Of a DNA stretch of 64,000 nt, positions 1 to 64,000 are shown in pieces. The translations under genes and the position numbers were made by a program. Position 1 is the first letter of the stretch; each line of letters opens with the position of its first letter. The notes below the pieces were generated by a model. That model was not told the origin of the DNA, searched no databases, and saw only the letters and a program-made list of their open reading frames with translations. Location of the stretch: the NCBI RefSeq assembly GCF_036030735.1, contig NZ_CP107928.1, positions 5,022,001-5,086,000 on the forward strand, read 5' to 3'. Source of the stretch: Streptomyces sp. NBC_00425 (GTDB lineage: Bacteria > Actinomycetota > Actinomycetes > Streptomycetales > Streptomycetaceae).

Positions 1-1738
1 CGCCCGGATTCGTGCCATGGCCGGGGCGCGGCGCGGGCGGCTCACCCTCGCGCTGCTGCTGGGCAGCCTGGCTCTCGGCAGCGCGGTGGGCCTCATGGCC
101 ACCTCCGGCTGGCTCATCTCACGGGCCGCGCAGCAGCCGCCCGTGCTGTACCTGATGGTGGCCGTGACGGCGACCCGTGCCTTCGGTATCGGACGGGCGG
201 TGTTCCGGTACGCCGAGCGGCTCGTGTCGCACGACGCCGTACTGCGGATGCTGGCCGACACCCGGGTCGCCGTCTACCGGCGACTGGAGCGGCTGGCCCC
301 CGCCGGGCTGCGCACGACGCGCCGCGGCGACCTGCTGTCGCGACTCGTCGCCGACGTGGACGCCCTCCAGGACTACTGGCTGCGCTGGCTGCTGCCCGTC
401 GGCGCGGCCGTCGTCGTCTCGACGGGGTCCGTCGCCTTCACGGCGTGGCTGCTGCCCGAGGCCGGCGCCGTGCTCGCCGCCGGGCTGCTGGCGGCCGGGG
501 TGGGCGTCCCGCTGGTCACCGGCACGGTGGCGCGCCGGGCGGAGCGTCGGCTGGCCCCCGCCCGGGGCGCGCTCGCCGCCCGTACGGCCGACCTGCTCAC
601 GGGCACGGCCGAGCTGACCGTGGCGGGCGCCCTGCCCTCCCGTACCGCGGGGGTGCGCGCGGCGGACTCCGTGCTCACCCGGATCGCCTCGCGCACCGCG
701 ACCGCCACCGCGCTCGGCGACGGACTGACCGCGCTCGTGTCCGGGCTGACCGTGACGGCCGCGGCACTCGTGGGGGCCCGGGCGGTCGCGGACGGGCGGC
801 TGGACGGCGTGATCATGGCGGTGGTGGTCCTTACCCCGCTGGCCGCGTTCGAGGCCGTCCTGGGACTGCCCGCAGCCGTGCGGTACCGCCAGCGGGTGCG
901 CCGGAGCGCGGAGCGGGTGTTCGAGGTGCTGGACTCCCCCGAGCCGGTGCGCGAACCCGAGCGGCCGGGCAGTGCGCCCGCGTCGCCGTTCCCGCTCGTG
1001 GTGCGGGGGCTCGCGGCCCGCCACGCCGGACAGGACCGGGACGCGCTCACCGGCGTCGACCTCACATTGACGCAGGGGCGCAGGATCGCCGTCGTGGGCG
1101 CCTCGGGCTCAGGCAAGACCACGCTCGCGCAGGTGCTGTTGCGGTTCCTGGACCCGGGCGCCGGCTCGTACACGCTGGCCGGGGTGGACGCGCGCTCGCT
1201 GGACGGCGACGACGTGCGCCGGTTCGTGGGGCTGTGCGCCCAGGACGCGCATCTCTTCGACAGCTCGGTCCGGGAGAACCTGCTGCTGGCGCGCAAGGGG
1301 GCGAGTGAGGCGGAGCTGAGGGACGCGCTGGCGCGGGCCCGGCTGCTGGAGTGGGCCGACGGCCTGCCCGACGGGCTCGACACCCTGGTGGGCGAGCACG
1401 GGGCCCGGCTGTCCGGCGGACAACGGCAGCGGCTGGCGCTGGCCAGGGCACTGCTCGCCGACTTCCCCGTCCTGGTGCTCGACGAGCCCGCCGAGCATCT
1501 GGACCTGGCGACCGCCGACGCGCTCACCCACGATCTGCTGGCCGCCACCGAGGGCCGTACGACCCTGCTCATCACTCACCGGCTGGCCGGCCTCGAGGCG
1601 GTCGACGAGGTGGTCGTCCTGGACGAGGGGCGGGTGGTGCAGCGCGGCCGGTACGCCGAGTTGACCGCCGTGGCGGGCCCGCTGCGCCGCATGACGGAGC
1701 GGGAGGAAGCCGCGGAGGTCCTGGCGGCGGCGCGGTGA
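1..1738 (+). CDS. cydC: CydC half of thiol reductant ABC exporter (CydCD), 5' end outside window
   Basis: ABC exporter with fused transmembrane and ATPase domains. The CydDC family exports cysteine and glutathione to the periplasm or cell exterior and is needed to assemble cytochrome bd oxidase. The membrane domain fills about residues 1-300. The ATPase shows Walker A GASGSGKTT, signature LSGGQRQRLALARA and Walker B VLVLDEP. The first ATG is at 17, but the frame is open back to base 2. Streptomyces usually encode CydC and CydD as one fused polypeptide, so this is probably the C-terminal half of a longer gene rather than a separate start at 17. It ends in TGA at 1736-1738. The gene identity is firm; the start is unknown. 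Confidence 0.85.
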   Translation, partial: ARIRAMAGARRGRLTLALLLGSLALGSAVGLMATSGWLISRAAQQPPVLYLMVAVTATRAFGIGRAVFRYAERLVSHDAVLRMLADTRVAVYRRLERLAPAGLRTTRRGDLLSRLVADVDALQDYWLRWLLPVGAAVVVSTGSVAFTAWLLPEAGAVLAAGLLAAGVGVPLVTGTVARRAERRLAPARGALAARTADLLTGTAELTVAGALPSRTAGVRAADSVLTRIASRTATATALGDGLTALVSGLTVTAAALVGARAVADGRLDGVIMAVVVLTPLAAFEAVLGLPAAVRYRQRVRRSAERVFEVLDSPEPVREPERPGSAPASPFPLVVRGLAARHAGQDRDALTGVDLTLTQGRRIAVVGASGSGKTTLAQVLLRFLDPGAGSYTLAGVDARSLDGDDVRRFVGLCAQDAHLFDSSVRENLLLARKGASEAELRDALARARLLEWADGLPDGLDTLVGEHGARLSGGQRQRLALARALLADFPVLVLDEPAEHLDLATADALTHDLLAATEGRTTLLITHRLAGLEAVDEVVVLDEGRVVQRGRYAELTAVAGPLRRMTEREEAAEVLAAAR

Positions 1739-1767
1739 ACGGATGCTTCGGCCGAAGGGTCCGTGGT

Positions 1768-1808
1768 CGGACAGTCCGTGGTCGAACTGGCCGTGGCCGG
1801 ACTGTCCG
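1768..1808. terminator. Hairpin between convergent cydCD and HAD genes
   Basis: A perfect 11-bp inverted repeat (CGGACAGTCCG at 1768-1778, CGGACTGTCCG at 1798-1808) lies between two convergent genes. A second small hairpin (ACGGCAC/GTGCCGT, 1852-1872) follows. There is no T-run, as is common for Streptomyces terminators. Confidence 0.5.
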
Positions 1809-1895
1809 TGCGGCCGCCGTCGGTACCGGCCGCAACGGCAGTACCGGGGGTACGGCACGGGAGCCGTGCCGTCGGGTGGGTGCACGCGGCCCGGG

Positions 1896-2765
1896 CTAGC
1901 CCCGCTCGGCGAGCAGCCGCTCGATGACGACGGCGACCCCGTCCTCGTTGTTGGCGACGGTGTGCCCGGAGGCCGCCGCGAGCACGTCCGGGTGGGCGTT
2001 GCCCATCGCGTACGACCTGCCCGCCCAGGTGAGCATCTCGACGTCGTTCGGCATGTCCCCGAACGCGACGACCTCCTCGTGGGAGATGCCGCGCTCCGCG
2101 CAGCACAGGGCGAGCGTGCTGGCCTTGGAGACGTCGGGGCCGCTGATCTCCAGCAGGGCGCTGGGGCTGGAGCGGGTGACGTTGGCACGGTCGCCGATGG
2201 CCAGCCGGGCGACGGTGAGGAAGGCGTCGGGGTCGAGCGTGGGGTGGAACGCGAGGATCTTCAGCACCGGCTCACCGGCACCCGGCGCGTCCGGGGCGAG
2301 CAGCTGCTCGGCCGGAGCGAGGTGGTCGGGGATCTCCATGTGCATCTTGGGGTACTCCGGCTCCTGGTAGAAGCCGTACGTCTGCTCGACGGCGTACATG
2401 GTCCCGGGCGCGGCCTCGCGCAGCAGCCGGACCGCGTCCAGCGCGTTGTCCCGTGCCAGCTCGCGCACCTTGACGAACCGGTGGGCGCCGGGGCCGCCGT
2501 GCAGGTCGACCACGGCGGCGCCGTTGCCGCAGATGGCGAGGCCGTGCCCGTGGACGTGGTCGCTGACCACGTCCATCCAGCGGGCCGGGCGGCCGGTGAC
2601 GAAGAAGACCTCGATGCCCGCCTCCTCGGCCGCGGCGAGGGCGGCGACCGTGCGCGGCGACACGGACTGGTCGTCGCGCAGCAGTGTGCCGTCGAGATCG
2701 GTGGCGATGAGCCGGGGCGGGAGGGCGGCGGCCGGGGTCTCGGGCTGTCGGGTCGCTGAGGTCAC
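1896..2765 (-). CDS. Cof-type HAD-IIB family phosphatase
   Basis: Haloacid dehalogenase-superfamily phosphatase of the Cof/YbiV type, likely acting on a small phosphorylated metabolite in the cytoplasm. The catalytic motif [10 protein letters not shown] is near the N-terminus (nucleophile and general-acid Asp), FVTGRP is motif II, and [14 protein letters not shown] near the C-terminus is the metal-binding motif IV. I chose the GTG at 2765 because GGGAG lies about 9 bases upstream; an in-frame ATG at 2783 is the alternative. The gene is convergent with cydCD. A second protein of the same family is encoded at 29023-29841. The substrate cannot be read from the sequence. Confidence 0.85.
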   Translation of the reverse strand: MTSATRQPETPAAALPPRLIATDLDGTLLRDDQSVSPRTVAALAAAEEAGIEVFFVTGRPARWMDVVSDHVHGHGLAICGNGAAVVDLHGGPGAHRFVKVRELARDNALDAVRLLREAAPGTMYAVEQTYGFYQEPEYPKMHMEIPDHLAPAEQLLAPDAPGAGEPVLKILAFHPTLDPDAFLTVARLAIGDRANVTRSSPSALLEISGPDVSKASTLALCCAERGISHEEVVAFGDMPNDVEMLTWAGRSYAMGNAHPDVLAAASGHTVANNEDGVAVVIERLLAERG

Positions 2766-2973
2766 CGGGCCATTCTCCCGCATATGCCCGCACGGCCGTG
2801 CGAGGGCCCGCGCACCTGCGGGGCCGCTGCGGCACGGCCGGCCCGGCTGCGAGGATCCCGTGGCCCGGACCGGGTGGGCGGTCGTGATGCTCAGGCGGCT
2901 TCGGCCGGGTCGGCGGCCGTGACGCTCCGGGGGCGCGGCGGGACAGCTCGGGACGCGACGTAGGCTCGGGGGC

Positions 2974-3876
2974 ATGAACGTGCGGCTGAGTACCGTGATC
3001 CTGCCCGTCGACCGCTGGCACGAGGGAGGCAGGGCCAAGTGGCGACGCGCCGAGGAGCTCGGCTTCCACGCCGCGTACACCTACGACCACCTGTCGTGGC
3101 GGTCCTTCCGGGACGGCCCCTGGTTCGGGGCTCTGCCCACCCTCACCGCTGCCGCCACGGCCACCGAGCGCCTGCGCCTGGGCACCCTGGTGACGTCGCC
3201 GAACTTCCGGCACCCGGTGACCCTCGCCAAGGAGCTGATCTCGCTCGACGACATCTCGGGCGGCAGGGTCACGCTGGGCATCGGCGCGGGCGGCAACGGC
3301 TTCGACGCCCAGGTGCTGGGACAGGAGGCATGGACGCCGCGGGAACGCGCGGACCGCTTCGGCGAGTTCCTCCCGCTGCTCGACCGTCTGCTCACCGAGG
3401 ACGCGGTGAGCCACCGGGGTTCCCACTACTCCGCCGAGGAGGCCCGCAACATTCCCGGGTGCGTCCAGCGGCCCCGGCTCCCCTTCGCGGTGGCGGCGAC
3501 CGGGCCGCGCGGGCTGAAGCTGGCGGCCCGGTACGGGCAGGCGTGGGTGACGACCGGCGACCCCAAGCTGTACGAGGCGGGGACCCCGGAGCAGTCGGAC
3601 GCGGCCCTGCGCGGCCAGCTCGACAAGCTCGCCAAGGCGTGCGCCGACGTCGGGCGGGACGGTGCGGAGCTGGACCGGATCCTGCTGACCGGGTTCACGC
3701 CGGACCGGAGCCGGCCGCTGGAGTCCGTGGAGGCCTTCGTCGACTTCGCGGGGCGTCACCGCGAGCTCGGCTTCACCGAGATCGTGGTCCACTGGCCGAT
3801 CGCGGACTCCGACTTCGCCGCGGACCAGGCCGTCTTCGAGGACATCGCGACCGAAGCGCTCACCCGGCTGGGCTGA
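2974..3876 (+). CDS. LLM class (F420-dependent type) oxidoreductase
   Basis: A 300-residue luciferase-like TIM-barrel protein. The N-terminal segment with YTYDHLSWRSF, the core LRLGTLVTSPNFRHPVTLAKE and GGRVTLGIGAGGNGFD are typical of the actinobacterial LLM family, many of whose members use F420 or FMN. The substrate is unknown. It diverges from the HAD gene across a 208-base gap and is followed by a strong hairpin at 3886-3949, so it is probably monocistronic and belongs to the flanking chromosome rather than to the RiPP cluster. Confidence 0.8.
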   Translation: MNVRLSTVILPVDRWHEGGRAKWRRAEELGFHAAYTYDHLSWRSFRDGPWFGALPTLTAAATATERLRLGTLVTSPNFRHPVTLAKELISLDDISGGRVTLGIGAGGNGFDAQVLGQEAWTPRERADRFGEFLPLLDRLLTEDAVSHRGSHYSAEEARNIPGCVQRPRLPFAVAATGPRGLKLAARYGQAWVTTGDPKLYEAGTPEQSDAALRGQLDKLAKACADVGRDGAELDRILLTGFTPDRSRPLESVEAFVDFAGRHRELGFTEIVVHWPIADSDFAADQAVFEDIATEALTRLG

Positions 3877-3885
3877 GCGGCGGCG

Positions 3886-3949
3886 CCGCCCGGCCGAGGC
3901 CCGCGGACCGGTGACTTCGGGTACCGGTCGACGGGCCTCGGCCGGGCGG
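3886..3949. terminator. Strong bidirectional hairpin terminator
   Basis: An 18-bp perfect stem (3886-3903 with 3932-3949) whose loop carries an inner 7-bp stem (GACCGGT 3906-3912, ACCGGTC 3923-3929). It sits between two convergent genes and marks the left edge of the RiPP region. Confidence 0.75.
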
Positions 3950-3968
3950 GGTTCTCACGCCGCGGCCG

Positions 3969-4967
3969 TCATTTCAGCCAGCCCTTCTCGAGCGCGATGA
4001 GCGCCGCCTCCACCCGGTTGGCGGCGCCGAGGCGGCGCATGATGACCGCCAGGTGCTTGCGGTAGGTGCGCACGGACACGCCGAGGCGCCGCGCCGCCGT
4101 CTCGTCCTTGTCGGCTTCTCTGAGCATGACGAGGATCTCGCGCTCGATGTCGGACGGCAGGTCCGTGTCCTCACCGGGGAGTTCCTCCGCGGCGGCCCAC
4201 ATGCGCTCGAAGAGGGTGACCAGGGTGGCCACCAGGCCGGGCTCGCGCACGAGCAGCGCACCCACGGAGGTGTGGGCCGGGTCGATGGGGGTCAGCGCGG
4301 CCGACCGGTCGACGATGATCACCCGCTCGATCGGGTGGTGGGAGATCCGCACCTCGGCTCCGTGCGAGACCAGGTCACGCATGTAGGTGAGCGTGGTCTC
4401 GTGCTGCAGGATCGCCGACCCCATGATCATGCGCATACGCACGCCACGGCGCAGCAACCGCATGTTGATCGGGTGCGACACGGCGATCGACTCCTCGGTG
4501 AGGCGGCCCATAGGCTCCGTGGTCAGGTCCTCGGTCCGGGCGAAGAAGGTCAGTTCGTCGATGGCCTCCCGGACCGCCTCGATCCCGTGCAGTTGCGTGA
4601 TCATCCGGCTGTGGTCGTCCGTGTCGGCGCGGGGTGAGGGAGCGGCCGTCAAGCGCTCCCGGAACAGGGACTCGATGACCGCGTGCCGGGTCGCCTCGCT
4701 CTCCAGGTCCTCCCGCAGACGGCGCAGGCGGCCGTCGATCAGGGCGTCCACGGCCCGGGGCGGCGGGACCGGGCGTATCGCACCGTGGGTGTTGCGGGTG
4801 GCGAGCCCCAGCGCCACCAGCCTGTCCAGGGCCGACTGCTCGGACGGCGTGGCCTCGTCCTCACCGGGCTCCCGGGAGCCGGACGCGGACGAGTCGCGAC
4901 GCAGCAGAGCGCGGTACAACCGCTCCTCTTCGTCGTTCACGCCTAGGAATGCGAGCAGATTGCCCAT
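3969..4967 (-). CDS. LuxR-type HTH regulator with TrmB-like N-terminus (MpaR-type)
   Basis: A 332-residue regulator. The N-terminal part (to about residue 120) resembles a TrmB-like helical segment, the middle a sensor-like alpha/beta region, and the last 60 residues a LuxR-type helix-turn-helix (TAARRLGVSVRTYRKHLAVIMRRL). Proteins of this build are common beside actinobacterial RiPP clusters, and a LuxR regulator belongs to the described daptide locus. It is divergent from the first cluster gene, and an inverted repeat in the shared intergenic region is a candidate operator. Control of the cluster is inferred from position only. Confidence 0.75.
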   Translation of the reverse strand: MGNLLAFLGVNDEEERLYRALLRRDSSASGSREPGEDEATPSEQSALDRLVALGLATRNTHGAIRPVPPPRAVDALIDGRLRRLREDLESEATRHAVIESLFRERLTAAPSPRADTDDHSRMITQLHGIEAVREAIDELTFFARTEDLTTEPMGRLTEESIAVSHPINMRLLRRGVRMRMIMGSAILQHETTLTYMRDLVSHGAEVRISHHPIERVIIVDRSAALTPIDPAHTSVGALLVREPGLVATLVTLFERMWAAAEELPGEDTDLPSDIEREILVMLREADKDETAARRLGVSVRTYRKHLAVIMRRLGAANRVEAALIALEKGWLK

Positions 4968-5035
4968 GTTTTTCCCCCTGTTTGATGATCGATCACACCG
5001 CGGTCCCTGGAATCCTGAGACGCCTGTACTCGACT

Positions 5036-5052
5036 GTCAACGACGGGTTGAC
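5036..5052. promoter_or_regulatory. Candidate operator (inverted repeat) in divergent region
   Basis: GTCAAC-5 bases-GTTGAC is a perfect 6-bp dyad in the 300-base divergent region between the regulator and the first cluster gene. A 10-bp palindrome TGATCGATCA lies at 4986-4995, just upstream of the regulator start. Either could be the regulator's binding site. No convincing -35/-10 pair was seen. The rest of the gap holds nothing I recognise. Confidence 0.35.
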
Positions 5053-5267
5053 GTCATACGTCCCCCTGGTTGCGGATCGGATGCGGGCTCGTGTCGGGGG
5101 TGGGCCCGGCGGGGCGGGAGAGCGCTGCAGCTTGAGGAATCCGCGGGTGCAGCAAGCTGCGCGCAGATGGCCTCGTGGCGGCCCCCGCCAGACGGCAGAG
5201 TCGTTCTCGCAAGGAAGCACGAACACCGCAGAACGAACGCCGCATCGAGCATCCGAGGAGACATCCT

Positions 5268-5564
5268 GTGAACCGTTCCACGTCCCGTAGCGCGCTGTCG
5301 TCCCGTCGCCGTGGACACGTCGTCGTCGGTCTGCTGACCGCCGTGACGATCGCCCTCGCCGGCCAGGGAACGGCCGCCGCCGCCGAACAGCCGGCGCAGA
5401 GCCGGACGGCGACGGAGACCGTGGCGGCGCACGGGACCGGGAACGGGACGGGTAACGGGGCGGCGCCCGCCGCCGGGCTCGGCCCCCTCGGGTGGCTCCA
5501 CGTCCTCGGCGGTCTGCTGCCCGACGGAGTGACGCTGCCGAAGAACAACAACGACTGGCAGTAG
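5268..5564 (+). CDS. Small secreted peptide of unknown function at head of RiPP cluster
   Basis: A 98-residue protein from the GTG at 5268, which has GAGGAG 8-10 bases upstream. Residues 1-38 form a clear signal peptide: an Arg-rich start, then VVVGLLTAVTIALAGQGTAAAA. The mature part has a low-complexity HGTGNGTGNGAAP stretch and a hydrophobic, Trp-containing tail (GWLHVLGGLLPDGVTLP, then KNNNDWQ). It has no Cys. It is followed 58 bases later by the LLM oxidoreductase gene in the same direction. I do not recognise a family. It could be an accessory secreted factor, an immunity peptide or a second small product. Confidence 0.6.
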   Translation: MNRSTSRSALSSRRRGHVVVGLLTAVTIALAGQGTAAAAEQPAQSRTATETVAAHGTGNGTGNGAAPAAGLGPLGWLHVLGGLLPDGVTLPKNNNDWQ

Positions 5565-5622
5565 CCCGCTACCGCGATCGCGGCCGGCCCGACCCGACGA
5601 CGACCGAGGAGAACCCGAAGCC

Positions 5623-6603
5623 ATGACCGACTACTCCGTGCTCCTCCCCTGCGTCCCCCGCCGTCTGGAGCAGGCACTCCCCTTCGCCGGACTCGTCCGG
5701 TGGACCGGGGCGAGCCGCCTCTGGCAGGGACAGGCGATGGTGATGGAGCCTCATCAGACCTTCACCGGTCTGGCCGGGGCCGGGTTCCGGGTCCCGACCG
5801 GCTTCGGCGTCACGCTGATGCCCCTGCGCCACCCGTACGAGGCGGCCCTGCAGGCGCGGTCCGTGGCGCTGGCCACCGGGGAACCGGTGATCGCGGGCTT
5901 CGGTCCCGGATCGACGGCCTTCCAGGAGAACATCCTCGGGGCCCCGTACGAGAAACCGCTCCAGGTGGCACGGCAGTACGTGACGGCGGTGCGCCGCCTG
6001 CTCGACGGCGAGACGGTCGTCATGGACGGTCCGCAGCTGACCTTCCGGGGGCAGCTGGCCCCCGTCGCGGCGCCCCGGGTCGACGTGGGTCTGGGAGTGC
6101 TGCGGCCGGCGATGGCGAGGCTGGCGGGCGAGGTGGCCGACGTGGTGATCACCTGGCTGACGCCGCCCGGGTATCTGCGGGACGTCATCCTGCCCGCGGT
6201 GGCCGAGGGCGCCGAACGCGCGGGGCGGACGTCATTGCCCCGGGTCGTCGCCATGGTCCCGACGGGACTGGAGAAGGAGGGGCGGGAGGGCGCCGGGCCC
6301 GCGCGGCTGGCGCTGGCCGGCAACGCGGCGCACATGCAGGCCCCGCACTACCGGGACATGCTCGGCCGGGCGGGAGTCGACGTGGGCTCCGGGCGGCTCG
6401 AGGACGTGGCGCGCGGTGTCGTGGAGACCGGCGCGTTCGCGGGCGGCGATCTGCCGCAGGTGGTCAAGGCGCTCCGGGTCTACGAAGACGTGGGAGTGGA
6501 CGAGATCGTCCTGAACACCACCGCCGTGTGCAAGCTCTTCGGCGCCCAGGAGTCGCTCGCGGACCTGTCGGCGATCCTGCGGTCCGTCGCGTCACCGCAC
6601 TGA
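5623..6603 (+). CDS. LLM class oxidoreductase in RiPP cluster (possible dehydroamino acid reductase)
   Basis: A 326-residue luciferase-like protein; GFGVTLMPLRHPYEAALQA, EPVIAGFGPGS and the C-terminal GVDEIVLN are typical of the LLM/F420 group. It is only distantly similar to the LLM protein at 2974-3876. F420H2-dependent LLM enzymes of the LanJC type reduce dehydroalanine to D-Ala in some lanthipeptides. Its position beside a LanKC acting on Cys-free, Ser-rich cores makes that role attractive, but it is an inference. An unrelated oxidation is the alternative. It lies in the same direction as, and upstream of, the MpaC-type gene. Confidence 0.75.
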   Translation: MTDYSVLLPCVPRRLEQALPFAGLVRWTGASRLWQGQAMVMEPHQTFTGLAGAGFRVPTGFGVTLMPLRHPYEAALQARSVALATGEPVIAGFGPGSTAFQENILGAPYEKPLQVARQYVTAVRRLLDGETVVMDGPQLTFRGQLAPVAAPRVDVGLGVLRPAMARLAGEVADVVITWLTPPGYLRDVILPAVAEGAERAGRTSLPRVVAMVPTGLEKEGREGAGPARLALAGNAAHMQAPHYRDMLGRAGVDVGSGRLEDVARGVVETGAFAGGDLPQVVKALRVYEDVGVDEIVLNTTAVCKLFGAQESLADLSAILRSVASPH

Positions 6604-6808
6604 CCGACCGCTCGCCGTCGGCCCTGTGCCGGCCGCCGACCGTTCGCCGTCGGCTGTCCCGGCCGACCGTCTGTCGACGCTGTCGACAAGCGCTCGTCCC
6701 CGGCTGTCGCCGTCGCCCGGTCACCTCGTGACCGGCACCCCCGCGCCGCACCCGATTCCCTGCTGCCCGAGGCAGAGGGGGAAGCAGACCAGTAAAGGAA
6801 CAACTGGC

Positions 6809-7843
6809 ATGGACATGACCATTCGTGGGCGTCTGAAGCAGCACCTCATCTCCTGGGCCACCGCCTCCCCGCTCGCCGGACCCCCCGGCGCGGGCGTCGG
6901 CACGCTCGTCCTGGCCGACGCGGCGCACCTCCCCGCCGTCACGGCCGCCGGACTCGTCGGCCCCCGCACCCTCCTCCTGGCACCCGACGACGGCACCCGC
7001 GACCTCGCCCCCGCCGTCGGCTACCAGGGCAGCCTCACGGAGCCCGGCGACGAGTTCTCCAACGGCCAGGACTTCTTCCTGCAGACCCACGCCTACGCCG
7101 CCAGCCCCTTCATGACCGTCTTCGGGCCGACCGTCGTCCGCGTCTTCGACCGACACGACTTCGAGGTCTTCCTCGCCGACGCCGACCGGGCGCTCGCCGA
7201 GGGCGTCTTCCCCGAGTTCCTCCTCACCTCCTCGGTGCTGCTGGCCGACCCGGCCGCCCTGAGCGGTGCTGACGACCCGGCCGACGGACCGGCCCTGCGT
7301 CTGTACGCCGACCGCAACGGGCAGGTGTCCACCAGCCCGACGGGAGCGGTGCTCGGCACTGTCGACGACAGCCTCGACGCCCTCGCCGAGAGCTTCGCCC
7401 GAGCCGGGAACGCCGCCGCCGCACTCGACGCGGCACTGCCGGCGCAGACCCGGGCCGAAGCCCTGCACGGCCGCCCCTTCCTGGGCCGGTACCTCGCGGC
7501 GGTCGCCGCACTGCGCAGCCTCATGGCACGCGGAGCCACCGGCCTGAAGGTCTCCGGGTTCGGCTCCCGGCTGACGCCCGGGCTCGCCGTCTTTGGCGAC
7601 GACCTGGCGGACCCCTCGCTGCCGATCGTGCTGTACGGGGACGAGGACTCCTACGTCGTGGCCGGCAGCCGGCTGTTCGCCGTCGACCGGCGGGCCGCCC
7701 GGACCCTGGAGTGCCTGCTCGCCACCTCCGGAGCGGCGGGCGACCGCGTCCCCGCCCACCACGTGGACCAGCTGGCCGAACTGCTCGCCTCGCACGGCCT
7801 GGCGCTGCCCGTACCGCTGCGCGTCCCGGCGGTCACGCGATGA
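6809..7843 (+). CDS. mpaC: Daptide RiPP recognition protein (MpaC-type)
   Basis: A 344-residue protein identified mainly by position and overall pattern: it stands first in an MpaC-M-D-B-A run. The last 75 residues (IVLYGDEDSYVVAGSRLF, then VDRRAARTLECLLA and a helix ending LASHGLALPVP) look like the three-strand, three-helix winged fold of a RiPP recognition element. The N-terminal 270 residues match nothing I know outside this family. It is proposed to bind the leader and present the C-terminal Thr to the dehydrogenase. The ATG at 6809 is preceded by AAAGGAA. It overlaps the methyltransferase gene by 4 bases (ATGA). Confidence 0.7.
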   Translation: MDMTIRGRLKQHLISWATASPLAGPPGAGVGTLVLADAAHLPAVTAAGLVGPRTLLLAPDDGTRDLAPAVGYQGSLTEPGDEFSNGQDFFLQTHAYAASPFMTVFGPTVVRVFDRHDFEVFLADADRALAEGVFPEFLLTSSVLLADPAALSGADDPADGPALRLYADRNGQVSTSPTGAVLGTVDDSLDALAESFARAGNAAAALDAALPAQTRAEALHGRPFLGRYLAAVAALRSLMARGATGLKVSGFGSRLTPGLAVFGDDLADPSLPIVLYGDEDSYVVAGSRLFAVDRRAARTLECLLATSGAAGDRVPAHHVDQLAELLASHGLALPVPLRVPAVTR

Positions 7844-8700
7844 GCGCCCCGGCCATGCCCCTCACGACGACCGCAGCGACCACGACAGCGGAAGCGGCCA
7901 CGACGACCGAAGGGGGCGTCCTCGCCGCCCGCCGGAAGGCGGAGCTCGGCGGCAGGGCCCGCGTCTGCGGCCTGTACGACGCCCTCGGCGCGCCGGTCTA
8001 CCACGACCTCGCCACCTACGACGACCCGGAGACCCGGGCCCTGCTGACCGCCGTGCGGACGACGCCCGGCCCTCTGCTCGACCTCGCGGCCGGCTCCGGA
8101 CGGTTCACCCTGCCGCTGCTCGCCACCGGCCGGGAGGTCACCGCCCTCGACCTGTCCACCGACATGCTGGCGCTGCTGAGGACCCAGCTGGACAGGGCCC
8201 CGGCGTCGATGCGGGCCCGCTGCACCGTGGTGCAGGGCGACATGTCCCGGTTCGCCCTCGGGCGGACCTTCCCGCACATCCTGCTCGGCACCACCTCGCT
8301 CTCGCTCCTGGACGAGGACGGACGGGCGGGTCTGTACCGCAGCGTCCTGGCACACCTCGCCGAAGGCGGCCGGTTCCTGCTGACCGTCCTGGAACGGGGC
8401 GACGCGGACGGCCCCGACGAGACGGTCGTCCGGGCCACCGGGGCCGGCGGCACCGTCTACGAGCTGTACGAGCACTGGCCGGCCGGCGCCGACAGCCGCA
8501 CCGTCACCCTGTTCCCCGCCGACCCGCCGCAGGACGACAGCCCCGTCATCGTCTGCACGGACCGCGTGGCCGTCCTCGACCTGCCCCGCCTGGAGGAGGA
8601 ACTCGCCGCGTCCGGCCTGACGGTCACCTCCCGCCGGCTCCTCTCGCCGCCCGACGAGCGTCACCGCGTGACACTCCTGACCACGGAAGCCTCCCGATGA
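7840..8700 (+). CDS. mpaM: Daptide N-methyltransferase (MpaM-type, SAM-dependent class I)
   Basis: A 286-residue class I methyltransferase. SAM-binding motif I is LLDLAAGSGRFTLPL, followed by the acidic VTALDLSTDML and CTVVQGDMSRF. In daptides this enzyme dimethylates the new C-terminal amine. The first 30 residues are a Thr/Ala-rich, probably disordered tail. The start overlaps the stop of the MpaC-type gene and the stop overlaps the aminotransferase start, so the three genes are translationally coupled. Confidence 0.85.
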   Translation: MSAPAMPLTTTAATTTAEAATTTEGGVLAARRKAELGGRARVCGLYDALGAPVYHDLATYDDPETRALLTAVRTTPGPLLDLAAGSGRFTLPLLATGREVTALDLSTDMLALLRTQLDRAPASMRARCTVVQGDMSRFALGRTFPHILLGTTSLSLLDEDGRAGLYRSVLAHLAEGGRFLLTVLERGDADGPDETVVRATGAGGTVYELYEHWPAGADSRTVTLFPADPPQDDSPVIVCTDRVAVLDLPRLEEELAASGLTVTSRRLLSPPDERHRVTLLTTEASR

Positions 8701-9962
8701 CCGCGCTCTGGCCCTACCTCATACCGCCCTCCAGTCACGGCGACGACAGCCTCTGCGCCGTCGGCGCGGCCGGCCACCGCGTCACCTTCGCGGACGGCAG
8801 CACCGCCCTCGACGCCGACAGCGGACTGTGGAACGTGAACCTCGGCTACGGCAACGCGGCGATCGCCGGGGCCGTCGCCGAAGCCGCCGCACACGCCTCC
8901 TACCTCGGGGCCTTCCGCTTCGAGAACAGCTACGCCCGCCGCGCCGCCGAGGACCTGCTGCGGGTCTGCGGGCCCGACCACTACGCCCGGGTGCTCTTCT
9001 CCACCGGCGGCGGCGTCGCCAACGACGCGGTCATGAAACTGGCGCGGATCTACCACGCCGTACAGGGCAGGCCCGGACGGAATCTGGTGGTCGCCCTGCG
9101 GGGCAGCTTCCACGGACTGACCTTCGGCGGCTTCGCCCTGACCGGGGAGGACCTCGGGCAGCGGGTCTACGGAGTGGACCAGCGGCTGATCCGCCACGTC
9201 ACCCCGAACGACACCGCCGAACTGGGCCGGCTGATGACCGCCCTCGGCGGCCAGGTCGCCGCAGTGGTGGTGGAACCCGTCGTCGGCACCGGGACCGTCC
9301 CGCTCGACGAGTCGTTCGTGGCCGAACTGGGCCGGCTGCGCGACGAGCACGGCTTCCTCCTGGTCGCCGACGAGGTGGCCACCGGCTTCGGCCGCACCGG
9401 AAGCTACTTCGCCTCCGAGAGCTGGCCCGGCCTGCCCGACGTGCTCGTCACGTCCAAGGGCCTGACCAACGGGGCCTGCCCCGCCGCCGCCCTGGTGATG
9501 TCCCACCGGGTGACCCGGGCCCTCGTCGAGCACGACACGGTGTTCGCCCACGCCGAGACCCAGGGCGCGACGGCACTCGCCTGCGCCGCGATCAGCGCCA
9601 CCATCGCCGAGATGGAGCGCCTCGACGCGGTGAACGCCGGCCGCGACGTCGCCGCCTGGCTCCAGCAGGGTCTGGCGGAACTGGTCGAGCGGCATCCGCT
9701 CGCCACGCACGCCACCGGCGTCGGCTGCTTCCGCACCCTGCACCTGACGCACCCCGACGGCCGCGCCCTGGCCGGAACGGACGTCGCCGACCTCATCACC
9801 CGGATCCGGCACGCGGGCGCCCTCGTCCACCCCGGTCCCTCCGGCATCCAGCTCGTGCCCTCCCTGACGTACAGCCGTGACGAGGTCGCCGAGCTCATGA
9901 CCTGTGTCGAGGAGGGCCTCGACAGCCTGCTGCCGGCGACCGCCCTGGCCGCGAGGAGCTGA
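8697..9962 (+). CDS. mpaD: Daptide aminotransferase (MpaD-type, class III PLP)
   Basis: A 421-residue class III (omega) aminotransferase. PLP-binding features are all present: STGGGVAND near residue 102, LLVADEVATGFGRTG with the cofactor Asp at 225, and the Schiff-base lysine K254 in VTSKGLTNG. In the daptide pathway it turns the C-terminal ketone, left after oxidative decarboxylation of Thr, into an amine. It overlaps mpaM by 4 bases and is 4 bases from the dehydrogenase gene. Confidence 0.9.
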   Translation: MTALWPYLIPPSSHGDDSLCAVGAAGHRVTFADGSTALDADSGLWNVNLGYGNAAIAGAVAEAAAHASYLGAFRFENSYARRAAEDLLRVCGPDHYARVLFSTGGGVANDAVMKLARIYHAVQGRPGRNLVVALRGSFHGLTFGGFALTGEDLGQRVYGVDQRLIRHVTPNDTAELGRLMTALGGQVAAVVVEPVVGTGTVPLDESFVAELGRLRDEHGFLLVADEVATGFGRTGSYFASESWPGLPDVLVTSKGLTNGACPAAALVMSHRVTRALVEHDTVFAHAETQGATALACAAISATIAEMERLDAVNAGRDVAAWLQQGLAELVERHPLATHATGVGCFRTLHLTHPDGRALAGTDVADLITRIRHAGALVHPGPSGIQLVPSLTYSRDEVAELMTCVEEGLDSLLPATALAARS

Positions 9963-9966
9963 CCCC

Positions 9967-11166
9967 ATGCCCGTCTCTCTCGACGCCTACGACCGGATTC
10001 CCGGACTGCTGCGGGAACTGCGCCCCACCGGCGTGACCGTCCTGGCCGACCCGGCCGTGGCCGACCACGCCGTCACCCGGAACGTCACCGCCGAGATCGT
10101 CCGCGCCGGGTTCACGCCCACCGTCGCGGTCACCCCGGCGGACGGCGGGATGCGGGCCGTGGAGGCCCACGCCTCCCGGTTCTCGCCCGGTGAGCTGGTC
10201 GTCGGCGTCGGCGGGGGCAGCACCCTCGACTTCGCGAAGCTCTCGGCCGCCGTCGGCCGCCGTCCCGGACTCCTGCGCTACCTGACCTCCGCACAGCGCA
10301 GCGGCCTCGTGGCGCTCCCGCTCACGGCGGGAGAGCACGCCGAGGTCCTCGCGGTCCCCACCACCCTGGGCACCGGCAGCGAGGCGGGACCCGTGGCCTG
10401 CTTCCCGCACGAGGACGGCAAACGCATCGCGATGGGGGAGTGCCTGCGCCCCCGTGCCGCCCTCCGGGTGCCCGAGGCCACCGAGACCCTCCCGGGGCCG
10501 CTCGTCCTGGACGGCGTCCTCGAAGCGGTCTTCAGGACCGTCATCCCGTACAGCAGCGACACCCTCGACCTTCCGGAACAGGACGCCGCCGTGGAGGAGT
10601 TGGCGGGAGAACTGCTGACGGCCGGCGACGAACTGGCCCGGCACCTCGCCGCCGGCCGGCCGGCCCCCGCGCCGGAGCGGCTGCGGGTCGCCCGGCTCAG
10701 CGCCGAGAGTCAGCGCGGAGCCATCAACGTCGGACGCAGCCCCTACGCGGTGAAGTGCTGGGCCCTCGCCAACGAGCTCTCCACCACGCTGGGACTGGCC
10801 AAGATGCGCGCGGTCGCCGCCCTGTGGCCGGTCGTGTGGCGGCAGGCCCTGCGGGGGGACACCCGCTTCGGCAGCGCCGACCGCGTCCACCGCCTGTGGG
10901 AGCGCCTGGGGCAGCGGGCCCCGTGGCTCGCGCCACGGCCCGACGACGGCCTCGAACAGCTGATGCACCGCTGGCGGATCGACCGCACCGTGCACCTCGC
11001 CCCGCACCTGCGCCACCACGTCGCCCTGCGCAGTGTGCGCGCCTGGGGCGCCGGACTTCCCACCCTCGCCGGGTTGAGCGCCGACGACGTCGTCGCGCTC
11101 CTCGCCGAGGCCACCGAGCCGAGCGCCTTCCCGGCCGGCTCCCCCGAACCCCTCCCGGCGGCCTGA
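9967..11166 (+). CDS. mpaB: Daptide dehydrogenase / oxidative decarboxylase (MpaB-type)
   Basis: A 399-residue member of the iron-containing alcohol dehydrogenase / dehydroquinate synthase-like superfamily. The nucleotide-binding motif VGVGGGSTLDFAK is at residues 79-91 and TTLGTGSEAG follows near 140. In daptides this protein oxidises the C-terminal Thr side chain, which then decarboxylates to an amino ketone. The usual Fe-ADH metal ligands are not conserved: the D-x3-H motif reads DGVLE, and the later His-rich helix reads NELSTTLGLAKMRAV without His. Either the metal site differs or the enzyme works without iron. ATG at 9967, just after mpaD. Confidence 0.8.
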   Translation: MPVSLDAYDRIPGLLRELRPTGVTVLADPAVADHAVTRNVTAEIVRAGFTPTVAVTPADGGMRAVEAHASRFSPGELVVGVGGGSTLDFAKLSAAVGRRPGLLRYLTSAQRSGLVALPLTAGEHAEVLAVPTTLGTGSEAGPVACFPHEDGKRIAMGECLRPRAALRVPEATETLPGPLVLDGVLEAVFRTVIPYSSDTLDLPEQDAAVEELAGELLTAGDELARHLAAGRPAPAPERLRVARLSAESQRGAINVGRSPYAVKCWALANELSTTLGLAKMRAVAALWPVVWRQALRGDTRFGSADRVHRLWERLGQRAPWLAPRPDDGLEQLMHRWRIDRTVHLAPHLRHHVALRSVRAWGAGLPTLAGLSADDVVALLAEATEPSAFPAGSPEPLPAA

Positions 11167-11256
11167 GCGCCGACCGGGAGGAGCACAGCACCACCCGCAC
11201 CACCCACCGGACAGCGTCCCGGAGAAGCCGGGCGCACCGAACACAAGGAGAACGTC

Positions 11257-11412
11257 ATGACGAAGCACACGCTGGTCGAGCAGGAGCTGCAGGAGCTCGG
11301 CACCGAGCTGGAGATGCAGGAGCTGGAGGCCGTGCAGGCCCCGGGCTGGGCCACCAGCGTCGGCGTCAGCGTCGGCATCTCGATCGTCTCCGTCGCCTGG
11401 AGCCTCACCTGA
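11257..11412 (+). CDS. mpaA1: Daptide precursor peptide 1
   Basis: A 51-residue precursor with AAGGAG 6-11 bases before its ATG. The leader carries TELEMQELEAVQAPGW; the core is Val/Ser/Gly/Ile-rich and ends in AWSLT. The final residue is Thr, as required for daptide C-terminal remodelling. It has no Cys. It is the most divergent of the four precursors at the N-terminus and the only one with Trp near the C-terminus. Confidence 0.88.
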   Translation: MTKHTLVEQELQELGTELEMQELEAVQAPGWATSVGVSVGISIVSVAWSLT

Positions 11413-11581
11413 TCGAGCCGGCTCCGGCCGTCCGATCCGCCGTGCCGTGCCCCGCGCACGGCAGGACATCCCCCGACGGCTGCCGCACGGCTCCGTAAGC
11501 CGCGTGGCAGCCGGGGGGAACCCCGGAACCCCGGGTCAGCACGCACCACATCCGCCGCAACAGCCGAGAGAGGCCACTGAC

Positions 11582-11740
11582 ATGAGCGAGAACCCGGGCA
11601 CCGTCGAGAGCTTCGACAACGCCGACCTGGTCGAGCTGGAGATGCAGGAGCTGGAGGCGCTGGAGGCCCCGGGCTGGGGCACCATCAGCGCCGTCTTCTC
11701 CGCCGGTGTCTCGGTCGGTGTCTCGATCACGCTGACCTGA
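11582..11740 (+). CDS. mpaA2: Daptide precursor peptide 2
   Basis: A 52-residue precursor: acidic leader with LVELEMQELEALEAPGW, then a Ser/Val/Gly-rich core ending in SVGVSITLT. It has no Cys. It is nearly identical to precursor 3, differing at three positions, all in the core. GAGAG lies upstream of the ATG. The leader motif LEMQELE resembles the L-x-[LM]-Q-x-L-E motif used by class III lanthionine synthetases. Confidence 0.9.
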   Translation: MSENPGTVESFDNADLVELEMQELEALEAPGWGTISAVFSAGVSVGVSITLT

Positions 11741-11792
11741 TCCGTTCCGCACCGTCCCGACACCCGCCGAACCACCGAGAGAGGCAACCGAC

Positions 11793-11951
11793 ATGAGCGA
11801 GAACCCGGGCACCGTCGAGTCCTTCGACAACGCCGACCTGGTCGAGCTGGAGATGCAGGAGCTGGAGGCGCTGGAGGCCCCGGGCTGGGGCACCATCAGC
11901 GCCGCCTTCTCCGCCGGCGTCTCGATCGGCGTCTCCGTCACCCTCACCTGA
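11793..11951 (+). CDS. mpaA3: Daptide precursor peptide 3
   Basis: A 52-residue precursor, a tandem duplicate of precursor 2 at a spacing of 211 bases. The duplication includes about 20 bases of untranslated leader (ACCGAGAGAGGC). Core changes are conservative (Val to Ala, Val to Ile, Ile to Val). It ends in VSVTLT and has no Cys. Confidence 0.9.
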   Translation: MSENPGTVESFDNADLVELEMQELEALEAPGWGTISAAFSAGVSIGVSVTLT

Positions 11952-12057
11952 GCCGTACCGCCCGCACCATCCGCACTGCTCGTGCGACCGCACCACCCGC
12001 ACCACCGCACCACCCGCACCGACCCAACCCGTAGAACACCTCTGAGAGGACACCACC

Positions 12058-12210
12058 ATGGCTGAGAACCTGGGCGCCATCGAGAACGCCGAGCTCGTCG
12101 AGCTGGAGATGCAGGAGCTCGAGACCCTCGAGGCCCCCGGCTTCTGGACCGGCGTCTCCATCGGCACCGCCATCAGCGCCTCCGTCGCCACCTCGATCAC
12201 CCTCACCTGA
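12058..12210 (+). CDS. mpaA4: Daptide precursor peptide 4
   Basis: A 50-residue precursor with leader ELVELEMQELETLEAPGFW and a core that is richer in Thr and Ala, ending in SVATSITLT. GAGAGGA lies upstream of the ATG. It has no Cys. The invariant TLT end is shared with precursors 2 and 3. Confidence 0.9.
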   Translation: MAENLGAIENAELVELEMQELETLEAPGFWTGVSIGTAISASVATSITLT

Positions 12211-12306
12211 GAGCGACACCGGCGAGCGCACTGACGCGGTGGGAGACGGAGTAGCCGGATCCCTTCCGCACCTCGGAACCCGACTCGGGTGAGACCGAGG
12301 ATCTGC

Positions 12307-12340
12307 GGTGGTCCGGCCGGCTTCGGCCGGCCGGACCACC
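12307..12340 (+). terminator. Hairpin between precursor genes and processing genes
   Basis: A perfect 15-bp GC-rich stem (12307-12321 with 12326-12340) closed by a TTCG tetraloop. It lies after the last precursor and 57 bases before the protease gene. It would act as a partial terminator or an RNA-stabilising 3' end, giving many precursor transcripts for each downstream enzyme transcript. Confidence 0.65.
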
Positions 12341-12396
12341 GAAAGGGTGCCGCGCGCTCTCCTCCTCCCCGCCGCCGTCCCGCAAAGGAAACGCCA

Positions 12397-14037
12397 GTGA
12401 GCGCTGTCACGAGCCCCCCGCCACCCACCGTCCCGGCCCACACGAGGCACCCCCGCCTCGCCCCGAGCGCCGAGGTCCACTCGCCCGCCGACGGACAGGG
12501 CGACTGGGTTCTCCAGCACGGCGCCCGCTACGTACGGATCACCGAACACGTCGCGGATCTCGTCCAGGAGCTGGACGGGGAGCGCGACCACGCGACCCTC
12601 GCCGCACGGCTGGGCGGAGCCTGGAGCACCGAGCGGGTGGGCAGCGCGATCTCGCGGCTCGACTCCCTCAGACTGCTCGACGACGGCGAGACCAAGGCGC
12701 CCGCCGTCGCCCCCCGATTCCAGATCGTCCCCCCGATGACCCTCCAGCTCACGCTGCTGCGGCCGGGACGCACGATGCAGGCCCTGCGCCCCGTGTTCGC
12801 CCGCCTCTTCTCCCGGGGGGCGGTGGCGGCCGGGATGCTCTGCGTCCTGCTCGGCGCCGGCGCTCTGATCGCGCAGCGCGACGCCGTCGCGGTCACGCTG
12901 AACAGCCCGCTCTCCGCGGTCTCGTTCACCGGAGTGCTCGTCGCGCTGCTGCTCGGCGTCTCCCTCCACGAGCTGGGTCACGCCGCCGTCCTCATCCGCT
13001 ACGGGGGCCGGCCCTCGCGCATCGGCGTCATGCTCTTCTACCTGATGCCGGCGTTCTTCTGCGACGTCTCGGACGCCTGGCGCCTCCCCGACCGCCGGCA
13101 GCGGGTGCACACCGCGCTCGCCGGGCCCGCGGTCCAGACCTCCCTGGCGGCCGCCTCGGCCCTCGCCGCCTGGCCCCTCGCGGACGGCACCGCCAAGACC
13201 TGCCTGCTGTTCTTCGCCGTCACCAGCTACGGAACGGCCCTGCTCAACCTGACGCCGTTCATCAAACTCGACGGCTACATCGCGCTGATGAGCCACGTGG
13301 ACGTTCCGTACCTGCGCGACCGCGCCATGGCCGACGCTCGCCGCGCCCTCGCCCGCTTCCTGTTCGGCGGCACGTACCAGCGCGAACTGCCCACCCGCTG
13401 GACCGTCGTGTACGGCTTCGCCTGCCTCGCCTTCCCGGTGTACTTCCTGAGCACCGCCCTGCAGACCTGGCTCGGCACCCTCCAGCGGGTCGGCTGGGTC
13501 GGACTCCTCCTGGCCGCCTCCGGGCTCTCGTACATCGTGTGGATGCTGGTCCGCGGCGCCCTTCGGCTCTCCGCCGAGGTCAAGGCCGCCGGAGTCCGCC
13601 GGGCCCGGGCCGGGGCCGTCTGCGGCGCGCTGGCCGCCGCCGTCTGCGCCGCGCTGTTCCTGCCCGTGCAGCAGACGGTGGCCGCCGCCTACGTCACCGA
13701 CGCCTCCGGCACCCGGCTCGTCCTGCCGCAGGGCTCGTCGGCCGAACTGATCCACGCCGGGCAGCGCGTGACGCTGAAGACGAACGGCCTGGTGCTGCAG
13801 GACGACGTCGCGACCGCCCGGGTGGGAGCCGCTCCGGCCGCGCAGACCGAGGTTCCGGTCTCCACCTACTTCCCCGTGGACCTCGGAAGCGCCGTGGGCA
13901 TGGACTCGACGGCCTTCTCCCTGGACCTCGACCGCACCCCGACGCCGGCCACCGGCACCGCCGAGGTCGAGCTGGGCAGCGTGCCCCTGTGGAAGTCCCT
14001 CCACCGCACCTACGTGCTCCCGTTCCTGCCCTTCTGA
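12397..14037 (+). CDS. mpaP: Daptide intramembrane metalloprotease (MpaP-type, M50) with PqqD-like N-terminus
   Basis: A 546-residue membrane protein. Residues 35-97 (GDWVLQHGARYVRITEHVAD, then LDGERDHATLAARL) look like a PqqD-like RiPP recognition fold. A site-2 protease core follows with HELGH (H191, E192, H195) and NLTPFIKLDGY (Asp292), each in a membrane helix. A C-terminal extracytoplasmic barrel-like region holds LPQGSSAELIHAGQRVTLKTN. It probably removes the leader at the membrane. I chose the GTG at 12397 (AAAGGAA upstream) over the ATG at 12289, which lies before the hairpin. Confidence 0.85.
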   Translation: MSAVTSPPPPTVPAHTRHPRLAPSAEVHSPADGQGDWVLQHGARYVRITEHVADLVQELDGERDHATLAARLGGAWSTERVGSAISRLDSLRLLDDGETKAPAVAPRFQIVPPMTLQLTLLRPGRTMQALRPVFARLFSRGAVAAGMLCVLLGAGALIAQRDAVAVTLNSPLSAVSFTGVLVALLLGVSLHELGHAAVLIRYGGRPSRIGVMLFYLMPAFFCDVSDAWRLPDRRQRVHTALAGPAVQTSLAAASALAAWPLADGTAKTCLLFFAVTSYGTALLNLTPFIKLDGYIALMSHVDVPYLRDRAMADARRALARFLFGGTYQRELPTRWTVVYGFACLAFPVYFLSTALQTWLGTLQRVGWVGLLLAASGLSYIVWMLVRGALRLSAEVKAAGVRRARAGAVCGALAAAVCAALFLPVQQTVAAAYVTDASGTRLVLPQGSSAELIHAGQRVTLKTNGLVLQDDVATARVGAAPAAQTEVPVSTYFPVDLGSAVGMDSTAFSLDLDRTPTPATGTAEVELGSVPLWKSLHRTYVLPFLPF

Positions 14038-14050
14038 CTCTGGAGACACC

Positions 14051-16561
14051 GTGCTCGACACCCGGTTCATCAACTTCTGCCGCGCGGACTCGCTCTTCTA
14101 CGACGCCCCCGCCGCCGAATCCACCGGCGCGGACTTCCACGAGGGCCGGACCCTGCCCGAGGGCTGGACCGCCACTCGAGGACGGGAGTGGACCGTCTGC
14201 GTCCCGCCGGACTCCCGGATCCCCGACCAGGGCTGGAAGATCCACGTCGCGGCCTCCCCCGACAACGCGGCCGAACTCCTCGACGCGGTCGTCCCGTACT
14301 GCGTCGAGCACGGGCTGATGTTCAAGTACATCTCCGACCTGGAGACGCTCGGCCGGCGCGGCAGCAAGTACGGGGACCGCACCGCCAGCGGGAAGTTCAT
14401 CACCGTCTACCCGGTCGACGAGACGGCTCTGCGCACCGCCCTCGACGACCTCGACGGCCTCGTCGGAGGGACGCCCGCACCCTCCGTGCTGAGCGATCTC
14501 CGTTGGAAGCAGGGGCCGTTGTACGTGCGTTACGGTGGCTTCGTGCTGAAGACCACCCGCCTCAAGGATGGCACCCTGGCACCCGCGATCACCGCGCCGA
14601 ACGGCGAACTCGTCCCCGACGAGCGGCGCCCCGGCTTCCGTCCCCCCGCCTGGGTCACCCTCCCCTCCTTCCTCCAGGAGGCGGCCGACGAGCGGCGCCG
14701 CGGCACCCTCACCGACTTCCCCTTCCGCGTCTACAAGGCCCTCCACTTCTCCAACGGAGGCGGCGTCTACCGCGCCGTCGACAAGCGCGACGGAACCGAG
14801 GTCCTGCTCAAGGAGGCCCGTCCGCTCGCCGGTCTCGACGCGGCCGGCGACGACGCCGTCACCCGCCTCGAGCGCGAGCACTGGGCGCTGTCCCGGCTCT
14901 CCGGTCTGCCGTCCGTGCCCACCCTGAGGGACGTGCGCAAGGGGAACGAACACCTCTTCCTCGCCCGCGACTACGTCGACGGCACTCCGCTCACGGAGCT
15001 CGTCCGCCTGCGGCACCCCTTCGGCACCACCGACAACACGGCGCGGGCCCGCGCGGAGTACACGGCCTGGACGCTGCACATCCTGGACCAGGTCGCCGAG
15101 GGCGTGGCCGCCATGCACGAGCGCGGTGTGGTCTTCGGCGACCTGCACCCGGGCAACGTCCTCGTCCGCCCCGACGACACCGTCGCCTTCATCGACATGG
15201 AGACCGCCACCCCCGCCGAGGAGATGCGCGCGCAGGCCATGGGCTCCCTCGGCTTCCGGGCCCCCGACCACCTCCGGGGTCCCGACGTCGACCTGTTCGC
15301 GCTCGACGTGCTCCGGCTGACCATGTTCGTCCCCATGCCGCACGTCGTGCCGTGGGGCACCGAGAAGATCCGCACCCTGATCGACGTGGCCGCCCGTGAC
15401 TTCCCCCTTCCCGAGTCCTTCGTCCGGCAGATCGAGCGCGGTCTCGGCGACGACGTCCTGGGCGCGCGGACGGAGTACGGCGTGCGCTGGCCCGCCGCCG
15501 GGGAGGAGACCGGGAGCCTGATCGCGGACATCGCCGGCTCCATCGTCGAGGCGGCCACCCCCGAGCGGACCGACCGTCTCTACCCGGGCGACGTCTCGCA
15601 GTTCATGGTCGACGACGGCGGCGTGACCTTCGCGTACGGGGCGGCGGGTGTCCTCTGGGCGCTGCACCGCGCCGGCGCCGAGCCGCCCGCCGAACACGTC
15701 CAGTGGTTCCTCGACCGGTCCGAGCGGGTCGCCGGCGACGGCCCCGGCTTCCTCACCGGCCTCGCCGGCGTCGCGTACACCCTGGAGGAGCTCGGTCGTC
15801 CCGACGCCGCCGACGCGGTCATGGACCGGGCCTTCGCCGGTTGCGACGCCAACGTGGGGTCCACCCTGGCGACCGGCCTCTCCGGCCTCGGTCTGACCGC
15901 GCTGCACCTGTCCGTCCGGCGCGGTGACGACCGGCGCCTGCGCCAGGCGCTCGAACTCGCCGAGCGGCTGCCCGACACCCCGGCGCCCCAGCGCGTGGGA
16001 CTGCTGCACGGTCGCTGCGGCCGCGCTCTCCTCCTGCTGCGCCTGTACGAACACACCGGCCGCACCGACCTGTTGGAGCGGGCCCTGGCCGAACTCCACG
16101 CCGAACTGGAGCGCATCGGCGGCGACGACTTCGACGACCGCTTCCTCAGCGCCGGACTCGAAGGCTCCGCGGGCATCCTGATCGCCCTGCGCGCCGCACT
16201 GCGGCACACCCCCGACGACATACGGATACGTGCCGCCGTGGACCGGCTGCGGACCTTGCGGCGCGGCGGCTTCGCCACCTCGTGCGGCCTTCTGCACGGC
16301 CGCGGCGGTGAGCTCCTCGCCCTCGCGGACGGTGGCAGCGAGATCGAGCGGGACGTCCTGCGCTTCCACCTGGACGCCCTCGGCTGGGAGGCGATAGCCG
16401 CCGAGCCCGGACGCGTCGACTTCCTCGGCAACTACGGCTACCGCCTCTCCACCGACCTGGGCACCGGTTCGGCGGGAGTCCTGCTGGCCCTCGCCGCCCT
16501 GCGCGACGGCGCCCCGGCCCTGTCCTTCCTCGCCCCCTCGGCCGCCGGGGCGCGACGGTGA
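14051..16561 (+). CDS. Class III lanthionine synthetase (LanKC)
   Basis: An 836-residue three-domain enzyme of normal length. Residues 1-220 form the phospho-Ser/Thr lyase domain (YISDLETLGRRGSKYGDR). Residues 225-500 are the kinase: Gly-rich NGGGVYRAVD, ATP lysine K254, catalytic FGDLHPGN with D364, and FIDMETA with D382. From about 510 there is a LanC-like domain with GLLHGRCG and CGLLHGRGG but without the zinc-binding Cys and Cys-His, which is the class III pattern. It should phosphorylate and eliminate Ser/Thr. The four precursors have no Cys, so ring closure on them is not possible. GTG start at 14051; it overlaps the YcaO gene by 4 bases. Confidence 0.9.
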   Translation: MLDTRFINFCRADSLFYDAPAAESTGADFHEGRTLPEGWTATRGREWTVCVPPDSRIPDQGWKIHVAASPDNAAELLDAVVPYCVEHGLMFKYISDLETLGRRGSKYGDRTASGKFITVYPVDETALRTALDDLDGLVGGTPAPSVLSDLRWKQGPLYVRYGGFVLKTTRLKDGTLAPAITAPNGELVPDERRPGFRPPAWVTLPSFLQEAADERRRGTLTDFPFRVYKALHFSNGGGVYRAVDKRDGTEVLLKEARPLAGLDAAGDDAVTRLEREHWALSRLSGLPSVPTLRDVRKGNEHLFLARDYVDGTPLTELVRLRHPFGTTDNTARARAEYTAWTLHILDQVAEGVAAMHERGVVFGDLHPGNVLVRPDDTVAFIDMETATPAEEMRAQAMGSLGFRAPDHLRGPDVDLFALDVLRLTMFVPMPHVVPWGTEKIRTLIDVAARDFPLPESFVRQIERGLGDDVLGARTEYGVRWPAAGEETGSLIADIAGSIVEAATPERTDRLYPGDVSQFMVDDGGVTFAYGAAGVLWALHRAGAEPPAEHVQWFLDRSERVAGDGPGFLTGLAGVAYTLEELGRPDAADAVMDRAFAGCDANVGSTLATGLSGLGLTALHLSVRRGDDRRLRQALELAERLPDTPAPQRVGLLHGRCGRALLLLRLYEHTGRTDLLERALAELHAELERIGGDDFDDRFLSAGLEGSAGILIALRAALRHTPDDIRIRAAVDRLRTLRRGGFATSCGLLHGRGGELLALADGGSEIERDVLRFHLDALGWEAIAAEPGRVDFLGNYGYRLSTDLGTGSAGVLLALAALRDGAPALSFLAPSAAGARR

Positions 16562-17961
16562 TCGACATCCCGACCACCCTCGACCCGGCCTCGGGCATCG
16601 CCCTGAGGTACGCGGTCACCCCGCCGCACGACGGCGATCCGCTGTGGAGCAGCGCGGTCGAACTCCAGCCGGTGGACGGGTTCGAGGCGATCGTCGGCTC
16701 CCTCGCTTCCGCAGCTTCCGTGGGAGCGGCGGGCTCCGTGGGAGCGGGGGGCGCCGGGGGCGTTCGTCCGGGCGCCACCGCTGCGACCCGCTCCGCCACG
16801 GCCACGGCCACGGCCACGGCCCCCGCCGGGCCGGACGCCGGCGTCTGCGACCTCCCGCTGTCCGCCCGGTTCGCCGGGGCCAGCGGCGCCTCCCGGGTCG
16901 ACGCGCTGCTGCGCGGAGCGGGCGAGGCCGTCGAGCGGCGCGCCCTGCACCCCTCGGCCGCGCACCCCGCCCGCTTCGGCAACGCCGCCGGCCTGGCCGC
17001 CACGACGCTGTACGCGCACCACCCGGACCACGCCCTGTCGCACCCGGACGCCGAGACGGCCGACCTGTACTGGTACGAGGCCCGGGACCTGGACACCGGC
17101 GCGCCCGTCCTGGTCCCCGCGGACCTCGTCGACTGGCCGGCGCGTCGGGCCGACCTGTTCGATCCGAGCCCGTCCGGGGCGGCGGCCGGCGCGAGCCACC
17201 AGACCGCTCTCGCCGCGGCGATGATCGAGGTGACGGAACGGGACGCCCTCACCGTCGCCTGGGGCCGCCGCTTGCGTCTGCCGACGTACGTCCCGTCGCC
17301 CGCCGACACCGGGCTCTCGGCGATGTGGCGGCGGGCGCGCGAGGAGGGGCTGACCCCCGTCCTCGCCCGGATTCCCACGGCAGTGCCCGGACTCTGGTGC
17401 ATGACCGGCTTCCTGATCGATCCGGAGGGACCGGGCGCCCTGGCCGCCGTCGGCATGAAGGCGTCGACGCGGCCGGCCGAGGCCGCCGTCAAGGCGTTCC
17501 AGGAGGCGTGGCAGGTACGGGCCGCGCTGCGGGCGCTGCGCGGCCAGGGCGAGACCGGGCGCCTCGCCCCGATCGTGACGGAGCACGACCGGCTCCGCCA
17601 CATGCTCACCGGCACCGCGTACGAGAGCGTGCGCGACTGGGTCGCGGGCTTCCGGGAGCCGGAACCGTTGCCGGCTCCCCCGCCCGCGCGTGACCTGGAG
17701 GCGGAGGACATCCGGCGGGCCCTCACCGCCGACGGAGCGGGTCTCCTCGCCGTGGACCTCACGCCGCGCCTCCCGTCGGCGGTCGCCGCCATGGGCTGGC
17801 ATGTCGTCAAGGTGCTGGCGCCCGGCTACCAGGGCCTGCGGATGGACGAGACGCACCTGTGGAGCTGGCACCTGCCCCGACTGGAGTCCGCGCCCGAGCG
17901 CACCGGCTGCGCCGCCGGGCTGGACGACCCATGCGAAGCGGCCCCGCACCCGCTGCCCTGA
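16558..17961 (+). CDS. YcaO-family protein with C-terminal PxPxP
   Basis: A 467-residue YcaO-domain protein. ATP-binding motifs are visible: GAGEAVERR (E123, E126) and AAAMIEVTERDALTVAW (E224, E227). The last five residues are PHPLP, the PxPxP tail seen in azoline-forming YcaOs. YcaO enzymes activate a backbone amide with ATP to form azolines, amidines or thioamides. No ThiF/E1-like partner, TfuA or azoline dehydrogenase is encoded nearby. An Ala/Gly/Thr-rich insert fills residues 50-95. The GTG start overlaps the LanKC stop, so the two are coupled. Confidence 0.85.
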   Translation: MIDIPTTLDPASGIALRYAVTPPHDGDPLWSSAVELQPVDGFEAIVGSLASAASVGAAGSVGAGGAGGVRPGATAATRSATATATATAPAGPDAGVCDLPLSARFAGASGASRVDALLRGAGEAVERRALHPSAAHPARFGNAAGLAATTLYAHHPDHALSHPDAETADLYWYEARDLDTGAPVLVPADLVDWPARRADLFDPSPSGAAAGASHQTALAAAMIEVTERDALTVAWGRRLRLPTYVPSPADTGLSAMWRRAREEGLTPVLARIPTAVPGLWCMTGFLIDPEGPGALAAVGMKASTRPAEAAVKAFQEAWQVRAALRALRGQGETGRLAPIVTEHDRLRHMLTGTAYESVRDWVAGFREPEPLPAPPPARDLEAEDIRRALTADGAGLLAVDLTPRLPSAVAAMGWHVVKVLAPGYQGLRMDETHLWSWHLPRLESAPERTGCAAGLDDPCEAAPHPLP

Positions 17962-18034
17962 CCCGACGGCGGTCCGCCGCCGCTCGAATCCCCCCACCAG
18001 AGCAACCGATCAACCGAGCTGAGAGAAGACACAG

Positions 18035-18919
18035 ATGTTGGAACTGGAAGAACTCGTACGAGACTTCGGCGATCACCGTGCCGTCGACCGGGTCTCCTTC
18101 CGGGTGTCCAGAGGCCGGTTGACCGGATTCGTCGGCGGGAACGGCGCGGGCAAGACCACCACCATGCGCATGATCATGGGCGTACTGGCTGCGAACGGCG
18201 GCGAGATCCGCTGGGACGGCGTTCCCGTCACGGCCGCCGACCGCAGGGACTTCGGCTACATGCCGGAGGAGCGGGGTCTCTACCCGAAGCAGACGGTTCT
18301 CAGCCAGCTCGTCTATCTGGCCCGGCTCCGAGGCCAGGGCGCCGCCGACGCCCGCGGCCACATCCTCGAACTGCTCGACCGTCTCGGTCTCGCGGAGAAG
18401 AGCCAGGCCCGGCTGGAGTCCCTGTCCCTGGGTAACCAGCAGCGTGTGCAGATCGCGGCCGCCCTGCTCGGCTCCCCCAAGCTGCTCGTCCTCGACGAGC
18501 CCTTCTCCGGGCTGGACCCGCACGCCGTCGACACGATGGCCGAGCTGCTGCGCGAGTACGCGGCCGCGGGCACCCCGGTGCTTTTCTCCTCCCACCAGCT
18601 CGACCTGGTCGAGCGGCTCTGCGACGACCTGGTGATCATGGCCACCGGTCATGTCGTCGGCAAGGGCACCGCCGACGAGCTCCGGCACCGCGACAAGCTC
18701 CGGTACCACCTGGTCACCGGTGCGCCGGCCGGCTGGGCCCGCGACGTCCGCGGTGTGACCGACGTCGAGGAACTGCCCGACGGAGCACACGTCGAGCTCG
18801 CCGCCGACGCCGATCCCGGCGCGCTCCTGACGGAGGCCCTGCGCCGCGGACCCGTGCATGCCTTCACCCCTGTCGTTCCCAGCATCGCCGACGTCTACCG
18901 GGAGATGACCTCCGCATGA
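18035..18919 (+). CDS. ABC transporter ATP-binding protein (RiPP export)
   Basis: A 294-residue NatA/CcmA-like ATPase: Walker A GGNGAGKTTT, signature LSLGNQQRVQIA, Walker B LLVLDEPFSGLDP, and the switch His in SSHQLD. It overlaps the permease gene by 4 bases. By position it powers export of the modified peptide or self-protection, matching the transporter genes of known daptide loci. Confidence 0.88.
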   Translation: MLELEELVRDFGDHRAVDRVSFRVSRGRLTGFVGGNGAGKTTTMRMIMGVLAANGGEIRWDGVPVTAADRRDFGYMPEERGLYPKQTVLSQLVYLARLRGQGAADARGHILELLDRLGLAEKSQARLESLSLGNQQRVQIAAALLGSPKLLVLDEPFSGLDPHAVDTMAELLREYAAAGTPVLFSSHQLDLVERLCDDLVIMATGHVVGKGTADELRHRDKLRYHLVTGAPAGWARDVRGVTDVEELPDGAHVELAADADPGALLTEALRRGPVHAFTPVVPSIADVYREMTSA

Positions 18920-20178
18920 GCACCGTGACCTCGAACCCCGCGCACCGGTCCGAGACGTCGCCCGATCCGCAGGGCACGCCCGCGGCTTCCGGTACCCCGC
19001 CCCGTACGGCCACCGCGGCCGCCTGGCGGATCGTCGCCGCCCGCGAGATCTCGGTGAAGCTCACCAACCGCGGCTTCCTGCTGTCGACACTGGTCACCCT
19101 CGCCCTGATCGTGGGCGCGATCGGACTGCAGCTCTACCTGGCGGACTCGATGGGGAAGATCACCGTCGCGGTGGCCGACCAGCAGGCCGGCCGGATCGCC
19201 GCCCAGGCCGAGCAACTGGCCGTGCGGGCGGACCAGGACGTCGAGATCACGGTCCGGCAGAAGTCGTCCGCCGATCAGGTCCGCGAGGCCGTGCGGTCCG
19301 GCGACGCCGAGGCCGGGCTCCTGCTCGAGGGCGGTCGCTGGGTCCTGTTGGGTGACACCGGGCAGAACGACATCGCCGCCACCTGGATCGGTGCCGCCGT
19401 GCAGTCGAAGGCCCTCGCCGAGAACGCGCAGGCCGCCGGAACCAGCCTGACGGCCCTCAGCCAGGGGGCGGAGGTCAAGCACGTCCTGCTGTCGGCCGAC
19501 AAGACGCCCGAGGGCGCGGTCCGGATGACGACTTACTTCTTCGGCTTCCTCTTCTACCTGGCCGCGGTCCTGCTCGGGGCCGCGCTGGCGACCAGCGTCG
19601 TGGAGGAGAAGCAGAACCGCATCGTGGAGCTCATCGCCTCCTCCGTGCCGCTGCGGTCGCTGCTCGTCGGCAAGATCGTCGGTTCCACGCTGCTGGCGCT
19701 CGCCCAGATGGCGTTGTTCTGCCTGGTCGGCATCGGCGGCCTGGTGGCCACGGGCGAGCAGGACTTCCTCGCCGACATCAGCTCGGGACTGGGCTGGTTC
19801 CTCGTCTTCTACGTCGTGGGCATCGCCGTCCTGGCCTGCCTGTTCGCCGCCGCGGGCGCGCTCGCCACCCGGAGCGAGGACATCCAGTCCACCACGACCC
19901 CGGTGAACGCGATCACCGCCCTGGTGTTCATCGTCGGCGTCACCGTGACCGGCAATGTGCGCGAGATCCTCTCCTTCATCCCGTTGACCTCGACCGTCAC
20001 CATGCCGGCCCGCGTCCTCGCGGGCGAGACCGCCTGGTGGGAGCCGGCCGCCGCGCTCGGTCTGTCGATCGCCGCCGCTGTGCTCATCGTCGGGGTGAGC
20101 AGCCGGGTGTACCGCCGGGCGCTCCTGCAGACCGACCGCAAGCTCTCGTTCCGCCAGGCCATGAAGCTGACGGACTGA
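18916..20178 (+). CDS. ABC-2 family permease (NatB-like)
   Basis: A 420-residue ABC-2 permease. One membrane helix lies near residue 60, followed by a large extracytoplasmic segment and a C-terminal block of about five helices (the run YFFGFLFYLAAVLLGAALAT opens it). This layout is typical of NatB/LinY-type exporters. It is the partner of the ATPase directly upstream. Confidence 0.88.
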   Translation: MSTVTSNPAHRSETSPDPQGTPAASGTPPRTATAAAWRIVAAREISVKLTNRGFLLSTLVTLALIVGAIGLQLYLADSMGKITVAVADQQAGRIAAQAEQLAVRADQDVEITVRQKSSADQVREAVRSGDAEAGLLLEGGRWVLLGDTGQNDIAATWIGAAVQSKALAENAQAAGTSLTALSQGAEVKHVLLSADKTPEGAVRMTTYFFGFLFYLAAVLLGAALATSVVEEKQNRIVELIASSVPLRSLLVGKIVGSTLLALAQMALFCLVGIGGLVATGEQDFLADISSGLGWFLVFYVVGIAVLACLFAAAGALATRSEDIQSTTTPVNAITALVFIVGVTVTGNVREILSFIPLTSTVTMPARVLAGETAWWEPAAALGLSIAAAVLIVGVSSRVYRRALLQTDRKLSFRQAMKLTD

Positions 20179-20299
20179 CCGCCCGGCGCCATCCGCGCCA
20201 CCGCCTCACCTGCGCCATCGCACCACTCGTACTACCCGCACCACTTGCTCAGTCTGCCCGTACTGCGAAACACCCCACCTCAACCGGAAGGAAACTCCG

Positions 20300-20479
20300 A
20301 TGACCGCCTCTCGTTCCCGCACCACGTTCGCCGCCCTCCTGGCCGTGCTCGCCTGTGTGGAGGTGATGCTGATCAGCAGCGACACCTCCGACGGCGTCCG
20401 TTACGGCGTCGGCGCGGCACTCGCCGTCGGGATCCTCGTGGTGGTCGGCCGGCTCGCCAAGGGCGGCTCGTCCGACTGA
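20300..20479 (+). CDS. Small two-helix membrane protein
   Basis: A 59-residue protein with GGAAGGA before the ATG. Two hydrophobic segments (FAALLAVLACVEVMLI and YGVGAALAVGILVVVG) are separated by a short Asp/Ser/Arg loop. It is the next gene after the exporter. I do not recognise a family; an immunity or transporter-accessory role is a guess from position. Confidence 0.65.
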   Translation: MTASRSRTTFAALLAVLACVEVMLISSDTSDGVRYGVGAALAVGILVVVGRLAKGGSSD

Positions 20480-20620
20480 CCGACGATGCGACTCCTCGTC
20501 CGGGGCCGGCCGTACCCAGGTGGCCGACCCCGGATCACGGTCGGCGCACGGACCCCCGGGGGTTGGGGGACGGCAGCCTGCCCCACCACCCTCCCTTCAC
20601 TTCGTCATGCGGAGCCGTCC

Positions 20621-20863
20621 ATGAGCTTCTCCCACCAGGTGTCGATCACCGGTCCGTCCGGGGCGCCACCAGAGACCGCCGTGATCCGTTTTGTGGCCCT
20701 CCTCCCGGAGGGCTGGCATGCCGAGGTCGGCGAGTTCCAGGGCGACCTCGCCCGTCTCCGGATCACGGCCCCGCCGGGAACCACCCCGTCCGAGGCCACC
20801 CGGATGGCCGCCGACATCCTGTCCCGGCCCGGTCTTCAGGGTTGGCGGCTGACCGACCACTGA
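20621..20863 (+). CDS. Small conserved-looking protein of unknown function
   Basis: An 80-residue soluble protein with GGAG 6-10 bases before the ATG. It has alternating strand and helix character (IRFVALLPEGWHAEVGEF, then TTPSEATRMAADIL) and no transmembrane segment or Cys. It may be the last gene of the RiPP cluster or an unrelated gene. I do not recognise it. Confidence 0.5.
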   Translation: MSFSHQVSITGPSGAPPETAVIRFVALLPEGWHAEVGEFQGDLARLRITAPPGTTPSEATRMAADILSRPGLQGWRLTDH

Positions 20864-20872
20864 CGCACGCAC

Positions 20873-20888
20873 GGTTTCACGTGAAACC
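20873..20888. promoter_or_regulatory. parS site 1
   Basis: GGTTTCACGTGAAACC contains the full 14-bp parS palindrome GTTTCACGTGAAAC, the centromere-like site bound by ParB during chromosome segregation. It is 10 bases from a second copy. parS sites of Streptomyces cluster around oriC. Confidence 0.88.
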
Positions 20889-20898
20889 ATCCCGTGGC

Positions 20899-20914
20899 GG
20901 TTTCACGTGAAACC
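20899..20914. promoter_or_regulatory. parS site 2
   Basis: A second perfect copy of the same 16-bp palindrome, just 3' of the stop codon of the minus-strand gene that ends at 20916. Confidence 0.88.
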
Positions 20915-20915
20915 G

Positions 20916-21371
20916 TCAGCGTGCGCGCCCGCCGAGCCACGGGCTGAGCCCGACCAGGATGAACTCCTTGTGCACCCGGTCCCGCGGCAGCGGCACCATC
21001 AGGAAGTGGGCCGGGGGAAAGCGCCGGACCTTCACCCAGGCGTGGCCGTCGTAAAGGGCACGGAGAAACGCGGGGACGTCATCGCGCTGGACGTCGGGGC
21101 ACTCGACGCCGTCGACGGTGATCAGAGCGTCGTCGTCGGGATAGAGCCGCACACTCACGCTCGGCCGCCCGCCCAGTTCTACGTAGGCCTCGTGCGGCAG
21201 CGAGCCGTCGGGATCGGCGGTGACGCCGACGCCGGCGGCGGAGCGGCGGGAGGTCTGATCGGCGCCGATGTCATGGGTGACCTCGATCTCCAGCGCGTAC
21301 TCGGCGGCGAGGGCACGCAGGACGGTGACAGCCGCCTCGGTGGTGGGCAAGTGGTCCATACCTGTGATCAT
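20916..21371 (-). CDS. Hypothetical protein (151 aa)
   Basis: The body runs from TEAAVTVLRALAAEYALEIE through SVSVRLYPDDDALITVDGVECPDV to a basic C-terminus. It has no signal peptide or membrane helix. The start may be the ATG at 21371 or at 21359; neither has a strong ribosome site. It stands between the two parS sites and the RNA phosphotransferase gene and is transcribed in the same direction as the latter. Family not recognised. Confidence 0.6.
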   Translation of the reverse strand: MITGMDHLPTTEAAVTVLRALAAEYALEIEVTHDIGADQTSRRSAAGVGVTADPDGSLPHEAYVELGGRPSVSVRLYPDDDALITVDGVECPDVQRDDVPAFLRALYDGHAWVKVRRFPPAHFLMVPLPRDRVHKEFILVGLSPWLGGRAR

Positions 21372-21430
21372 GCCCAAGAACCGTCCGGCGCGGCGACAGA
21401 ACCGTCCGGCGCGGGGACCCGGACCGCGCT

Positions 21431-22009
21431 TCAGTGGCGCTCGGGGAACCGCAGGTACCGCGGGGGCACGGACTTCGTCAACCACACGCCGTTGGCGCTG
21501 AGATGGAAGACATGACCGTCCTGGTGCATGGCCCCCGCGTCGACGGAGAGGACCACGGGGCGGCCCCGGCGGGCGCCGACCCTGGTCGCCGTCTCCCGGT
21601 CGGCCGAGAGGTGCACGTCGTGCCGGTTCATCGGCCGCAGCCCCTCGGCCCGGATGGCGTCAAGCGAGCGGGCCCCGGTCCCGTGGTAGAGGTACGACGG
21701 CGGGACGGCCGGCTCCAGCCCGAGGTCGACCTCGACGCTGTGGCCCTGACTGGCGCGGATCCGGGTGCCGTCGATCGCGAAGCGCTTCTTGTCGTTCGCC
21801 GCGACGACATGGTCCAGCTCGTCACGGGTGAAGCGGAAGCCGTGCTCGGCGCACGCCGAGATGAGCTCGTCGATCTCGACCCAGCCGGCCGCGTCGAGGG
21901 TGAGACCGATGCGCTCGGGCTGATGACGCAGGTGCTTCGAGAGGTACTTCGACACCTTCACGGTGCGTCTGTCGTCCCCGCCGTTGGCAGGTCCGTCCTT
22001 TTCGTTCAT
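21431..22009 (-). CDS. kptA: RNA 2'-phosphotransferase (Tpt1/KptA family)
   Basis: A 192-residue KptA/Tpt1 protein, which transfers an internal RNA 2'-phosphate to NAD. Family features are VSKYLSKHLRHQPERIGL, the winged-helix half ending RFAIDGTRIRASQGHS, and the ADP-ribosyltransferase half with LYHGTG, RHDVHLS and a C-terminal LTKSVPPRYL. I preferred the ATG at 22009 to the one at 22045 because conserved sequence begins soon after it. Confidence 0.88.
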   Translation of the reverse strand: MNEKDGPANGGDDRRTVKVSKYLSKHLRHQPERIGLTLDAAGWVEIDELISACAEHGFRFTRDELDHVVAANDKKRFAIDGTRIRASQGHSVEVDLGLEPAVPPSYLYHGTGARSLDAIRAEGLRPMNRHDVHLSADRETATRVGARRGRPVVLSVDAGAMHQDGHVFHLSANGVWLTKSVPPRYLRFPERH

Positions 22010-22065
22010 CCGCTCAGCATGACGGGAGAGACGCGCATCACGCATTCAGTTTTGACGCCGAGGTT

Positions 22066-22119
22066 TGATCCACAAGCAACTACGGTTATCCACAGGCTAT
22101 TTGACGATTCTGTGGACAA
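22066..22119. promoter_or_regulatory. DnaA boxes, group 1
   Basis: Two perfect boxes, TTATCCACA (22086-22094) and TTGTCCACA (22111-22119, opposite strand), plus TGATCCACA (22066-22074) with one mismatch, within 54 bases. They lie in the gap upstream of the RNA phosphotransferase gene. This is denser than chance in high-GC DNA. Confidence 0.65.
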
Positions 22120-22228
22120 CCGACTTTCCTCGAAGGGGATTTCCCCAACACAAAGGTGACTCCACGTCACTTGAGGGCACGCCGGCCAGCACCCCGGTGA
22201 ACAGGGTCTGTTCGGCCGTGCGGGCTTC

Positions 22229-24106
22229 TCACAGGGGCGGACCCACCCGCGCCAGCGCCCTCAACGCCCTGGGCAGGAAACGAGACAGCGCGTGCGCGGT
22301 CTTCGCCTCCGGAGTGACCGCGACCATCGCCTCGTCGTGCACCACCGCGCGCAGGATCGCCTTCGCGACCTTCTCCGGAGGGTAGTTGCGCATCCCGTAC
22401 AGGCGGGCGGCGCGCTTCTGCCGACGCCGTTCCTCCTCCGCGTCGACTCCCACGAAGGTCGCCGTGGACGTGATGCCGGTGTTCACCAGACCGGGGCAGA
22501 TCGCCGTCACCCCGACGTCCCGGCCCGCCAGTTCGGCACGCAGGCACTCGCTCAGCATCAGCACCGCGGCCTTGGAGGTGCTGTAGGCCGGCAGTGCCCT
22601 GGAGGGCTGGAAAGCCGCCGCCGACGCGATGTTGACGATGTGACCGCCCTGCCCGCGCTCGGCCATCGGCCGGCCGAGGAGTCGGCAACCGTGAATGACG
22701 CCCCACAGGTTGACGTCCAGCACCCGACGCCAGTCGTCGGACGTCGTGTCGAAGAAGGACCCCGACAGACCGATGCCGGCGTTGTTCACCAGGACGTCCA
22801 GCACGCCGTGGTCGGTGTGCACCTTCGCGGCGAGTTTCTCCATCGCCTGCTCGTCGGAGACGTCGACTGCCTCCGCCCATGCGGCGGTTGCGCCGACCCG
22901 GCGGGACAGCTCGGCGGTGCGGGCCGCGCTGTCCGCATCCCGGTCGACGGCGACGACGCGCGCGCCCGCTTCGGCGAACGCGAGCGCCGTGGCCCGCCCG
23001 ATGCCGCTGCCCGCACCGGTGACGAGCACCAACTGCCCGGCGAAACGCTCGGCATACGGATCGGCGGCGCGCCCCCGCCGCGGGCCGCCGCCGTTCCTCC
23101 GGCGCCTCCCGGCCGTCTCGAGCGCGCCGGACGCCCCGGCCGCCGCGCCGGCCCCGTCGCCCGCGTCAAGGCCGGCTCCGGGGCTGCTTTCCCCGCCGTT
23201 TCCGTTCCCCCGGGTCTCGACCGACGTGACGAAGTCGTCGATCCAGGACGCGAGTCGGTCGGGTCGGGTGCGCGGGATCCAGTGCCCGGCCGGCAGGGTG
23301 CGACGCGTCAACCGCGGGACCCAGTGCTCGAGTTCGTCGTACAGGCGCTCCGACAGGAAGCGGTCGCCGAGGGGCGTGATGAGCTGCACGGGCACGTGCG
23401 CGTGCGCGTCGGCGCGCGGACGGCGCAGCCGGGTCCTGACGTTGTCCCGGTACAGCCAGGCGCCGTTGGCCGCGTCCGACGGCAGCGACGGCGTCGGATA
23501 GGCGTCGGCGGGAACCTTCTCCATCCGCCGCAGGATGCCGGGCCAGCGCCTGCCGAGCGGTCCGCGCCAGGCGAGTTCGGGCAGAGCGGGGGTGTGCAGC
23601 AGGTACACGTACCAGGACTTGGCTCCCTGGCCGAGGAGTTGACCGACCCGGCGCGGGGTCGGCCTGTTCACCCGCGCGGCGATCCAGTGGCCGAAGTGGT
23701 CGAGGGACGGCCCGGACAGGGAGGTGAAGGACGTGATGCGGCCCTCGGTGCGCCGGACGGTCACGAACTCCCAGGCCTGCACCGAACCCCAGTCGTGCCC
23801 CACCAGATGCACCGGCCCGTCCGGGCTGACCGCGTCCGCGACCGCCAGGAAGTCGTCGGTCAGCTTCTCCAGGGTGAACCCGCCCCGCAGCGGCTTCGGC
23901 GCCTCGGACCGGCCGTGGCCCCGGACGTCGTACAGCACCACGTGGAAGCGGGCGGCCAGCCGGGACGCGACCTCGGACCACACCTCCTTGCTGTCCGGGT
24001 AGCCGTGCAGCAGCACCACCGTCGGCTGCCGCGGATCGCCGAGTTCGACGACGCACAGCTCGATCCCGCCGGTTCGCACCCGGCGCTCGCGCGCGCCCTC
24101 CAGCAT
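22229..24106 (-). CDS. Alpha/beta hydrolase - short-chain dehydrogenase fusion
   Basis: A 625-residue two-domain protein. Residues 1-300 are an alpha/beta hydrolase of the epoxide-hydrolase kind: VVLLHGYPDSKEVW oxyanion segment and GHDWGS with Asp as nucleophile. A Gly/Ala/Arg-rich linker (about 310-345) joins it to an SDR: cofactor motif VTGAGSGIGRA, NNAGIG, and active-site YSTSK. The ATG at 24106 has GAGGGGAAG in front. Similar fusions occur in actinobacteria; the substrate is unknown. Confidence 0.88.
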   Translation of the reverse strand: MLEGARERRVRTGGIELCVVELGDPRQPTVVLLHGYPDSKEVWSEVASRLAARFHVVLYDVRGHGRSEAPKPLRGGFTLEKLTDDFLAVADAVSPDGPVHLVGHDWGSVQAWEFVTVRRTEGRITSFTSLSGPSLDHFGHWIAARVNRPTPRRVGQLLGQGAKSWYVYLLHTPALPELAWRGPLGRRWPGILRRMEKVPADAYPTPSLPSDAANGAWLYRDNVRTRLRRPRADAHAHVPVQLITPLGDRFLSERLYDELEHWVPRLTRRTLPAGHWIPRTRPDRLASWIDDFVTSVETRGNGNGGESSPGAGLDAGDGAGAAAGASGALETAGRRRRNGGGPRRGRAADPYAERFAGQLVLVTGAGSGIGRATALAFAEAGARVVAVDRDADSAARTAELSRRVGATAAWAEAVDVSDEQAMEKLAAKVHTDHGVLDVLVNNAGIGLSGSFFDTTSDDWRRVLDVNLWGVIHGCRLLGRPMAERGQGGHIVNIASAAAFQPSRALPAYSTSKAAVLMLSECLRAELAGRDVGVTAICPGLVNTGITSTATFVGVDAEEERRRQKRAARLYGMRNYPPEKVAKAILRAVVHDEAMVAVTPEAKTAHALSRFLPRALRALARVGPPL

Positions 24107-24363
24107 CGTCACTTCCCCTCCGCCCCGGCCGCGGCGCCGACCGCCGCACGCGCCCGTCGTCCGAGCCCGTCGTCCGCGCCCGTATCCCGACCAGGCTGAA
24201 TCTGGCACTTGTTAGAGAAGTCGTCAACAGGGCGGGTTCGAGCCGTGGCGGCCACGTTCCGTAGCTCTCAGGCAGGGGATCCCCTACGGGCCCGTACATC
24301 TGAGGTCTGAGGCGAAGACGGCTCTGAAGTCTGACGAAATTCGTGGCGTGCGTCACTAATTTT

Positions 24364-25353
24364 ATGGACGTGACTGTGATCGCGACCGAAAGCCTGAGCA
24401 AGCGGTTCCCCCGGGTGACCGCTCTTGACCGGCTCTCCGTGGACGTCGGGCCCGGTGTGACCGGGCTCGTCGGAGCCAACGGGGCCGGCAAGTCCACACT
24501 GATCAAGATCCTGCTGGGTCTGTCGCCCGCCACGGAGGGCCGCGCCGAGGTGCTCGGCCTCGACGTCGCCACCAAGGGCGCCGCCATCCGCGAGCGGGTC
24601 GGCTACATGCCGGAGCACGACTGCCTGCCGCCCGACGTCTCGGCCACCGAGTTCGTCGTGCACATGGCGCGGATGTCCGGCCTGCCGCCCACCGCCGCGC
24701 GCGAGCGCACCGCGGACACCCTGCGCCACGTCGGTCTGTACGAGGAGCGCTACCGTCCCATCGGCGGCTACTCGACCGGCATGAAGCAGCGCGTGAAGCT
24801 CGCCCAGGCCCTCGTCCACGACCCGCAGCTGGTCTTCCTCGACGAGCCGACCAACGGCCTCGACCCGGTCGGCCGCGACGAGATGCTGGGCCTGATCCGC
24901 CGCATCCACACCGACTTCGGCATCTCGGTCCTCGTCACCTCCCACCTGCTGGGCGAACTCGAGCGCACCTGCGACCACGTCGTCGTCGTCGACGGCGGCA
25001 AACTCCTGCGCTCCAGCTCCACCACCGACTTCACGCAGACCACCACCACCCTCGCCATCGAGGTCACCGACACCGACGAGCACCCGGACGGCACCCGCGC
25101 GATCCGCGAGGCGCTCCACGCGCGCGGGGTGGAGGTCGCCGAGGCCGGCAGCGGCCTGCCGGGCGCCGGCCACGTCCTGCTGCTGACCGCACAGGGCGAG
25201 GAGACCTACGACGTCGTCCGCGACGCGGTCGCCGACCTCGGGCTCGGCCTGGTGCGCATGGAACAGCGCAGGCACCACATCTCCGAGGTCTTCAAGGACA
25301 GCGACGCGAGCAGCGACCAGCAGCGGAAGGAGGCCGTCGGCCATGGCAGTTGA
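24364..25353 (+). CDS. ABC transporter ATP-binding protein
   Basis: A 329-residue ATPase with Walker A GANGAGKSTL, signature YSTGMKQRVKLA, Walker B LVFLDEPTNGLDP and TSHLLGELE. The last 90 residues are a C-terminal extension. It is the first of four genes that form two exporters with linked ATPase and permease; it overlaps the next gene by 11 bases. An in-frame start at 24343 is possible but has no better ribosome site. The transported substrate is unknown. Confidence 0.85.
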   Translation: MDVTVIATESLSKRFPRVTALDRLSVDVGPGVTGLVGANGAGKSTLIKILLGLSPATEGRAEVLGLDVATKGAAIRERVGYMPEHDCLPPDVSATEFVVHMARMSGLPPTAARERTADTLRHVGLYEERYRPIGGYSTGMKQRVKLAQALVHDPQLVFLDEPTNGLDPVGRDEMLGLIRRIHTDFGISVLVTSHLLGELERTCDHVVVVDGGKLLRSSSTTDFTQTTTTLAIEVTDTDEHPDGTRAIREALHARGVEVAEAGSGLPGAGHVLLLTAQGEETYDVVRDAVADLGLGLVRMEQRRHHISEVFKDSDASSDQQRKEAVGHGS

Positions 25354-26251
25354 GCACCCGGTCACCGCCCCCTCGGGCGACCAGACCCGTATCCACAACA
25401 TCGGCTACCGCAGCTACGACGGCCCCCGCCTCGGCCGCGCCTACGCCCGCCGCTCCCTGTACTCGCAGTCCCTGCGAGGCGCCTACGGCCTCGGCCGCTC
25501 GGTGAAGTCCAAGGTGCTGCCGATGCTGCTGTTCGTGGTGATCTGCGTGCCCGCGGCCATCATGGTCGCCGTGGCCGTCGCCACCAAGGCGAAGGAACTG
25601 CCGGTCGACTACACGCGATACGCGATCATCATGCAGGCGGTCATCAGCCTGTACGTCGCCTCGCAGGCGCCCCAGTCCGTCTCCCGCGACCTGCGCTTCA
25701 AGACCGTGCCGCTGTACTTCTCGCGGCCCATCGAGACCGCGGACTACGTGCGCGCCAAGTTCGCCGCCCTGGCCTCGGCGCTGTTCGTCCTCACCGCGGC
25801 CCCGCTGCTCGTGCTGTACGTCGGCGCGCTGCTGGCCAAGCTCGACTTCGCCGACCAGACCGAGGGATTCGGTCAGGGACTCGTCTCCGTGGCACTGCTC
25901 TCCCTGCTCTTCGCCGGCATCGGTCTGGTCATCGCCTCGGCGACGCCGCGGCGCGGCTTCGGCATCGCCGCCGTCATCGCCGTACTGACCATCTCCTACG
26001 GCGCCGTCTCCACGCTCCAGGCCATCGCCGAGGCCCAGAACAGCACCGGCTCCATCGCCTGGATCGGCCTCTTCTCGCCGGTCACGCTGGTCGACGGCGT
26101 GCAGTCGGCCTTCCTCGGCGCCACCTCCGCCTTCCCGGGCGGGATCGGTCCCACGAACGGAGAGGGCGTGGTCTACGTCCTCGTCCTCCTCGGCCTGATC
26201 GCCGCGAGCTACGGCCTCCTGATCCGCCGCTACCGGAAGGTGGGCCTGTGA
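25343..26251 (+). CDS. ABC transporter permease
   Basis: A 302-residue ABC-2-like permease with six predicted helices, starting at VLPMLLFVVICVPAAIMVAV and ending at YVLVLLGLIAASYGLLI. It pairs with the ATPase upstream and ends 4 bases into the next ATPase gene. Confidence 0.82.
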   Translation: MAVEHPVTAPSGDQTRIHNIGYRSYDGPRLGRAYARRSLYSQSLRGAYGLGRSVKSKVLPMLLFVVICVPAAIMVAVAVATKAKELPVDYTRYAIIMQAVISLYVASQAPQSVSRDLRFKTVPLYFSRPIETADYVRAKFAALASALFVLTAAPLLVLYVGALLAKLDFADQTEGFGQGLVSVALLSLLFAGIGLVIASATPRRGFGIAAVIAVLTISYGAVSTLQAIAEAQNSTGSIAWIGLFSPVTLVDGVQSAFLGATSAFPGGIGPTNGEGVVYVLVLLGLIAASYGLLIRRYRKVGL

Positions 26252-27159
26252 CCACGCTCAGCATCGACCACGTCTCCCGCTGGTTCGGCAACGTGGTCGC
26301 CGTCAACGACGTGACCATGACGATCGGCCCCGGCGTCACCGGCCTGCTCGGACCCAACGGCGCCGGCAAGTCCACCCTCATCAACATGATGGGCGGCTTC
26401 CTGGCGCCCTCCACCGGCACGGTCACCCTCGACGGACAGCCCGTCTGGCGCAACGAGGACATCTACCGGCACATCGGCGTCGTCCCCGAGCGCGAGGCGA
26501 TGTACGACTTCCTCACCGGCCGCGAGTTCGTCGTCGCCAACGCCGAACTGCACGGCCTGGGGGCCAAGGCCGCCCAGAAGGCGCTGGCCACGGTCGAGAT
26601 GGAGTACGCGCAGGACCGCAAGATCGCCACGTACTCCAAGGGCATGCGCCAGCGCGTGAAGATGGCGAGCGCCCTCGTGCACGACCCGTCGCTGCTGCTC
26701 CTCGACGAGCCGTTCAACGGCATGGACCCGCGCCAGCGCATGCAGCTGATGGACCTGCTGCGGCGCATGGGCGACGAAGGCCGCACCGTGCTGTTCTCGT
26801 CGCACATCCTCGAAGAGGTCGAGCAACTCGCCTGGCACATCGAGGTGGTCGTCGCGGGCCGGCACGCCGCCAGCGGCGACTTCCGCAAGATCCGCCGCCT
26901 GATGACCGACCGGCCGCACCGCTACCTGGTGCGCTCCAGCGACGACCGCGCTCTCGCGGCCGCGCTGATCGCCGACCCGTCGACCTCCGGCATCGAGGTC
27001 GACCTGGCGGAGGGCGCCTTGCGCGTCCAGGCCGTCGACTTCGGCCGCTTCACCACGCTGCTGCCCAAGGTCGCCAGGGACCACGGCATCCGGCTGCTCA
27101 CGGTCTCGCCGTCCGACGAGTCCCTCGAGTCCGTCTTCTCGTACCTGGTCGCGGCGTAG
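26248..27159 (+). CDS. ABC transporter ATP-binding protein
   Basis: A 303-residue ATPase: Walker A GPNGAGKSTL, signature YSKGMRQRVKMA, Walker B LLLLDEPFNGMDP, SSHILEEVE. The GTG start overlaps the upstream permease stop. It forms the second exporter of the operon with the gene at 27172. Confidence 0.85.
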   Translation: MTTLSIDHVSRWFGNVVAVNDVTMTIGPGVTGLLGPNGAGKSTLINMMGGFLAPSTGTVTLDGQPVWRNEDIYRHIGVVPEREAMYDFLTGREFVVANAELHGLGAKAAQKALATVEMEYAQDRKIATYSKGMRQRVKMASALVHDPSLLLLDEPFNGMDPRQRMQLMDLLRRMGDEGRTVLFSSHILEEVEQLAWHIEVVVAGRHAASGDFRKIRRLMTDRPHRYLVRSSDDRALAAALIADPSTSGIEVDLAEGALRVQAVDFGRFTTLLPKVARDHGIRLLTVSPSDESLESVFSYLVAA

Positions 27160-27171
27160 GAGGCCTTGGAG

Positions 27172-27891
27172 ATGTACGACCCCACAGTCGCCCGGCTCAC
27201 TTACCGGGCTCTGCTCGGCAAGCGCCGGGCCCTCATCCTGGGCGCCCTGCCCCTGCTGCTCATCGCGATCTCCGTGGTCGTGCGCGGCCTGGCCGGAGCC
27301 GACGACCAGACGGCGTCGGACCTGCTCGGCGGGCTCGCGCTCGCCACGATGGTCCCGATCATCGGCGTCATCGCGGGCACGGGCGCGATCGGCCCGGAGA
27401 TCGACGACGGTTCCGTGGTCTATCTGCTGTCCAAGCCGCTGAAGCGGCCCACGATCATCTTCACCAAGCTGATCGTGGCGATCGCGGTCACGATGGTCTT
27501 CTCGGCCCTGCCGACGCTGATCGCCGGCTTCATCCTCAACGGCAACGGCCAGCAGATCGCCGTGGCCTACACGGTGGCCGCGCTGGTCTCCTCCATCGCC
27601 TACGCCGCCCTGTTCCTGCTGCTGGGCACGGTGTCCCGGCACGCGGTGGTCTTCGGTCTGGTCTACGCCCTCGTCTGGGAGGCCCTGTTCGGCTCCCTGG
27701 TGCCGGGAGCCCGCACGCTCAGCGTCCAGCAGTGGTCGCTGGCCGTCGCCCACAAGGTGGCCGGCGGGGACCTCGTCACCTCGGACGTCGGACTGACCAC
27801 GGCCACGGTGCTGCTGGTCGCGGTGACCGTGCTGGCCACCTGGTACGCCGGCCAGAAGCTGCGGACGCTGACGCTCGCGGGAGAGGAGTGA
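27172..27891 (+). CDS. ABC transporter permease
   Basis: A 239-residue ABC-2 permease with six helices; GGAGG lies 7 bases upstream of the ATG. GPEIDDGSVVYLLSKPL is a typical ABC-2 cytoplasmic loop. Last gene of the four-gene exporter operon. Confidence 0.82.
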   Translation: MYDPTVARLTYRALLGKRRALILGALPLLLIAISVVVRGLAGADDQTASDLLGGLALATMVPIIGVIAGTGAIGPEIDDGSVVYLLSKPLKRPTIIFTKLIVAIAVTMVFSALPTLIAGFILNGNGQQIAVAYTVAALVSSIAYAALFLLLGTVSRHAVVFGLVYALVWEALFGSLVPGARTLSVQQWSLAVAHKVAGGDLVTSDVGLTTATVLLVAVTVLATWYAGQKLRTLTLAGEE

Positions 27892-28053
27892 GCGGCGCCC
27901 GCCGGGGGTGCCCGGGGCGTTCCTGACGGCGGCTTCACCGGCGTCTGCGCACACCGGGCCGAACGGCGGACACCGCTCGGCCCGGCCCCGCTCGACATGA
28001 CACGGCTCGACATGACACACCGCAGACACGGCAGGACACGGCAGGAGGACGGG

Positions 28054-28299
28054 ATGGCGGACGACATAGCGGCGGACGACGCCCGCGGACGGTCCGGGGA
28101 GGGCGAGGTCTGGGACGACCTCGTCCTGGACGAGGACTTCGTTCGGGCCGCCGGGACCTCCGAGCCGTCCGCCCGGGCCCGGATGCTCGCCGCACGATGG
28201 CGCGCCGAGGAGCCGGAGCCCCAGCCCTGGCGGTCGGACGAGCCGCCCGCGGGCTGGTTCTTCAGCAAGGCGCGGCGGCGCAGGTGGCGCCGCCGCTAG
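28054..28299 (+). CDS. Small hypothetical protein with basic C-terminus
   Basis: An 81-residue protein with AGGAGG upstream of its ATG. An acidic first half (EVWDDLVLDEDFVRAA) leads to a Trp/Pro segment (PQPWRSDEPPAGWFF) and a strongly basic end (KARRRRWRRR). No membrane segment. It follows the ABC operon by 162 bases. Family not recognised. Confidence 0.65.
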   Translation: MADDIAADDARGRSGEGEVWDDLVLDEDFVRAAGTSEPSARARMLAARWRAEEPEPQPWRSDEPPAGWFFSKARRRRWRRR

Positions 28300-28514
28300 G
28301 CGTGTTTCGAAAGTCCCCTCTGCGGGGGCGACGCCTGGCACGCGCCCTGGGCCTCCGGACCGCCCGCCCGGGCACTGTTTTCGCACGGGTGTTTTATTCG
28401 GTGGCGTCCGGCTCACGCCCAGGGCAGAGTGGTCGTACGCGCAAGGCCGCAAGGCCCGCAGCGCGGACGGCCGGAGGGGATCCGGCGTCACCAGACCGGG
28501 AGAGGAGTCCGACG
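28300..28514. other. Intergenic stretch without recognised features
   Basis: This 215-base stretch has no gene with a credible ribosome site. Part of it (TGTTTTCGCACGGGTGTTTTATT near 28376-28399, quoted here only by position) is less GC-rich than its surroundings and may hold a promoter for the short frame or tRNA that follows. Confidence 0.3.
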
Positions 28515-28574
28515 ATGTCCATGCACGGCGCGTCGAACTCCCTTCAGGGCAGCCGGCGGCAGGTTCCGGAGTAG
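28515..28574 (+). CDS. Possible very small peptide (19 aa)
   Basis: A 19-codon frame (MSMHGASNS...RRQVPE) preceded by GGAGAGGAG at good spacing. The ribosome site is the only support; it could be a leader peptide or the relic of a larger gene. Confidence 0.3.
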   Translation: MSMHGASNSLQGSRRQVPE

Positions 28575-28665
28575 TTACCCCTCCGACGAACCGCACCGCA
28601 TACGGGAGCTGCCCGGGGCGGCCGCTTCGAGCACGCGATGTCGCTCTCGCGTGGGCCGCCCACCC

Positions 28666-28752
<87 letters not shown>

Positions 28753-28880
28753 GAGACGTTGTCACCGGGACCGGGCGAGGTTCGGCGCAAGGGTTTCTTG
28801 AGGGGTGTCCCCTGGGTGTGCCCTCCAACGCGCTGAATCTGCGGGCAGGTTCGGTCCTGCGGGCCGGTGGGGGCTGGTCG

Positions 28881-28962
28881 CGCAGTTCCCCGCGCCCCCT
28901 GATCGCCTGCGGCGATCTTTGTGCGGTTCCCCGCGCACCTGTCTGCGCCGCTGATCGCCTGA
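28881..28962. repeat. Streptomyces-type GTTCCCCGCGC intergenic repeat, two copies
   Basis: GCAGTTCCCCGCGCCCCCTGATCGCC (by position 28882-28907) and GGTTCCCCGCGCACCT followed by CTGATCGCCTG (28925-28961) are two imperfect copies of a motif common after Streptomyces genes. No gene is seen between the tRNA and 29023. Confidence 0.45.
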
Positions 28963-29022
28963 GGTCATGCCCGCGCCGTTCCCCGTGTTCCCTGGCCGCG
29001 CCCCCCCGGGTGTTCCCGGGGG

Positions 29023-29841
29023 TCAGGGGAGGAGGGCTTCCAGGGTGGTGGCGATGCCGTCGGCGTCGTTGGAGGCGGTGATCTCGTCCGCCACCGCCTT
29101 CAGTTCCGCGTGCGCGTTGGCCATGGCCACGCCGCGGGCGGACCAGGCGAACATCGGGATGTCGTTGGGCATGTCGCCGAAGGCGATCGTGTCGGCGGCC
29201 TTGAGACCCAGGCGGCGGGCGGCCAGTGAGAGGCCCGTGGCCTTGGAGAGCCCCAGAGGGAGCAGCTCCACGATGCCCGCACCGGCCACGGCGACCGTGA
29301 CGAAACCTCCCGCGGCCCTGCGGGCCGCCTCGGCCAGCGCGTCGTCGGAGAGTTCGGGATGCTGGATGAAGATCTTGTTCAGCGGGGCCGACCACAGGTC
29401 GGACGCGTCCGTCAGCGGGGTCGACTGCAGGGTGCCCCTGAGCGCGTAGCCGGGGCCCACCAGTACCTCCCCGTCCAGACCGCCCCGGCTGGCCGCCAGG
29501 TGCAGCGGGCCGACCTCGGCCTCGATCTTGGCGAGGGCCACGCCGGCCAGTTGCCGGTCCAGCGTCACCGCCGTCAGCAGACGGTGCTCGCCCGCGTGGT
29601 ACACCTGGGCGCCCTGTCCGCAGACCGCGAGGCCGTCGTAGCCGAGGTCGTCGAGGATGTGCCGGGTCCACGGGACCGCGCGGCCCGTCACGACGATGTG
29701 CACGGCCCCCGCCGCGGTGGCCGCGGCGAGGGCGTCCCGGGTGCGCTGCGAGATCGTGTCGTCGGAGCGCAGGAGCGTCCCGTCGAGGTCGGTCGCGATC
29801 AGCCGGTGGGGGAACCGTCCGGTGCCAGGCTCGGTGCTCAC
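29023..29841 (-). CDS. Cof-type HAD-IIB family phosphatase
   Basis: A 272-residue HAD phosphatase: [11 protein letters not shown] motif I, VVTGRAV motif [15 protein letters not shown] motif IV. GTG start at 29841 overlaps the serS stop by 4 bases (GTGA), so it is translated with serS. It is similar in build to the protein at 1896-2765. A house-cleaning phosphatase role is plausible. Confidence 0.85.
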
Positions 29842-31115
29842 TTGGCGACCGGCTCCAGGACCTCCCGGCCGCCGAGGTACGGGCGCAGCACCTCGGGCAC
29901 GTACACGGAACCGTCGGCCTGCTGGTGGTTCTCCAGGATGGCGACGATCGTGCGCGGGACGGCGCACAGCGTGCCGTTCAGCGTGGCCAGCGGGCGGACC
30001 TGCTTGCCCTCGCGGACGCGGATCGACAGGCGGCGGGACTGGAACTCGGTGCAGTCCGACGTCGAGGTCAGCTCGCGGTACTTGCCCTGCGTCGGGATCC
30101 AGGCCTCGCAGTCGAACTTGCGGGCGGCCGAGGAACCGAGGTCGCCGGAGGCGACGTCGATGACCCGGAACGGCAGCTCCAGCGCGGACAGCCACTGCTT
30201 CTCCCACGCCAGCAGGCGCTGGTGCTCGGCCTGCGAGTCCTCGGGCACGACGTACGAGAACATCTCCACCTTGTCGAACTGGTGGACGCGGAAGATGCCC
30301 TTGGTGTCCTTGCCGTGCGAGCCGGCCTCGCGGCGGAAGCAGGGCGAGAAGCCCGCGTAGCGCAGGGGCAGCTTGTCCGCGTCGATGATCTCGTCCATGT
30401 GGTACGCGGCGAGCGGGACCTCGGAGGTGCCGACCAGGTAGAGGTCGTCCTTGTCGAGGTGGTAGACGTCCTGGGCGGCCTGGCCGAGGAAGCCGGTGCC
30501 GGCCATCGACTGCGGGCGCACCAGCGCGGGGGTGAGCATCGGCGTGAAGCCGGCCGCCGTGGCCTGCGCGATCGCCGCGTTCACCAGGGCCAGCTCCAGC
30601 AGGGCGCCGACGCCGGTGAGGAAGTAGAAGCGGGAGCCGGAGACCTTGGCGCCGCGTTCGACGTCGATCGCGCCGAGGATCTGGCCGAGCTCGAGGTGGT
30701 CCTTGGGCTCGAAGCCCTCGGCGCCGAAGTCACGGATCGTGCCGTGCGTCTCGAGGGTGACGAAGTCCTCCTCGCCGCCCACGGGCACGTCGGGGTGCAC
30801 GAGGTTCCCGAGCCGCTGGAGCAGCTCCTGCGTCTCGGCGACAGCCGCGTCGCGTTCGGCGTCGGCGGCCTTGACGTCGGCGGCGAGCTGGCTCGCCTTC
30901 TTCAGCAGCTCGACCTTCTCGTCCGCGGAGGCCTTGGGGATGAGCTTGCCGAGCGACCGCTGTTCGGCGCGCAGCTCGTCGAAGCGGACGCCGGACGACC
31001 TGCGCCGCTCGTCGGCAGAGAGGAGGGAGTCGACGAGCGCGACGTCCTCTCCACGGGCGCGCTGGGAGGCGCGCGCACGGTCGGGGTCCTCACGGAGCAG
31101 GCGAAGGTCAATCAC
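29838..31115 (-). CDS. serS: Seryl-tRNA synthetase
   Basis: A 425-residue class II synthetase that charges tRNA-Ser. The N-terminal coiled-coil arm fills residues 30-100. The active-site core shows [12 protein letters not shown], motif 2 [21 protein letters not shown] and motif 3 with the preceding [15 protein letters not shown]. Length is normal. Two tRNA-Ser genes lie in the same window. The first gene of an operon with the HAD phosphatase. Confidence 0.97.
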
Positions 31116-31654
31116 GCGGCCAAGGCTACCCGTGCGGGGTCGGCGCTCACGACTCCCATTCCGAGTCCGCCGTCCGGACTTCCGAATCGCGACTTACGTT
31201 GCGTTATGAGTGAATTGCCCAGCGTGTCAATAAAACGCGTCTCACTCCCTGGGACGGACTATGTGACGGGCGTCTCATTGACTCGATTTCCTTGCGGTGT
31301 ACGGGATTTGGGGGCGGAGTTGTCCACAGGGGTCCGCGCCTCGTGTGAGTTATCCACAGGGTGTGCGAAAGGTCTGTGGACATCGGAATGGATCATTCCA
31401 AGGCCTGGCCGCCCTGGGTCGAATTCCTTGCCCGAACGCCACTCGCAGCCACTTTCGGGTGGAATTGCGTCGCTCCAAAGGATTGATCGAAGGAAACAGG
31501 TGGACGAAGGGTGACGTGCGGGTTGCGAGCCGCCCTGAGGGGACACGGGCCGATTTGTCGACTGCGTGGTACTTCGTTGTCGACTTGTCCCCAGGTCGAG
31601 AAGCAGGCCTGTGGATAACTTCTGTGGATAACGAAGATATGCAGGTAGGACTGG
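31116..31654. promoter_or_regulatory. Gap with a cluster of DnaA boxes, group 2
   Basis: This 539-base gap lies upstream of serS and 3' of pheA. It holds four perfect DnaA boxes: TTGTCCACA (31320-31328), TTATCCACA (31350-31358) and two TGTGGATAA (31610-31618, 31623-31631). Near matches are at 31375-31383 and 31585-31593. The stretch is less GC-rich than its neighbours and codes for nothing recognisable. It resembles a DnaA-titrating or replication-control locus rather than oriC, because dnaA and dnaN are not adjacent. Confidence 0.65.
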
Positions 31655-32587
31655 CTAGAAACGGCCGTCCTGGCAGCGCGCCACCCAGTCCGAGGCCGCC
31701 ACGAACTCGGCGTCCGAGGTCCCCGGAAGCGGCGCCGGGACGTCCGCAGCGCTCACCTCCGCACGCGGGTACGAGCCCAGGAAGCGCACCTCGCGGCAGA
31801 TCCGCTTCAGCCCCATGAGCGCCTCGGCCATCCGGCGGTCGGTGATGTGCCCCTCGGCGTCGATGCAGAAGCAGTAGTTGCCGATACCGGCGCCCGTCGG
31901 CCGGGACTGCAGCACCATGAGGTTGACGCCCCGGGTGGCGAACTCGCCCAGCAGGTCGCGCAGACCGCCGGGATGGTCGTCCCGCTGCCACAGCACCACG
32001 GACGTCTTGTCCGCACCGGTCGGCGCGGCAGGCCGGGCGGGCCGGCCCACCAGCACGAACCGGGTCTGCGCGTTCTCGGCGTCGTGGATCCCCGTCTCCA
32101 GGGCGGTGAGCCCGTACCGGGCGGCCGCGAACTCGCCCGCGAAGGCGGCGTCGTATCGGCCCTCCTGTACCAGCCGGGCGGCGTCCGCGTTCGAGGCGGC
32201 CGACTCCCACACGGCGTCCGGCAGGTTCGCCTTCAGCCAGTTGCGCACCTGCGGCTGCGCCGCCGGGTGGGCGGAGACCGTCTTGATGTCCGACAGCGCC
32301 GTGCCGGGCCGGGCGAGCAGCGCGAAGGTGATCGACAGGAGCACTTCGCGGTAGATCATCAGCGGGGTGCCGGCGACCAGCGCGTCGAGCGTGGTGGTGA
32401 TCCCGCCCTCGACGGAGTTCTCGATGGGCACGAACGCGGCCTCGGCCTCGCCGGTGCGCACCGCGTCGAGCGCGGACTGCACCGACACGTAAGGGATCAG
32501 CTGCCGGGTGGCCGCCTCCGGAAGCGTGCGCAGGGCGACCTCCGTGAAGGTGCCCTCGGGGCCGAGATACGCATAGCTCGCTGGCAT
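31655..32587 (-). CDS. pheA: Prephenate dehydratase
   Basis: A 310-residue enzyme converting prephenate to phenylpyruvate in phenylalanine synthesis. The catalytic part begins YLGPEGTFTEVAL and includes VPIENSVEGGI; the C-terminal ACT domain starts near residue 200 (TSVVLWQRDDHPGGL) and contains LMVLQSRPTGAGIGNYCF, the ligand-binding loop for feedback control by Phe. Ends with a short Ala/Pro-rich tail. Confidence 0.95.
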   Translation of the reverse strand: MPASYAYLGPEGTFTEVALRTLPEAATRQLIPYVSVQSALDAVRTGEAEAAFVPIENSVEGGITTTLDALVAGTPLMIYREVLLSITFALLARPGTALSDIKTVSAHPAAQPQVRNWLKANLPDAVWESAASNADAARLVQEGRYDAAFAGEFAAARYGLTALETGIHDAENAQTRFVLVGRPARPAAPTGADKTSVVLWQRDDHPGGLRDLLGEFATRGVNLMVLQSRPTGAGIGNYCFCIDAEGHITDRRMAEALMGLKRICREVRFLGSYPRAEVSAADVPAPLPGTSDAEFVAASDWVARCQDGRF

Positions 32588-32698
32588 GACCTCACCCTAA
32601 TGGCCCTTGTGCGGCGGGGCGCACGCGTCTCACGACTCCCCCTCGCAGGAATGAATCCGCCCGCGAAGGCGTAACCTCCCGCAGCCGCCACCATCCAC

Positions 32699-32746
32699 CG
32701 GCACGGCACGGCACGGCACGGCACGGCACGGCATCGGCACGGCACC
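32699..32746. repeat. GGCAC pentanucleotide repeat
   Basis: Seven tandem GGCAC units run from about 32700, are interrupted once by ATC, then two more follow. The repeat lies between pheA and the dtpA stop and upstream of pheA's promoter region. Confidence 0.75.
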
Positions 32747-32795
32747 GTCCGTCGCGGTGTGCCCTCGTCGTGCGGGGTCCGGACCGCCGCCCGTC

Positions 32796-34151
32796 TCACG
32801 CCTCCAGCAGTCGCTGCCCCACGTACTCGCCCTTCGCCGCACCGCCCGGCACCGCGAACAGCCCGCTCGACTCGTGGCGGATGTACTGCGACAGGGCGTC
32901 CCCGCGGTCGAGCTTGCGCTGCACGGTGACGAAGCCGCGCAGCGGGTCCGCCTGCCAGCAGATGAACAGCAGACCCGCGTCCGGAGTGCCGTCCGGGTCG
33001 ATGCCGTCGTGGTAGGAGAAGGGGCGTCGCAGCATCGCCGCGCCGCCGTTCTGGTCGGGGCGGGTGATACGGGCGTGCGCGTTGATCGGGACGACCAGGT
33101 CGCCGTTCGCGTCCGTCTTCTCCAGGTCCATCTCGGTCGTCTCGGTGCCCCCGGACAGCGCCGCTCCGTCCGCCTTCCGGCGCCCGACGACCTGCTCCTG
33201 CGCCTTCAGCGACAGCTTCTCCCAGTCGTCGAGGAGCATCCGGATCCGGCGGACGACGGCGTAGGAGCCGTTCGCCATCCACGCAGGGTCCTTCCCGCTG
33301 TCCGCCGGGACGAAGATGCGCTGGTCGAAGTCGGCCTCGGCCGGCTTGGGGTTGCGGGTCCCGTCCATCTGGCCCATCAGGTTCCGGGCCGTCATGGGGT
33401 GGGCCGTCGCGCCCGGCGTCCGGTTGAAGCCGTTCATCTGCCAGCGGACCTTCGCCGCACCGCCCGCGTCCTTCTGGACGGCCCGCAGGGCGTGGAAGGC
33501 GACCAGGGCGTCGTCCGCGCCGATCTGCACCCAGAGGTCGCCGTTGCTGCGGGTCGCGTCGAGATGGTCGGAGGAGAAGGCGGGAAGCGGGTCCAGGGCG
33601 ACCGGGCGCTGCTTCTCCAGTCCGGTGCGGGCGAAGAAGCTGTTGCCGAAACCGAAGGTGACCGTCAGTGAGGACGGTCCGGCGTCCCGGGCCACATCCG
33701 TGTCGTCGTGTGCGGCCGCCTCGCCCGCCATCAGCAGCCGGGCCGTCTCCGACCAGCGACGCAGCAGCGCGGCGGCCTCCTTGCGCCCGGCGCCGGCCGC
33801 GAGGTCGAAGGCGATGAGATGGCCGCGGGCCTGGAGGCCCTGGGTGATGCCGGGCTGATGTTTCACGTGGAACATCGCCTGCCCCGCCCCGACCGACGAC
33901 AACGGCGTCGCCTGGGCGGGCGCCGCCGCGTACCCCACGGCCACGCCTGCCGCGCCGAGGACGAGTCCCGAGGCGCCGGCTGCGCCGAGCAGCCGGCGTC
34001 GGGTCAGGTCCTTGACGGGGGACTCCGCCGAGGCGGGCCGCTCAGCGCTCTCGCCGGCCGGGGCGGGGGCCGGAGCAAGGGTTTCCGGGGCGCGGGCCCC
34101 GGTGGAACGAGACACGGGGGTGGGGGCCTCGGGGAGGGACTGGTCGGGCAT
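32796..34151 (-). CDS. dtpA: Dye-decolorising peroxidase, Tat-exported (DtpA/EfeB type)
   Basis: A 451-residue heme peroxidase. A twin-arginine signal (LTRRRLLGAAGASGLVLG) starts near residue 50 after an unusually long Pro/Ala-rich N-terminus; an internal start closer to the signal is possible. DyP motifs are GQMDGTRNP (distal GxxDG with Asp) and RRPFSYHDG (proximal heme His). It is the last gene of a copper operon, and in Streptomyces DtpA belongs to the copper-trafficking path that matures the oxidase GlxA. A parS-like site lies inside the gene. Confidence 0.88.
   Translation of the reverse strand: MPDQSLPEAPTPVSRSTGARAPETLAPAPAPAGESAERPASAESPVKDLTRRRLLGAAGASGLVLGAAGVAVGYAAAPAQATPLSSVGAGQAMFHVKHQPGITQGLQARGHLIAFDLAAGAGRKEAAALLRRWSETARLLMAGEAAAHDDTDVARDAGPSSLTVTFGFGNSFFARTGLEKQRPVALDPLPAFSSDHLDATRSNGDLWVQIGADDALVAFHALRAVQKDAGGAAKVRWQMNGFNRTPGATAHPMTARNLMGQMDGTRNPKPAEADFDQRIFVPADSGKDPAWMANGSYAVVRRIRMLLDDWEKLSLKAQEQVVGRRKADGAALSGGTETTEMDLEKTDANGDLVVPINAHARITRPDQNGGAAMLRRPFSYHDGIDPDGTPDAGLLFICWQADPLRGFVTVQRKLDRGDALSQYIRHESSGLFAVPGGAAKGEYVGQRLLEA
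33859..33874. promoter_or_regulatory. parS variant inside dtpA
   Basis: TGTTTCACGTGGAACA differs from the perfect parS palindrome at one base. Read on the coding strand it encodes Met-Phe-His-Val-Lys-His in the region just after the Tat signal, so a ParB site is embedded in the protein code. Confidence 0.75.
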
Positions 34152-34157
34152 GGGGGG

Positions 34158-36269
34158 TCAGCCGATCTGCGCGTTCTTGGAGACGGTCACCTGGTCGATG
34201 TCGGAGGTCCGCACGGTCACGGCGATCTTCCATTCGCCGGCCATGGGGATCTGCACGCCGTTCGCCGACCAGTGGCCGGTGGTGATGTGGTCGGGGGCGA
34301 CGGGCAGCGGCCCGATGCTCTTGGCCTCGAGGGTGAAGGCGACCTTCACCTCGGGCACGTCGAAGGCACGGCCGTTGGGCCGCGTCACGTACACGTGCAT
34401 CTCGTTGGCACCGGCGCGGGCGGGATCGAGGTCGACGCTCACCACGCCCTTGCCGTCGGCGCCGCCGGTGTCGAACGGCATGTCCAGGGTCAGGGCGCCC
34501 GAGGCGGAGTCCGCCGCGGAAGCCGAGGACGAGGAGGACCGGGCGGCCCTGGCGGCGTCCTGCTCCGTACGGCCCGGCTCGGTCGACGTCAGGACGGTGG
34601 TGACGGCGAGCAGGACGACGGCGACCCCGGTCTCGGCGAGCACCGAGCGGCGCAGCCCGAAGCGATCGTCGTCCGCGTTCCGCAGCCGCTTCTGCCGCGC
34701 GGCGTCCACGGCCGCCCGCTGCCGGGCGAGCTGCGCGGCCCGCTCTCCGCCCCCGGACCCCTTCTTGTTCTTGCCGGTGGAGGCCTTGGAGTCCTTCGAG
34801 TCCTGGGAGTCCTCGGGGGCCTTGGGGTAGTGCGAGTCCTTGGAGCCCTTGGAGCCCTTGGCGGGCTTGTGGCCCTCGACGCTCCCGGTGTCGCCCGAGG
34901 CCGCCCCGGCCGCCTCGCCGCTTCCCCCGGCAGCCGCCGCTGGGACGCGCTCTTTCCCGCGCACGGACTTCCCGGCGGCGGACCTCCCTGCGGCCGACGC
35001 CTTGGAGGCGGACGTGCGCACCCCCGCCTCGGTGGCCGCCGGAACCGCCAGCCGAGCCGTCCACCGACGGGAGGTCCAGGCGATGCCGACCAGCAGCGCC
35101 ACGAGTCCGATCTTGACGAGCAGCAGCTGTCCGTAGCGGGTGTCGGTGAACGCGGACCAGGAGCCGAGCTGACGCCAGGACTGGTAGACGCCGGTGGCGA
35201 CCACGACGAGGACGCTGCCGAAGGCGACCTGGGAGAAGCGCCGGACGGCGGCGGCGTCGACGGGACGGTCGGCGGGCGCGCGGTACAGCGCGACGAGCAG
35301 TGCGGCGAGCCCGCCGAGCCAGGTCGCGACCGCCAGCAGGTGCAGCACGTCGACCGGCATCGCGATGCCCGGCTGCAGTCCGGTAGAGGCGTGCTCGGCC
35401 ATGGCCCAGCTCGCCGCGAGTCCGGCTGCCACGACGGTTCCGCCGATGGCGAGCCCGAAGGTGAGGTCCCGCTTCTCGTCGTCGTCGCGCTTGTCGTAGG
35501 CGCCGAAGAGCACGGCGATGAACAGGGCGGCCGCGGCGAGCAGCAGCAGCCGGGAGACCAGGGCCGCGCCGGTCTTGGTCTGCAGGGCCTCGCCCAGGAG
35601 CGCGAGGTCGAAGACGTCGCCGAGCGTGCCCGAGCGGCTGTAGGAGCCGCGCAGGAGCAGCAGGAACAGGGTGGCCGCGGTCATCGCGAGCCAGCCGCCG
35701 ACGACCAGCCGCTGCAGGGACCGCACTCCGGTGCCGCGCTGCCAGCAGGCCAGCACGAAGGAACCCCCGCCGACCATCACGATGAACCCGGCGTACGACA
35801 TGTACCGGCCGAAGCCGTACAGCCGGCCGACGACTCCGCCGCCGGCCTCCTGGGCGGACACCGAGACGCTGGTCTGCGAGGGGGAGCCGATCGAGAAGGT
35901 GTAGGCGCCGGCGACCGGGTGGCTGTCGGCGGAGACCACCTGGTAGGTCACGGTGTACGTGCCGTCGGGCAGCCCCGAGTGCAGCTGGACGGCGTAGGTG
36001 GTGCCGCTGATCTCGGACGGCTTGCCGTCGTCGACCCGGGCGCCCTTGGGGTCGAGGACGCGCAACGAGTCGTCGTTCGTCGAGACGGTCTCGGAGAAGG
36101 TCAGCGTCACCTGCGTGGGAGCCTTGTCGACCACCACCCCCTGTGCGGGGTCGCTGCCGGTCAGCGCGGCGTGCGCGGTGGCGGGTCCGGCGCCGGCGAG
36201 GAGCGCGCCGGCGACCGCCAGGAACAGCAGCACGAGCATCCGGACGCGCGGGGCGATGGTCTGCGTCAA
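34158..36269 (-). CDS. CopC-CopD fusion copper protein with YtkA-like tail
   Basis: A 703-residue protein. After a signal peptide the mature CopC domain starts at His (ATAHAALTGSDPAQG), the copper ligand of CopC; a second His is in SADSHPVAGAYTF. A CopD membrane domain with about eight helices follows (residues 150-410). A long Lys/Ser/Gly-rich linker leads to one more helix and a C-terminal YtkA-like domain (VSVDLDPARAGANEMHVYV). It probably binds and moves copper across the membrane. It is 6 bases upstream of dtpA. Confidence 0.88.
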   Translation of the reverse strand: MTQTIAPRVRMLVLLFLAVAGALLAGAGPATAHAALTGSDPAQGVVVDKAPTQVTLTFSETVSTNDDSLRVLDPKGARVDDGKPSEISGTTYAVQLHSGLPDGTYTVTYQVVSADSHPVAGAYTFSIGSPSQTSVSVSAQEAGGGVVGRLYGFGRYMSYAGFIVMVGGGSFVLACWQRGTGVRSLQRLVVGGWLAMTAATLFLLLLRGSYSRSGTLGDVFDLALLGEALQTKTGAALVSRLLLLAAAALFIAVLFGAYDKRDDDEKRDLTFGLAIGGTVVAAGLAASWAMAEHASTGLQPGIAMPVDVLHLLAVATWLGGLAALLVALYRAPADRPVDAAAVRRFSQVAFGSVLVVVATGVYQSWRQLGSWSAFTDTRYGQLLLVKIGLVALLVGIAWTSRRWTARLAVPAATEAGVRTSASKASAAGRSAAGKSVRGKERVPAAAAGGSGEAAGAASGDTGSVEGHKPAKGSKGSKDSHYPKAPEDSQDSKDSKASTGKNKKGSGGGERAAQLARQRAAVDAARQKRLRNADDDRFGLRRSVLAETGVAVVLLAVTTVLTSTEPGRTEQDAARAARSSSSSASAADSASGALTLDMPFDTGGADGKGVVSVDLDPARAGANEMHVYVTRPNGRAFDVPEVKVAFTLEAKSIGPLPVAPDHITTGHWSANGVQIPMAGEWKIAVTVRTSDIDQVTVSKNAQIG

Positions 36270-36282
36270 GGTGGTCCCTCCC

Positions 36283-36813
36283 TCAGTGGCCGGTCGTCGG
36301 GTCGTACGTGGCGGACTTCACCGGGATCTCGACCTCGAGCGGGCCGGAGGAGGCGAAGTGGAGTTCGACGGTCACCGTTGCGCCCTGTACCGGCTTGCTC
36401 TTCAGCTTCTCGAACATCAGGTGGTTTCCGCCGCTCTTGAACACGAGTTGACCGTGGGCGGGGACGTCGAGGGCGGTGACCTCCTCCATCGACGACCCGA
36501 CGGTCTCGTGGAGGGTGACGCTGCCCGCCGCGGTGCTGGTGACGGACGTCAGCTCGTCCTTGGCACCGCCCTTGTTGACGACGGTCAGGAAACCGGCGGC
36601 CATGGTGGCGGAGACGGGCTGCGGAATGTAGGCGGCGCGGACGGACAGCTCCGCCCGGCCGTCCGCGTCCGATCCGCACGCCGTCAGCAGCAGCGCCCCG
36701 GTGACGACCGCGGAGGACGCGGCCAGCAACCGCGCCCGCCCCGCCCGGCGGGACCTCTCCAGGCCGGGCATCTCAAGGCCGGGCATCTCCCGGCGCGGCA
36801 GTGCCGAGCTCAC
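36283..36813 (-). CDS. ecuC: Extracellular copper chaperone, PCu(A)C domain lipoprotein
   Basis: A 176-residue lipoprotein with lipobox LLLTAC near residue 45. The PCuAC motif is present: His in LHETVGSSMEE, then HLMF, the H-x-M pair that binds Cu(I). The GTG at 36813 overlaps the sco stop. A repeated EMPGLEMPGLE lies before the signal peptide, so the true start might be further in. Passes copper to Sco/CuA or GlxA in this pathway. Confidence 0.88.
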   Translation of the reverse strand: MSSALPRREMPGLEMPGLERSRRAGRARLLAASSAVVTGALLLTACGSDADGRAELSVRAAYIPQPVSATMAAGFLTVVNKGGAKDELTSVTSTAAGSVTLHETVGSSMEEVTALDVPAHGQLVFKSGGNHLMFEKLKSKPVQGATVTVELHFASSGPLEVEIPVKSATYDPTTGH

Positions 36814-37457
36814 GGGTTCTCGCCCTTGATGATCTTGGGCAGGTCCTTGATGTAGTCGTCGACCTTGGCGTCCTCGCCGTACAGCAGGTATCCGCCGTTC
36901 GTTTTCGGGGAGAAGGCGACGACCTGGGTGCCGTGGGTGGAGACGATCTTGCCGTTCTTGTCCTTGTGCGGTGCCTCGACGGAGATGCCGAGCGAGCGGG
37001 CGGCTGCCTGGATCGTCGCGAACTTCCCGGTCAGGCCCACGACCTGGGGGTCGATGCCCTTGAGCCAAGTGCCGAGCGCGGCCGGGGTGTCACGGTCCGG
37101 GTCCGTGGTGACGAAGACGACGCGCAGCTCGTCCTGCTCCGCCTTGGGCAGCTGCTTCTTGGCGACGGCGATGTTGCTCATCGTCAGCGGGCAGACGTCC
37201 GGGCAGTTGGTGTAGCCGAAGTAGACCAGCGTCGGGTGGCCGTCCGTCTCCTTGCGGAGGTCGTAGGAGGCGCCCCGGGTGTCGGTGAGGACCAGGGCGG
37301 GCTTGGCGAAGGGCTGGTCCAGCACGGTCGCGGCCTGCTGCTTGCCCTCCTGGGAGACCACGGCCACGGGGCTCGTGCCGTCGTCGCTGCTGCAGGCGGA
37401 GAGGGTGAGAGTGGCGGCGGAGAGCAGCGCGGCCACGGCGAACGTCTTCTTGCGCAT
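36810..37457 (-). CDS. sco: SCO1/SenC-family copper chaperone lipoprotein
   Basis: A 215-residue lipoprotein (lipobox TLSAC). The thioredoxin-like fold has the copper motif CPDVC in YFGYTNCPDVCPLTM and the distal His in STHGTQVVAF. Sco proteins deliver copper to cytochrome oxidase and, in Streptomyces, to developmental copper enzymes. Coupled to ecuC by a 4-base overlap. Confidence 0.93.
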   Translation of the reverse strand: MRKKTFAVAALLSAATLTLSACSSDDGTSPVAVVSQEGKQQAATVLDQPFAKPALVLTDTRGASYDLRKETDGHPTLVYFGYTNCPDVCPLTMSNIAVAKKQLPKAEQDELRVVFVTTDPDRDTPAALGTWLKGIDPQVVGLTGKFATIQAAARSLGISVEAPHKDKNGKIVSTHGTQVVAFSPKTNGGYLLYGEDAKVDDYIKDLPKIIKGENP

Positions 37458-37594
37458 AGAGAAATGTCCCAGATATGTGAATTCGAGCTGGTCCCGGGTG
37501 TACGGCGAGAGCGCCGGATGAACCGTGCACCCCGGGTTGCGCGCCGTCGAGGAGCCGGCGCGGGCGGTGGCGGCCGCCCGCGCCGGCCGGGGGC

Positions 37595-38362
37595 TCAGGC
37601 CTCGGTCGTGGTCCGCCGGCGGCCGGCGAGCACGCCGTACGCCACACCGGCGACGCCGACGACGATGCCGACCACGCCGAGGACGCGGGCGGTGGTGTCG
37701 CTGCCGTCCACGTCGGAGGCGGCCGCCGTCGTCTTGGCGGCGGCCTTGGCGTCGTCGGACTCCTCAGCGGCGTTGGCGGCGGCGCCATGGTGGCCGTTCT
37801 CGGAGGCGGCGGTCAGGGCGAGCACCGGGGCCGGGTTCTGCGGCTCCTCCGCGCCGTCCGCCTGGACCTCGATCCAGCGCACGACCTCCTTGTTGGAGTA
37901 CGTCTGGATCGCCTTGAAGACCAGTTCGTCGGCGTCCTCGGGCAGCGCGCCCACGGACACCGGGAACTTCTGGAAGAAGCCCGGCTTCACGCCGTCGCCG
38001 GCGGCGGTCCAGGTGATCTTGGAGACCGCCTCGGAGATCTGCTTGCCGTGCAGCTCGATGGGCTTGGCGAGCTTGGCCTTGGTGACCTGGATCGTCCAGC
38101 CGTTGATCGGCTCCGGCATCGCGGAGGCCAGCGGGTGGTCGCTCGGGAAGGCGACCTCGAGCTTGATGGTCGAGGCGTTGTCCCGCTCGTTGGGGACCTT
38201 GAAGTCGACGACCGCGTAACCGCCCTTCGCGGCGGAGCCCTCGGCGGCGACGCTGACGTGCGCGAAGGCGGGCGAGGACAGGACGAGCACGGCGCTACCG
38301 GCGGCAGCGGCAGCGGCGGCGACCCGGCAGGCGTTACGGGAAGCGATGCGTGAGGCCTTCAT
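37595..38362 (-). CDS. YcnI-family (DUF1775) copper-binding membrane protein
   Basis: A 255-residue protein. The signal peptide ends PAFA, so the mature protein starts HVSV, matching the N-terminal His that binds copper in YcnI. The DUF1775 domain includes YAVVDFKVPNERDN and a conserved TVTWTA-like SKITWTAAG. A C-terminal helix (VLGVVGIVVGVAGVAYGV) anchors it. I preferred the ATG at 38362 to the upstream GTG. First clear member of the copper operon. Confidence 0.9.
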   Translation of the reverse strand: MKASRIASRNACRVAAAAAAAGSAVLVLSSPAFAHVSVAAEGSAAKGGYAVVDFKVPNERDNASTIKLEVAFPSDHPLASAMPEPINGWTIQVTKAKLAKPIELHGKQISEAVSKITWTAAGDGVKPGFFQKFPVSVGALPEDADELVFKAIQTYSNKEVVRWIEVQADGAEEPQNPAPVLALTAASENGHHGAAANAAEESDDAKAAAKTTAAASDVDGSDTTARVLGVVGIVVGVAGVAYGVLAGRRRTTTEA

Positions 38363-38486
38363 GACAGCGAGCACTCCACTCTGAGTGGTTCCGAGGGTGA
38401 GGATGAGGCGCGGGCACGCCGGTGCGCACGCGCGGGCGCCGCGCGACGGCGGCCGCCCCCGGGAGTGGAGTGCAGGTCGTGTCGCG

Positions 38487-39395
38487 TCAGGCAGCGAGGA
38501 CGAGTACGGGTACGTCCGGCGGACCTCGTCTGACCACCGAGTGCTGGAGCGCGATGGCGCGGGGTGATTCCGGCGTGAGGAGTGCGGTGCGCGGGACGCG
38601 CACTCCCGTGCCCGGCGCGGTGGGCAGCCCCGCGAGCAGGGCGCGCACCAGCGCGAGCGCTCCGCGCAGGGACCGCACGAGCGCCCCCTCGGCGACGCCG
38701 TGCGCGGACAGGGCGAGCAGGCGCAGCAGAGCCGTGTCGCCGCGCCGCAGCAGCCACCCGGCGGCGACGGCCGCGAGGACGTGGCCGAGCAGCATGGGCA
38801 GGGACGGCAGCAACGACATCGCCGAGCCGGTGGTGGCGAGGGCGTCCCCGGGATGCTGCATCGAACTCATCCCGGTCATGCCGCTCATGCCGCTCATGCC
38901 GGCGCCGCCCGTGCCGCCGCCGCCCGTGCCGGGGGAGTAGAGCCGCGCGTCGACGAGCATCTTCTGGGCCTGGGCCGGACTGATCGGCGCCGCCGTGGCC
39001 CCGCAGACCAGCCGGGCCGCCCGTTCGACGAGCGAGGCGTCGGACGCGGACAGCGCGGCGGAGGCGGAGGCGGAGGAAACCGAACGCGAGACGGACGTCG
39101 AAGCGGCGGCCGAGACGGAGGCGGTGTGCTGCCCGAGCCCGAACAGGGCGTGCAGCACGGTCTGTCCGACCGCGAGAAGCGCGGCGATGCCCGGCAGCGA
39201 GCGGGTGCGTCCCGCGAGCGGCGCCGCCACCGCGAGCACGGCCAGGAAGCCCACGCCCAGGGTCCACAGCGGAACGGCGGCGCAGGAGGCCGCCGTGTGC
39301 CCGACCGCGGCCAGCACGACACAGACCGCGGCGAACACCGCGGCCCGCAGCAGCCGGAGATCGCGACCGGAGCGCTCGCTGGAGGGGGCAGTCAT
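38487..39395 (-). CDS. Membrane protein with Met-rich motif, upstream of copper operon
   Basis: A 302-residue protein with about five hydrophobic segments. Between helices 3 and 4 is a Gly/Met stretch (AGMSGMSGMTGMSSMQHP), the kind of motif that binds Cu(I), preceded by a Ser/Ala-rich low-complexity segment. It ends with a hydrophobic PPDVPVLVLAA. It is 124 bases upstream of the YcnI gene in the same direction. A copper-sensing or transport role is inferred from motif and position. Confidence 0.75.
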   Translation of the reverse strand: MTAPSSERSGRDLRLLRAAVFAAVCVVLAAVGHTAASCAAVPLWTLGVGFLAVLAVAAPLAGRTRSLPGIAALLAVGQTVLHALFGLGQHTASVSAAASTSVSRSVSSASASAALSASDASLVERAARLVCGATAAPISPAQAQKMLVDARLYSPGTGGGGTGGAGMSGMSGMTGMSSMQHPGDALATTGSAMSLLPSLPMLLGHVLAAVAAGWLLRRGDTALLRLLALSAHGVAEGALVRSLRGALALVRALLAGLPTAPGTGVRVPRTALLTPESPRAIALQHSVVRRGPPDVPVLVLAA

Positions 39396-39636
39396 GGCGG
39401 GCTCATCATCGCACTGGCCTTACCGCCCTCCTACGGCAGGTCCACACGATCCGCACGATGCGGAAGATCATCTTCTGTGGTGAGTGGTGTGACTGATGCT
39501 TCTGCGTCCCACATACACCGATTTTCTGCCTGCGGGCATCCCCCATATGGGCGGCATCACGCGGAATTCACGCTTACATACGGCTGCGGGCGGCAATACG
39601 TATCGGTATGTCGAGCCGCAGCCAGGAGGCTGGAGC

Positions 39637-40092
39637 ATGAGCATCTGGTGGTCACTCCATCTGCGGCGCGAAGCCGCGAGCGTGCCGCTCGCCCGCCGCC
39701 TGCTGCTCGGCACGATGGAGACGGCGGGCGTCGATCCCGACGTCAGCTACGACCTCTCCGTCGCCCTGAGCGAGGCCTGCGCCAACGCCGTCGAGCACGG
39801 TGGGGACACCGCGATCGGCGGTTGTTCCGAGGCGTACCGGGTGACGGCCTACCTCGACGGCGAGACGTGCCGCATCGAGGTCGCCGACTCGGGCCCGGGG
39901 TTCACCGGCGAGCGCCCCGCTCCCGCGCCGGTGCGCACGAACACCGACGCCGAGCAGGGCCGGGGCCTGTTCCTCATCCAGGAGCTCGCCGACCACGTCC
40001 ACATCGGCAACAAGCCGGGGCGCGGCGGGGCGGTCGTGAGCTTCGACAAGATCCTGAAATGGCGCAAGGACGCCCCGCTGATGGCCGTGTGA
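39637..40092 (+). CDS. ATP-binding protein, RsbW-like HATPase
   Basis: A 151-residue HATPase_c protein of the Streptomyces anti-sigma-factor kind. The N box is LSEACANAVEHG, the G1 box IEVADSGPGF, and the G2 box EQGRGLFLIQELAD. AGGAGG lies upstream of the ATG at 39637. The upstream in-frame ATG at 39496 lies in non-conserved sequence. It probably binds or phosphorylates an anti-anti-sigma factor. Confidence 0.88.
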   Translation: MSIWWSLHLRREAASVPLARRLLLGTMETAGVDPDVSYDLSVALSEACANAVEHGGDTAIGGCSEAYRVTAYLDGETCRIEVADSGPGFTGERPAPAPVRTNTDAEQGRGLFLIQELADHVHIGNKPGRGGAVVSFDKILKWRKDAPLMAV

Positions 40093-40315
40093 GCCGACTG
40101 CGCGATGAGCCGCCCGCGCCGTGTGAGCCGCTGGCGTCGTGTGGTCCGGGCCGTGAGCCGGCAGCGCCGTGGGTGGGCAGCGTCCGGGTGCGCAGGCGGC
40201 GTCCGCCCTTCGGACCGTCAGACCCACGCGGCGGACCGGTGCTTCCGACCTCCCGGCACTCACAGGTTCCTCTCAGCGGGCTTTCAGCCCGCTGACGGCC
40301 GGCGTTCCTACTTTC

Positions 40316-40720
40316 ATGTCCATGACGGGACTTCGCAAGGACACCTCCATCACCCGGCGGCGCGCCCTCGCGGTCACCGGCGGCACGGTCGCGGCCGGCG
40401 GACTCGCCGCCGCCGGCTACCAGGCGGCCTTCGCCGACACCGGCACGACGGCCGGGGCGACAGCGGGCACGACGGCCGGGGCGACAGCGGGCACGACGTC
40501 CGGAGCGACCGTGTCGGCCTCCGTCGGCTCGACCGGCACCACCTGCATGACCCTGATGACGAGCGTCACGAAGGGGCCCTACTGCCTGGACGGCGCCCTG
40601 GTGCGCAAGGACATCACGTGCGGGCGGCACGCCCCCGAGCGGCGCCCCCACGAGAGCTCCGCCGAGCGACGCCCCGACGGCGTCCGCGTCCTCCTGAGGG
40701 CAGGTCATGCCCAGCCCTGA
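40316..40720 (+). pseudogene. Truncated intradiol dioxygenase-like protein
   Basis: The frame begins with a twin-arginine signal (TRRRALAVTGGTVAAGG) and a Thr/Gly/Ala repeat (TTAGATAGTTAGATAG). It then enters CMTLMTSVTKGPYCLDGALVRKDIT, which matches the start of secreted intradiol ring-cleavage dioxygenase-like proteins. At that point it leaves the family and runs into 33 unrelated Arg/Pro-rich residues and a stop. The catalytic Tyr and His residues are absent. The body appears deleted, with the 3' end now overlapping the next gene by 14 bases. Confidence 0.65.
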
Positions 40721-41555
40721 GGACGAGGCGCTCGCCCGGGCCGCGGTGGCCGCGCTGACGGGCCAGCTGGCACTGGCGCCCAAACCCGGTCTGCCCGATC
40801 CCCGCGACCTGGCCGCCCGGGTCACCCGCAGGGACCACCGCGGGCTGCGCTGGTCCGCCAAGGCGCTCGCACCCGGACTCGCGGCGATGGCCGCGGCCGC
40901 CCGCCGTACCGGCGAGCCCACGCCCGGACTCCGCGCGGAGCTGGGCGCGATCGGACGGTGCACCGAGCACTCGGTGGGCCTCGCCGGCGGCGGGCACCGG
41001 GGCGCCCTGTGGACGCTCGGCCTGCTGGTGGCGGCGGCCGCCCTGGACCCCCGGGCGCGGGGCGTCGAGGTCGCCGCGACCGCCAAGCGGATCGCCGCGC
41101 ACCCCGACCGGGCGGCCCCGCGGCGGCCCTCGCGGGGCGCGACGGTGTCGGCGAAGTACGGCGCGGCCGGCGCCCGCGGCGAGGCCCGCGCCGGGTTCCC
41201 GCATGTGCGCCGGGCGTTGGACGCCCTGGCGCGGGCGCGCACGGCCGGCGCCGACGAGGCCGAGGCCCGCCTCGACGCCCTGCTCACCGTGATGTCGACC
41301 CTCCAGGACACCGAACTCCTGCACACCGTCGGACCCTTGGGCCTGCGTCACGTCCAGGCGGGCGCCCGCGAGGTCCTCGAAGCGGGCGGCACGTCGACGG
41401 AACCGGGCGCGAAAGCCCTGGTCGCCTTCGACGCCGACCTCCACGCGCGCGCGTGGAGCCCCCGCGGCAGCGCGGGCCTCCTGTCGGGCGCCCTCTTCGT
41501 CGACGCCCTCCCGGTCACCGCACCGAGGGGAGCCGTATTGACGGGAGCCGCGTGA
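40707..41555 (+). CDS. Triphosphoribosyl-dephospho-CoA synthase family protein (CitG/MdcB-like)
   Basis: A 282-residue helical protein. LALAPKPGLPDPRD, GGGHRGALWTLGLL and the C-terminal third fit the CitG/MdcB family, which makes the prosthetic-group precursor of citrate or malonate decarboxylase. No decarboxylase genes are nearby, and the usual GxNTHKG loop reads AGGGHRG, so the function may differ. ATG at 40707, inside the 3' end of the broken dioxygenase frame. Confidence 0.75.
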   Translation: MPSPEDEALARAAVAALTGQLALAPKPGLPDPRDLAARVTRRDHRGLRWSAKALAPGLAAMAAAARRTGEPTPGLRAELGAIGRCTEHSVGLAGGGHRGALWTLGLLVAAAALDPRARGVEVAATAKRIAAHPDRAAPRRPSRGATVSAKYGAAGARGEARAGFPHVRRALDALARARTAGADEAEARLDALLTVMSTLQDTELLHTVGPLGLRHVQAGAREVLEAGGTSTEPGAKALVAFDADLHARAWSPRGSAGLLSGALFVDALPVTAPRGAVLTGAA

Positions 41556-41597
41556 CGCGGACGCAACCGGTCCCGCCCCCGCCCCGGGGGCACGGCG

Positions 41598-43001
41598 TCA
41601 CCCTGTCGCCGAAGCCGGAGCCGGAGCCGGAGCCGAAGCCGAAGCCGGAGCCGTCGCCGAAACCGTCACCGGAGCGGTCGGCTCCGGCGCCCCCTCGGCC
41701 GGTGCCGGCACCGGCGCCGACCTCCCGGCCGTCTCCGCCCACCGTCCTGCGGCGTCCCGTCCAGCCGCTGCCCTTCGCGCCGCCGGGCCCATGGCGTACG
41801 ACGCCGCCACCATCGCCGCGCCCAGCAGCAGCCAGCCCGGCGTGCCCCACTCGACCAGCAGCCAGGTCAGGACCAGCGGGCCGAGGGTGCGGGCCACGGT
41901 GACACCGGTGCCGAACAGGCCCTGGTACTCGCCGACCCGGTCGGCCGGGGCCAGGTCGAAGGAGAGCTGCCAGGAACCCGCCGACTGCCCCATCTCCGCT
42001 GCCACCTGCAGCACCGACCCGAGCACCAGGACGCCCGCCGCCACCCACGGGGACGCCCCCGCGGACAGGGCGAACACCGCGCAGGCGGCGCACATCACCC
42101 AGCCCGCACGCCGCACCGCGCGCGTGGCGCTCTCCAGCCCGGTCACCCCGCGCGCCGCCCGTACCTGGAACACCGTCACCGCGGCCGTGTTGAGGACGAA
42201 CAGCGCGGAGACCAGCCAGGCGGGCGCCCCGGTCCGCTCGGTGATCCACAACGGCAGCACGAGGCTCAGCAACGGCATCCGCAGCAGCAGCACGGTGTTG
42301 AGGAGCGCCACCAGCGCATAGGGACGGTCCCGGAGCACACCCAGGCCGCTTCCGCTTTTGCTCCCGCTCCCACCCCCGCCTCCGCTCGGGCGGAGCGTCC
42401 GGGGCGCCACGCGGGGCAGTGAGGCGAGCAGCAGCGCGCACACCAGGAAGCTCACCGCGTCGACGGCGAACACACCGAGGTAGGCCGCCCGGGTGCCGGC
42501 GTGCAGTGCGAGGCCGCCGAGCCCGGCGCCCACGGCCAGCCCCGCGTTCAGCGTCGCCTGGAGGCGCGCCAGCAGCCCCGTCCGCTCCCCGGCCGGCACC
42601 AGCCCCGCCAGGAGGGCCTGCCGGGCCGCCGCCAGCCCCGACTGGGCGGTCGCGTAGCCGCACGCCACGAGGACGAACGGCACGAACCCGCGCACGAGGG
42701 CGAAGGACGCCACGGCCAGCCCCGTCGCCAGCGCCAGCAGCACCGCCGTCCCCCGCGCCCCGTGTCGGTCGGCCAGTCGGCCCAGGGGCACCCCGGCCAG
42801 CGAGCCGACCGCCCACCCGAGGGTGAGACCGAGCCCCACGCGCGCGGGGGCGATACCGATCATCTGCGTGAAGTACAGGGCCGACGTCGTGTAGTACGCC
42901 CCGTCCCCGACCGAGTTGCTCAGCTGGGCGAGCGCGAGCAGGCGTTGGGGGCCGGTCCGGTGAGGGCGGGTCCGCTGGGCGCGAGTCTTCGGCATACCCA
43001 T
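41598..43001 (-). CDS. MFS transporter
   Basis: A 467-residue major facilitator protein with 12 predicted helices; PLGRLADRHGARG is the loop 2-3 signature. The C-terminal 45 residues are a Pro/Ala/Ser tail. Export of a small molecule is likely but the substrate is unknown. It lies downstream of the MocR regulator in the same direction, 61 bases away. Confidence 0.88.
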   Translation of the reverse strand: MGMPKTRAQRTRPHRTGPQRLLALAQLSNSVGDGAYYTTSALYFTQMIGIAPARVGLGLTLGWAVGSLAGVPLGRLADRHGARGTAVLLALATGLAVASFALVRGFVPFVLVACGYATAQSGLAAARQALLAGLVPAGERTGLLARLQATLNAGLAVGAGLGGLALHAGTRAAYLGVFAVDAVSFLVCALLLASLPRVAPRTLRPSGGGGGSGSKSGSGLGVLRDRPYALVALLNTVLLLRMPLLSLVLPLWITERTGAPAWLVSALFVLNTAAVTVFQVRAARGVTGLESATRAVRRAGWVMCAACAVFALSAGASPWVAAGVLVLGSVLQVAAEMGQSAGSWQLSFDLAPADRVGEYQGLFGTGVTVARTLGPLVLTWLLVEWGTPGWLLLGAAMVAASYAMGPAARRAAAGRDAAGRWAETAGRSAPVPAPAEGAPEPTAPVTVSATAPASASAPAPAPASATG

Positions 43002-43062
43002 GACGCTAGAACCCGGTTGGGCCTCTCGACAGCACCAATGTGGGCCCGGAAAAGTGGTCCAA

Positions 43063-44448
43063 TCACTCCCCGTCCAGCACCTTCGCCAACACGTCCAGCG
43101 CCTGTGGATACAGCCGTTCCCGGGGGGTGCCGTACCCGACGACCAGCCCCTGCGCGGGTCCGGCGCCGGGTGTGTGCCAGTGATCGCCGAGACGGCCCAC
43201 CGCCAGCCCTTCGGCCTCCGCCCGCGTGATCGTCGCCTCCTCGTCGCCGACGTCCACCAGCGCGTGCAGTCCGGCCGCGATCCCGCGTACGCCCCGGCGC
43301 CTTCCCAGCCGTTCCAGCAGCAGGTCCCGGCGGCGCCGGTAGCGCAGCCGGGACGCGCGGACGTGCCGGTCGTAGGCGTGACTGTCGATCAGCTCGGTGA
43401 GCGCCAGCTGGCCGATCGACTCGGTGTGGTGGTCGCTGTGCAGCTTGGCGTCGGCGACCGCGTCGACGAGCTGCGGCGGCAGCACCATCCAGCCGAGCCG
43501 CAGCGCGGGCCCGAGGGTCTTGGAGGCGGTGCCCAGATAGGCGACCTGTCCCGGCGCCATCCCCTGGAGCGCGCCCACCGGCTGCCGGTCGTAGCGGAAC
43601 TCGCCGTCGTAGTCGTCCTCGACGATCAGCGCGTCGCCCGCGCGTGCCCACTCGGTCAGGGCCCGCCGCCGCCCCGGGGCCAGCGTCACGCCGGTGGGGT
43701 ACTGGTGGGCGGGAGTGACGACCACGGCCCGCGCGTCGCCCAGGCCGGCGACGCACACCCCCTGCTCGTCGACGGGCGCCGGCGTCACCGTCCCGCCGTT
43801 GCGCCGGACGACCTCGCGGTGGAACGGCAGCCCCGGGTCCTCCATCGCGACCCGGCCTCCGTCCAACACGCGCGTGAGGAGCGCGAGGCCCTGCACGTAC
43901 CCCGACGTGACCACGATCCGCTCGGGCGGCGCGATGACGCCCCGGGCCCGCCCCAGGTACTCCGACAGCGCGGTGCGCAGCTCGATGCGGCCGCGCGGGT
44001 CGCCGTAGTCGTACGCGAGCGAGGGCGCCGTCGCGATGGCGCGGCGCAGTGCGCGCAGCCAGGCCGCCGCCGGGAACGTCCCGACGTCGGGGCTGCCGGG
44101 GCGCAGGTCGAAAAGCGGCTCACGCGCGCGTGTGGCGGCGCCCAGCGGGTCGGCCACGGCGGACGGCAGGACGGCGACGCGGGTGCCCGAGCCCTGCCGC
44201 GCCGTCAGATAGCCCTCGGCGACCAGCTGGTCGTAGGCGGCCTTCACGGTGTTGCGGGAGATGCCGGTCTCGGCCGCGAGCCGCCGGGTGGCCGGCAGCC
44301 GGCTCCCGGGCGCCAGCCGTCCCTCGCGCACGGCGTCCCGCAGCGCCCGCTCCAGCCCGCTCCGCCGCCCCTCGCCGCTGTCGGGCTCGAGATGCAGATC
44401 GACGCCGACCCCGGACCAGAAATCGTTCACCAAGTCCCCCCTGGACAT
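43063..44448 (-). CDS. MocR/PdxR-type GntR-aminotransferase regulator
   Basis: A 461-residue regulator: N-terminal GntR winged helix (LPATRRLAAETGISRNTVKAAYDQL) joined to a fold-type I aminotransferase-like domain with the PLP lysine in YLGTASKTLGPALRLGW. Such proteins sense PLP or an amino compound. It probably regulates the MFS gene directly downstream. The ATG at 44448 was chosen because the conserved helix-turn-helix starts soon after. Confidence 0.88.
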   Translation of the reverse strand: MSRGDLVNDFWSGVGVDLHLEPDSGEGRRSGLERALRDAVREGRLAPGSRLPATRRLAAETGISRNTVKAAYDQLVAEGYLTARQGSGTRVAVLPSAVADPLGAATRAREPLFDLRPGSPDVGTFPAAAWLRALRRAIATAPSLAYDYGDPRGRIELRTALSEYLGRARGVIAPPERIVVTSGYVQGLALLTRVLDGGRVAMEDPGLPFHREVVRRNGGTVTPAPVDEQGVCVAGLGDARAVVVTPAHQYPTGVTLAPGRRRALTEWARAGDALIVEDDYDGEFRYDRQPVGALQGMAPGQVAYLGTASKTLGPALRLGWMVLPPQLVDAVADAKLHSDHHTESIGQLALTELIDSHAYDRHVRASRLRYRRRRDLLLERLGRRRGVRGIAAGLHALVDVGDEEATITRAEAEGLAVGRLGDHWHTPGAGPAQGLVVGYGTPRERLYPQALDVLAKVLDGE

Positions 44449-44471
44449 GAAATCCCCCGGACGGTGCGGTT

Positions 44472-44495
44472 GTCCGGGCCCGGGAAGGCCCGGAC
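44472..44495 (-). terminator. Hairpin after aminopeptidase gene
   Basis: GTCCGGGCC (44472-44480) pairs perfectly with GGCCCGGAC (44487-44495) over a 6-base loop, 3' of the aminopeptidase stop. Confidence 0.55.
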
Positions 44496-44552
44496 ACGGG
44501 AAAGGCCGGGCACTCACCAGTACCCGGCCCCGTACCCGGCCGTCGCCCGACC

Positions 44553-46046
44553 TCAGTCCTTCAGCGAAGCCATCCAGGCCTCGACCTCGTCGGAGCGGCG
44601 CGGCAGACCGTCCGACAGGTTCCGGTTGCCGTCCTGCGTGACGAGGATGTCGTCCTCGATGCGGACGCCGATCCCCCGGTACTCCTCCGGCACGGTCAGG
44701 TCGTCGGCCTGGAAGTACAGACCGGGCTCGACGGTGAGTACCATGCCGGGCTCCAGCGTGCCGTCGACGTACGACTCCACGCGCGCGGCGGCGCAGTCGT
44801 GGACGTCCATGCCGAGCATGTGGCCGGTGCCGTGCAGCGTCCAGCGGCGCTGCAGACCGAGCTCGAGGACGCGCTCCACCGGGCCCTCGACCAGGCCCCA
44901 CTCGACGAGCTTCGCGGTGAGCACGCGCTGCGCGGCGTCGTGGAAGTCGCGGTACTTGGCGCCCGGCCGGACGGCCTCGATGCCGGCCTCCTGGGCCTCG
45001 TACACCGCGTCGTAGATCTGCTTCTGGATCTCGGTGAAGCGGCCGTCGACGGGCAGCGTGCGCGTGACGTCGGCGGTGTAGTACGTGTGCGTCTCGACGC
45101 CCGCGTCGAGCAGCAGCAGGTCGCCGGAGCGGACCGGGCCGTCGTTGCGCACCCAGTGCAGGGTGCAGGCGTGCGGGCCGGCCGCGGCGATGGTGCCGTA
45201 ACCGACGTCGTTGCCCTCCACGCGCGCGCGGAGGAAGAACGTGCCCTCGATGTAGCGCTCGCTCGTGGCCCGGGCGGTGTCGAGGACCTTCACGACGTCC
45301 TCGAAGCCGCGGACCGTGGAGTCGACGGCCTTCTGCAGTTCGCCGATCTCGAAGTCGTCCTTGACCAGACGGGCTTCGGAGAGGAAGACGCGCAGCTCCT
45401 CGTCGCGTTCGGCGGTGACCTTGTCGGTCAGGGCCGCCTCGACGCCCGCGTCGTGACCGCGCACGACGCGTACCGGACCGGTGGCCTCGCGCAGCCGGTC
45501 GGCCAGCTCGCGCACGTCGGAGGCCGGGATGCCGTACAGCTTCTCGGCCTCGGTGAGCGAGTGCCGGCGGCCGACCCACAGCTCGCCGTGGCCGGACAGC
45601 CAGAACTCGCCGTTCTCCCGGTCGGAACGCGGCAGCAGGTAGATCGTGGCCGTGTGACCGTCGTCGGCCGGCTCCAGCACCAGGACGCCGTCCTCGGTCT
45701 GGTTGCCGGTGAGGTACGCGTACTCGACGGAGGCCCGGAAGGCGTACTCGGTGTCGTTGGAGCGGGTCTTCAGGTTGCCCGCCGGGATCACCAGTCGCTC
45801 GCCCGGGAAACGCGCGGAGAGGGCGGCGCGGCGGGCGGCGGTCTCGCCGGCCTGGGCGATCGGCTGCAGGTCGTGCAGCTCGGTGTCCGCCCAGCCGGAC
45901 TTCATGCTCTCGGCCAGCTCGTCGGAGACGCCCGGGTACAGGCCGTTCTTCCGCTGCTTGACGGGCTCCTCGGGCTCAGTCTCCGGGCCCGCTGCGGTGG
46001 CAGCGTCATCCGGCGCAGCCGGGGTGGGCTCGTCGGCCATGGTCAT
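44553..46046 (-). CDS. pepP: Xaa-Pro aminopeptidase (aminopeptidase P family)
   Basis: A 497-residue M24 metallopeptidase. The N-terminal creatinase-like domain is preceded by an Ala/Glu/Pro-rich tail. The C-terminal pita-bread fold holds LLLDAGVETHTYYTADVTRT (metal Asp residues), LHGTGHMLGMDVHD (His), and the two Glu residues in LTVEPGLYF and VRIEDDILVT. It removes N-terminal residues next to proline. Start at 46046 or 46040. Confidence 0.93.
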   Translation of the reverse strand: MTMADEPTPAAPDDAATAAGPETEPEEPVKQRKNGLYPGVSDELAESMKSGWADTELHDLQPIAQAGETAARRAALSARFPGERLVIPAGNLKTRSNDTEYAFRASVEYAYLTGNQTEDGVLVLEPADDGHTATIYLLPRSDRENGEFWLSGHGELWVGRRHSLTEAEKLYGIPASDVRELADRLREATGPVRVVRGHDAGVEAALTDKVTAERDEELRVFLSEARLVKDDFEIGELQKAVDSTVRGFEDVVKVLDTARATSERYIEGTFFLRARVEGNDVGYGTIAAAGPHACTLHWVRNDGPVRSGDLLLLDAGVETHTYYTADVTRTLPVDGRFTEIQKQIYDAVYEAQEAGIEAVRPGAKYRDFHDAAQRVLTAKLVEWGLVEGPVERVLELGLQRRWTLHGTGHMLGMDVHDCAAARVESYVDGTLEPGMVLTVEPGLYFQADDLTVPEEYRGIGVRIEDDILVTQDGNRNLSDGLPRRSDEVEAWMASLKD

Positions 46047-46139
46047 CCTCCTAGATACGGCACTGGACCCCCTCCATCGTACGGTCGTACGGAAGGGGGC
46101 CCAGGCCCGAATGACCTCTTACCCGCGGTCGTCGCGGCC

Positions 46140-47696
46140 CTACTCGAAACGGGCCGCCAGCAGCACCACGTCCTCGTCGCCGTCCTGCTCGTACAGGCCG
46201 TCCGGCAGCATCGTGCGCAGCACGTGGTCGGCGACCGCCCCGGGATCCTGACGCAGCGGCTTCGGCACCCCGGCGGCGGCCGCGTGCAGCCGGGCGAAGG
46301 CGCGGTCGGCGGGGTCGCCGGTGCGGTGCAGCAGTCCGTCGGTGTAGAGCAGAACCGTCTCGCCAGGTTCGGCCTCCAGCTCGACGCTGGGCGCTTCCCA
46401 GCAGGCCAGCATGCCCAACGGCGCGGAGACGGTGGTCTCGACGAACTCCGTGCGCCGCTCCCCGACCAGCAGCGGCGGGCAGTGTCCCGCGCCGGCCAGG
46501 GTGATCTTGCGCAGGGCGGGTTCGCAGTAGGCGAACAGTGCGGTGGCGGACCGTGCGGGCTCGGTCAGCCGCAGCAGCAGCTCCAGATCGGACAGGACGG
46601 CGACGGGGTCCTCGCCCTCCATCACCGCGTACGCCCGCAGGGAGGCGCGCAGCCGGCCCATCGCGGCGACGGCGCTCGGCCCGGACCCGGTGACGGACCC
46701 GACGGCCAGACCCAGTGCGGCGTCCGGCAGCGGCAGCGCGTCGTACCAGTCGCCGCCCCCGAGCGGGCCGGTGCGGTGCCGGGCGGCGAGCTGGACGCCG
46801 GGCACGCGCGGCAGCCGGGACGGCAGCAGCTCCTCGGACATGGTCCTCATGCACGCGCGTGTGCGCTCGAGCTCCACCAGCCGCGCCAGGTGCTCGGCGG
46901 CGTACCGGACGTAGAGGCCGATCAGGTGGCGCCGGCGTTCACCCGGCTCGGCGGGTTCGTCGTAGAGCCATACGGCCGCGCCCAGCCGGCCCGACGCGCC
47001 GTCCGGCTCCAGCGGCAGCGCGTAACTGGCGGCGTATCCGAGCCGGGCGGCCACCTCGCGGTGCCGGGGGTCCAGGCCGTCCCCGGAGAGCAGGTCGGGT
47101 TCGGTGATCTCGCCTTCGCCGCCGGGCAGCCCGTCGAGGATGCGGCCGTAGGACAGGGCGCTGCGCGGGACGGTCTCGATATGGCCGAGGTCGGCTCGGC
47201 CGAGGCCCAGTCCGATGGTGGTGTCGGGGCCCAGCCGGTCGGCCGGTTCGAGGACGACGAGGCCGCGGCGGGCGCCCACGAGGGCGGCTCCGGCGTGCAG
47301 CAGTTCCTGGAGGGCGTCCTGCAACACGACCGTGCGGGCCAGGCGTTCGGTGAGCTCGTGCAGTGTGGTGAGGTCCGAGACCCAGCCGGCCAGCCGGTCC
47401 GTCAGCAGGGCTCCAGGGCCCGACATGCCGGGCGGGCCGGACGACGGATCCGGGGAGACGGAGGCGGCCGCGGGGACGGCGGAGACGCCCGGGACGGCGG
47501 GCGCGGGCGGGACAGTGTGTGCGGGCGAGGGAACCGTGGGATCGATTCCAGCCACTTTCGGAGGGTGAGGGGCGTTCATGGCGTCCGGCTCTCGGACCGG
47601 AGCGTTTTGCTCAAAAGCATCGCAAACCCCCATGTCATTCTGCGCCGCTAGCGGTGTCTCCACATGTACACGCACTCGTGAGGGGATGTCCAGCAT
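46140..47696 (-). CDS. GAF domain PP2C/SpoIIE-type phosphatase
   Basis: A 518-residue regulator. A Pro/Ala-rich N-terminus leads to a GAF-like sensor (about 110-290) and a PP2C/SpoIIE domain with GGDWYDALPL and a final DEDVVLLAARFE. Phosphatases of this group dephosphorylate anti-sigma-factor antagonists. The start is uncertain: the ATG at 47696 has only a weak ribosome site, and a GTG further upstream is possible. Confidence 0.82.
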   Translation of the reverse strand: MLDIPSRVRVHVETPLAAQNDMGVCDAFEQNAPVREPDAMNAPHPPKVAGIDPTVPSPAHTVPPAPAVPGVSAVPAAASVSPDPSSGPPGMSGPGALLTDRLAGWVSDLTTLHELTERLARTVVLQDALQELLHAGAALVGARRGLVVLEPADRLGPDTTIGLGLGRADLGHIETVPRSALSYGRILDGLPGGEGEITEPDLLSGDGLDPRHREVAARLGYAASYALPLEPDGASGRLGAAVWLYDEPAEPGERRRHLIGLYVRYAAEHLARLVELERTRACMRTMSEELLPSRLPRVPGVQLAARHRTGPLGGGDWYDALPLPDAALGLAVGSVTGSGPSAVAAMGRLRASLRAYAVMEGEDPVAVLSDLELLLRLTEPARSATALFAYCEPALRKITLAGAGHCPPLLVGERRTEFVETTVSAPLGMLACWEAPSVELEAEPGETVLLYTDGLLHRTGDPADRAFARLHAAAAGVPKPLRQDPGAVADHVLRTMLPDGLYEQDGDEDVVLLAARFE

Positions 47697-48219
47697 TGTC
47701 CTGCCGGGGTCGCTGGTGTCCACGGGGTCTTTGGGAGAATCGCGCACGGTTCTTCCGGCTCCCTTGCGAAATTGCAAGATTGGCTTAAAACTGCCTCGGG
47801 TAAAGGTTGATTGCGGTCGACTGGCCTTGTTCCACGGAGCGTCACAGCGGTCGTGATGGGTACGTACTCGGTAAGGGCCAGGGGTCGTCGGGAGCTCATG
47901 GGGAGCCTCCGGAACCTGGTGACCGCACCGGGCGTCATAGTCATCGACGACCGTGCCCCATCCTCCCGCGGCGGAGGCGGAGAGAAATACGTGCGACGTT
48001 AAACGCCAGACTTCGCCACCCCACGCCACGCCCAGTATTTAGATGGACGCGAGTCGGACCGAGTGGCCGCGCGAGCAGCCACCGCTCGACCCTGAGGGGT
48101 TCCCCTTGTCCAGGACAGGGGTGTGATGCGCCAAAAGGTACGCACAGTGAAGTGATCGACACATGGTGTGATGTGGCCCACGGTGTTGCCAGCGGTGCAA
48201 CGGAAAGGAACGAGCGCTC
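47697..48219. other. Divergent intergenic region
   Basis: A 523-base gap between the phosphatase and the primase-polymerase-like gene. It probably holds promoters for both. No repeat, box or RNA gene was recognised. Frames in it lack ribosome sites and codon bias. Confidence 0.4.
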
Positions 48220-48885
48220 ATGCGCGAGATCCTCGGAAAGCGACGCAGGCTCCTGTCCCAGTCCGGCGACGCGGGACCTGAGTTGATCGACTCGGCACTG
48301 ACGTTCGCGACGGACTGGCAGTGGCCCGTCCTCCCGGGCGCGGCGGCCGACCAGCGGAGCACGTCCCGCTGCACCTGTCCCGACCCGGAGTGCACGGTCC
48401 CCGGTGCTCACCCCTTCGACCCCGGCCTTCTCGCCGCCACCTGCGACGCGCGCATGGTGCGCTGGTGGTGGGGCAACCGGCCGGCCGCACCGATCATCCT
48501 GGCCACCGGGGGCGTAGCCCCCTGCGCGGTCAGCCTCCCCGCCCTCGCGGCGTCGCGCGCGCTCGTGGCGCTCGACGAGCAGGGCATGCGTCTCGGGCCG
48601 GTCGTCGCCTCGCCCACGCGCTGGTCCGTCCTCGTCCGGCCGTACTCGATGGAGCAGCTGGGTGAGCTGCTCTACGCCAAGGACTTCGTGCCGGGCTCCC
48701 TGCGCTTCCACGGCGAGGGCGGTTACCTCGCCCTGCCCCCGTCGGTGACGGGGAGCGGGGACATCCGCTGGGAGCGGGCTCCCCTGCCCGGCTCGGCCTC
48801 GCCCTGGGTGCCCGACGTCGAGGCCGTGGTGGACGCCGTCGTGGACGCCCTCACTCGTACGGGTGTGAGCGCCCCCGAGTTGTAG
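48220..48885 (+). CDS. Primase-polymerase N-terminal domain-like protein
   Basis: A 221-residue protein resembling the bifunctional DNA primase/polymerase (prim-pol) N-terminal domain found in many Streptomyces proteins. CTCPDPECTVPGAHP is the Cys/His segment, and MVRWWWGNRPAAPIILATG matches the typical W-W-x-x-x-P region. The catalytic DhD residues are not evident, so it is probably not a polymerase. GGAAAGGAA precedes the ATG. Confidence 0.72.
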   Translation: MREILGKRRRLLSQSGDAGPELIDSALTFATDWQWPVLPGAAADQRSTSRCTCPDPECTVPGAHPFDPGLLAATCDARMVRWWWGNRPAAPIILATGGVAPCAVSLPALAASRALVALDEQGMRLGPVVASPTRWSVLVRPYSMEQLGELLYAKDFVPGSLRFHGEGGYLALPPSVTGSGDIRWERAPLPGSASPWVPDVEAVVDAVVDALTRTGVSAPEL

Positions 48886-48941
48886 GGGTGTCGGGCGCGC
48901 GCCGGCCGGGACGCCCGCGTTCGCCCTCTATCTTCCGCTAC

Positions 48942-49655
48942 ATGAACCTTCGTCTGCTCGCCCTAGGGGGCGTCGTGGCCTGTGCGATCGCCCTGCCCCT
49001 GGCCATGGCGTCCGCAGGGCCGGCCGGCGAGGAGGGACAGGCGTCCGGCCGGGGTGACGTGCACGCGGGCGGCGGGCGCTCCTTCGGCGCGGCCGGCGAG
49101 CGGGCTGCCGGCGCGGCGGACCGGCGCACGGGCGCCGCCGGAGCAGCGGGCGATCCGCGTGCGGCCGAAGGAGCCCAGCAGGCCGAAGGAGCCCAGCAGG
49201 CCGAGGTAGCCGAAGGGCGCGCGACCGACGGGACCGCCGGGCGCGGCGACGACGGTGCGGACCCCGAGGCGCCCTCCAGGTCGCCGCTGCTGCTGGGGCT
49301 CGGTCTGGCCACGGCCGCCCGCTGCGGCCCCGAACTGACCTCCCCCGACGGCGTGGAGGCGCAGACCTGTGTGCTCTCCCGGGGCGAGGACACCTGGGCG
49401 CGCACCTACTACCGCAACGCCACGGGGCGCGCTCTGGACGCCTTCCTGAGCCTCATGGGCCCCGCGGGCCGCACCGTGCAGACGAGGTGCACGGTGGCCG
49501 CCGAGGACGAGCCGCAGTCCTGTGAGACGCCGCACGAGCCGAGCCGCGGCAAAGCGGCCGCGTACACGGCGGTCACGGAATTCGCCGAAGCGATCGCAGA
49601 CGGTCCGCTGCTGTTGCGCTCGGGCAGCAACTTCCCCTCGGACACGGGCAGTTGA
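48942..49655 (+). CDS. Secreted hypothetical protein
   Basis: A 237-residue protein with a signal peptide (LLALGGVVACAIALPLAMASA). A Gly/Ala/Gln-rich disordered segment with a repeat (EGAQQAEGAQQAEVAEG) fills residues 25-125. The C-terminal domain of about 110 residues has four Cys (AARCGPEL, AQTCVLS, QTRCTVA, PQSCETP), likely two disulfides. Family not recognised. Confidence 0.72.
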   Translation: MNLRLLALGGVVACAIALPLAMASAGPAGEEGQASGRGDVHAGGGRSFGAAGERAAGAADRRTGAAGAAGDPRAAEGAQQAEGAQQAEVAEGRATDGTAGRGDDGADPEAPSRSPLLLGLGLATAARCGPELTSPDGVEAQTCVLSRGEDTWARTYYRNATGRALDAFLSLMGPAGRTVQTRCTVAAEDEPQSCETPHEPSRGKAAAYTAVTEFAEAIADGPLLLRSGSNFPSDTGS

Positions 49656-49696
49656 CGTGCGGTGTCGGCGGGTGAGCGAGGCCGGAAAAAGAAGAA

Positions 49697-49785
49697 CCCG
49701 GTTGCTGGCGACGGGGGATGCACCAGCAACCGGGCTACTCGAACGGTAACAAGAGATCGGCGCTACGCAAATTCGATCTCTTGTT
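49697..49785. terminator. Double hairpin terminator between convergent genes
   Basis: Two perfect 12-bp stems. CCCGGTTGCTGG (49697-49708) pairs with CCAGCAACCGGG (49723-49734). AACAAGAGATCG (49748-49759) pairs with CGATCTCTTGTT (49774-49785), followed by a short T-run. This is a strong two-way terminator. Confidence 0.85.
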
Positions 49786-49932
49786 TTCGTCGGCTTTCCG
49801 GACACCCGCGAATCGGCGCTTCGGGTGCCGACTCGCCTTGTTTCGGGGGCAGTTGTGAGCGGGCTCACGCCGGCCGCCGGAGTCCGGGCCGCTGACCGGC
49901 CGGTCAGCGCGGCCCTTTCCCGGACCTGTGCG

Positions 49933-50898
49933 TCAGCTGAGCGTCACCTGTCGGTTGGTCAGGCCGCCACGCGCGCGACGCTCGTCGGCGCTGAGCGGCT
50001 CGTCCGAGGCCAGCGCCTCGGCGAGGCGCTCGGCGAACTCGGCGGCCGGCTTCTCCACGTCGTCCGCGGTGACCGCGCTCGGCAGGTCCCAGACGGGCAC
50101 CAGCACGCCGTGCGCCCGGAACGAGCCCACCAGGCGCGTGCCCTCGCCGAGGCCGGAGCGGCCCGCCGCGTGCAGCCGCGCGAGCGCGTCCAGAAGCCGC
50201 TCCTCCGGGTGCGGCATGACCCAGCGCAGGTGGTTCTTGTCCGGAGTCTCGCACCAGTACGCGGCGTCGACGCCGGTCAGCTTCACGGTCGGGATCGCCG
50301 CGGCGTTGGCGCGCTCCAGGGAGGCGGCCACCTCCGGGGCGGCGTTCTCCGGGTCCGGGACCCAGAACTCGAAGCCACTGTGCACAACTGGCTCGAACAC
50401 GCCTTCGGCGTCGAGCAGATCCTGCATCCGCGGACCGTCCGCCGGGGCGCGGCGCGCCTGCACCGGAGTGCCGGGGTCCGCCTCCAGCGCCCTCTGCAGG
50501 GTGTCCGCCAGGTCACGGCTGAGGTCGCCCGACGGCGTGTCGTTCTGCAGACCGAGCAGCACCGAGCCGTCGTCGCGGCGCAGGGCGGGCCAGGCCATGG
50601 GCAGGACGGTGGCGAGCGTGACGGACGGGACGCCCTCGGGCAGACCGCCCTTCAGTGTCAGCTCCACCGTGGCGGCCGGCACCAGCTCGCGCAGCGCCAC
50701 CCAGTCGCACTCGCCCGGCAGGCCCTCGAAGGGACGCTGCACCAGCTCGGTCACCGCGTGCGCGGCGGCCCTTCCGTGGCAGGCCTTGTAGCGGCGGCCG
50801 CTGCCGCACGGGCAGGGCTCCCGCGCGCCGACGACCGGGATGTCCGCGTCGGTGGGCTGCGGCCGCTTGGCCGTCGTCTGGGGTCGCTTCTTGGCCAT
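49933..50898 (-). CDS. DUF5926 family protein with SEC-C motif
   Basis: A 321-residue protein. Near the N-terminus, [20 protein letters not shown] is a SEC-C zinc motif (CxC...CH), as at the end of SecA. The rest is the actinobacterial DUF5926 domain. Function unknown; the N-terminus is basic ([14 protein letters not shown]). Separated by a double terminator from the convergent gene. Confidence 0.82.
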
Positions 50899-51047
50899 CT
50901 GGGTGTCTCCCGGTTACGGCTCGTCTGGTACGGCGGGAGCCTAGCCGTTCGTACGCTCCGTCACGGGAACCTGTGGACGACGCGGCAGTCGCGCGCGACG
51001 CCCGGCGCGGCGATCCGGGCTCGCGCGGCGACCGGTTCCTCGCGTCC

Positions 51048-51599
51048 CTAGTCCAGGTCGTCGAAGGCGTCGGTGAAGTCGAGGCCGGGGATCGAGGCCA
51101 CCGACGGGGCGGCGACCCGGCTCGCGAAGTCGTCGCGTCGACAGCCGGCGTCCGGGTCGTACACGTCCGCGTGGACGACGGCCCACACCGTCACCTCGCC
51201 GCGGGCGTCGTCGCGCACGCCCCAGTCGTCGGACAGCGCCGTGATGATGTTGAGCCCGCGGCCGCCGTGGGCGGTGACGGAGGGGGTGGCCGGCGCCGGG
51301 CGGGTCGGGCCGCCGCCGTCGGTCACCTCGACCACCAGCCGGCCGCCCGGGTCCACCCGCCACGCGGCCCGGACGTCGCCGTCCCCGGCCAGGTCGTCGC
51401 CCAGCGGTCTGCCGTGCTTGCAGGCATTGCTCAGGAGCTCGGAAAGGATCAGTACGGCGTCGTCGATGACCGACTCCGACACCCCGCCCCTGCGCAGCTG
51501 ATCACGCATGCGGTGTCTCGCGTTGCCCACGCCCGCAGGGCCATGGGATACGGCCATGCTCGACGACGCGGGCACCTCCTGTGCCACCACCAACGCCAC
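51048..51599 (-). CDS. ATP-binding protein, RsbW-like HATPase
   Basis: A 183-residue HATPase_c protein. N box ILSELLSNACKHG, G1 box VVEVTDGGGPT, G2 box HGGRGLNIITALSDDWG. The GTG at 51599 has a strong AAGGAGG 10 bases before it and is preferred. The Asp-rich C-terminal tail (GLDFTDAFDDLD) is unusual. It probably controls a sigma or anti-sigma factor. Confidence 0.85.
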   Translation of the reverse strand: MALVVAQEVPASSSMAVSHGPAGVGNARHRMRDQLRRGGVSESVIDDAVLILSELLSNACKHGRPLGDDLAGDGDVRAAWRVDPGGRLVVEVTDGGGPTRPAPATPSVTAHGGRGLNIITALSDDWGVRDDARGEVTVWAVVHADVYDPDAGCRRDDFASRVAAPSVASIPGLDFTDAFDDLD

Positions 51600-51976
51600 C
51601 CCCGAGACCTCCTTCGCCCCACGCCACGGAGTGGATGCCCCATTGGCCTGTACCGGAAACCGGCCAATGCAGGTCCGGCGACGCATTCGGAACGACCGAA
51701 CACGCAGCGAACGCGCCGGAGCACTCCTTGTGAGCGCCTGTTCAGTGCGTGGCTGAATTTGGACGGTATGGCTGGAACGGAGAATGCTGTAGGCGCGCGG
51801 TGTGGTCAAGAGGTGTGGATGGGGCTTGTGGGACTTCTGTGACTTTCTCCGAACGGACTTCGGCTCGTCCGGAGGGGAGAGGAGGGCGGGGGGAGGGAGA
51901 GGCAGGAGAGGGGGAGGCGCGGGCTGAAGAGGGCGCGAGCCGGCGAGGCGTGGGGCCCGCGGCCTCCCTTCCCGGA
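51600..51976. other. Intergenic region upstream of the HATPase gene
   Basis: A 377-base gap 3' of the glycerophosphodiesterase gene. It contains the ribosome site and presumably the promoter of the HATPase gene, and a Gly/Glu-type purine-rich stretch near 51880-51940. No other feature was recognised. Confidence 0.4.
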
Positions 51977-52813
51977 TCAGCGGCCCAGTCGTCCGAGCAC
52001 CGCGCGCGGGCGGTTGGTGATGATGGCGTCCACGCCCAGTTCGACGCAGAGGTCGACGTCGCCGGGCTCGTTCACCGTCCACACGTGCACCTGGTGTCCG
52101 GCCTTCTTCAGCCGCTGGACGTAGGCGGGATGGCTGCGCACGATCCGCATCGACGGGCCGGCGATCCCGACGCCCGCGGGCAGTCGTCCGTCGCGCAGCC
52201 GGGGCGAGACGAACTGCATCAGGTACACGGTCGGCATGGTGGGAGCGGCGGCGCGCACCCGGTGCAGCGAGCGGGCCGAGAAGCTCATGATCCGCACCGG
52301 GGACTCGGCCGGCGAGGCAGGCGCGTCCAGGCCGAACGTCTTCAGCAGCGCCAGCAGCCGCTCCTCCACCTGTCCGGCCCACCGCGTCGGATGCTTGGTC
52401 TCGATGGCCAGTTCCACCCGGCGTCCCGCGTCGGAGACGAGCTCCAGCAGTCGCTCCAGGGTCAGGACGGAGGTCTCCTCGCGGTCTTCCGGCCGGACCT
52501 CCCAGTCCGGGTCCTCCTCGCGCGCCTGCCAGGCCTCACGGGCCTCCTTCGTCTTCCAGGAGCCGAAGTCCAGCGCCGCGAGGTCGGCGAGCTCCAGGGC
52601 GGAGACCGCGCCGCGGCCGTTGGACGTACGGTTGACGCGGCGGTCGTGCACGCAGACGAGATGGCCGTCCGCGGTCAGCCGTACGTCGCACTCGAGGGCG
52701 TCCGCGCCGTCCTCGATCGCCTTCCTGTACGCGGCCAGGGTGTGCTCGGGGGCCTCCTCGGAAGCGCCTCGGTGAGCGACGACTTGAATGTGGTGCTGCC
52801 GTGCGTGAGTCAC
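51977..52813 (-). CDS. Glycerophosphodiester phosphodiesterase
   Basis: A 278-residue GDPD enzyme of the cytoplasmic (non-secreted) type. The motif VVAHRGASEEAPEHTLAAY has the catalytic His and Arg, ALECDVRLTADGHLVCVHD the metal Glu/Asp and the second His, and the C-terminus has VHVWTVN. It hydrolyses glycerophosphodiesters to glycerol 3-phosphate and alcohol. Confidence 0.92.
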   Translation of the reverse strand: MTHARQHHIQVVAHRGASEEAPEHTLAAYRKAIEDGADALECDVRLTADGHLVCVHDRRVNRTSNGRGAVSALELADLAALDFGSWKTKEAREAWQAREEDPDWEVRPEDREETSVLTLERLLELVSDAGRRVELAIETKHPTRWAGQVEERLLALLKTFGLDAPASPAESPVRIMSFSARSLHRVRAAAPTMPTVYLMQFVSPRLRDGRLPAGVGIAGPSMRIVRSHPAYVQRLKKAGHQVHVWTVNEPGDVDLCVELGVDAIITNRPRAVLGRLGR

Positions 52814-53059
52814 CGCGTCATCGTGCCACCGGCACGCAGTCGTCTGAGAACCCTCTGAGATGTTTCGAAGATGCGCGCTTATTGTGCGTAATACCCCTTA
52901 TAAAGAATGGTCAAGGACCCACAGCCACCGCTTATGGTGCTCTGACGGCCCGTGGGAAAAGCTGAGACGTACACCAGGAACACCTGTACTGCTTCAGCGC
53001 GCGACGAGCGTGACCTGAGTACGACCGACGACAACAGCCGTGGATCGAGGAGAAGAGCT

Positions 53060-54727
53060 GTGAACACCGAGAACGAGGGCAAGAACGAGGGCACCCAGGT
53101 TCCCCCGGCCCCGTCCGCACCCCCCGTGCCGGTGGATTCTCCCTCGGCCTCCGCGCAGCAGACCGCGCCGGACGCGGGCGCGCCCACCACCGAGCTCCCG
53201 GCGACGTCCGTACAGGCGCCGGAGGCGCCGGCCCACGCGGCGGGCGCTCCCGGCGCCGGCTGGCCGCCGCCCACCGCGCCGCAGGGCGCACCGGCGCCGA
53301 CGGACGGCGACTGGCCGCCGCCGGCCCCGTCGCAGGCGCCCCCGGCGCCGCACACGGCCGCTGCCCCGCACGCCGTCGCCCCGCACGGCTCTCCGGCCGC
53401 CCCCGAAGGCGACTGGCCCGGCGGCCCCGCTCCGGCCCCCGTCACCCCGGTGTACGCCGACGCGGGCACGCACGCGTACGGCGACGGCGGTGCGGGCACG
53501 CACACGTACGGCGACAACGGCTCCGCGGCCGCGGGCGGGGCAGGCGGTGCCGGTGGTGCCGGTGGGACCGTCTGGGGTGCGTCCTACCAGCAGCCCGCAC
53601 CGAAGTCCGGCCGGGGCCGTGGCGGGCTCGTCGCGGCGATCCTGGTCGCCGCGCTGGTCGCGGGCGGCCTCGGCGGCGGCCTCGGCTACACGCTGGCCAA
53701 GAACGACGACGACACCGGCTCGACCACCGTCTCCTCCTCCACCAACGGCGGTGAGGTCAAGCGCGACCCGGGCACCGTCGCCGGGGTCGCCGCCAGGGCC
53801 CTGCCCAGCACGGTGACCATCCAGGCCGAGTCCAGCAGCGGCGAGGGCGGCACCGGCACCGGTTTCGTGTTCGACACCCAGGGCCACATCGTCACCAACA
53901 ACCACGTGGTCGCCGAAGCGGTCGACGGCGGCAAGGTGACGGCCACCTTCCCGAACGGCAAGAAGTACAACGCCGAGGTCGTGGGCCACGCCCAGGGCTA
54001 CGACGTCGCCGTCATCAAGCTCAAGAACGCCCCCTCGGACCTGAAGCCGCTCACCCTCGGCGACTCCGACAAGGTGGCGGTCGGCGACTCGACGATCGCG
54101 ATCGGCGCGCCCTTCGGCCTGTCCAACACGGTCACCACGGGCATCATCAGCGCGAAGAACCGTCCGGTGGCCTCCAGCGACAGCACCGGCAGCTCGGCCT
54201 CGTACATGAGCGCCCTGCAGACGGACGCCTCCATCAACCCGGGCAACTCGGGCGGCCCGCTGCTGGACGCCTCGGGCAACGTCATCGGCATCAACTCCGC
54301 GATCCAGTCCACCGGCGGCGGTGGCCTGGGCGGCACCACCCAGTCCGGCTCGATCGGCCTCGGCTTCGCGATCCCGATCAACCAGGCCAGGTACGTCGCC
54401 CAGCAGCTGATCAAGACCGGTGAGCCCGTCTACGCCAAGATCGGGGCGTCGGTCTCCCTGCAGGACTCCTCGGGCGGCGCGAAGATCACGGACACGGCCG
54501 CGGGCGGCGCGTCCGCGGTCGAGGCGGGCGGTCCGGCGGCCAAGGCCGGCCTGAAGCCCGGCGACGTCATCACCAAGCTCGACGACATGGTGATCGACAG
54601 CGGTCCGACCCTCATCGGCGAGATCTGGACCCACCAGCCCGGCGACAAGGTGACGATCACCTACGAGCGGGGCGGCAAGTCCCACACCGTCGACCTGACC
54701 CTCGGCTCCCGCAAGGGCGACAACTGA
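53060..54727 (+). CDS. HtrA/DegP-like serine protease with PDZ domain
   Basis: A 555-residue membrane-anchored protease. A Pro/Ala-rich cytoplasmic segment (1-185) contains repeats such as THAYGDGGAGTHTYGD. One membrane helix (about 190-213) is followed by the trypsin-like domain with His282 (NNHVVAEA), Asp315 (YDVAVIKL) and Ser397 (NPGNSGGPLL), then a C-terminal PDZ domain (AKAGLKPGDVITKLDD). It acts on envelope proteins. The GTG at 53060 has GAGGAGAAGAG upstream and beats the ATG at 52952. Confidence 0.9.
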   Translation: MNTENEGKNEGTQVPPAPSAPPVPVDSPSASAQQTAPDAGAPTTELPATSVQAPEAPAHAAGAPGAGWPPPTAPQGAPAPTDGDWPPPAPSQAPPAPHTAAAPHAVAPHGSPAAPEGDWPGGPAPAPVTPVYADAGTHAYGDGGAGTHTYGDNGSAAAGGAGGAGGAGGTVWGASYQQPAPKSGRGRGGLVAAILVAALVAGGLGGGLGYTLAKNDDDTGSTTVSSSTNGGEVKRDPGTVAGVAARALPSTVTIQAESSSGEGGTGTGFVFDTQGHIVTNNHVVAEAVDGGKVTATFPNGKKYNAEVVGHAQGYDVAVIKLKNAPSDLKPLTLGDSDKVAVGDSTIAIGAPFGLSNTVTTGIISAKNRPVASSDSTGSSASYMSALQTDASINPGNSGGPLLDASGNVIGINSAIQSTGGGGLGGTTQSGSIGLGFAIPINQARYVAQQLIKTGEPVYAKIGASVSLQDSSGGAKITDTAAGGASAVEAGGPAAKAGLKPGDVITKLDDMVIDSGPTLIGEIWTHQPGDKVTITYERGGKSHTVDLTLGSRKGDN

Positions 54728-54847
54728 TCCCTGCGGACGCCCCCGGACGCACGCGCGCGGTGACACCCCGGCTTCGACGCCGGCGGCCTCACGCGCGCGT
54801 GCGAGGTCATGACCGGGCCGCCTAGACGCCCGTCCTGCCGTCGATCA

Positions 54848-54909
54848 GTTCGAGCGCTGTTGGTCGCGGTGCATGGCCTTGGCGTAGAAGCGGAACAGGA
54901 CTGCGATGC
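54848..54909 (-). pseudogene. Relic of a tyrosine integrase 3' end
   Basis: These 62 bases match 58928-58989, the 3' part of the integrase relic, at about 58 positions with no gaps and a constant offset of 4080 bases. In the integrase frame they encode the end of the GH...FYAK motif region. Nothing else of the gene is present. Confidence 0.65.
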
Positions 54910-54935
54910 AGCCGCCAGATTGGCTCGTCAACGTC

Positions 54936-54970
54936 AGTAAGGGGCGCCTTCGAGGAAGGCGCCCCTTACT
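54936..54970. terminator. Perfect 15-bp hairpin terminator
   Basis: AGTAAGGGGCGCCTT (54936-54950) pairs perfectly with AAGGCGCCCCTTACT (54956-54970), loop CGAGG. It separates the protease gene from the convergent collagen-like gene. Confidence 0.85.
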
Positions 54971-55012
54971 CGTCTTGACCTTCGCCTCAAGGAGAGGCAG
55001 ACGAGGTTTCGC

Positions 55013-56485
55013 TTAGTCCCTGCACACCGCCGGGGACGTCAGCGACACGCGCTTCCCGTCGTGCCGCCAGGGCTGTTTGCCTTGGTGCTCTTGGCAGTCG
55101 GGCTTGTGGTCGCCGTGGTCGCCGTGGTCGCCGTGCTGGTTGTGGTGCCCGTGATCACCTTCACCGCCAGGTCCCGCAGGACCCTGGGGTCCTTTAGGGC
55201 CTTTAGGGCCCTTAGGACCGACAGGGCCCGTGTCCCCCTTAGGGCCCTTAGGGCCGGCAGGTCCGGTGTCCCCCTTGGGACCCTTAGGGCCTTGAGGTCC
55301 GGCAGGTCCGGTGTCCCCCTTGGGTCCGGCAGGTCCGGCAGGTCCGGTGTCCCCCGTGGATCCAGTAGGTCCGGCGGGTCCCTGGGACCCTTCAGGACCT
55401 TGAGGCCCGGCAGGTCCGGTGTCTCCCGTGGGTCCGGCAGGTCCGGTGTCCCCCTTGGGTCCGGCAGGTCCGGCAGGTCCGGTGTCCCCCGTGGATCCAG
55501 CAGGTCCGGCGGGTCCTTGGGACCCTTCAGGACCTTGAGGTCCGGCAGGTCCGGTGTCTCCCGTGGGTCCGGCAGGTCCGGTGTCCCCCTTGGGTCCGGC
55601 AGGTCCGGCAGGTCCGGCAGGTCCGGCAGGTCCGGCGGGTCCGGCAGGTCCGGCGGGACCCGTGGGCCCCGTGGGCCCGGTGGGCCCGGTGGGCCCGGTG
55701 GGGCCAGTCGCGCAGATCGGCGTTGTGATGACGTTGTCGTCCAGCGATACCGCGCCGATCCTCGCAAGGGCACGGCCCTGGATCTTGGTGCCCGTTGTCA
55801 CCGTGATCGACTGGTCGGCCATGATGGTGCCCACGAAGGTGGAATTGGTCCCGAGAGTAGCGGAGCTGCCCACCTTCCAGAACACGTTGCAGGGCTGTGC
55901 ACCGTTGACGAGGATGACGCTGCTGGCCGAAGCGGTGGTCAGTGTCGATCCGGCCTGGAAGATGAAGACGGCGTTGGGGTCACCCTTGGCGTTGAGGGTG
56001 AGTGCTCCGGTGAGTCCCATTGACGTCGAGGCCGTGTAGACGCCGGGGACCAATACCTGTCCGCCGAGATCGGCCGTGATAGCGGCTCCAGGGCCTCGGC
56101 CGGCCGCATCGTTGTAGGCGGTGGTCAGATCCGTCTTTGCCTGAGCGGCCTCGGCGTCGGCCACATGCAGGTCGCCGAAGATCTGCCCGGGGCCGGAGGG
56201 CGTCGACGATGAGAAGCCCGTCACCGAAGAGCCCGGACTCAGTCCCACGTCGCCGTTGATGACGGTGGGGCCGGTGTTGGTGATCGTGGAACCGGCCAGG
56301 ACCGAGTAACTCTTGGCCGTCCCCAGTTCGACGGGGGCTTCTGCGGCGTGCGCGACGCCTGAAGTGAGCGCGACCGTGGCCGTGGCCAACAGCGCTACAC
56401 CGGGCAAGAGTGAAAGACGTGTCTTGAGGCGATGGAGTATGCGGATTTTGCCTGGCGAACGGGACGAGTTGGCAACCACTGCCAT
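55013..56485 (-). CDS. DUF3494 ice-binding-like protein with collagen-like tail
   Basis: A 490-residue secreted protein. The signal peptide ends AHAA near residue 48. Residues 50-258 are a DUF3494 domain ([20 protein letters not shown] ... [20 protein letters not shown]), the fold of ice-binding proteins and some adhesins. Residues 261-440 are about 60 uninterrupted Gly-X-Y triplets, including a 45-residue block present twice. The end is His-rich ([17 protein letters not shown]) with two Cys. There is no LPxTG. It is probably a secreted fibrous surface or matrix protein. It sits between two integrase relics. Confidence 0.9.
55300..55640. repeat. Tandem repeats coding for collagen-like triplets
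   Basis: Within the gene, 9-base units (GGTCCGGCA and variants) and a 135-base block copied nearly exactly make up the Gly-Pro-Ala/Gly-Asp-Thr triplets. Such DNA is prone to length change by recombination. Confidence 0.75.
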
Positions 56486-57393
56486 GGGGGGTGACCTTTC
56501 TTGTCGCCGTTGAGCTCAGTCGCCCCGGCAAAGGGGTTCCGAGCTCTCGTAGTGAGTTCCGGTCAGGCCAGAAGTCGTGTCTCGTGTCGAGGTTCTGCGG
56601 CCTCAGCCGCAAATAGAGGTCCGCGGCGCGAGTGCTTGCAGATGAGGTGATGAAACATCACTTACCGATCGGAAACTAGCAATAAGCCTATGAAAGTACA
56701 TAAAGATAAGAGGCTGAAGGGGGGTAAGGGGGCGCGTTTTTTCACCCTGCCGGTGGTGTCGCTGCTTGATTCCGAGCCATCGGCTTGGTCTCGGGAGGCC
56801 GGGGCGTCGGCCGTTTCAAAGCCGCACCGACCGGCTCAGACGGGCCGTTCCGGGTTCGGCCCTTTCCCGTTCGGTGTAGGTGGTATCGGCTCAGGTGTGG
56901 ACGAGCACGGCTGCCGTGAGTGCGAGCAAGGCCGGCGTAGCGGCTCGGGCTGGAGCTGCTTCGGCAGGAGTGATCAGGCCCCTTAAGCCTCCGGCGCGTT
57001 GGGAGCCTGCGGGCCTGCCCGGTGAGCACGACGCTGGGGTCGTGATCTTCGAGGCTCGCGCCAAGTGGGTGCGTAGGGCCTTGGAGCGGGCAGCCCCAGC
57101 CACGGCATATCCCTTCTCCAGCATCAGGCGGCCGATTGCTGAGCGTGCGGCCCGGACGCCGGCCGGGCTGGAGCGGGGCGGAGACCTGAGCGCAGGTCGA
57201 CCGGGGGGCCGGGCCGCGGACGCGGAGCGGAGCGAGCCACCATGAATCAGTAGGGAAAGTCGTAACTCGGTAGCCACGGACGCTCTGGGGATGCAAACAG
57301 GGCCAGCACAGCCCCTAGGCTCGCCCGCGTCGGCTGGGTGACGCGGAGGCCGGGGGCTGGTGATCGGCGCATTGGGCATGGGTGTGGACAGAG
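56486..57393. other. Gene-poor stretch in decayed island
   Basis: About 900 bases with no convincing gene. The part near 56640-56745 is notably AT-rich for this genome and probably holds the promoter of the collagen-like gene. Long overlapping frames at 56742-57296 and 56891-57445 (minus) and 56880-57245 (plus) lack ribosome sites and domain-like sequence. Confidence 0.5.
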
Positions 57394-57521
57394 CCAGTGG
57401 ACCCCGTGTGGACCACGCCCCCCGAGACCCGCCCGCGCCGGGCACTCTGTACCCGCTCCGTCCCAGGTGGGCCGGGGCGCGGGTGGGTTGCCCGAGCGGC
57501 CTAAGGGAACGGTCTTGAAAA
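57394..57521 (+). repeat. 128-bp direct repeat, left copy (att-like)
   Basis: Matches 59433-59560 at 127 of 128 positions, offset 2039 bases. The repeat ends with the first 40 bases of tRNA-Ser(TGA), stopping in the anticodon loop, a frequent crossover point for tyrosine integrases. Confidence 0.85.
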
Positions 57522-57570
57522 ACGCGAGAGCGTGACAGCGTTCCGGTGGGCCCGGATGTCGACCACTCCG
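57482..57570 (+). pseudogene. tRNA-Ser(TGA) pseudogene (5' half intact)
   Basis: Bases 57482-57521 equal the 5' half of the intact tRNA at 59521, through TTGAAAA of the anticodon loop. The 3' half is only loosely similar and cannot form the anticodon, T or acceptor stems. Downstream, a degenerate copy of the tRNA's 3' flank (CAGAAGGGGT...CACCCCTT) also remains. Confidence 0.75.
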
Positions 57571-57811
57571 CAGGTCATAGACGTGCTGGTCAGAAGGGGT
57601 CCCTCTCACTGGGGGCACCCCTTCCGCGTGCGAGCTGTCTCACCTTGATCAGGCTCTGTCACGGTGTGACTCAGTGCGTGTGGACCAGACGTGGACCGCA
57701 GTCCGGCACAAGCGAACCACGTACCCGCTGGTCAGCACCCCTTGCGGTCTGGAGCCTGGACCGTTGCCCAGAACCGCGTGAGGCCAGAAGTGCCGAGACG
57801 CCGCAATGAGT

Positions 57812-57852
57812 GAGGCGGCCTGCCGGAAGTGTGGCTTCCGGCAGACCGCCTC
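57812..57852 (-). terminator. Long hairpin terminator after lipoprotein gene
   Basis: An 18-bp stem with one mismatch (57812-57829 with 57835-57852) and a TGTGG loop, 3' of the lipoprotein stop. Confidence 0.8.
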
Positions 57853-57873
57853 TGCTCGTTGCGAGCTATCGGA

Positions 57874-58509
57874 TCACAGGAGCGCACCGTCGGTGATCTG
57901 AGTGGCTATGCCGTTCTTGACCACGACTTCGGCCTCCACGCCCTTCTTGGCGGCCTTCTCCAGGTCGGCCTCCTCGCAGGGGGCGTCCACCTTCGAGCCG
58001 GCGGTGCCGCAGATCTGGCCCCCGCCCAGGATCACGGTGTCCTCGGCGAGGAAGAACGCCTGCTGCTCACCGCCGGAGCCCTTGGCTGCAGGACCGTCGA
58101 CCAGGTACTTGCCGGGCGCCACGTACCGCACGATGCCGTACCAGGTGCCGCTGACGCCCTTGCCCTTGTTGAGGCCCTCCACGACGGTCTCGCCGGAGTC
58201 GGATGTGCTCCCGGAACCGGACGTGTTGCCGCCGGACGTGTTCCCGGAACCGGACGTCTTGCCGCCGGACGTGCTGCCGCCGGACGTCTTCCCGGAACCG
58301 GACGTGCTGCCGCCGGACGTGTTCCCGGAACCGGAGGGGGATGCGGAGGCACCGCTGACGCCTGTGGCACCAGACTTGCTCGCCGCTGCAGACGCGTCGG
58401 CCTTGCCGGAGGAGCTGTCGGCGTCGCTCTGGTTGCACGCCGTCATCAGCAGGGTGCCGCCCAGGAGCGCGGCGGAGACGAGGAAGGCCTTGCGGCGGTT
58501 GCGGATCAT
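57874..58509 (-). CDS. Lipoprotein with Gly/Ser/Thr-rich repeats
   Basis: A 211-residue lipoprotein with lipobox LLMTAC at residues 20-25. Residues 30-110 are a low-complexity stalk built of SGNTSGGSTSGSGK-type repeats. The globular end of about 100 residues includes GTWYGIVRYVAPGKYLVDG, GGGQICGT and KVDAPCEEADL, with two Cys. No known family is recognised. It lies between the two att-like repeats and may be cargo of the element. Confidence 0.8.
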   Translation of the reverse strand: MIRNRRKAFLVSAALLGGTLLMTACNQSDADSSSGKADASAAASKSGATGVSGASASPSGSGNTSGGSTSGSGKTSGGSTSGGKTSGSGNTSGGNTSGSGSTSDSGETVVEGLNKGKGVSGTWYGIVRYVAPGKYLVDGPAAKGSGGEQQAFFLAEDTVILGGGQICGTAGSKVDAPCEEADLEKAAKKGVEAEVVVKNGIATQITDGALL

Positions 58510-58885
58510 GTGTCAGTTCCCCTGCGTGATCTACTGGTTGGGGCTGAGGTGCGGGCGTCCCTCGGCACGTGCTTGATCATTATGAGGGGCGCAGGATCCG
58601 AGCGGATGCCTCGGTCCTTGATCCAAGACGACGCCGTAACGGTCCCGTGACATGATCAACTCAACTTCACTGAAACGGGCTTGATGCTCCCCGCCAAACG
58701 CCGGGGGCATTGAGGGTTGCCGATCAACTGTTCGGGGGGCTGGCGGAGTGCCAGCCGGGCCGCTAGGCGTTGCTCCAAGGGCTCCAGATCGTGCGGAACA
58801 CCGGGCGTAGGCGATCGCAAGAAGGTGCCCTCCTCTCCCCGTCATGGGGGTGAGGACGGCACCTGTTGGGCGAACTGCGCTCTGT
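58510..58885. other. Gap with no recognised gene
   Basis: 376 bases between the lipoprotein start and the integrase relic; presumably contains the lipoprotein promoter. A small inverted repeat around CCTCCCCGTCATGGGGGTGAGG-like sequence near 58831-58857 is the only structure seen. Confidence 0.35.
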
Positions 58886-59307
58886 CTATGCTCGTTCAGC
58901 AGCCTTCAAAGCCCGCTCGATCTGGTCGTTCGAGCGCTGTTGGTTGCGGTGAATCGCCTTGGCGTAGAAGCGGAACAGGACTGCGATGCTGTGGCCCGCC
59001 CGGCGTGCGACCTCGGCTGGAGAGACGCCGGACTCAAGCCAGAGCGAAACGCCCGCGTGGCGCATGGAGTACGGGACGTCAGCCAGCGGCGAGGCTGCCT
59101 CGGACTGCGTCAGTACCGCGAGCCGGGCGATCTTCCACGCCTCTCCGTACTCCTTGGACAAGAGGTGGCCGCCCTGGGGCGCGCGAAAGAGCCGGCCATC
59201 CTCGGCAGTGCCGACTCCTTGATGTGCTCGCGGACCGGGCGCACGAGAACCGGCGGAATCGGCACTGCCCGGGTTGCCTTGCGGGCCCGAGCAGTGCGTC
59301 GTCGTCA
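58886..59307 (-). pseudogene. Tyrosine recombinase (integrase) C-terminal relic, frameshifted
   Basis: The C-terminal catalytic part of a phage/ICE-type integrase. PYSMRHAGVSLWLESG has the R-H pair, ARRAGHS the GH, and RFYAKAIH the catalytic Tyr. Upstream, ATRAVPIPPVLVRPVREHIK is in another frame and joins GTAEDGRLFRAP only if one base is restored near 59214. A TGA stop precedes it at about 59308, and the N-terminal half is missing. It ends 213 bases from the tRNA it presumably used. Confidence 0.85.
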
Positions 59308-59432
59308 CCGCCGGAGCCCTCATCGGCTACCGGCGATCCGCCGACCAGGGCGGTGTCTACGCCTCCAGGACCGGGGCGTGTGACCCAGATGGAATGCTGA
59401 TTGGAGCGGTGCAGCAGAGGAGCGGACCGGAC

Positions 59433-59560
59433 CCAGTGGACCCCGTGTGGACCACGCCCCCCGAGACCCGCCCGCGCCGGGTACTCTGTACCCGCTCCGT
59501 CCCAGGTGGGCCGGGGCGCGGGTGGGTTGCCCGAGCGGCCTAAGGGAACGGTCTTGAAAA
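59433..59560 (+). repeat. 128-bp direct repeat, right copy (att-like)
   Basis: Partner of 57394-57521. It includes about 88 bases upstream of the tRNA, thus its likely promoter, and the tRNA 5' half. An element carrying its own copy of promoter and 5' half would leave the tRNA working after insertion. Confidence 0.85.
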
Positions 59561-59607
59561 CCGTCGTGGCAGCGATGTCACCGTGGGTTCAAATCCCACA
59601 CCCACCG
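59521..59607 (+). tRNA. tRNA-Ser(TGA)
   Basis: Acceptor GGTGGGT pairs with ACCCACC; anticodon loop CTTGAAA gives anticodon TGA; T-arm GTGGG-TTCAAAT-CCCAC; long variable arm as in tRNA-Ser. No encoded CCA. A terminator-like hairpin AAGGGGTGCC/GGCACCCCTT follows at 59634-59665. Confidence 0.95.
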
Positions 59608-59633
59608 CGCAGGTCAGAAGCGTTGCAGGTCAG

Positions 59634-59665
59634 AAGGGGTGCCACTCTCCGGAGCGGCACCCCTT
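59634..59665 (+). terminator. Terminator after tRNA-Ser(TGA)
   Basis: Perfect 10-bp stem AAGGGGTGCC with GGCACCCCTT across a 12-base loop, 26 bases after the tRNA. Confidence 0.75.
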
Positions 59666-59689
59666 CGGCGTGACCGTGTCTCACCCTGT

Positions 59690-60010
59690 TCACGGCTCCG
59701 CCGTCAGGTCGGCGACGGTGTCGGGAAGGTCGTCGTCGTGGGTGTCGGCTACGAGTTCGGCGAGGGTGAAGTGGGCCTGGCCCGAGTAGCCCCGGTGCAT
59801 GACGCGGACGAAGTAGCTGCGCTCGGAGACGCGGAAGACCTGTCGCCTCTGGCGCTTGATCGATTTTGCTCTGGAAGCCTTCTGGAAGGCGTCGACGGTG
59901 GTCTGTAACGCAGCCAGGGCTTCGCTCTCGGTCCCTTCGAGTTCGTTCTGGATGTAGTACCGAGAGGATTCCGCGTCTCCGTGAGCCATCACGATTGCCC
60001 ATCGAGGCAT
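59690..60010 (-). CDS. Small hypothetical protein (106 aa)
   Basis: GGAG precedes the ATG at 60010. The sequence starts PRWAIVMAHGDAESSRYYIQ and has a basic middle (KASRAKSIKRQRRQVFRVS) and acidic end (DTHDDDLPDTV). It looks like a compact alpha/beta protein. It follows the tRNA-linked element and may be part of it. Family not recognised. Confidence 0.65.
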   Translation of the reverse strand: MPRWAIVMAHGDAESSRYYIQNELEGTESEALAALQTTVDAFQKASRAKSIKRQRRQVFRVSERSYFVRVMHRGYSGQAHFTLAELVADTHDDDLPDTVADLTAEP

Positions 60011-60181
60011 GGTGTTCTCCAGTGGGGTCGGGGTGACGAGCCTTCCTCGGCTGATTCTTGACCAGGTGAGCACCTGATCATGACCAGTTGTTCGGTCTGG
60101 CTTGACGCGGGGCGATGTTCCTTTGGGAGGGGCTCCGAGGGAGCCGTTTCGTCGCATCGTGATCGATCGTGAAGGACAAGC

Positions 60182-60913
60182 GTGTCTCGTTCATCCCACG
60201 CCGCCATGGCTGCCCGCGGCATAGGCACTCTCGCGGCCGCGGCCGCTCTCGCCATCGGCGGCGCGCACGCGGCGCTCGCGTGCAGCATCGGTGACTTCTC
60301 CGCCGTGGCCGTCTGCGACGCGGGCGGCCACGGCGTCATCCGCGTCACCGACAAGGACGCCTCGGGCACGCCGGCCCGCATCGACCTGTACCTCCAGCTG
60401 AATCAGCCGATCAACAACCAGCGGCTCATCGAGACCAAGACCCTCGCCCGCCCGACCGCCCGAGGCGCCACCGTCGACTTCGTTCCCGAATCCTGGTACG
60501 CCGGGGAGACGTTCCGGATCCATGTGAAGGCGGGCAACCTGGTCGACGACGACGTCCAGCCCCTGGTCGTCGTGCAGGAGGACACCTGTGCGCCGGCCGG
60601 TCCATCGGCGTCGTCCTCGGCGTCCGTGTCGGCCTCGGCGTCGCCCTCCGCATCTGCGTCGGCTCCGGACTCGGCGTCGTCCTCGGCGTCCGCCGCGCCG
60701 TCCGACGAGGCGTCCTCGGAGTCCTCGGCCTCGGCCGCTCCCGTGACCGCCGTGTCGCCGGCCGGCGGCGGCGTCCGGCTCGCCGAGACCGGTGGGGGCG
60801 GTGGGACCACGGTGATCGCCGGTACCGCTGCGGGGCTCGTCGTGGTCGGCGGTGGCATCGTCCTCGCGCTGCGCCGGCGGGCGGCCGTCCAGGGGCAGCG
60901 CTCCGGAGGCTGA
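60182..60913 (+). CDS. LAETG sortase-anchored surface protein
   Basis: A 243-residue protein: signal peptide (GTLAAAAALAIGGAHAALA), a domain of about 110 residues with two early Cys, a Ser/Ala-rich stalk (residues 140-190), then the sorting signal LAETG, a hydrophobic helix and a basic tail (LRRRAAVQGQR). LAxTG is the class recognised by Streptomyces class E sortases. GTG start. Confidence 0.85.
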   Translation: MSRSSHAAMAARGIGTLAAAAALAIGGAHAALACSIGDFSAVAVCDAGGHGVIRVTDKDASGTPARIDLYLQLNQPINNQRLIETKTLARPTARGATVDFVPESWYAGETFRIHVKAGNLVDDDVQPLVVVQEDTCAPAGPSASSSASVSASASPSASASAPDSASSSASAAPSDEASSESSASAAPVTAVSPAGGGVRLAETGGGGGTTVIAGTAAGLVVVGGGIVLALRRRAAVQGQRSGG

Positions 60914-60941
60914 CCGTCGCGGCGCCGGTGCGCGGGCGGGT

Positions 60942-61925
60942 TCACGGGGCGGGGCGGTGTGCCGTCATCCGGGCGGCCGACGCGATCGTCCCCCGGGCCT
61001 CCCGTGCCGTCAGACCGGTGTGGACGGCCGCAGTGACGAGATCCTCGGTCAGTTCGGTGCCGATGCCGTTCTCGTGGGCCCGGCAGGCCGCCCAGAACAG
61101 CCGGGTGTTGCGCTGCCCCTCGTGGGCGGCCAGGACGAACTGGATCAGCCCCCGGCCGTGCGCGCCGCCCGCCGGGCTCTGTCTGCCCGGGCGGGCGGCG
61201 CGCGGCGGAGGGACCAGCAGACGCAGCAGCGAGGGCGGGCAGGGCGCCGGCGGGAGGTGGGCGCTGCCGGGGTCGGCGGCGTAGACGCCGTGGGCGGTGC
61301 GGGAGCCGGGGCCGACCAGGTAGCCGCCGGCGCCGCGGATGTCGATGCCGGGGGCGAGCCGGCCCGCCGAGTTGGGGACGACGACGTCCGGCGGGCCGGT
61401 GAGCCAGAGGTGGCGTCCGCCGGACGGGGTGAGGACGACGACCGTCGGCGGGATCGTGAAGAGATGCCGCAGGGCCAGTTCGCGCAGGGCCGACGTGGAG
61501 TCCGTGCCCGACTTGGTGTCCAGGTCGACGCCGACGAGATGGTGCGGGGGCAGCCCGCAGGCGATGCCGTACCCGGTGGCCCAGGGGGCGGCGGCGAAGA
61601 GTTCGCGGATGCGGGCGGGGTCGGTGGTGGCGTCGTACACGCCGTGACCGGGGCGGCCGCATTCCCCGTGGCAGGGCGGGGCGGCGGGGCCGTCCGCGGG
61701 GCCGTCCCGATGCTCGTCGCGGCGTTCGTCGCGGCGTTCGGCATGATGCTCGGCACCGCGTTCGGCGCGATGCTCGGCACGGTGTTCGTCGCGGTGAGGG
61801 GAGCGCAGGGCCGGGAGCTTGGTCCTGGACAGGGGGATGACGGCCAGGCCGCGTTCGGCGGCCGACAGGGCGTGGGCGAGGGCCAGCGTGGTGGCCTGCC
61901 GGGGGAACCGGTCGGTAGTGGCCAT
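60942..61925 (-). CDS. Bifunctional DNA primase/polymerase (prim-pol) domain protein
   Basis: A 327-residue prim-pol protein. GLAVIPLSRTKLP starts the domain; VGVDLDTKSG supplies the acidic D-x-D, and SGGRHLWLTGP the His/Arg segment. Inserted between residues 43 and 75 is a charged repeat (HRDEHRAEHRAERGAEHHAE and on), built from a 12-base DNA unit. A helical C-terminal domain follows. The role in the cell is unknown; such genes occur both in mobile elements and in the core genome. Confidence 0.85.
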   Translation of the reverse strand: MATTDRFPRQATTLALAHALSAAERGLAVIPLSRTKLPALRSPHRDEHRAEHRAERGAEHHAERRDERRDEHRDGPADGPAAPPCHGECGRPGHGVYDATTDPARIRELFAAAPWATGYGIACGLPPHHLVGVDLDTKSGTDSTSALRELALRHLFTIPPTVVVLTPSGGRHLWLTGPPDVVVPNSAGRLAPGIDIRGAGGYLVGPGSRTAHGVYAADPGSAHLPPAPCPPSLLRLLVPPPRAARPGRQSPAGGAHGRGLIQFVLAAHEGQRNTRLFWAACRAHENGIGTELTEDLVTAAVHTGLTAREARGTIASAARMTAHRPAP

Positions 61926-62089
61926 ACTTCCATCATCGTACGCATGTTCGAAATAGGGAAGAGGGCGCGGGCGGGACGCCCCGGGCCGGTGACCTTGACA
62001 GGGCCCTGGATCTGACGGACAGTCAGAAACCGTTCGGTCACGGGCAGTCCTCTCGCCTCTCCCGTCCCGGTCCTGGAAGGAGTGCGGTC

Positions 62090-62995
62090 GTGGACGACGA
62101 CGATCTGCACGCGCGGCTCAAGGCCTACGAGGGCCGCCCTGCCGCGGTCGCCGGCACCGGCCGGGACCCCGTCAACGCGCCCATGATCCGGCACTGGTGC
62201 GAGGCGATGGGCGACCGCAACCCCGCGTACACCGGCCCCGGCGCGATCGCCCCGCCCACCATGCTGCAGGCGTGGATCATGGGCGGCCTGAGCGGTCACC
62301 AGGGGCGCGCGCAGGCCTACGACGAGCTCCTCACCCTGCTCGACGAAGCGGGCTGCACCGCGGTGGTCGCCACCGACTGCGAGCAGGAGTATCTCCGTCC
62401 GCTGCGGCCGGGCGACGAGGTCGCCTTCGACACGGTGATCGAGTCGGTGTCGCCGCGCAAGACCACCAAGCTGGGCGCCGGGCACTTCGTCACGACCCGG
62501 ACCGACGTGCGGGTGGCCGGGACGCTCGTCGGCACGCACCGCTTCCGCATCCTCAAGTACGCCCCGGCGAAGCGGACTCCGCGACCGCGCGAACGCCGCC
62601 CACGCCCCGTCGTGAACCGCGACAACGCCGGTTTCTGGGAGGGCGTCCGCGACCGCCGCTTCCTCATCCAGCGCTGCGCCGGCTGCGACACCCTCCGCTT
62701 CCCGTGGCTGCCCGGCTGCAACGCGTGCGGCGCGGCCGAGTGGGACGTCGTCGAGGCCGGCGGCGAGGGGACGGTCTTCTCGTACGTCGTGATGCACCAC
62801 CCGCCCTTCCCTGCGTTCTCCCCGCCCTACGCGGTGGGGCTGATCGAGCTCGCCGAGGGCGTCCGGGTCGTCAGCGACGTGGTGGACGTCCCGTACGACA
62901 AGGTGCGGGTCGGCATGCCCGTGGAGCTCGAGTTCCGCACGTACGACGACGAGTTGACGCTGCCCGTGTTCCGCGCGCGGGAGGGAGCCGTATGA
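62090..62995 (+). CDS. MaoC-like hydratase with DUF35 OB-fold domain (ChsH2-like)
   Basis: A 301-residue fusion. Residues 1-165 are a MaoC-like hotdog domain. Residues 170-301 are a DUF35 protein: zinc ribbon CAGCDTLRFPWLPGCNACG and an OB fold. This build matches ChsH2 of steroid side-chain degradation, which pairs with ChsH1 and binds the aldolase Ltp2. GTG start at 62090 with GGAAGGAG upstream. It overlaps the next gene by 4 bases. Confidence 0.88.
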   Translation: MDDDDLHARLKAYEGRPAAVAGTGRDPVNAPMIRHWCEAMGDRNPAYTGPGAIAPPTMLQAWIMGGLSGHQGRAQAYDELLTLLDEAGCTAVVATDCEQEYLRPLRPGDEVAFDTVIESVSPRKTTKLGAGHFVTTRTDVRVAGTLVGTHRFRILKYAPAKRTPRPRERRPRPVVNRDNAGFWEGVRDRRFLIQRCAGCDTLRFPWLPGCNACGAAEWDVVEAGGEGTVFSYVVMHHPPFPAFSPPYAVGLIELAEGVRVVSDVVDVPYDKVRVGMPVELEFRTYDDELTLPVFRAREGAV

Positions 62996-63396
62996 GCCGT
63001 ATGAAGGCCGGTGACGTGCTGCCGCCGCTGGAGATCGAGGTCACCCGCACCCTGATCGTGGCCGGCGCCCTCGCCTCGCGCGACTACCAGGACGTCCACC
63101 ACGACCCCGAACTCGCCCGGCAGAAGGGGTCGCCCGACATCTTCATGAACATCCTCACCACCAACGGCCTGGTCGGCCGCTACCTCACGGACCGGTTCGG
63201 GCCGACGACCGTGCTGCGCAAGGTGGCCATCCGCCTCGGGGCGCCCAACCACCCGGGCGACACGATGGTGTTGCGGGGCCGGGTCGAGGAGGTCGACGGG
63301 GACACCGTCGTGGTGCGGGTCACCGGGGACAACGGCGTCGGCCGTCATGTCACCGGCACGGTCACGCTCACGGTGCCGGCGGCGGGCGCGCGATGA
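62992..63396 (+). CDS. MaoC family enoyl-CoA hydratase (ChsH1-like)
   Basis: A 134-residue single hotdog domain: ASRDYQDVHHDPELARQKG has the catalytic Asp and His of MaoC hydratases. It probably forms a heteromer with the protein encoded upstream. It overlaps the neighbours on both sides by 4 bases. Confidence 0.88.
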   Translation: MSRMKAGDVLPPLEIEVTRTLIVAGALASRDYQDVHHDPELARQKGSPDIFMNILTTNGLVGRYLTDRFGPTTVLRKVAIRLGAPNHPGDTMVLRGRVEEVDGDTVVVRVTGDNGVGRHVTGTVTLTVPAAGAR

Positions 63397-64000
63397 GCGT
63401 GCGGGAGCGCGATCGGCTCGGCGGACGCGCCGCCGTCGTCGGGATCGGGGCGACGGAGTTCTCCAAGGACTCGGGGCGCAGCGAACTGCGGCTGGCGGCC
63501 GAGGCGGTACGGGCCGCACTGGACGACGCGGGGCTCGTGCCGGCCGACGTGGACGGCATGGTGACGTTCACGATGGACACCAGTCCCGAGATCACCGTGG
63601 CGCAGGCCTGCGGGATGGGCGAGCTGTCCTTCTTCTCGCGGGTCCACTACGGCGGCGGGGCGGCCTGCGCGACCGTGCAGCAGGCGGCGCTGGCCGTGGC
63701 GGCGGGCGTGGCCGACGTCGTCGTCTGCTACCGCGCCTTCAACGAGCGTTCGGGCCGCCGCTTCGGCTCGGGGGTGCAACACCGGGAGCCGTCGGCGGAG
63801 GGGGCGGCGCTCGGCTGGTCGCTGCCGTTCGGGCTGCTCACCCCCGCGTCCTGGGTGGCGATGGCGGCCCAGCGGTACCTGTACGCGTACGGGCTGACCG
63901 CACAGGAGGCCTTCGGCCCGGTGGCCGTCACGGCCCGTCGGCACGCGGCGGCCAACCCGGCCGCCTATTTCCACGGCCGGCCGATCACGCTCGCCGACCA
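63393..64000 (+). CDS. Thiolase-like lipid-transfer protein (Ltp2/SCP-x type), cut by window end
   Basis: About 200 residues are visible before the end of the window. AAVVGIGATEFSKDSGRSE is the typical start of SCP-x thiolase-like proteins, with HYGGGAACATVQQAA further on in place of the usual thiolase Cys segment. Beside MaoC-DUF35 and MaoC genes, the family comparison is Ltp2, a retro-aldolase that removes the last part of a steroid side chain as acyl-CoA. ATG at 63393. Confidence 0.85.
   Translation, partial: MSVRERDRLGGRAAVVGIGATEFSKDSGRSELRLAAEAVRAALDDAGLVPADVDGMVTFTMDTSPEITVAQACGMGELSFFSRVHYGGGAACATVQQAALAVAAGVADVVVCYRAFNERSGRRFGSGVQHREPSAEGAALGWSLPFGLLTPASWVAMAAQRYLYAYGLTAQEAFGPVAVTARRHAAANPAAYFHGRPITLAD

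Follow-up and report, generated by a model that had tools for sequence, protein, structure and literature searches.

Daptides are small membrane-seeking peptides. Among the described systems, the tfDap cluster of Thermobifida fusca DSM 43792 (DapA1-5, BCDMP, T1T2, KC, J and Y; PMC12670281) has, as described, the same gene set as the cluster analyzed here, and the Y proteins of both end in PxPxP (PMC12670281; PMC12338566); it differs in coming from another genus and in having five precursors versus four here. In its published description BCDMY were reconstituted, while KC and J are described by homology, and DapY is reported to form a C-terminal dimethylimidazoline (Diz) both in vitro and in vivo (PMC12338566; PMC12670281). 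The saDap cluster of Streptomyces azureus shares with ours four precursors, the core daptide enzymes and a YcaO protein, and its products, azuritides 1-4, bear Diz on three of the four peptides; as presented in PMC12670281, it is without the lanthipeptide synthetase and the luciferase-like (LLM) reductase that are both present here. The sca cluster of Streptomyces capuensis combines daptide enzymes with LanKC/LanJC, as here, and its product is described as having five Ser converted to Ala, with D-Ala detected, and a C-terminal Dmp; the account given in PMC10036551 makes no mention of a YcaO, which the present cluster has.

The present cluster is thus one more KC-J-Y daptide cluster of published type. 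An initial annotation of the locus had known of no characterized product combining daptide, LanKC and YcaO chemistries: the combination itself is published as tfDap, and published products bear two of the three chemistries, but a product with all three was not found in the literature searched.

The locus and its relatives

In the window (the whole 64,000-nucleotide stretch analyzed) daptide, LanKC, YcaO and ABC exporter genes form a single run; coordinates refer to the (+) strand unless (-) is indicated. Four Thr-ending precursors next to five types of core daptide enzyme and an ABC exporter had been noticed already from the letters alone, and the NCBIfam models bear this out, as all five equivalog models for the core enzymes are passed over their cut-offs. 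These enzymes are B, the daptide RRE protein and oxidative decarboxylase partner (6809..7843; DapB/RRE model NF041823, 361.7 bits, cut-off 150), the N-methyltransferase M (7840..8700; NF041820, 316.1 bits vs 175), the aminotransferase, MpaD in PGAP naming (8697..9962; NF041821, 624.4 bits vs 450), the Fe-ADH-like oxidative decarboxylase/dehydrogenase, MpaC in PGAP naming (9967..11166; NF041822, 478.2 bits vs 300), and P, an intramembrane metalloprotease of the RRE-M50 type (12397..14037; NF041824, 481.8 bits vs 300; PF02163). The exporter consists of the ATPase T1 (18035..18919; PF00005) and the permease T2 (18916..20178; PF12698). Beyond it lie two small ORFs, U1 (20300..20479, 59 aa; homologues in L004-L006, L023, L060, L063 and L066) and U2 (20486..20863; homologues in L005, L006, L060, L063 and L066, among others), which travel with the daptide cluster in related loci.

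The precursors A1 (11257..11412; core GWATSVGVSVGISIVSVAWSLT), A2 (11582..11740; core GWGTISAVFSAGVSVGVSITLT), A3 (11793..11951; core of 22 residues) and A4 (12058..12210; core GFWTGVSIGTAISASVATSITLT) score 31.2, 32.2, 32.7 and 34.7 bits, respectively, with the daptide model NF041808 (cut-off 25). Their leaders are alike (ELExQELE-like), and they end in WSLT, ITLT, VTLT and ITLT, with Thr last in all four; core boundaries were placed after the conserved Pro, following the description in PMC10036551. Start codons were picked at 11582 for A2 (a longer ORF begins at 11447), at 6809 for DapB and at 12397 for P. The intergenic gaps hold no further precursor-like ORF with a ribosome site: seven gap ORFs were listed, and the one with such a site encodes 25 residues and is Arg-rich. 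The idea that LanKC or YcaO has a precursor of its own, which the initial annotation had named as a refuting outcome, was rejected for the gaps, where no fitting ORF has a ribosome site.

Gene order is conserved in other Streptomyces. On plasmid NZ_CP108358.1 of Streptomyces sp. NBC_01351, annotated gene by gene, it is identical from the LuxR-type regulator and the 98-aa ORF through the ABC permease, and three S. virginiae plasmids share it; since the order recurs in this way, chance assembly is excluded. These relatives are plasmid-borne, whereas the present cluster lies on a single contig of 9.8 Mb.

For comparison we tabulated 38 clusters, 32 with KC (KC+) and 6 without (KC-). Loci with an aminotransferase match only (L031-L033) or with aminotransferase and ABC ATPase only (L073) were dropped, as were L022, on a 3.5-kb contig, and both L064 and L065, which nearly duplicate L063; L076, with no precursor on its contig, was left out of the residue counts. 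A second genus draw gave the same positive genomes as the first, except the window's own. In the comparative search for daptide clusters with LanKC and YcaO that had been proposed for this locus, 16 of the 38 proved to have KC, J and Y alongside the daptide genes.

LanKC, the reductase and the YcaO protein

KC (14051..16561; NF038151, 844.2 bits vs 575) is a class III LanKC with the kinase loop GDLHPGN and a LanC-like domain that, by motif check, is without the CHG motif; the kinase-loop Asp and His are retained in 38/38 tblastn rows, a count that includes overlapping loci and near copies. The cores contain no Cys, which lanthionine or labionin would require, and not one of the 93 precursors encoded by the 32 KC+ clusters has a Cys. 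Formation of either bridge is thereby ruled out, contrary to the earlier view of LanKC as a lanthionine maker, and for the same reason the cluster is filed as a daptide cluster with LanKC tailoring and not as a lanthipeptide cluster. J (5623..6603; PF00296, 76.6 bits) is an LLM reductase of the DapJ/LanJC type that passes no NCBIfam cut-off; it is seen in 31 of 32 tabulated KC+ clusters, and the sole exception, L021, is cut by its contig end. An LLM reductase accompanying LanKC, together with cores rich in Ser, marks a LanKC/LanJC D-amino acid pair, and this context suggests that J is a LanJ. With cores free of Cys, KC is here a predicted Ser/Thr dehydratase that would supply reductase J, and no lanthionine maker. 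The mean core Ser fraction per cluster ranges from 0.099 to 0.261 in the 32 KC+ clusters versus 0 to 0.043 in the 6 KC- clusters, with no overlap; because the KC state changes only once on the aminotransferase tree, this contrast counts as one event.

Y (16558..17961; PF02624, 123.8 bits vs 25.7) starts within the end of KC, which runs to 16561, and the 4-base overlap of a full-length LanKC with YcaO described by the initial annotation is seen again in L004, L005, L006, L026, L027, L060 and L063. Its last five residues, PHPLP, are the same in 11/11 aligned YcaO proteins; a YcaO domain within a daptide cluster and a C-terminal PxPxP make it a probable member of the DapY group. From family, context and this ending Y is probably orthologous to TfDapY/SaDapY. 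A scan of genome contigs for DapY returned 3 other Streptomyces loci.

C-terminal residues and the proposed pathway

The presence of Y is most informative on core positions -3 and -2, while other positions differ less. Among distinct cores, position -3 is A/S/T in 34/35 from KC+Y+ clusters and I/V/L in 27/27 from KC+Y- clusters; position -2 is Ala in 1/35 versus 21/27. Endings are thus small-Leu/Ile/Val-Thr with Y and mostly bulky-Ala-Thr without it. The exceptions are L034, which is without Y yet ends in VALT, and L068 (Y+), with one core ending in IVLT. This pattern was picked after seeing the data, in place of a rule equating penultimate Leu with DapY, which looked nearly perfect until loci were extended downstream and was dropped when L007 and L012, with TT/VT endings, proved to be Y+. 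For SaDapA1-4 the authors saw no sequence trend for Diz versus Dmp in what is presented in PMC12670281. DapAeng, which is converted to Diz, gave a fragment assigned Ala, Ile, Ser and a Leu-Thr terminus, as described in PMC12338566; it may be read as a -Ser-Leu-Thr ending, which fits the pattern, as does product 1 of mpa, a cluster that has no Y: there Ala is described as preceding Dmp (PMC10036551).

We put these endings forward as a candidate determinant of the choice between Diz and Dmp, in which a small-Leu/Ile/Val-Thr terminus may steer the peptide to Y, although the pattern is confounded with ancestry. That it reflects shared descent of the Y+ clusters, and not substrate choice by Y, is a serious contender to which we give somewhat less than even weight. 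Y changes just 5 times on the aminotransferase tree, one clade holds 12 of the 21 Y+ clusters, and other core positions also differ between the groups, though less; independent Y+/Y- pairs number 2 on starred branches and 5 when all branches are counted, which does not suffice for a sign test. Descent alone does not readily account for L007, L012 and L067, which are Y+, share a supported clade of 17 rows with 14 Y- clusters among which they lie, and all have Ala at -3, with V, I or T at -2, nor for L028 (Y+), whose fifth precursor alone carries the Y- type ending VVAT.

The model that we consider best, and hold with good confidence, is a DapKC-J-Y type daptide cluster whose chemical steps would all follow those of characterized homologues. 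P and B, which have RRE domains by family, would bind the common leaders; KC would phosphorylate and then eliminate core Ser and perhaps some Thr, and J would reduce dehydroalanine to D-Ala. B and the ADH-like enzyme would carry out oxidative decarboxylation of the C-terminal Thr to an aminoacetone, which the aminotransferase would convert to a diaminopropane end and M would methylate once. Y would then activate the penultimate Leu carbonyl, allowing the methylated amine to close the Diz ring, while peptides escaping Y would receive a second methyl and end in Dmp. P would cleave behind the conserved Pro to free the peptide of its leader, and export would fall to T1/T2. On the sequence evidence the three enzyme sets probably act on the same four peptides, A1-A4. 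The earlier proposal of one peptide modified by three chemistries is retained as probable, given gaps without another precursor and core Ser that tracks LanKC; the chemistries it had assumed for LanKC and YcaO were not supported.

It could be argued that KC (with J) and/or Y serve another precursor or are idle, the daptides carrying only a Dmp end. The mpa cluster is described as giving complete products from core daptide chemistry alone (PMC10036551), and the present genome also carries LanKC at 1311547-1314114, where it scores above cut-off, and, broken into pieces, at 211086-213587, so that other precursors exist elsewhere in principle. We regard this as improbable in view of the gaps, the recurring KC-Y overlap, the retained kinase residues and the clean split in Ser content. 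Slightly less probable still is that Y makes another backbone change, i.e. an azoline from Ser/Thr, an amidine or a thioamide. The azoline-type model TOMM_cyclo_SagD (TIGR03604) does match Y, with 114.3 bits, below its cut-off of 219.25, and PxPxP ends occur in azoline makers too; but TfDapY and SaDapY, likewise ending in PxPxP, are reported to make imidazoline, the information on Y peaks at -3/-2, beside the bond to be closed, and azoline dehydrogenase models found no match among the proteins scanned. Instead of the generic azoline, amidine or thioamide maker of the initial annotation, Y is most likely the enzyme forming the C-terminal Diz.

The regulator and the adjacent small ORF

The initial annotation had missed the LLM reductase, the nature of the regulator R (3969..4967, (-); PF00196, 27.3 bits vs 23.5) and S (5268..5564), a 98-aa ORF and candidate peptide signal. 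R is predicted to consist of a TrmB-type winged helix, a PLD-like/TrmB ligand domain and a C-terminal LuxR (GerE) HTH. Its AlphaFold model (pLDDT 83, pTM 0.56) has TrmBL2/TrmB as best Foldseek matches, with E from 8e-12 to 5e-8 and whole-chain TM-scores of only 0.3-0.46. S, read by eye, has an N-terminal hydrophobic, signal-peptide-like stretch, ends in LPKNNNDWQ and finds no match above cut-off in either Pfam or NCBIfam. S-type endings follow -(N/H/D)(G/D/N)W-x, here NNNDWQ. In L028 this ending is repeated five times, resembling a multi-copy pheromone.

Of 14 daptide clusters that show both R and J, 12 have an S-like ORF between them, and R/S-like pairs were found at 7 of the 25 relatives of R examined outside daptide clusters. 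Eight other R-like genes of the same genome (28-35% identity), including a pair of equal copies located close to the two contig ends, have no S-like neighbour by the filter used, which is therefore evidence against a general R/S pairing rule. Outside daptide clusters the S-peptide profile A2 gave only partial matches, at the front of the model, which suggests signal-peptide look-alikes. It is possible that R and S form a Streptomyces signalling pair, made up of a putative exported peptide and a cytoplasmic TrmB-LuxR regulator, also at non-daptide loci. These two readings, a three-residue C-terminal code for Diz/Dmp and an R/S pair that switches the cluster, we put forward tentatively, as rather less likely than not.

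The value of the cluster is comparative, in that it shows KC-J-Y to recur as a unit across Streptomyces. If the C-terminal code is true, it would explain a branch point reported as lacking a sequence trend, and the choice between Diz and Dmp, left open in print, becomes cheaply testable. Should the R/S pair prove functional, it would represent a new type of signalling between Streptomyces cells and offer a means of switching on silent clusters.

A daptide cluster of a published type

The genes that the initial annotation listed for positions 3969-20863 are all present: five NCBIfam daptide equivalogs and the class III LanKC exceed their cut-offs, the DapY-like YcaO gene (Y) exceeds that of Pfam, and 4/4 precursors pass the daptide model. 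The luciferase-like oxidoreductase J (5623-6603) had been overlooked. Four-base overlaps join the RRE protein gene to the N-methyltransferase, the latter to the aminotransferase, LanKC to Y, and the two exporter genes T1 and T2 to each other.

Of the 392 genomes searched within the genus, 26 carry the daptide aminotransferase, at 28 places in all. After exclusion of L031-L033, for which tblastn found no further daptide gene, and L022, a 3.5-kb fragment, 24 clusters remain including the window, with LanKC in 24/24, J in 23/24 (L021 is truncated by a contig end) and Y in 8/24. The aminotransferases of L031-L033 and of L073, for which tblastn likewise found no further daptide gene, score above the NF041821 cut-off and perhaps belong to another pathway. 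With clusters from further searches, 38 have readable precursors: 16 hold LanKC, J and Y, 16 LanKC without Y, five Y only and one neither. This set contains close kin (for example, L026 and L027 near the window, and L015, L019 and L020 near one another) and two clusters each from genomes G083 and G376.

The combination of daptide, LanKC and YcaO chemistries, for which the initial annotation knew of no characterised product, is not new as a cluster, since tfDap of Thermobifida fusca carries LanKC, J and Y according to PMC12670281 and its preprint. The same work shows that DapY captures the monomethyl amine to form a C-terminal dimethylimidazoline (Diz), found on three of the four saDap peptides of Streptomyces azureus with no obvious sequence trend. 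PMC10036551 reports YcaO and LanKC/LanJC among daptide clusters, and a Streptomyces capuensis (sca) product in which Ser is converted to Ala, D-Ala is detected and the terminus is the dimethylated diaminopropane. No single product bearing all three modifications was found in the published literature searched.

The same cluster is also found (L060, L061-L065) on the Streptomyces plasmids NZ_CP108358.1, NZ_CP109129.1, NZ_CP108112.1 and NZ_CP108150.1, three of which are 37-44-kb circles with an integrase and ParA, whereas the window copy lies on a 9.8-Mb contig that constitutes its entire host genome.

LanKC and core serine

The cluster-mean Ser fraction of the cores is 0.099-0.261 in the 32 clusters with LanKC and 0-0.043 in the six without it; these ranges are disjoint (Mann-Whitney p 1.3e-4, ancestry being ignored), and LanKC changes only once on the tree. 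LanKC probably acts on the daptide cores of the clusters that contain it. Because Cys is absent from every precursor of these 32 clusters, LanKC is limited there to dehydration. The Asp and His of the LanKC kinase loop are retained in 38/38 tblastn rows, a set that counts overlapping loci and near copies; the LanC-like domain of the window's LanKC lacks the CHG motif. In L068, L069, L074, L075 and L077, which have DapY and neither LanKC nor J, the cores are Gly/Ala-rich and nearly Ser-free; saDap resembles these clusters in gene content.

YcaO and the C-terminal residues of the cores

Y ends in PHPLP in 11/11 aligned sequences. Over distinct cores, the position most informative on Y is -3 from the C-terminus (0.76 bit versus a shuffled mean of 0.06), followed by -2 (0.55), -9 (0.49) and -4 (0.48), the last two values being a reminder of shared ancestry. 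Among distinct cores of clusters with LanKC, position -3 is A, S or T in 34/35 with Y and I, V or L in 27/27 without it, while Ala occupies -2 in 1/35 versus 21/27; the one Y-associated core that departs at both positions belongs to the fifth L028 precursor, ending VVAT. By cluster, Ala at -2 is found in 1/21 with Y versus 16/17 without (Fisher 1.2e-8, the clusters being non-independent).

On the aminotransferase tree Y requires five changes, with only two independent pairs on starred branches; L007, L012 and L067 have Y and keep the corresponding ending inside one supported clade with 14 clusters that lack Y. The pattern also fits two clusters added later. One is L078, without Y (MT, AT, AT, AT), whose support is weak because it is closely related to L015 and L019; the other, L079 from Actinomyces oris, has a YcaO by annotation and a precursor ending ALT, and a second precursor candidate there ends ALI, without Thr. 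Counter to the rule, L034 lacks Y and ends VALT, and one core of L068 ends IVLT. L079 is a divergent daptide cluster on plasmid NZ_CP116225.1, in which a short YcaO adjoins the aminotransferase and a dehydrogenase, and no LanKC is annotated within the stretch shown.

A regulator paired with a small ORF

The predicted structure of the regulator R (3969-4967, minus strand; pLDDT 83, pTM 0.56) best matches TrmB-family regulators with a PLD-like domain, at low whole-chain TM-scores, and R also has a LuxR-type HTH. Between R and J lies S (5268-5564, plus strand), with a signal-like N-terminus and the C-terminus NNNDWQ, so that 3969-5564 pairs a TrmB-LuxR regulator with a small signal-like ORF. Of 14 daptide clusters in which J and R (at E 1e-5 or better) are visible side by side, 12 have an S-like ORF, a count that takes in the window and L078 (by annotation) and omits the near copies L064 and L065; L008 and L009 have R and lack S. 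The L028 copy has five NHDWG repeats.

A search of 159 genomes for the R family gave 39 places in 37 genomes: the window's own, 29 fetched as loci and nine unfetched. A small signal-like ORF with the motif lies within 1.5 kb in 10/29 of the fetched loci, namely in 3/4 daptide loci (L089, L090, L093, L112) and 7/25 others. On 1198 kb of other, partly overlapping, fetched DNA the same filter gave 14 matches, 13 of them daptide S ORFs. Among ten neighbourhoods of 13-20 kb, the seven picked for a match contain one each, near R, and the other three none; nor was any found beside the eight other R-like genes of the window's own genome, which are less similar to R. The enrichment of motif ORFs near R-family genes is exploratory, because the filter was written after we had seen the data.

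As at 3969-5564, a TrmB-LuxR regulator adjoins a small signal-like ORF whose C-terminus reads (N/H/D)(G/D/N)W-x at L028:13153-13997 and in L138-L145. By ORF sizes, the pair seemingly lies in one conserved neighbourhood in L141, L142, L144 and L145, identified by Pfam as dnaK-grpE-dnaJ-MerR at L144, the sole locus so identified. The R homologue of L147 (G005:C1:2798217-2799200) lies close to sequences that weakly match the M50 protease P (30% identity) and a YcaO (27%), perhaps another RiPP cluster.

The TrmB-LuxR regulator and the small signal-like ORF are a candidate signalling pair. The window cluster is an ordinary representative of a published type, with a mechanism that can be assigned confidently by homology, and it provides two new leads, both of them testable.
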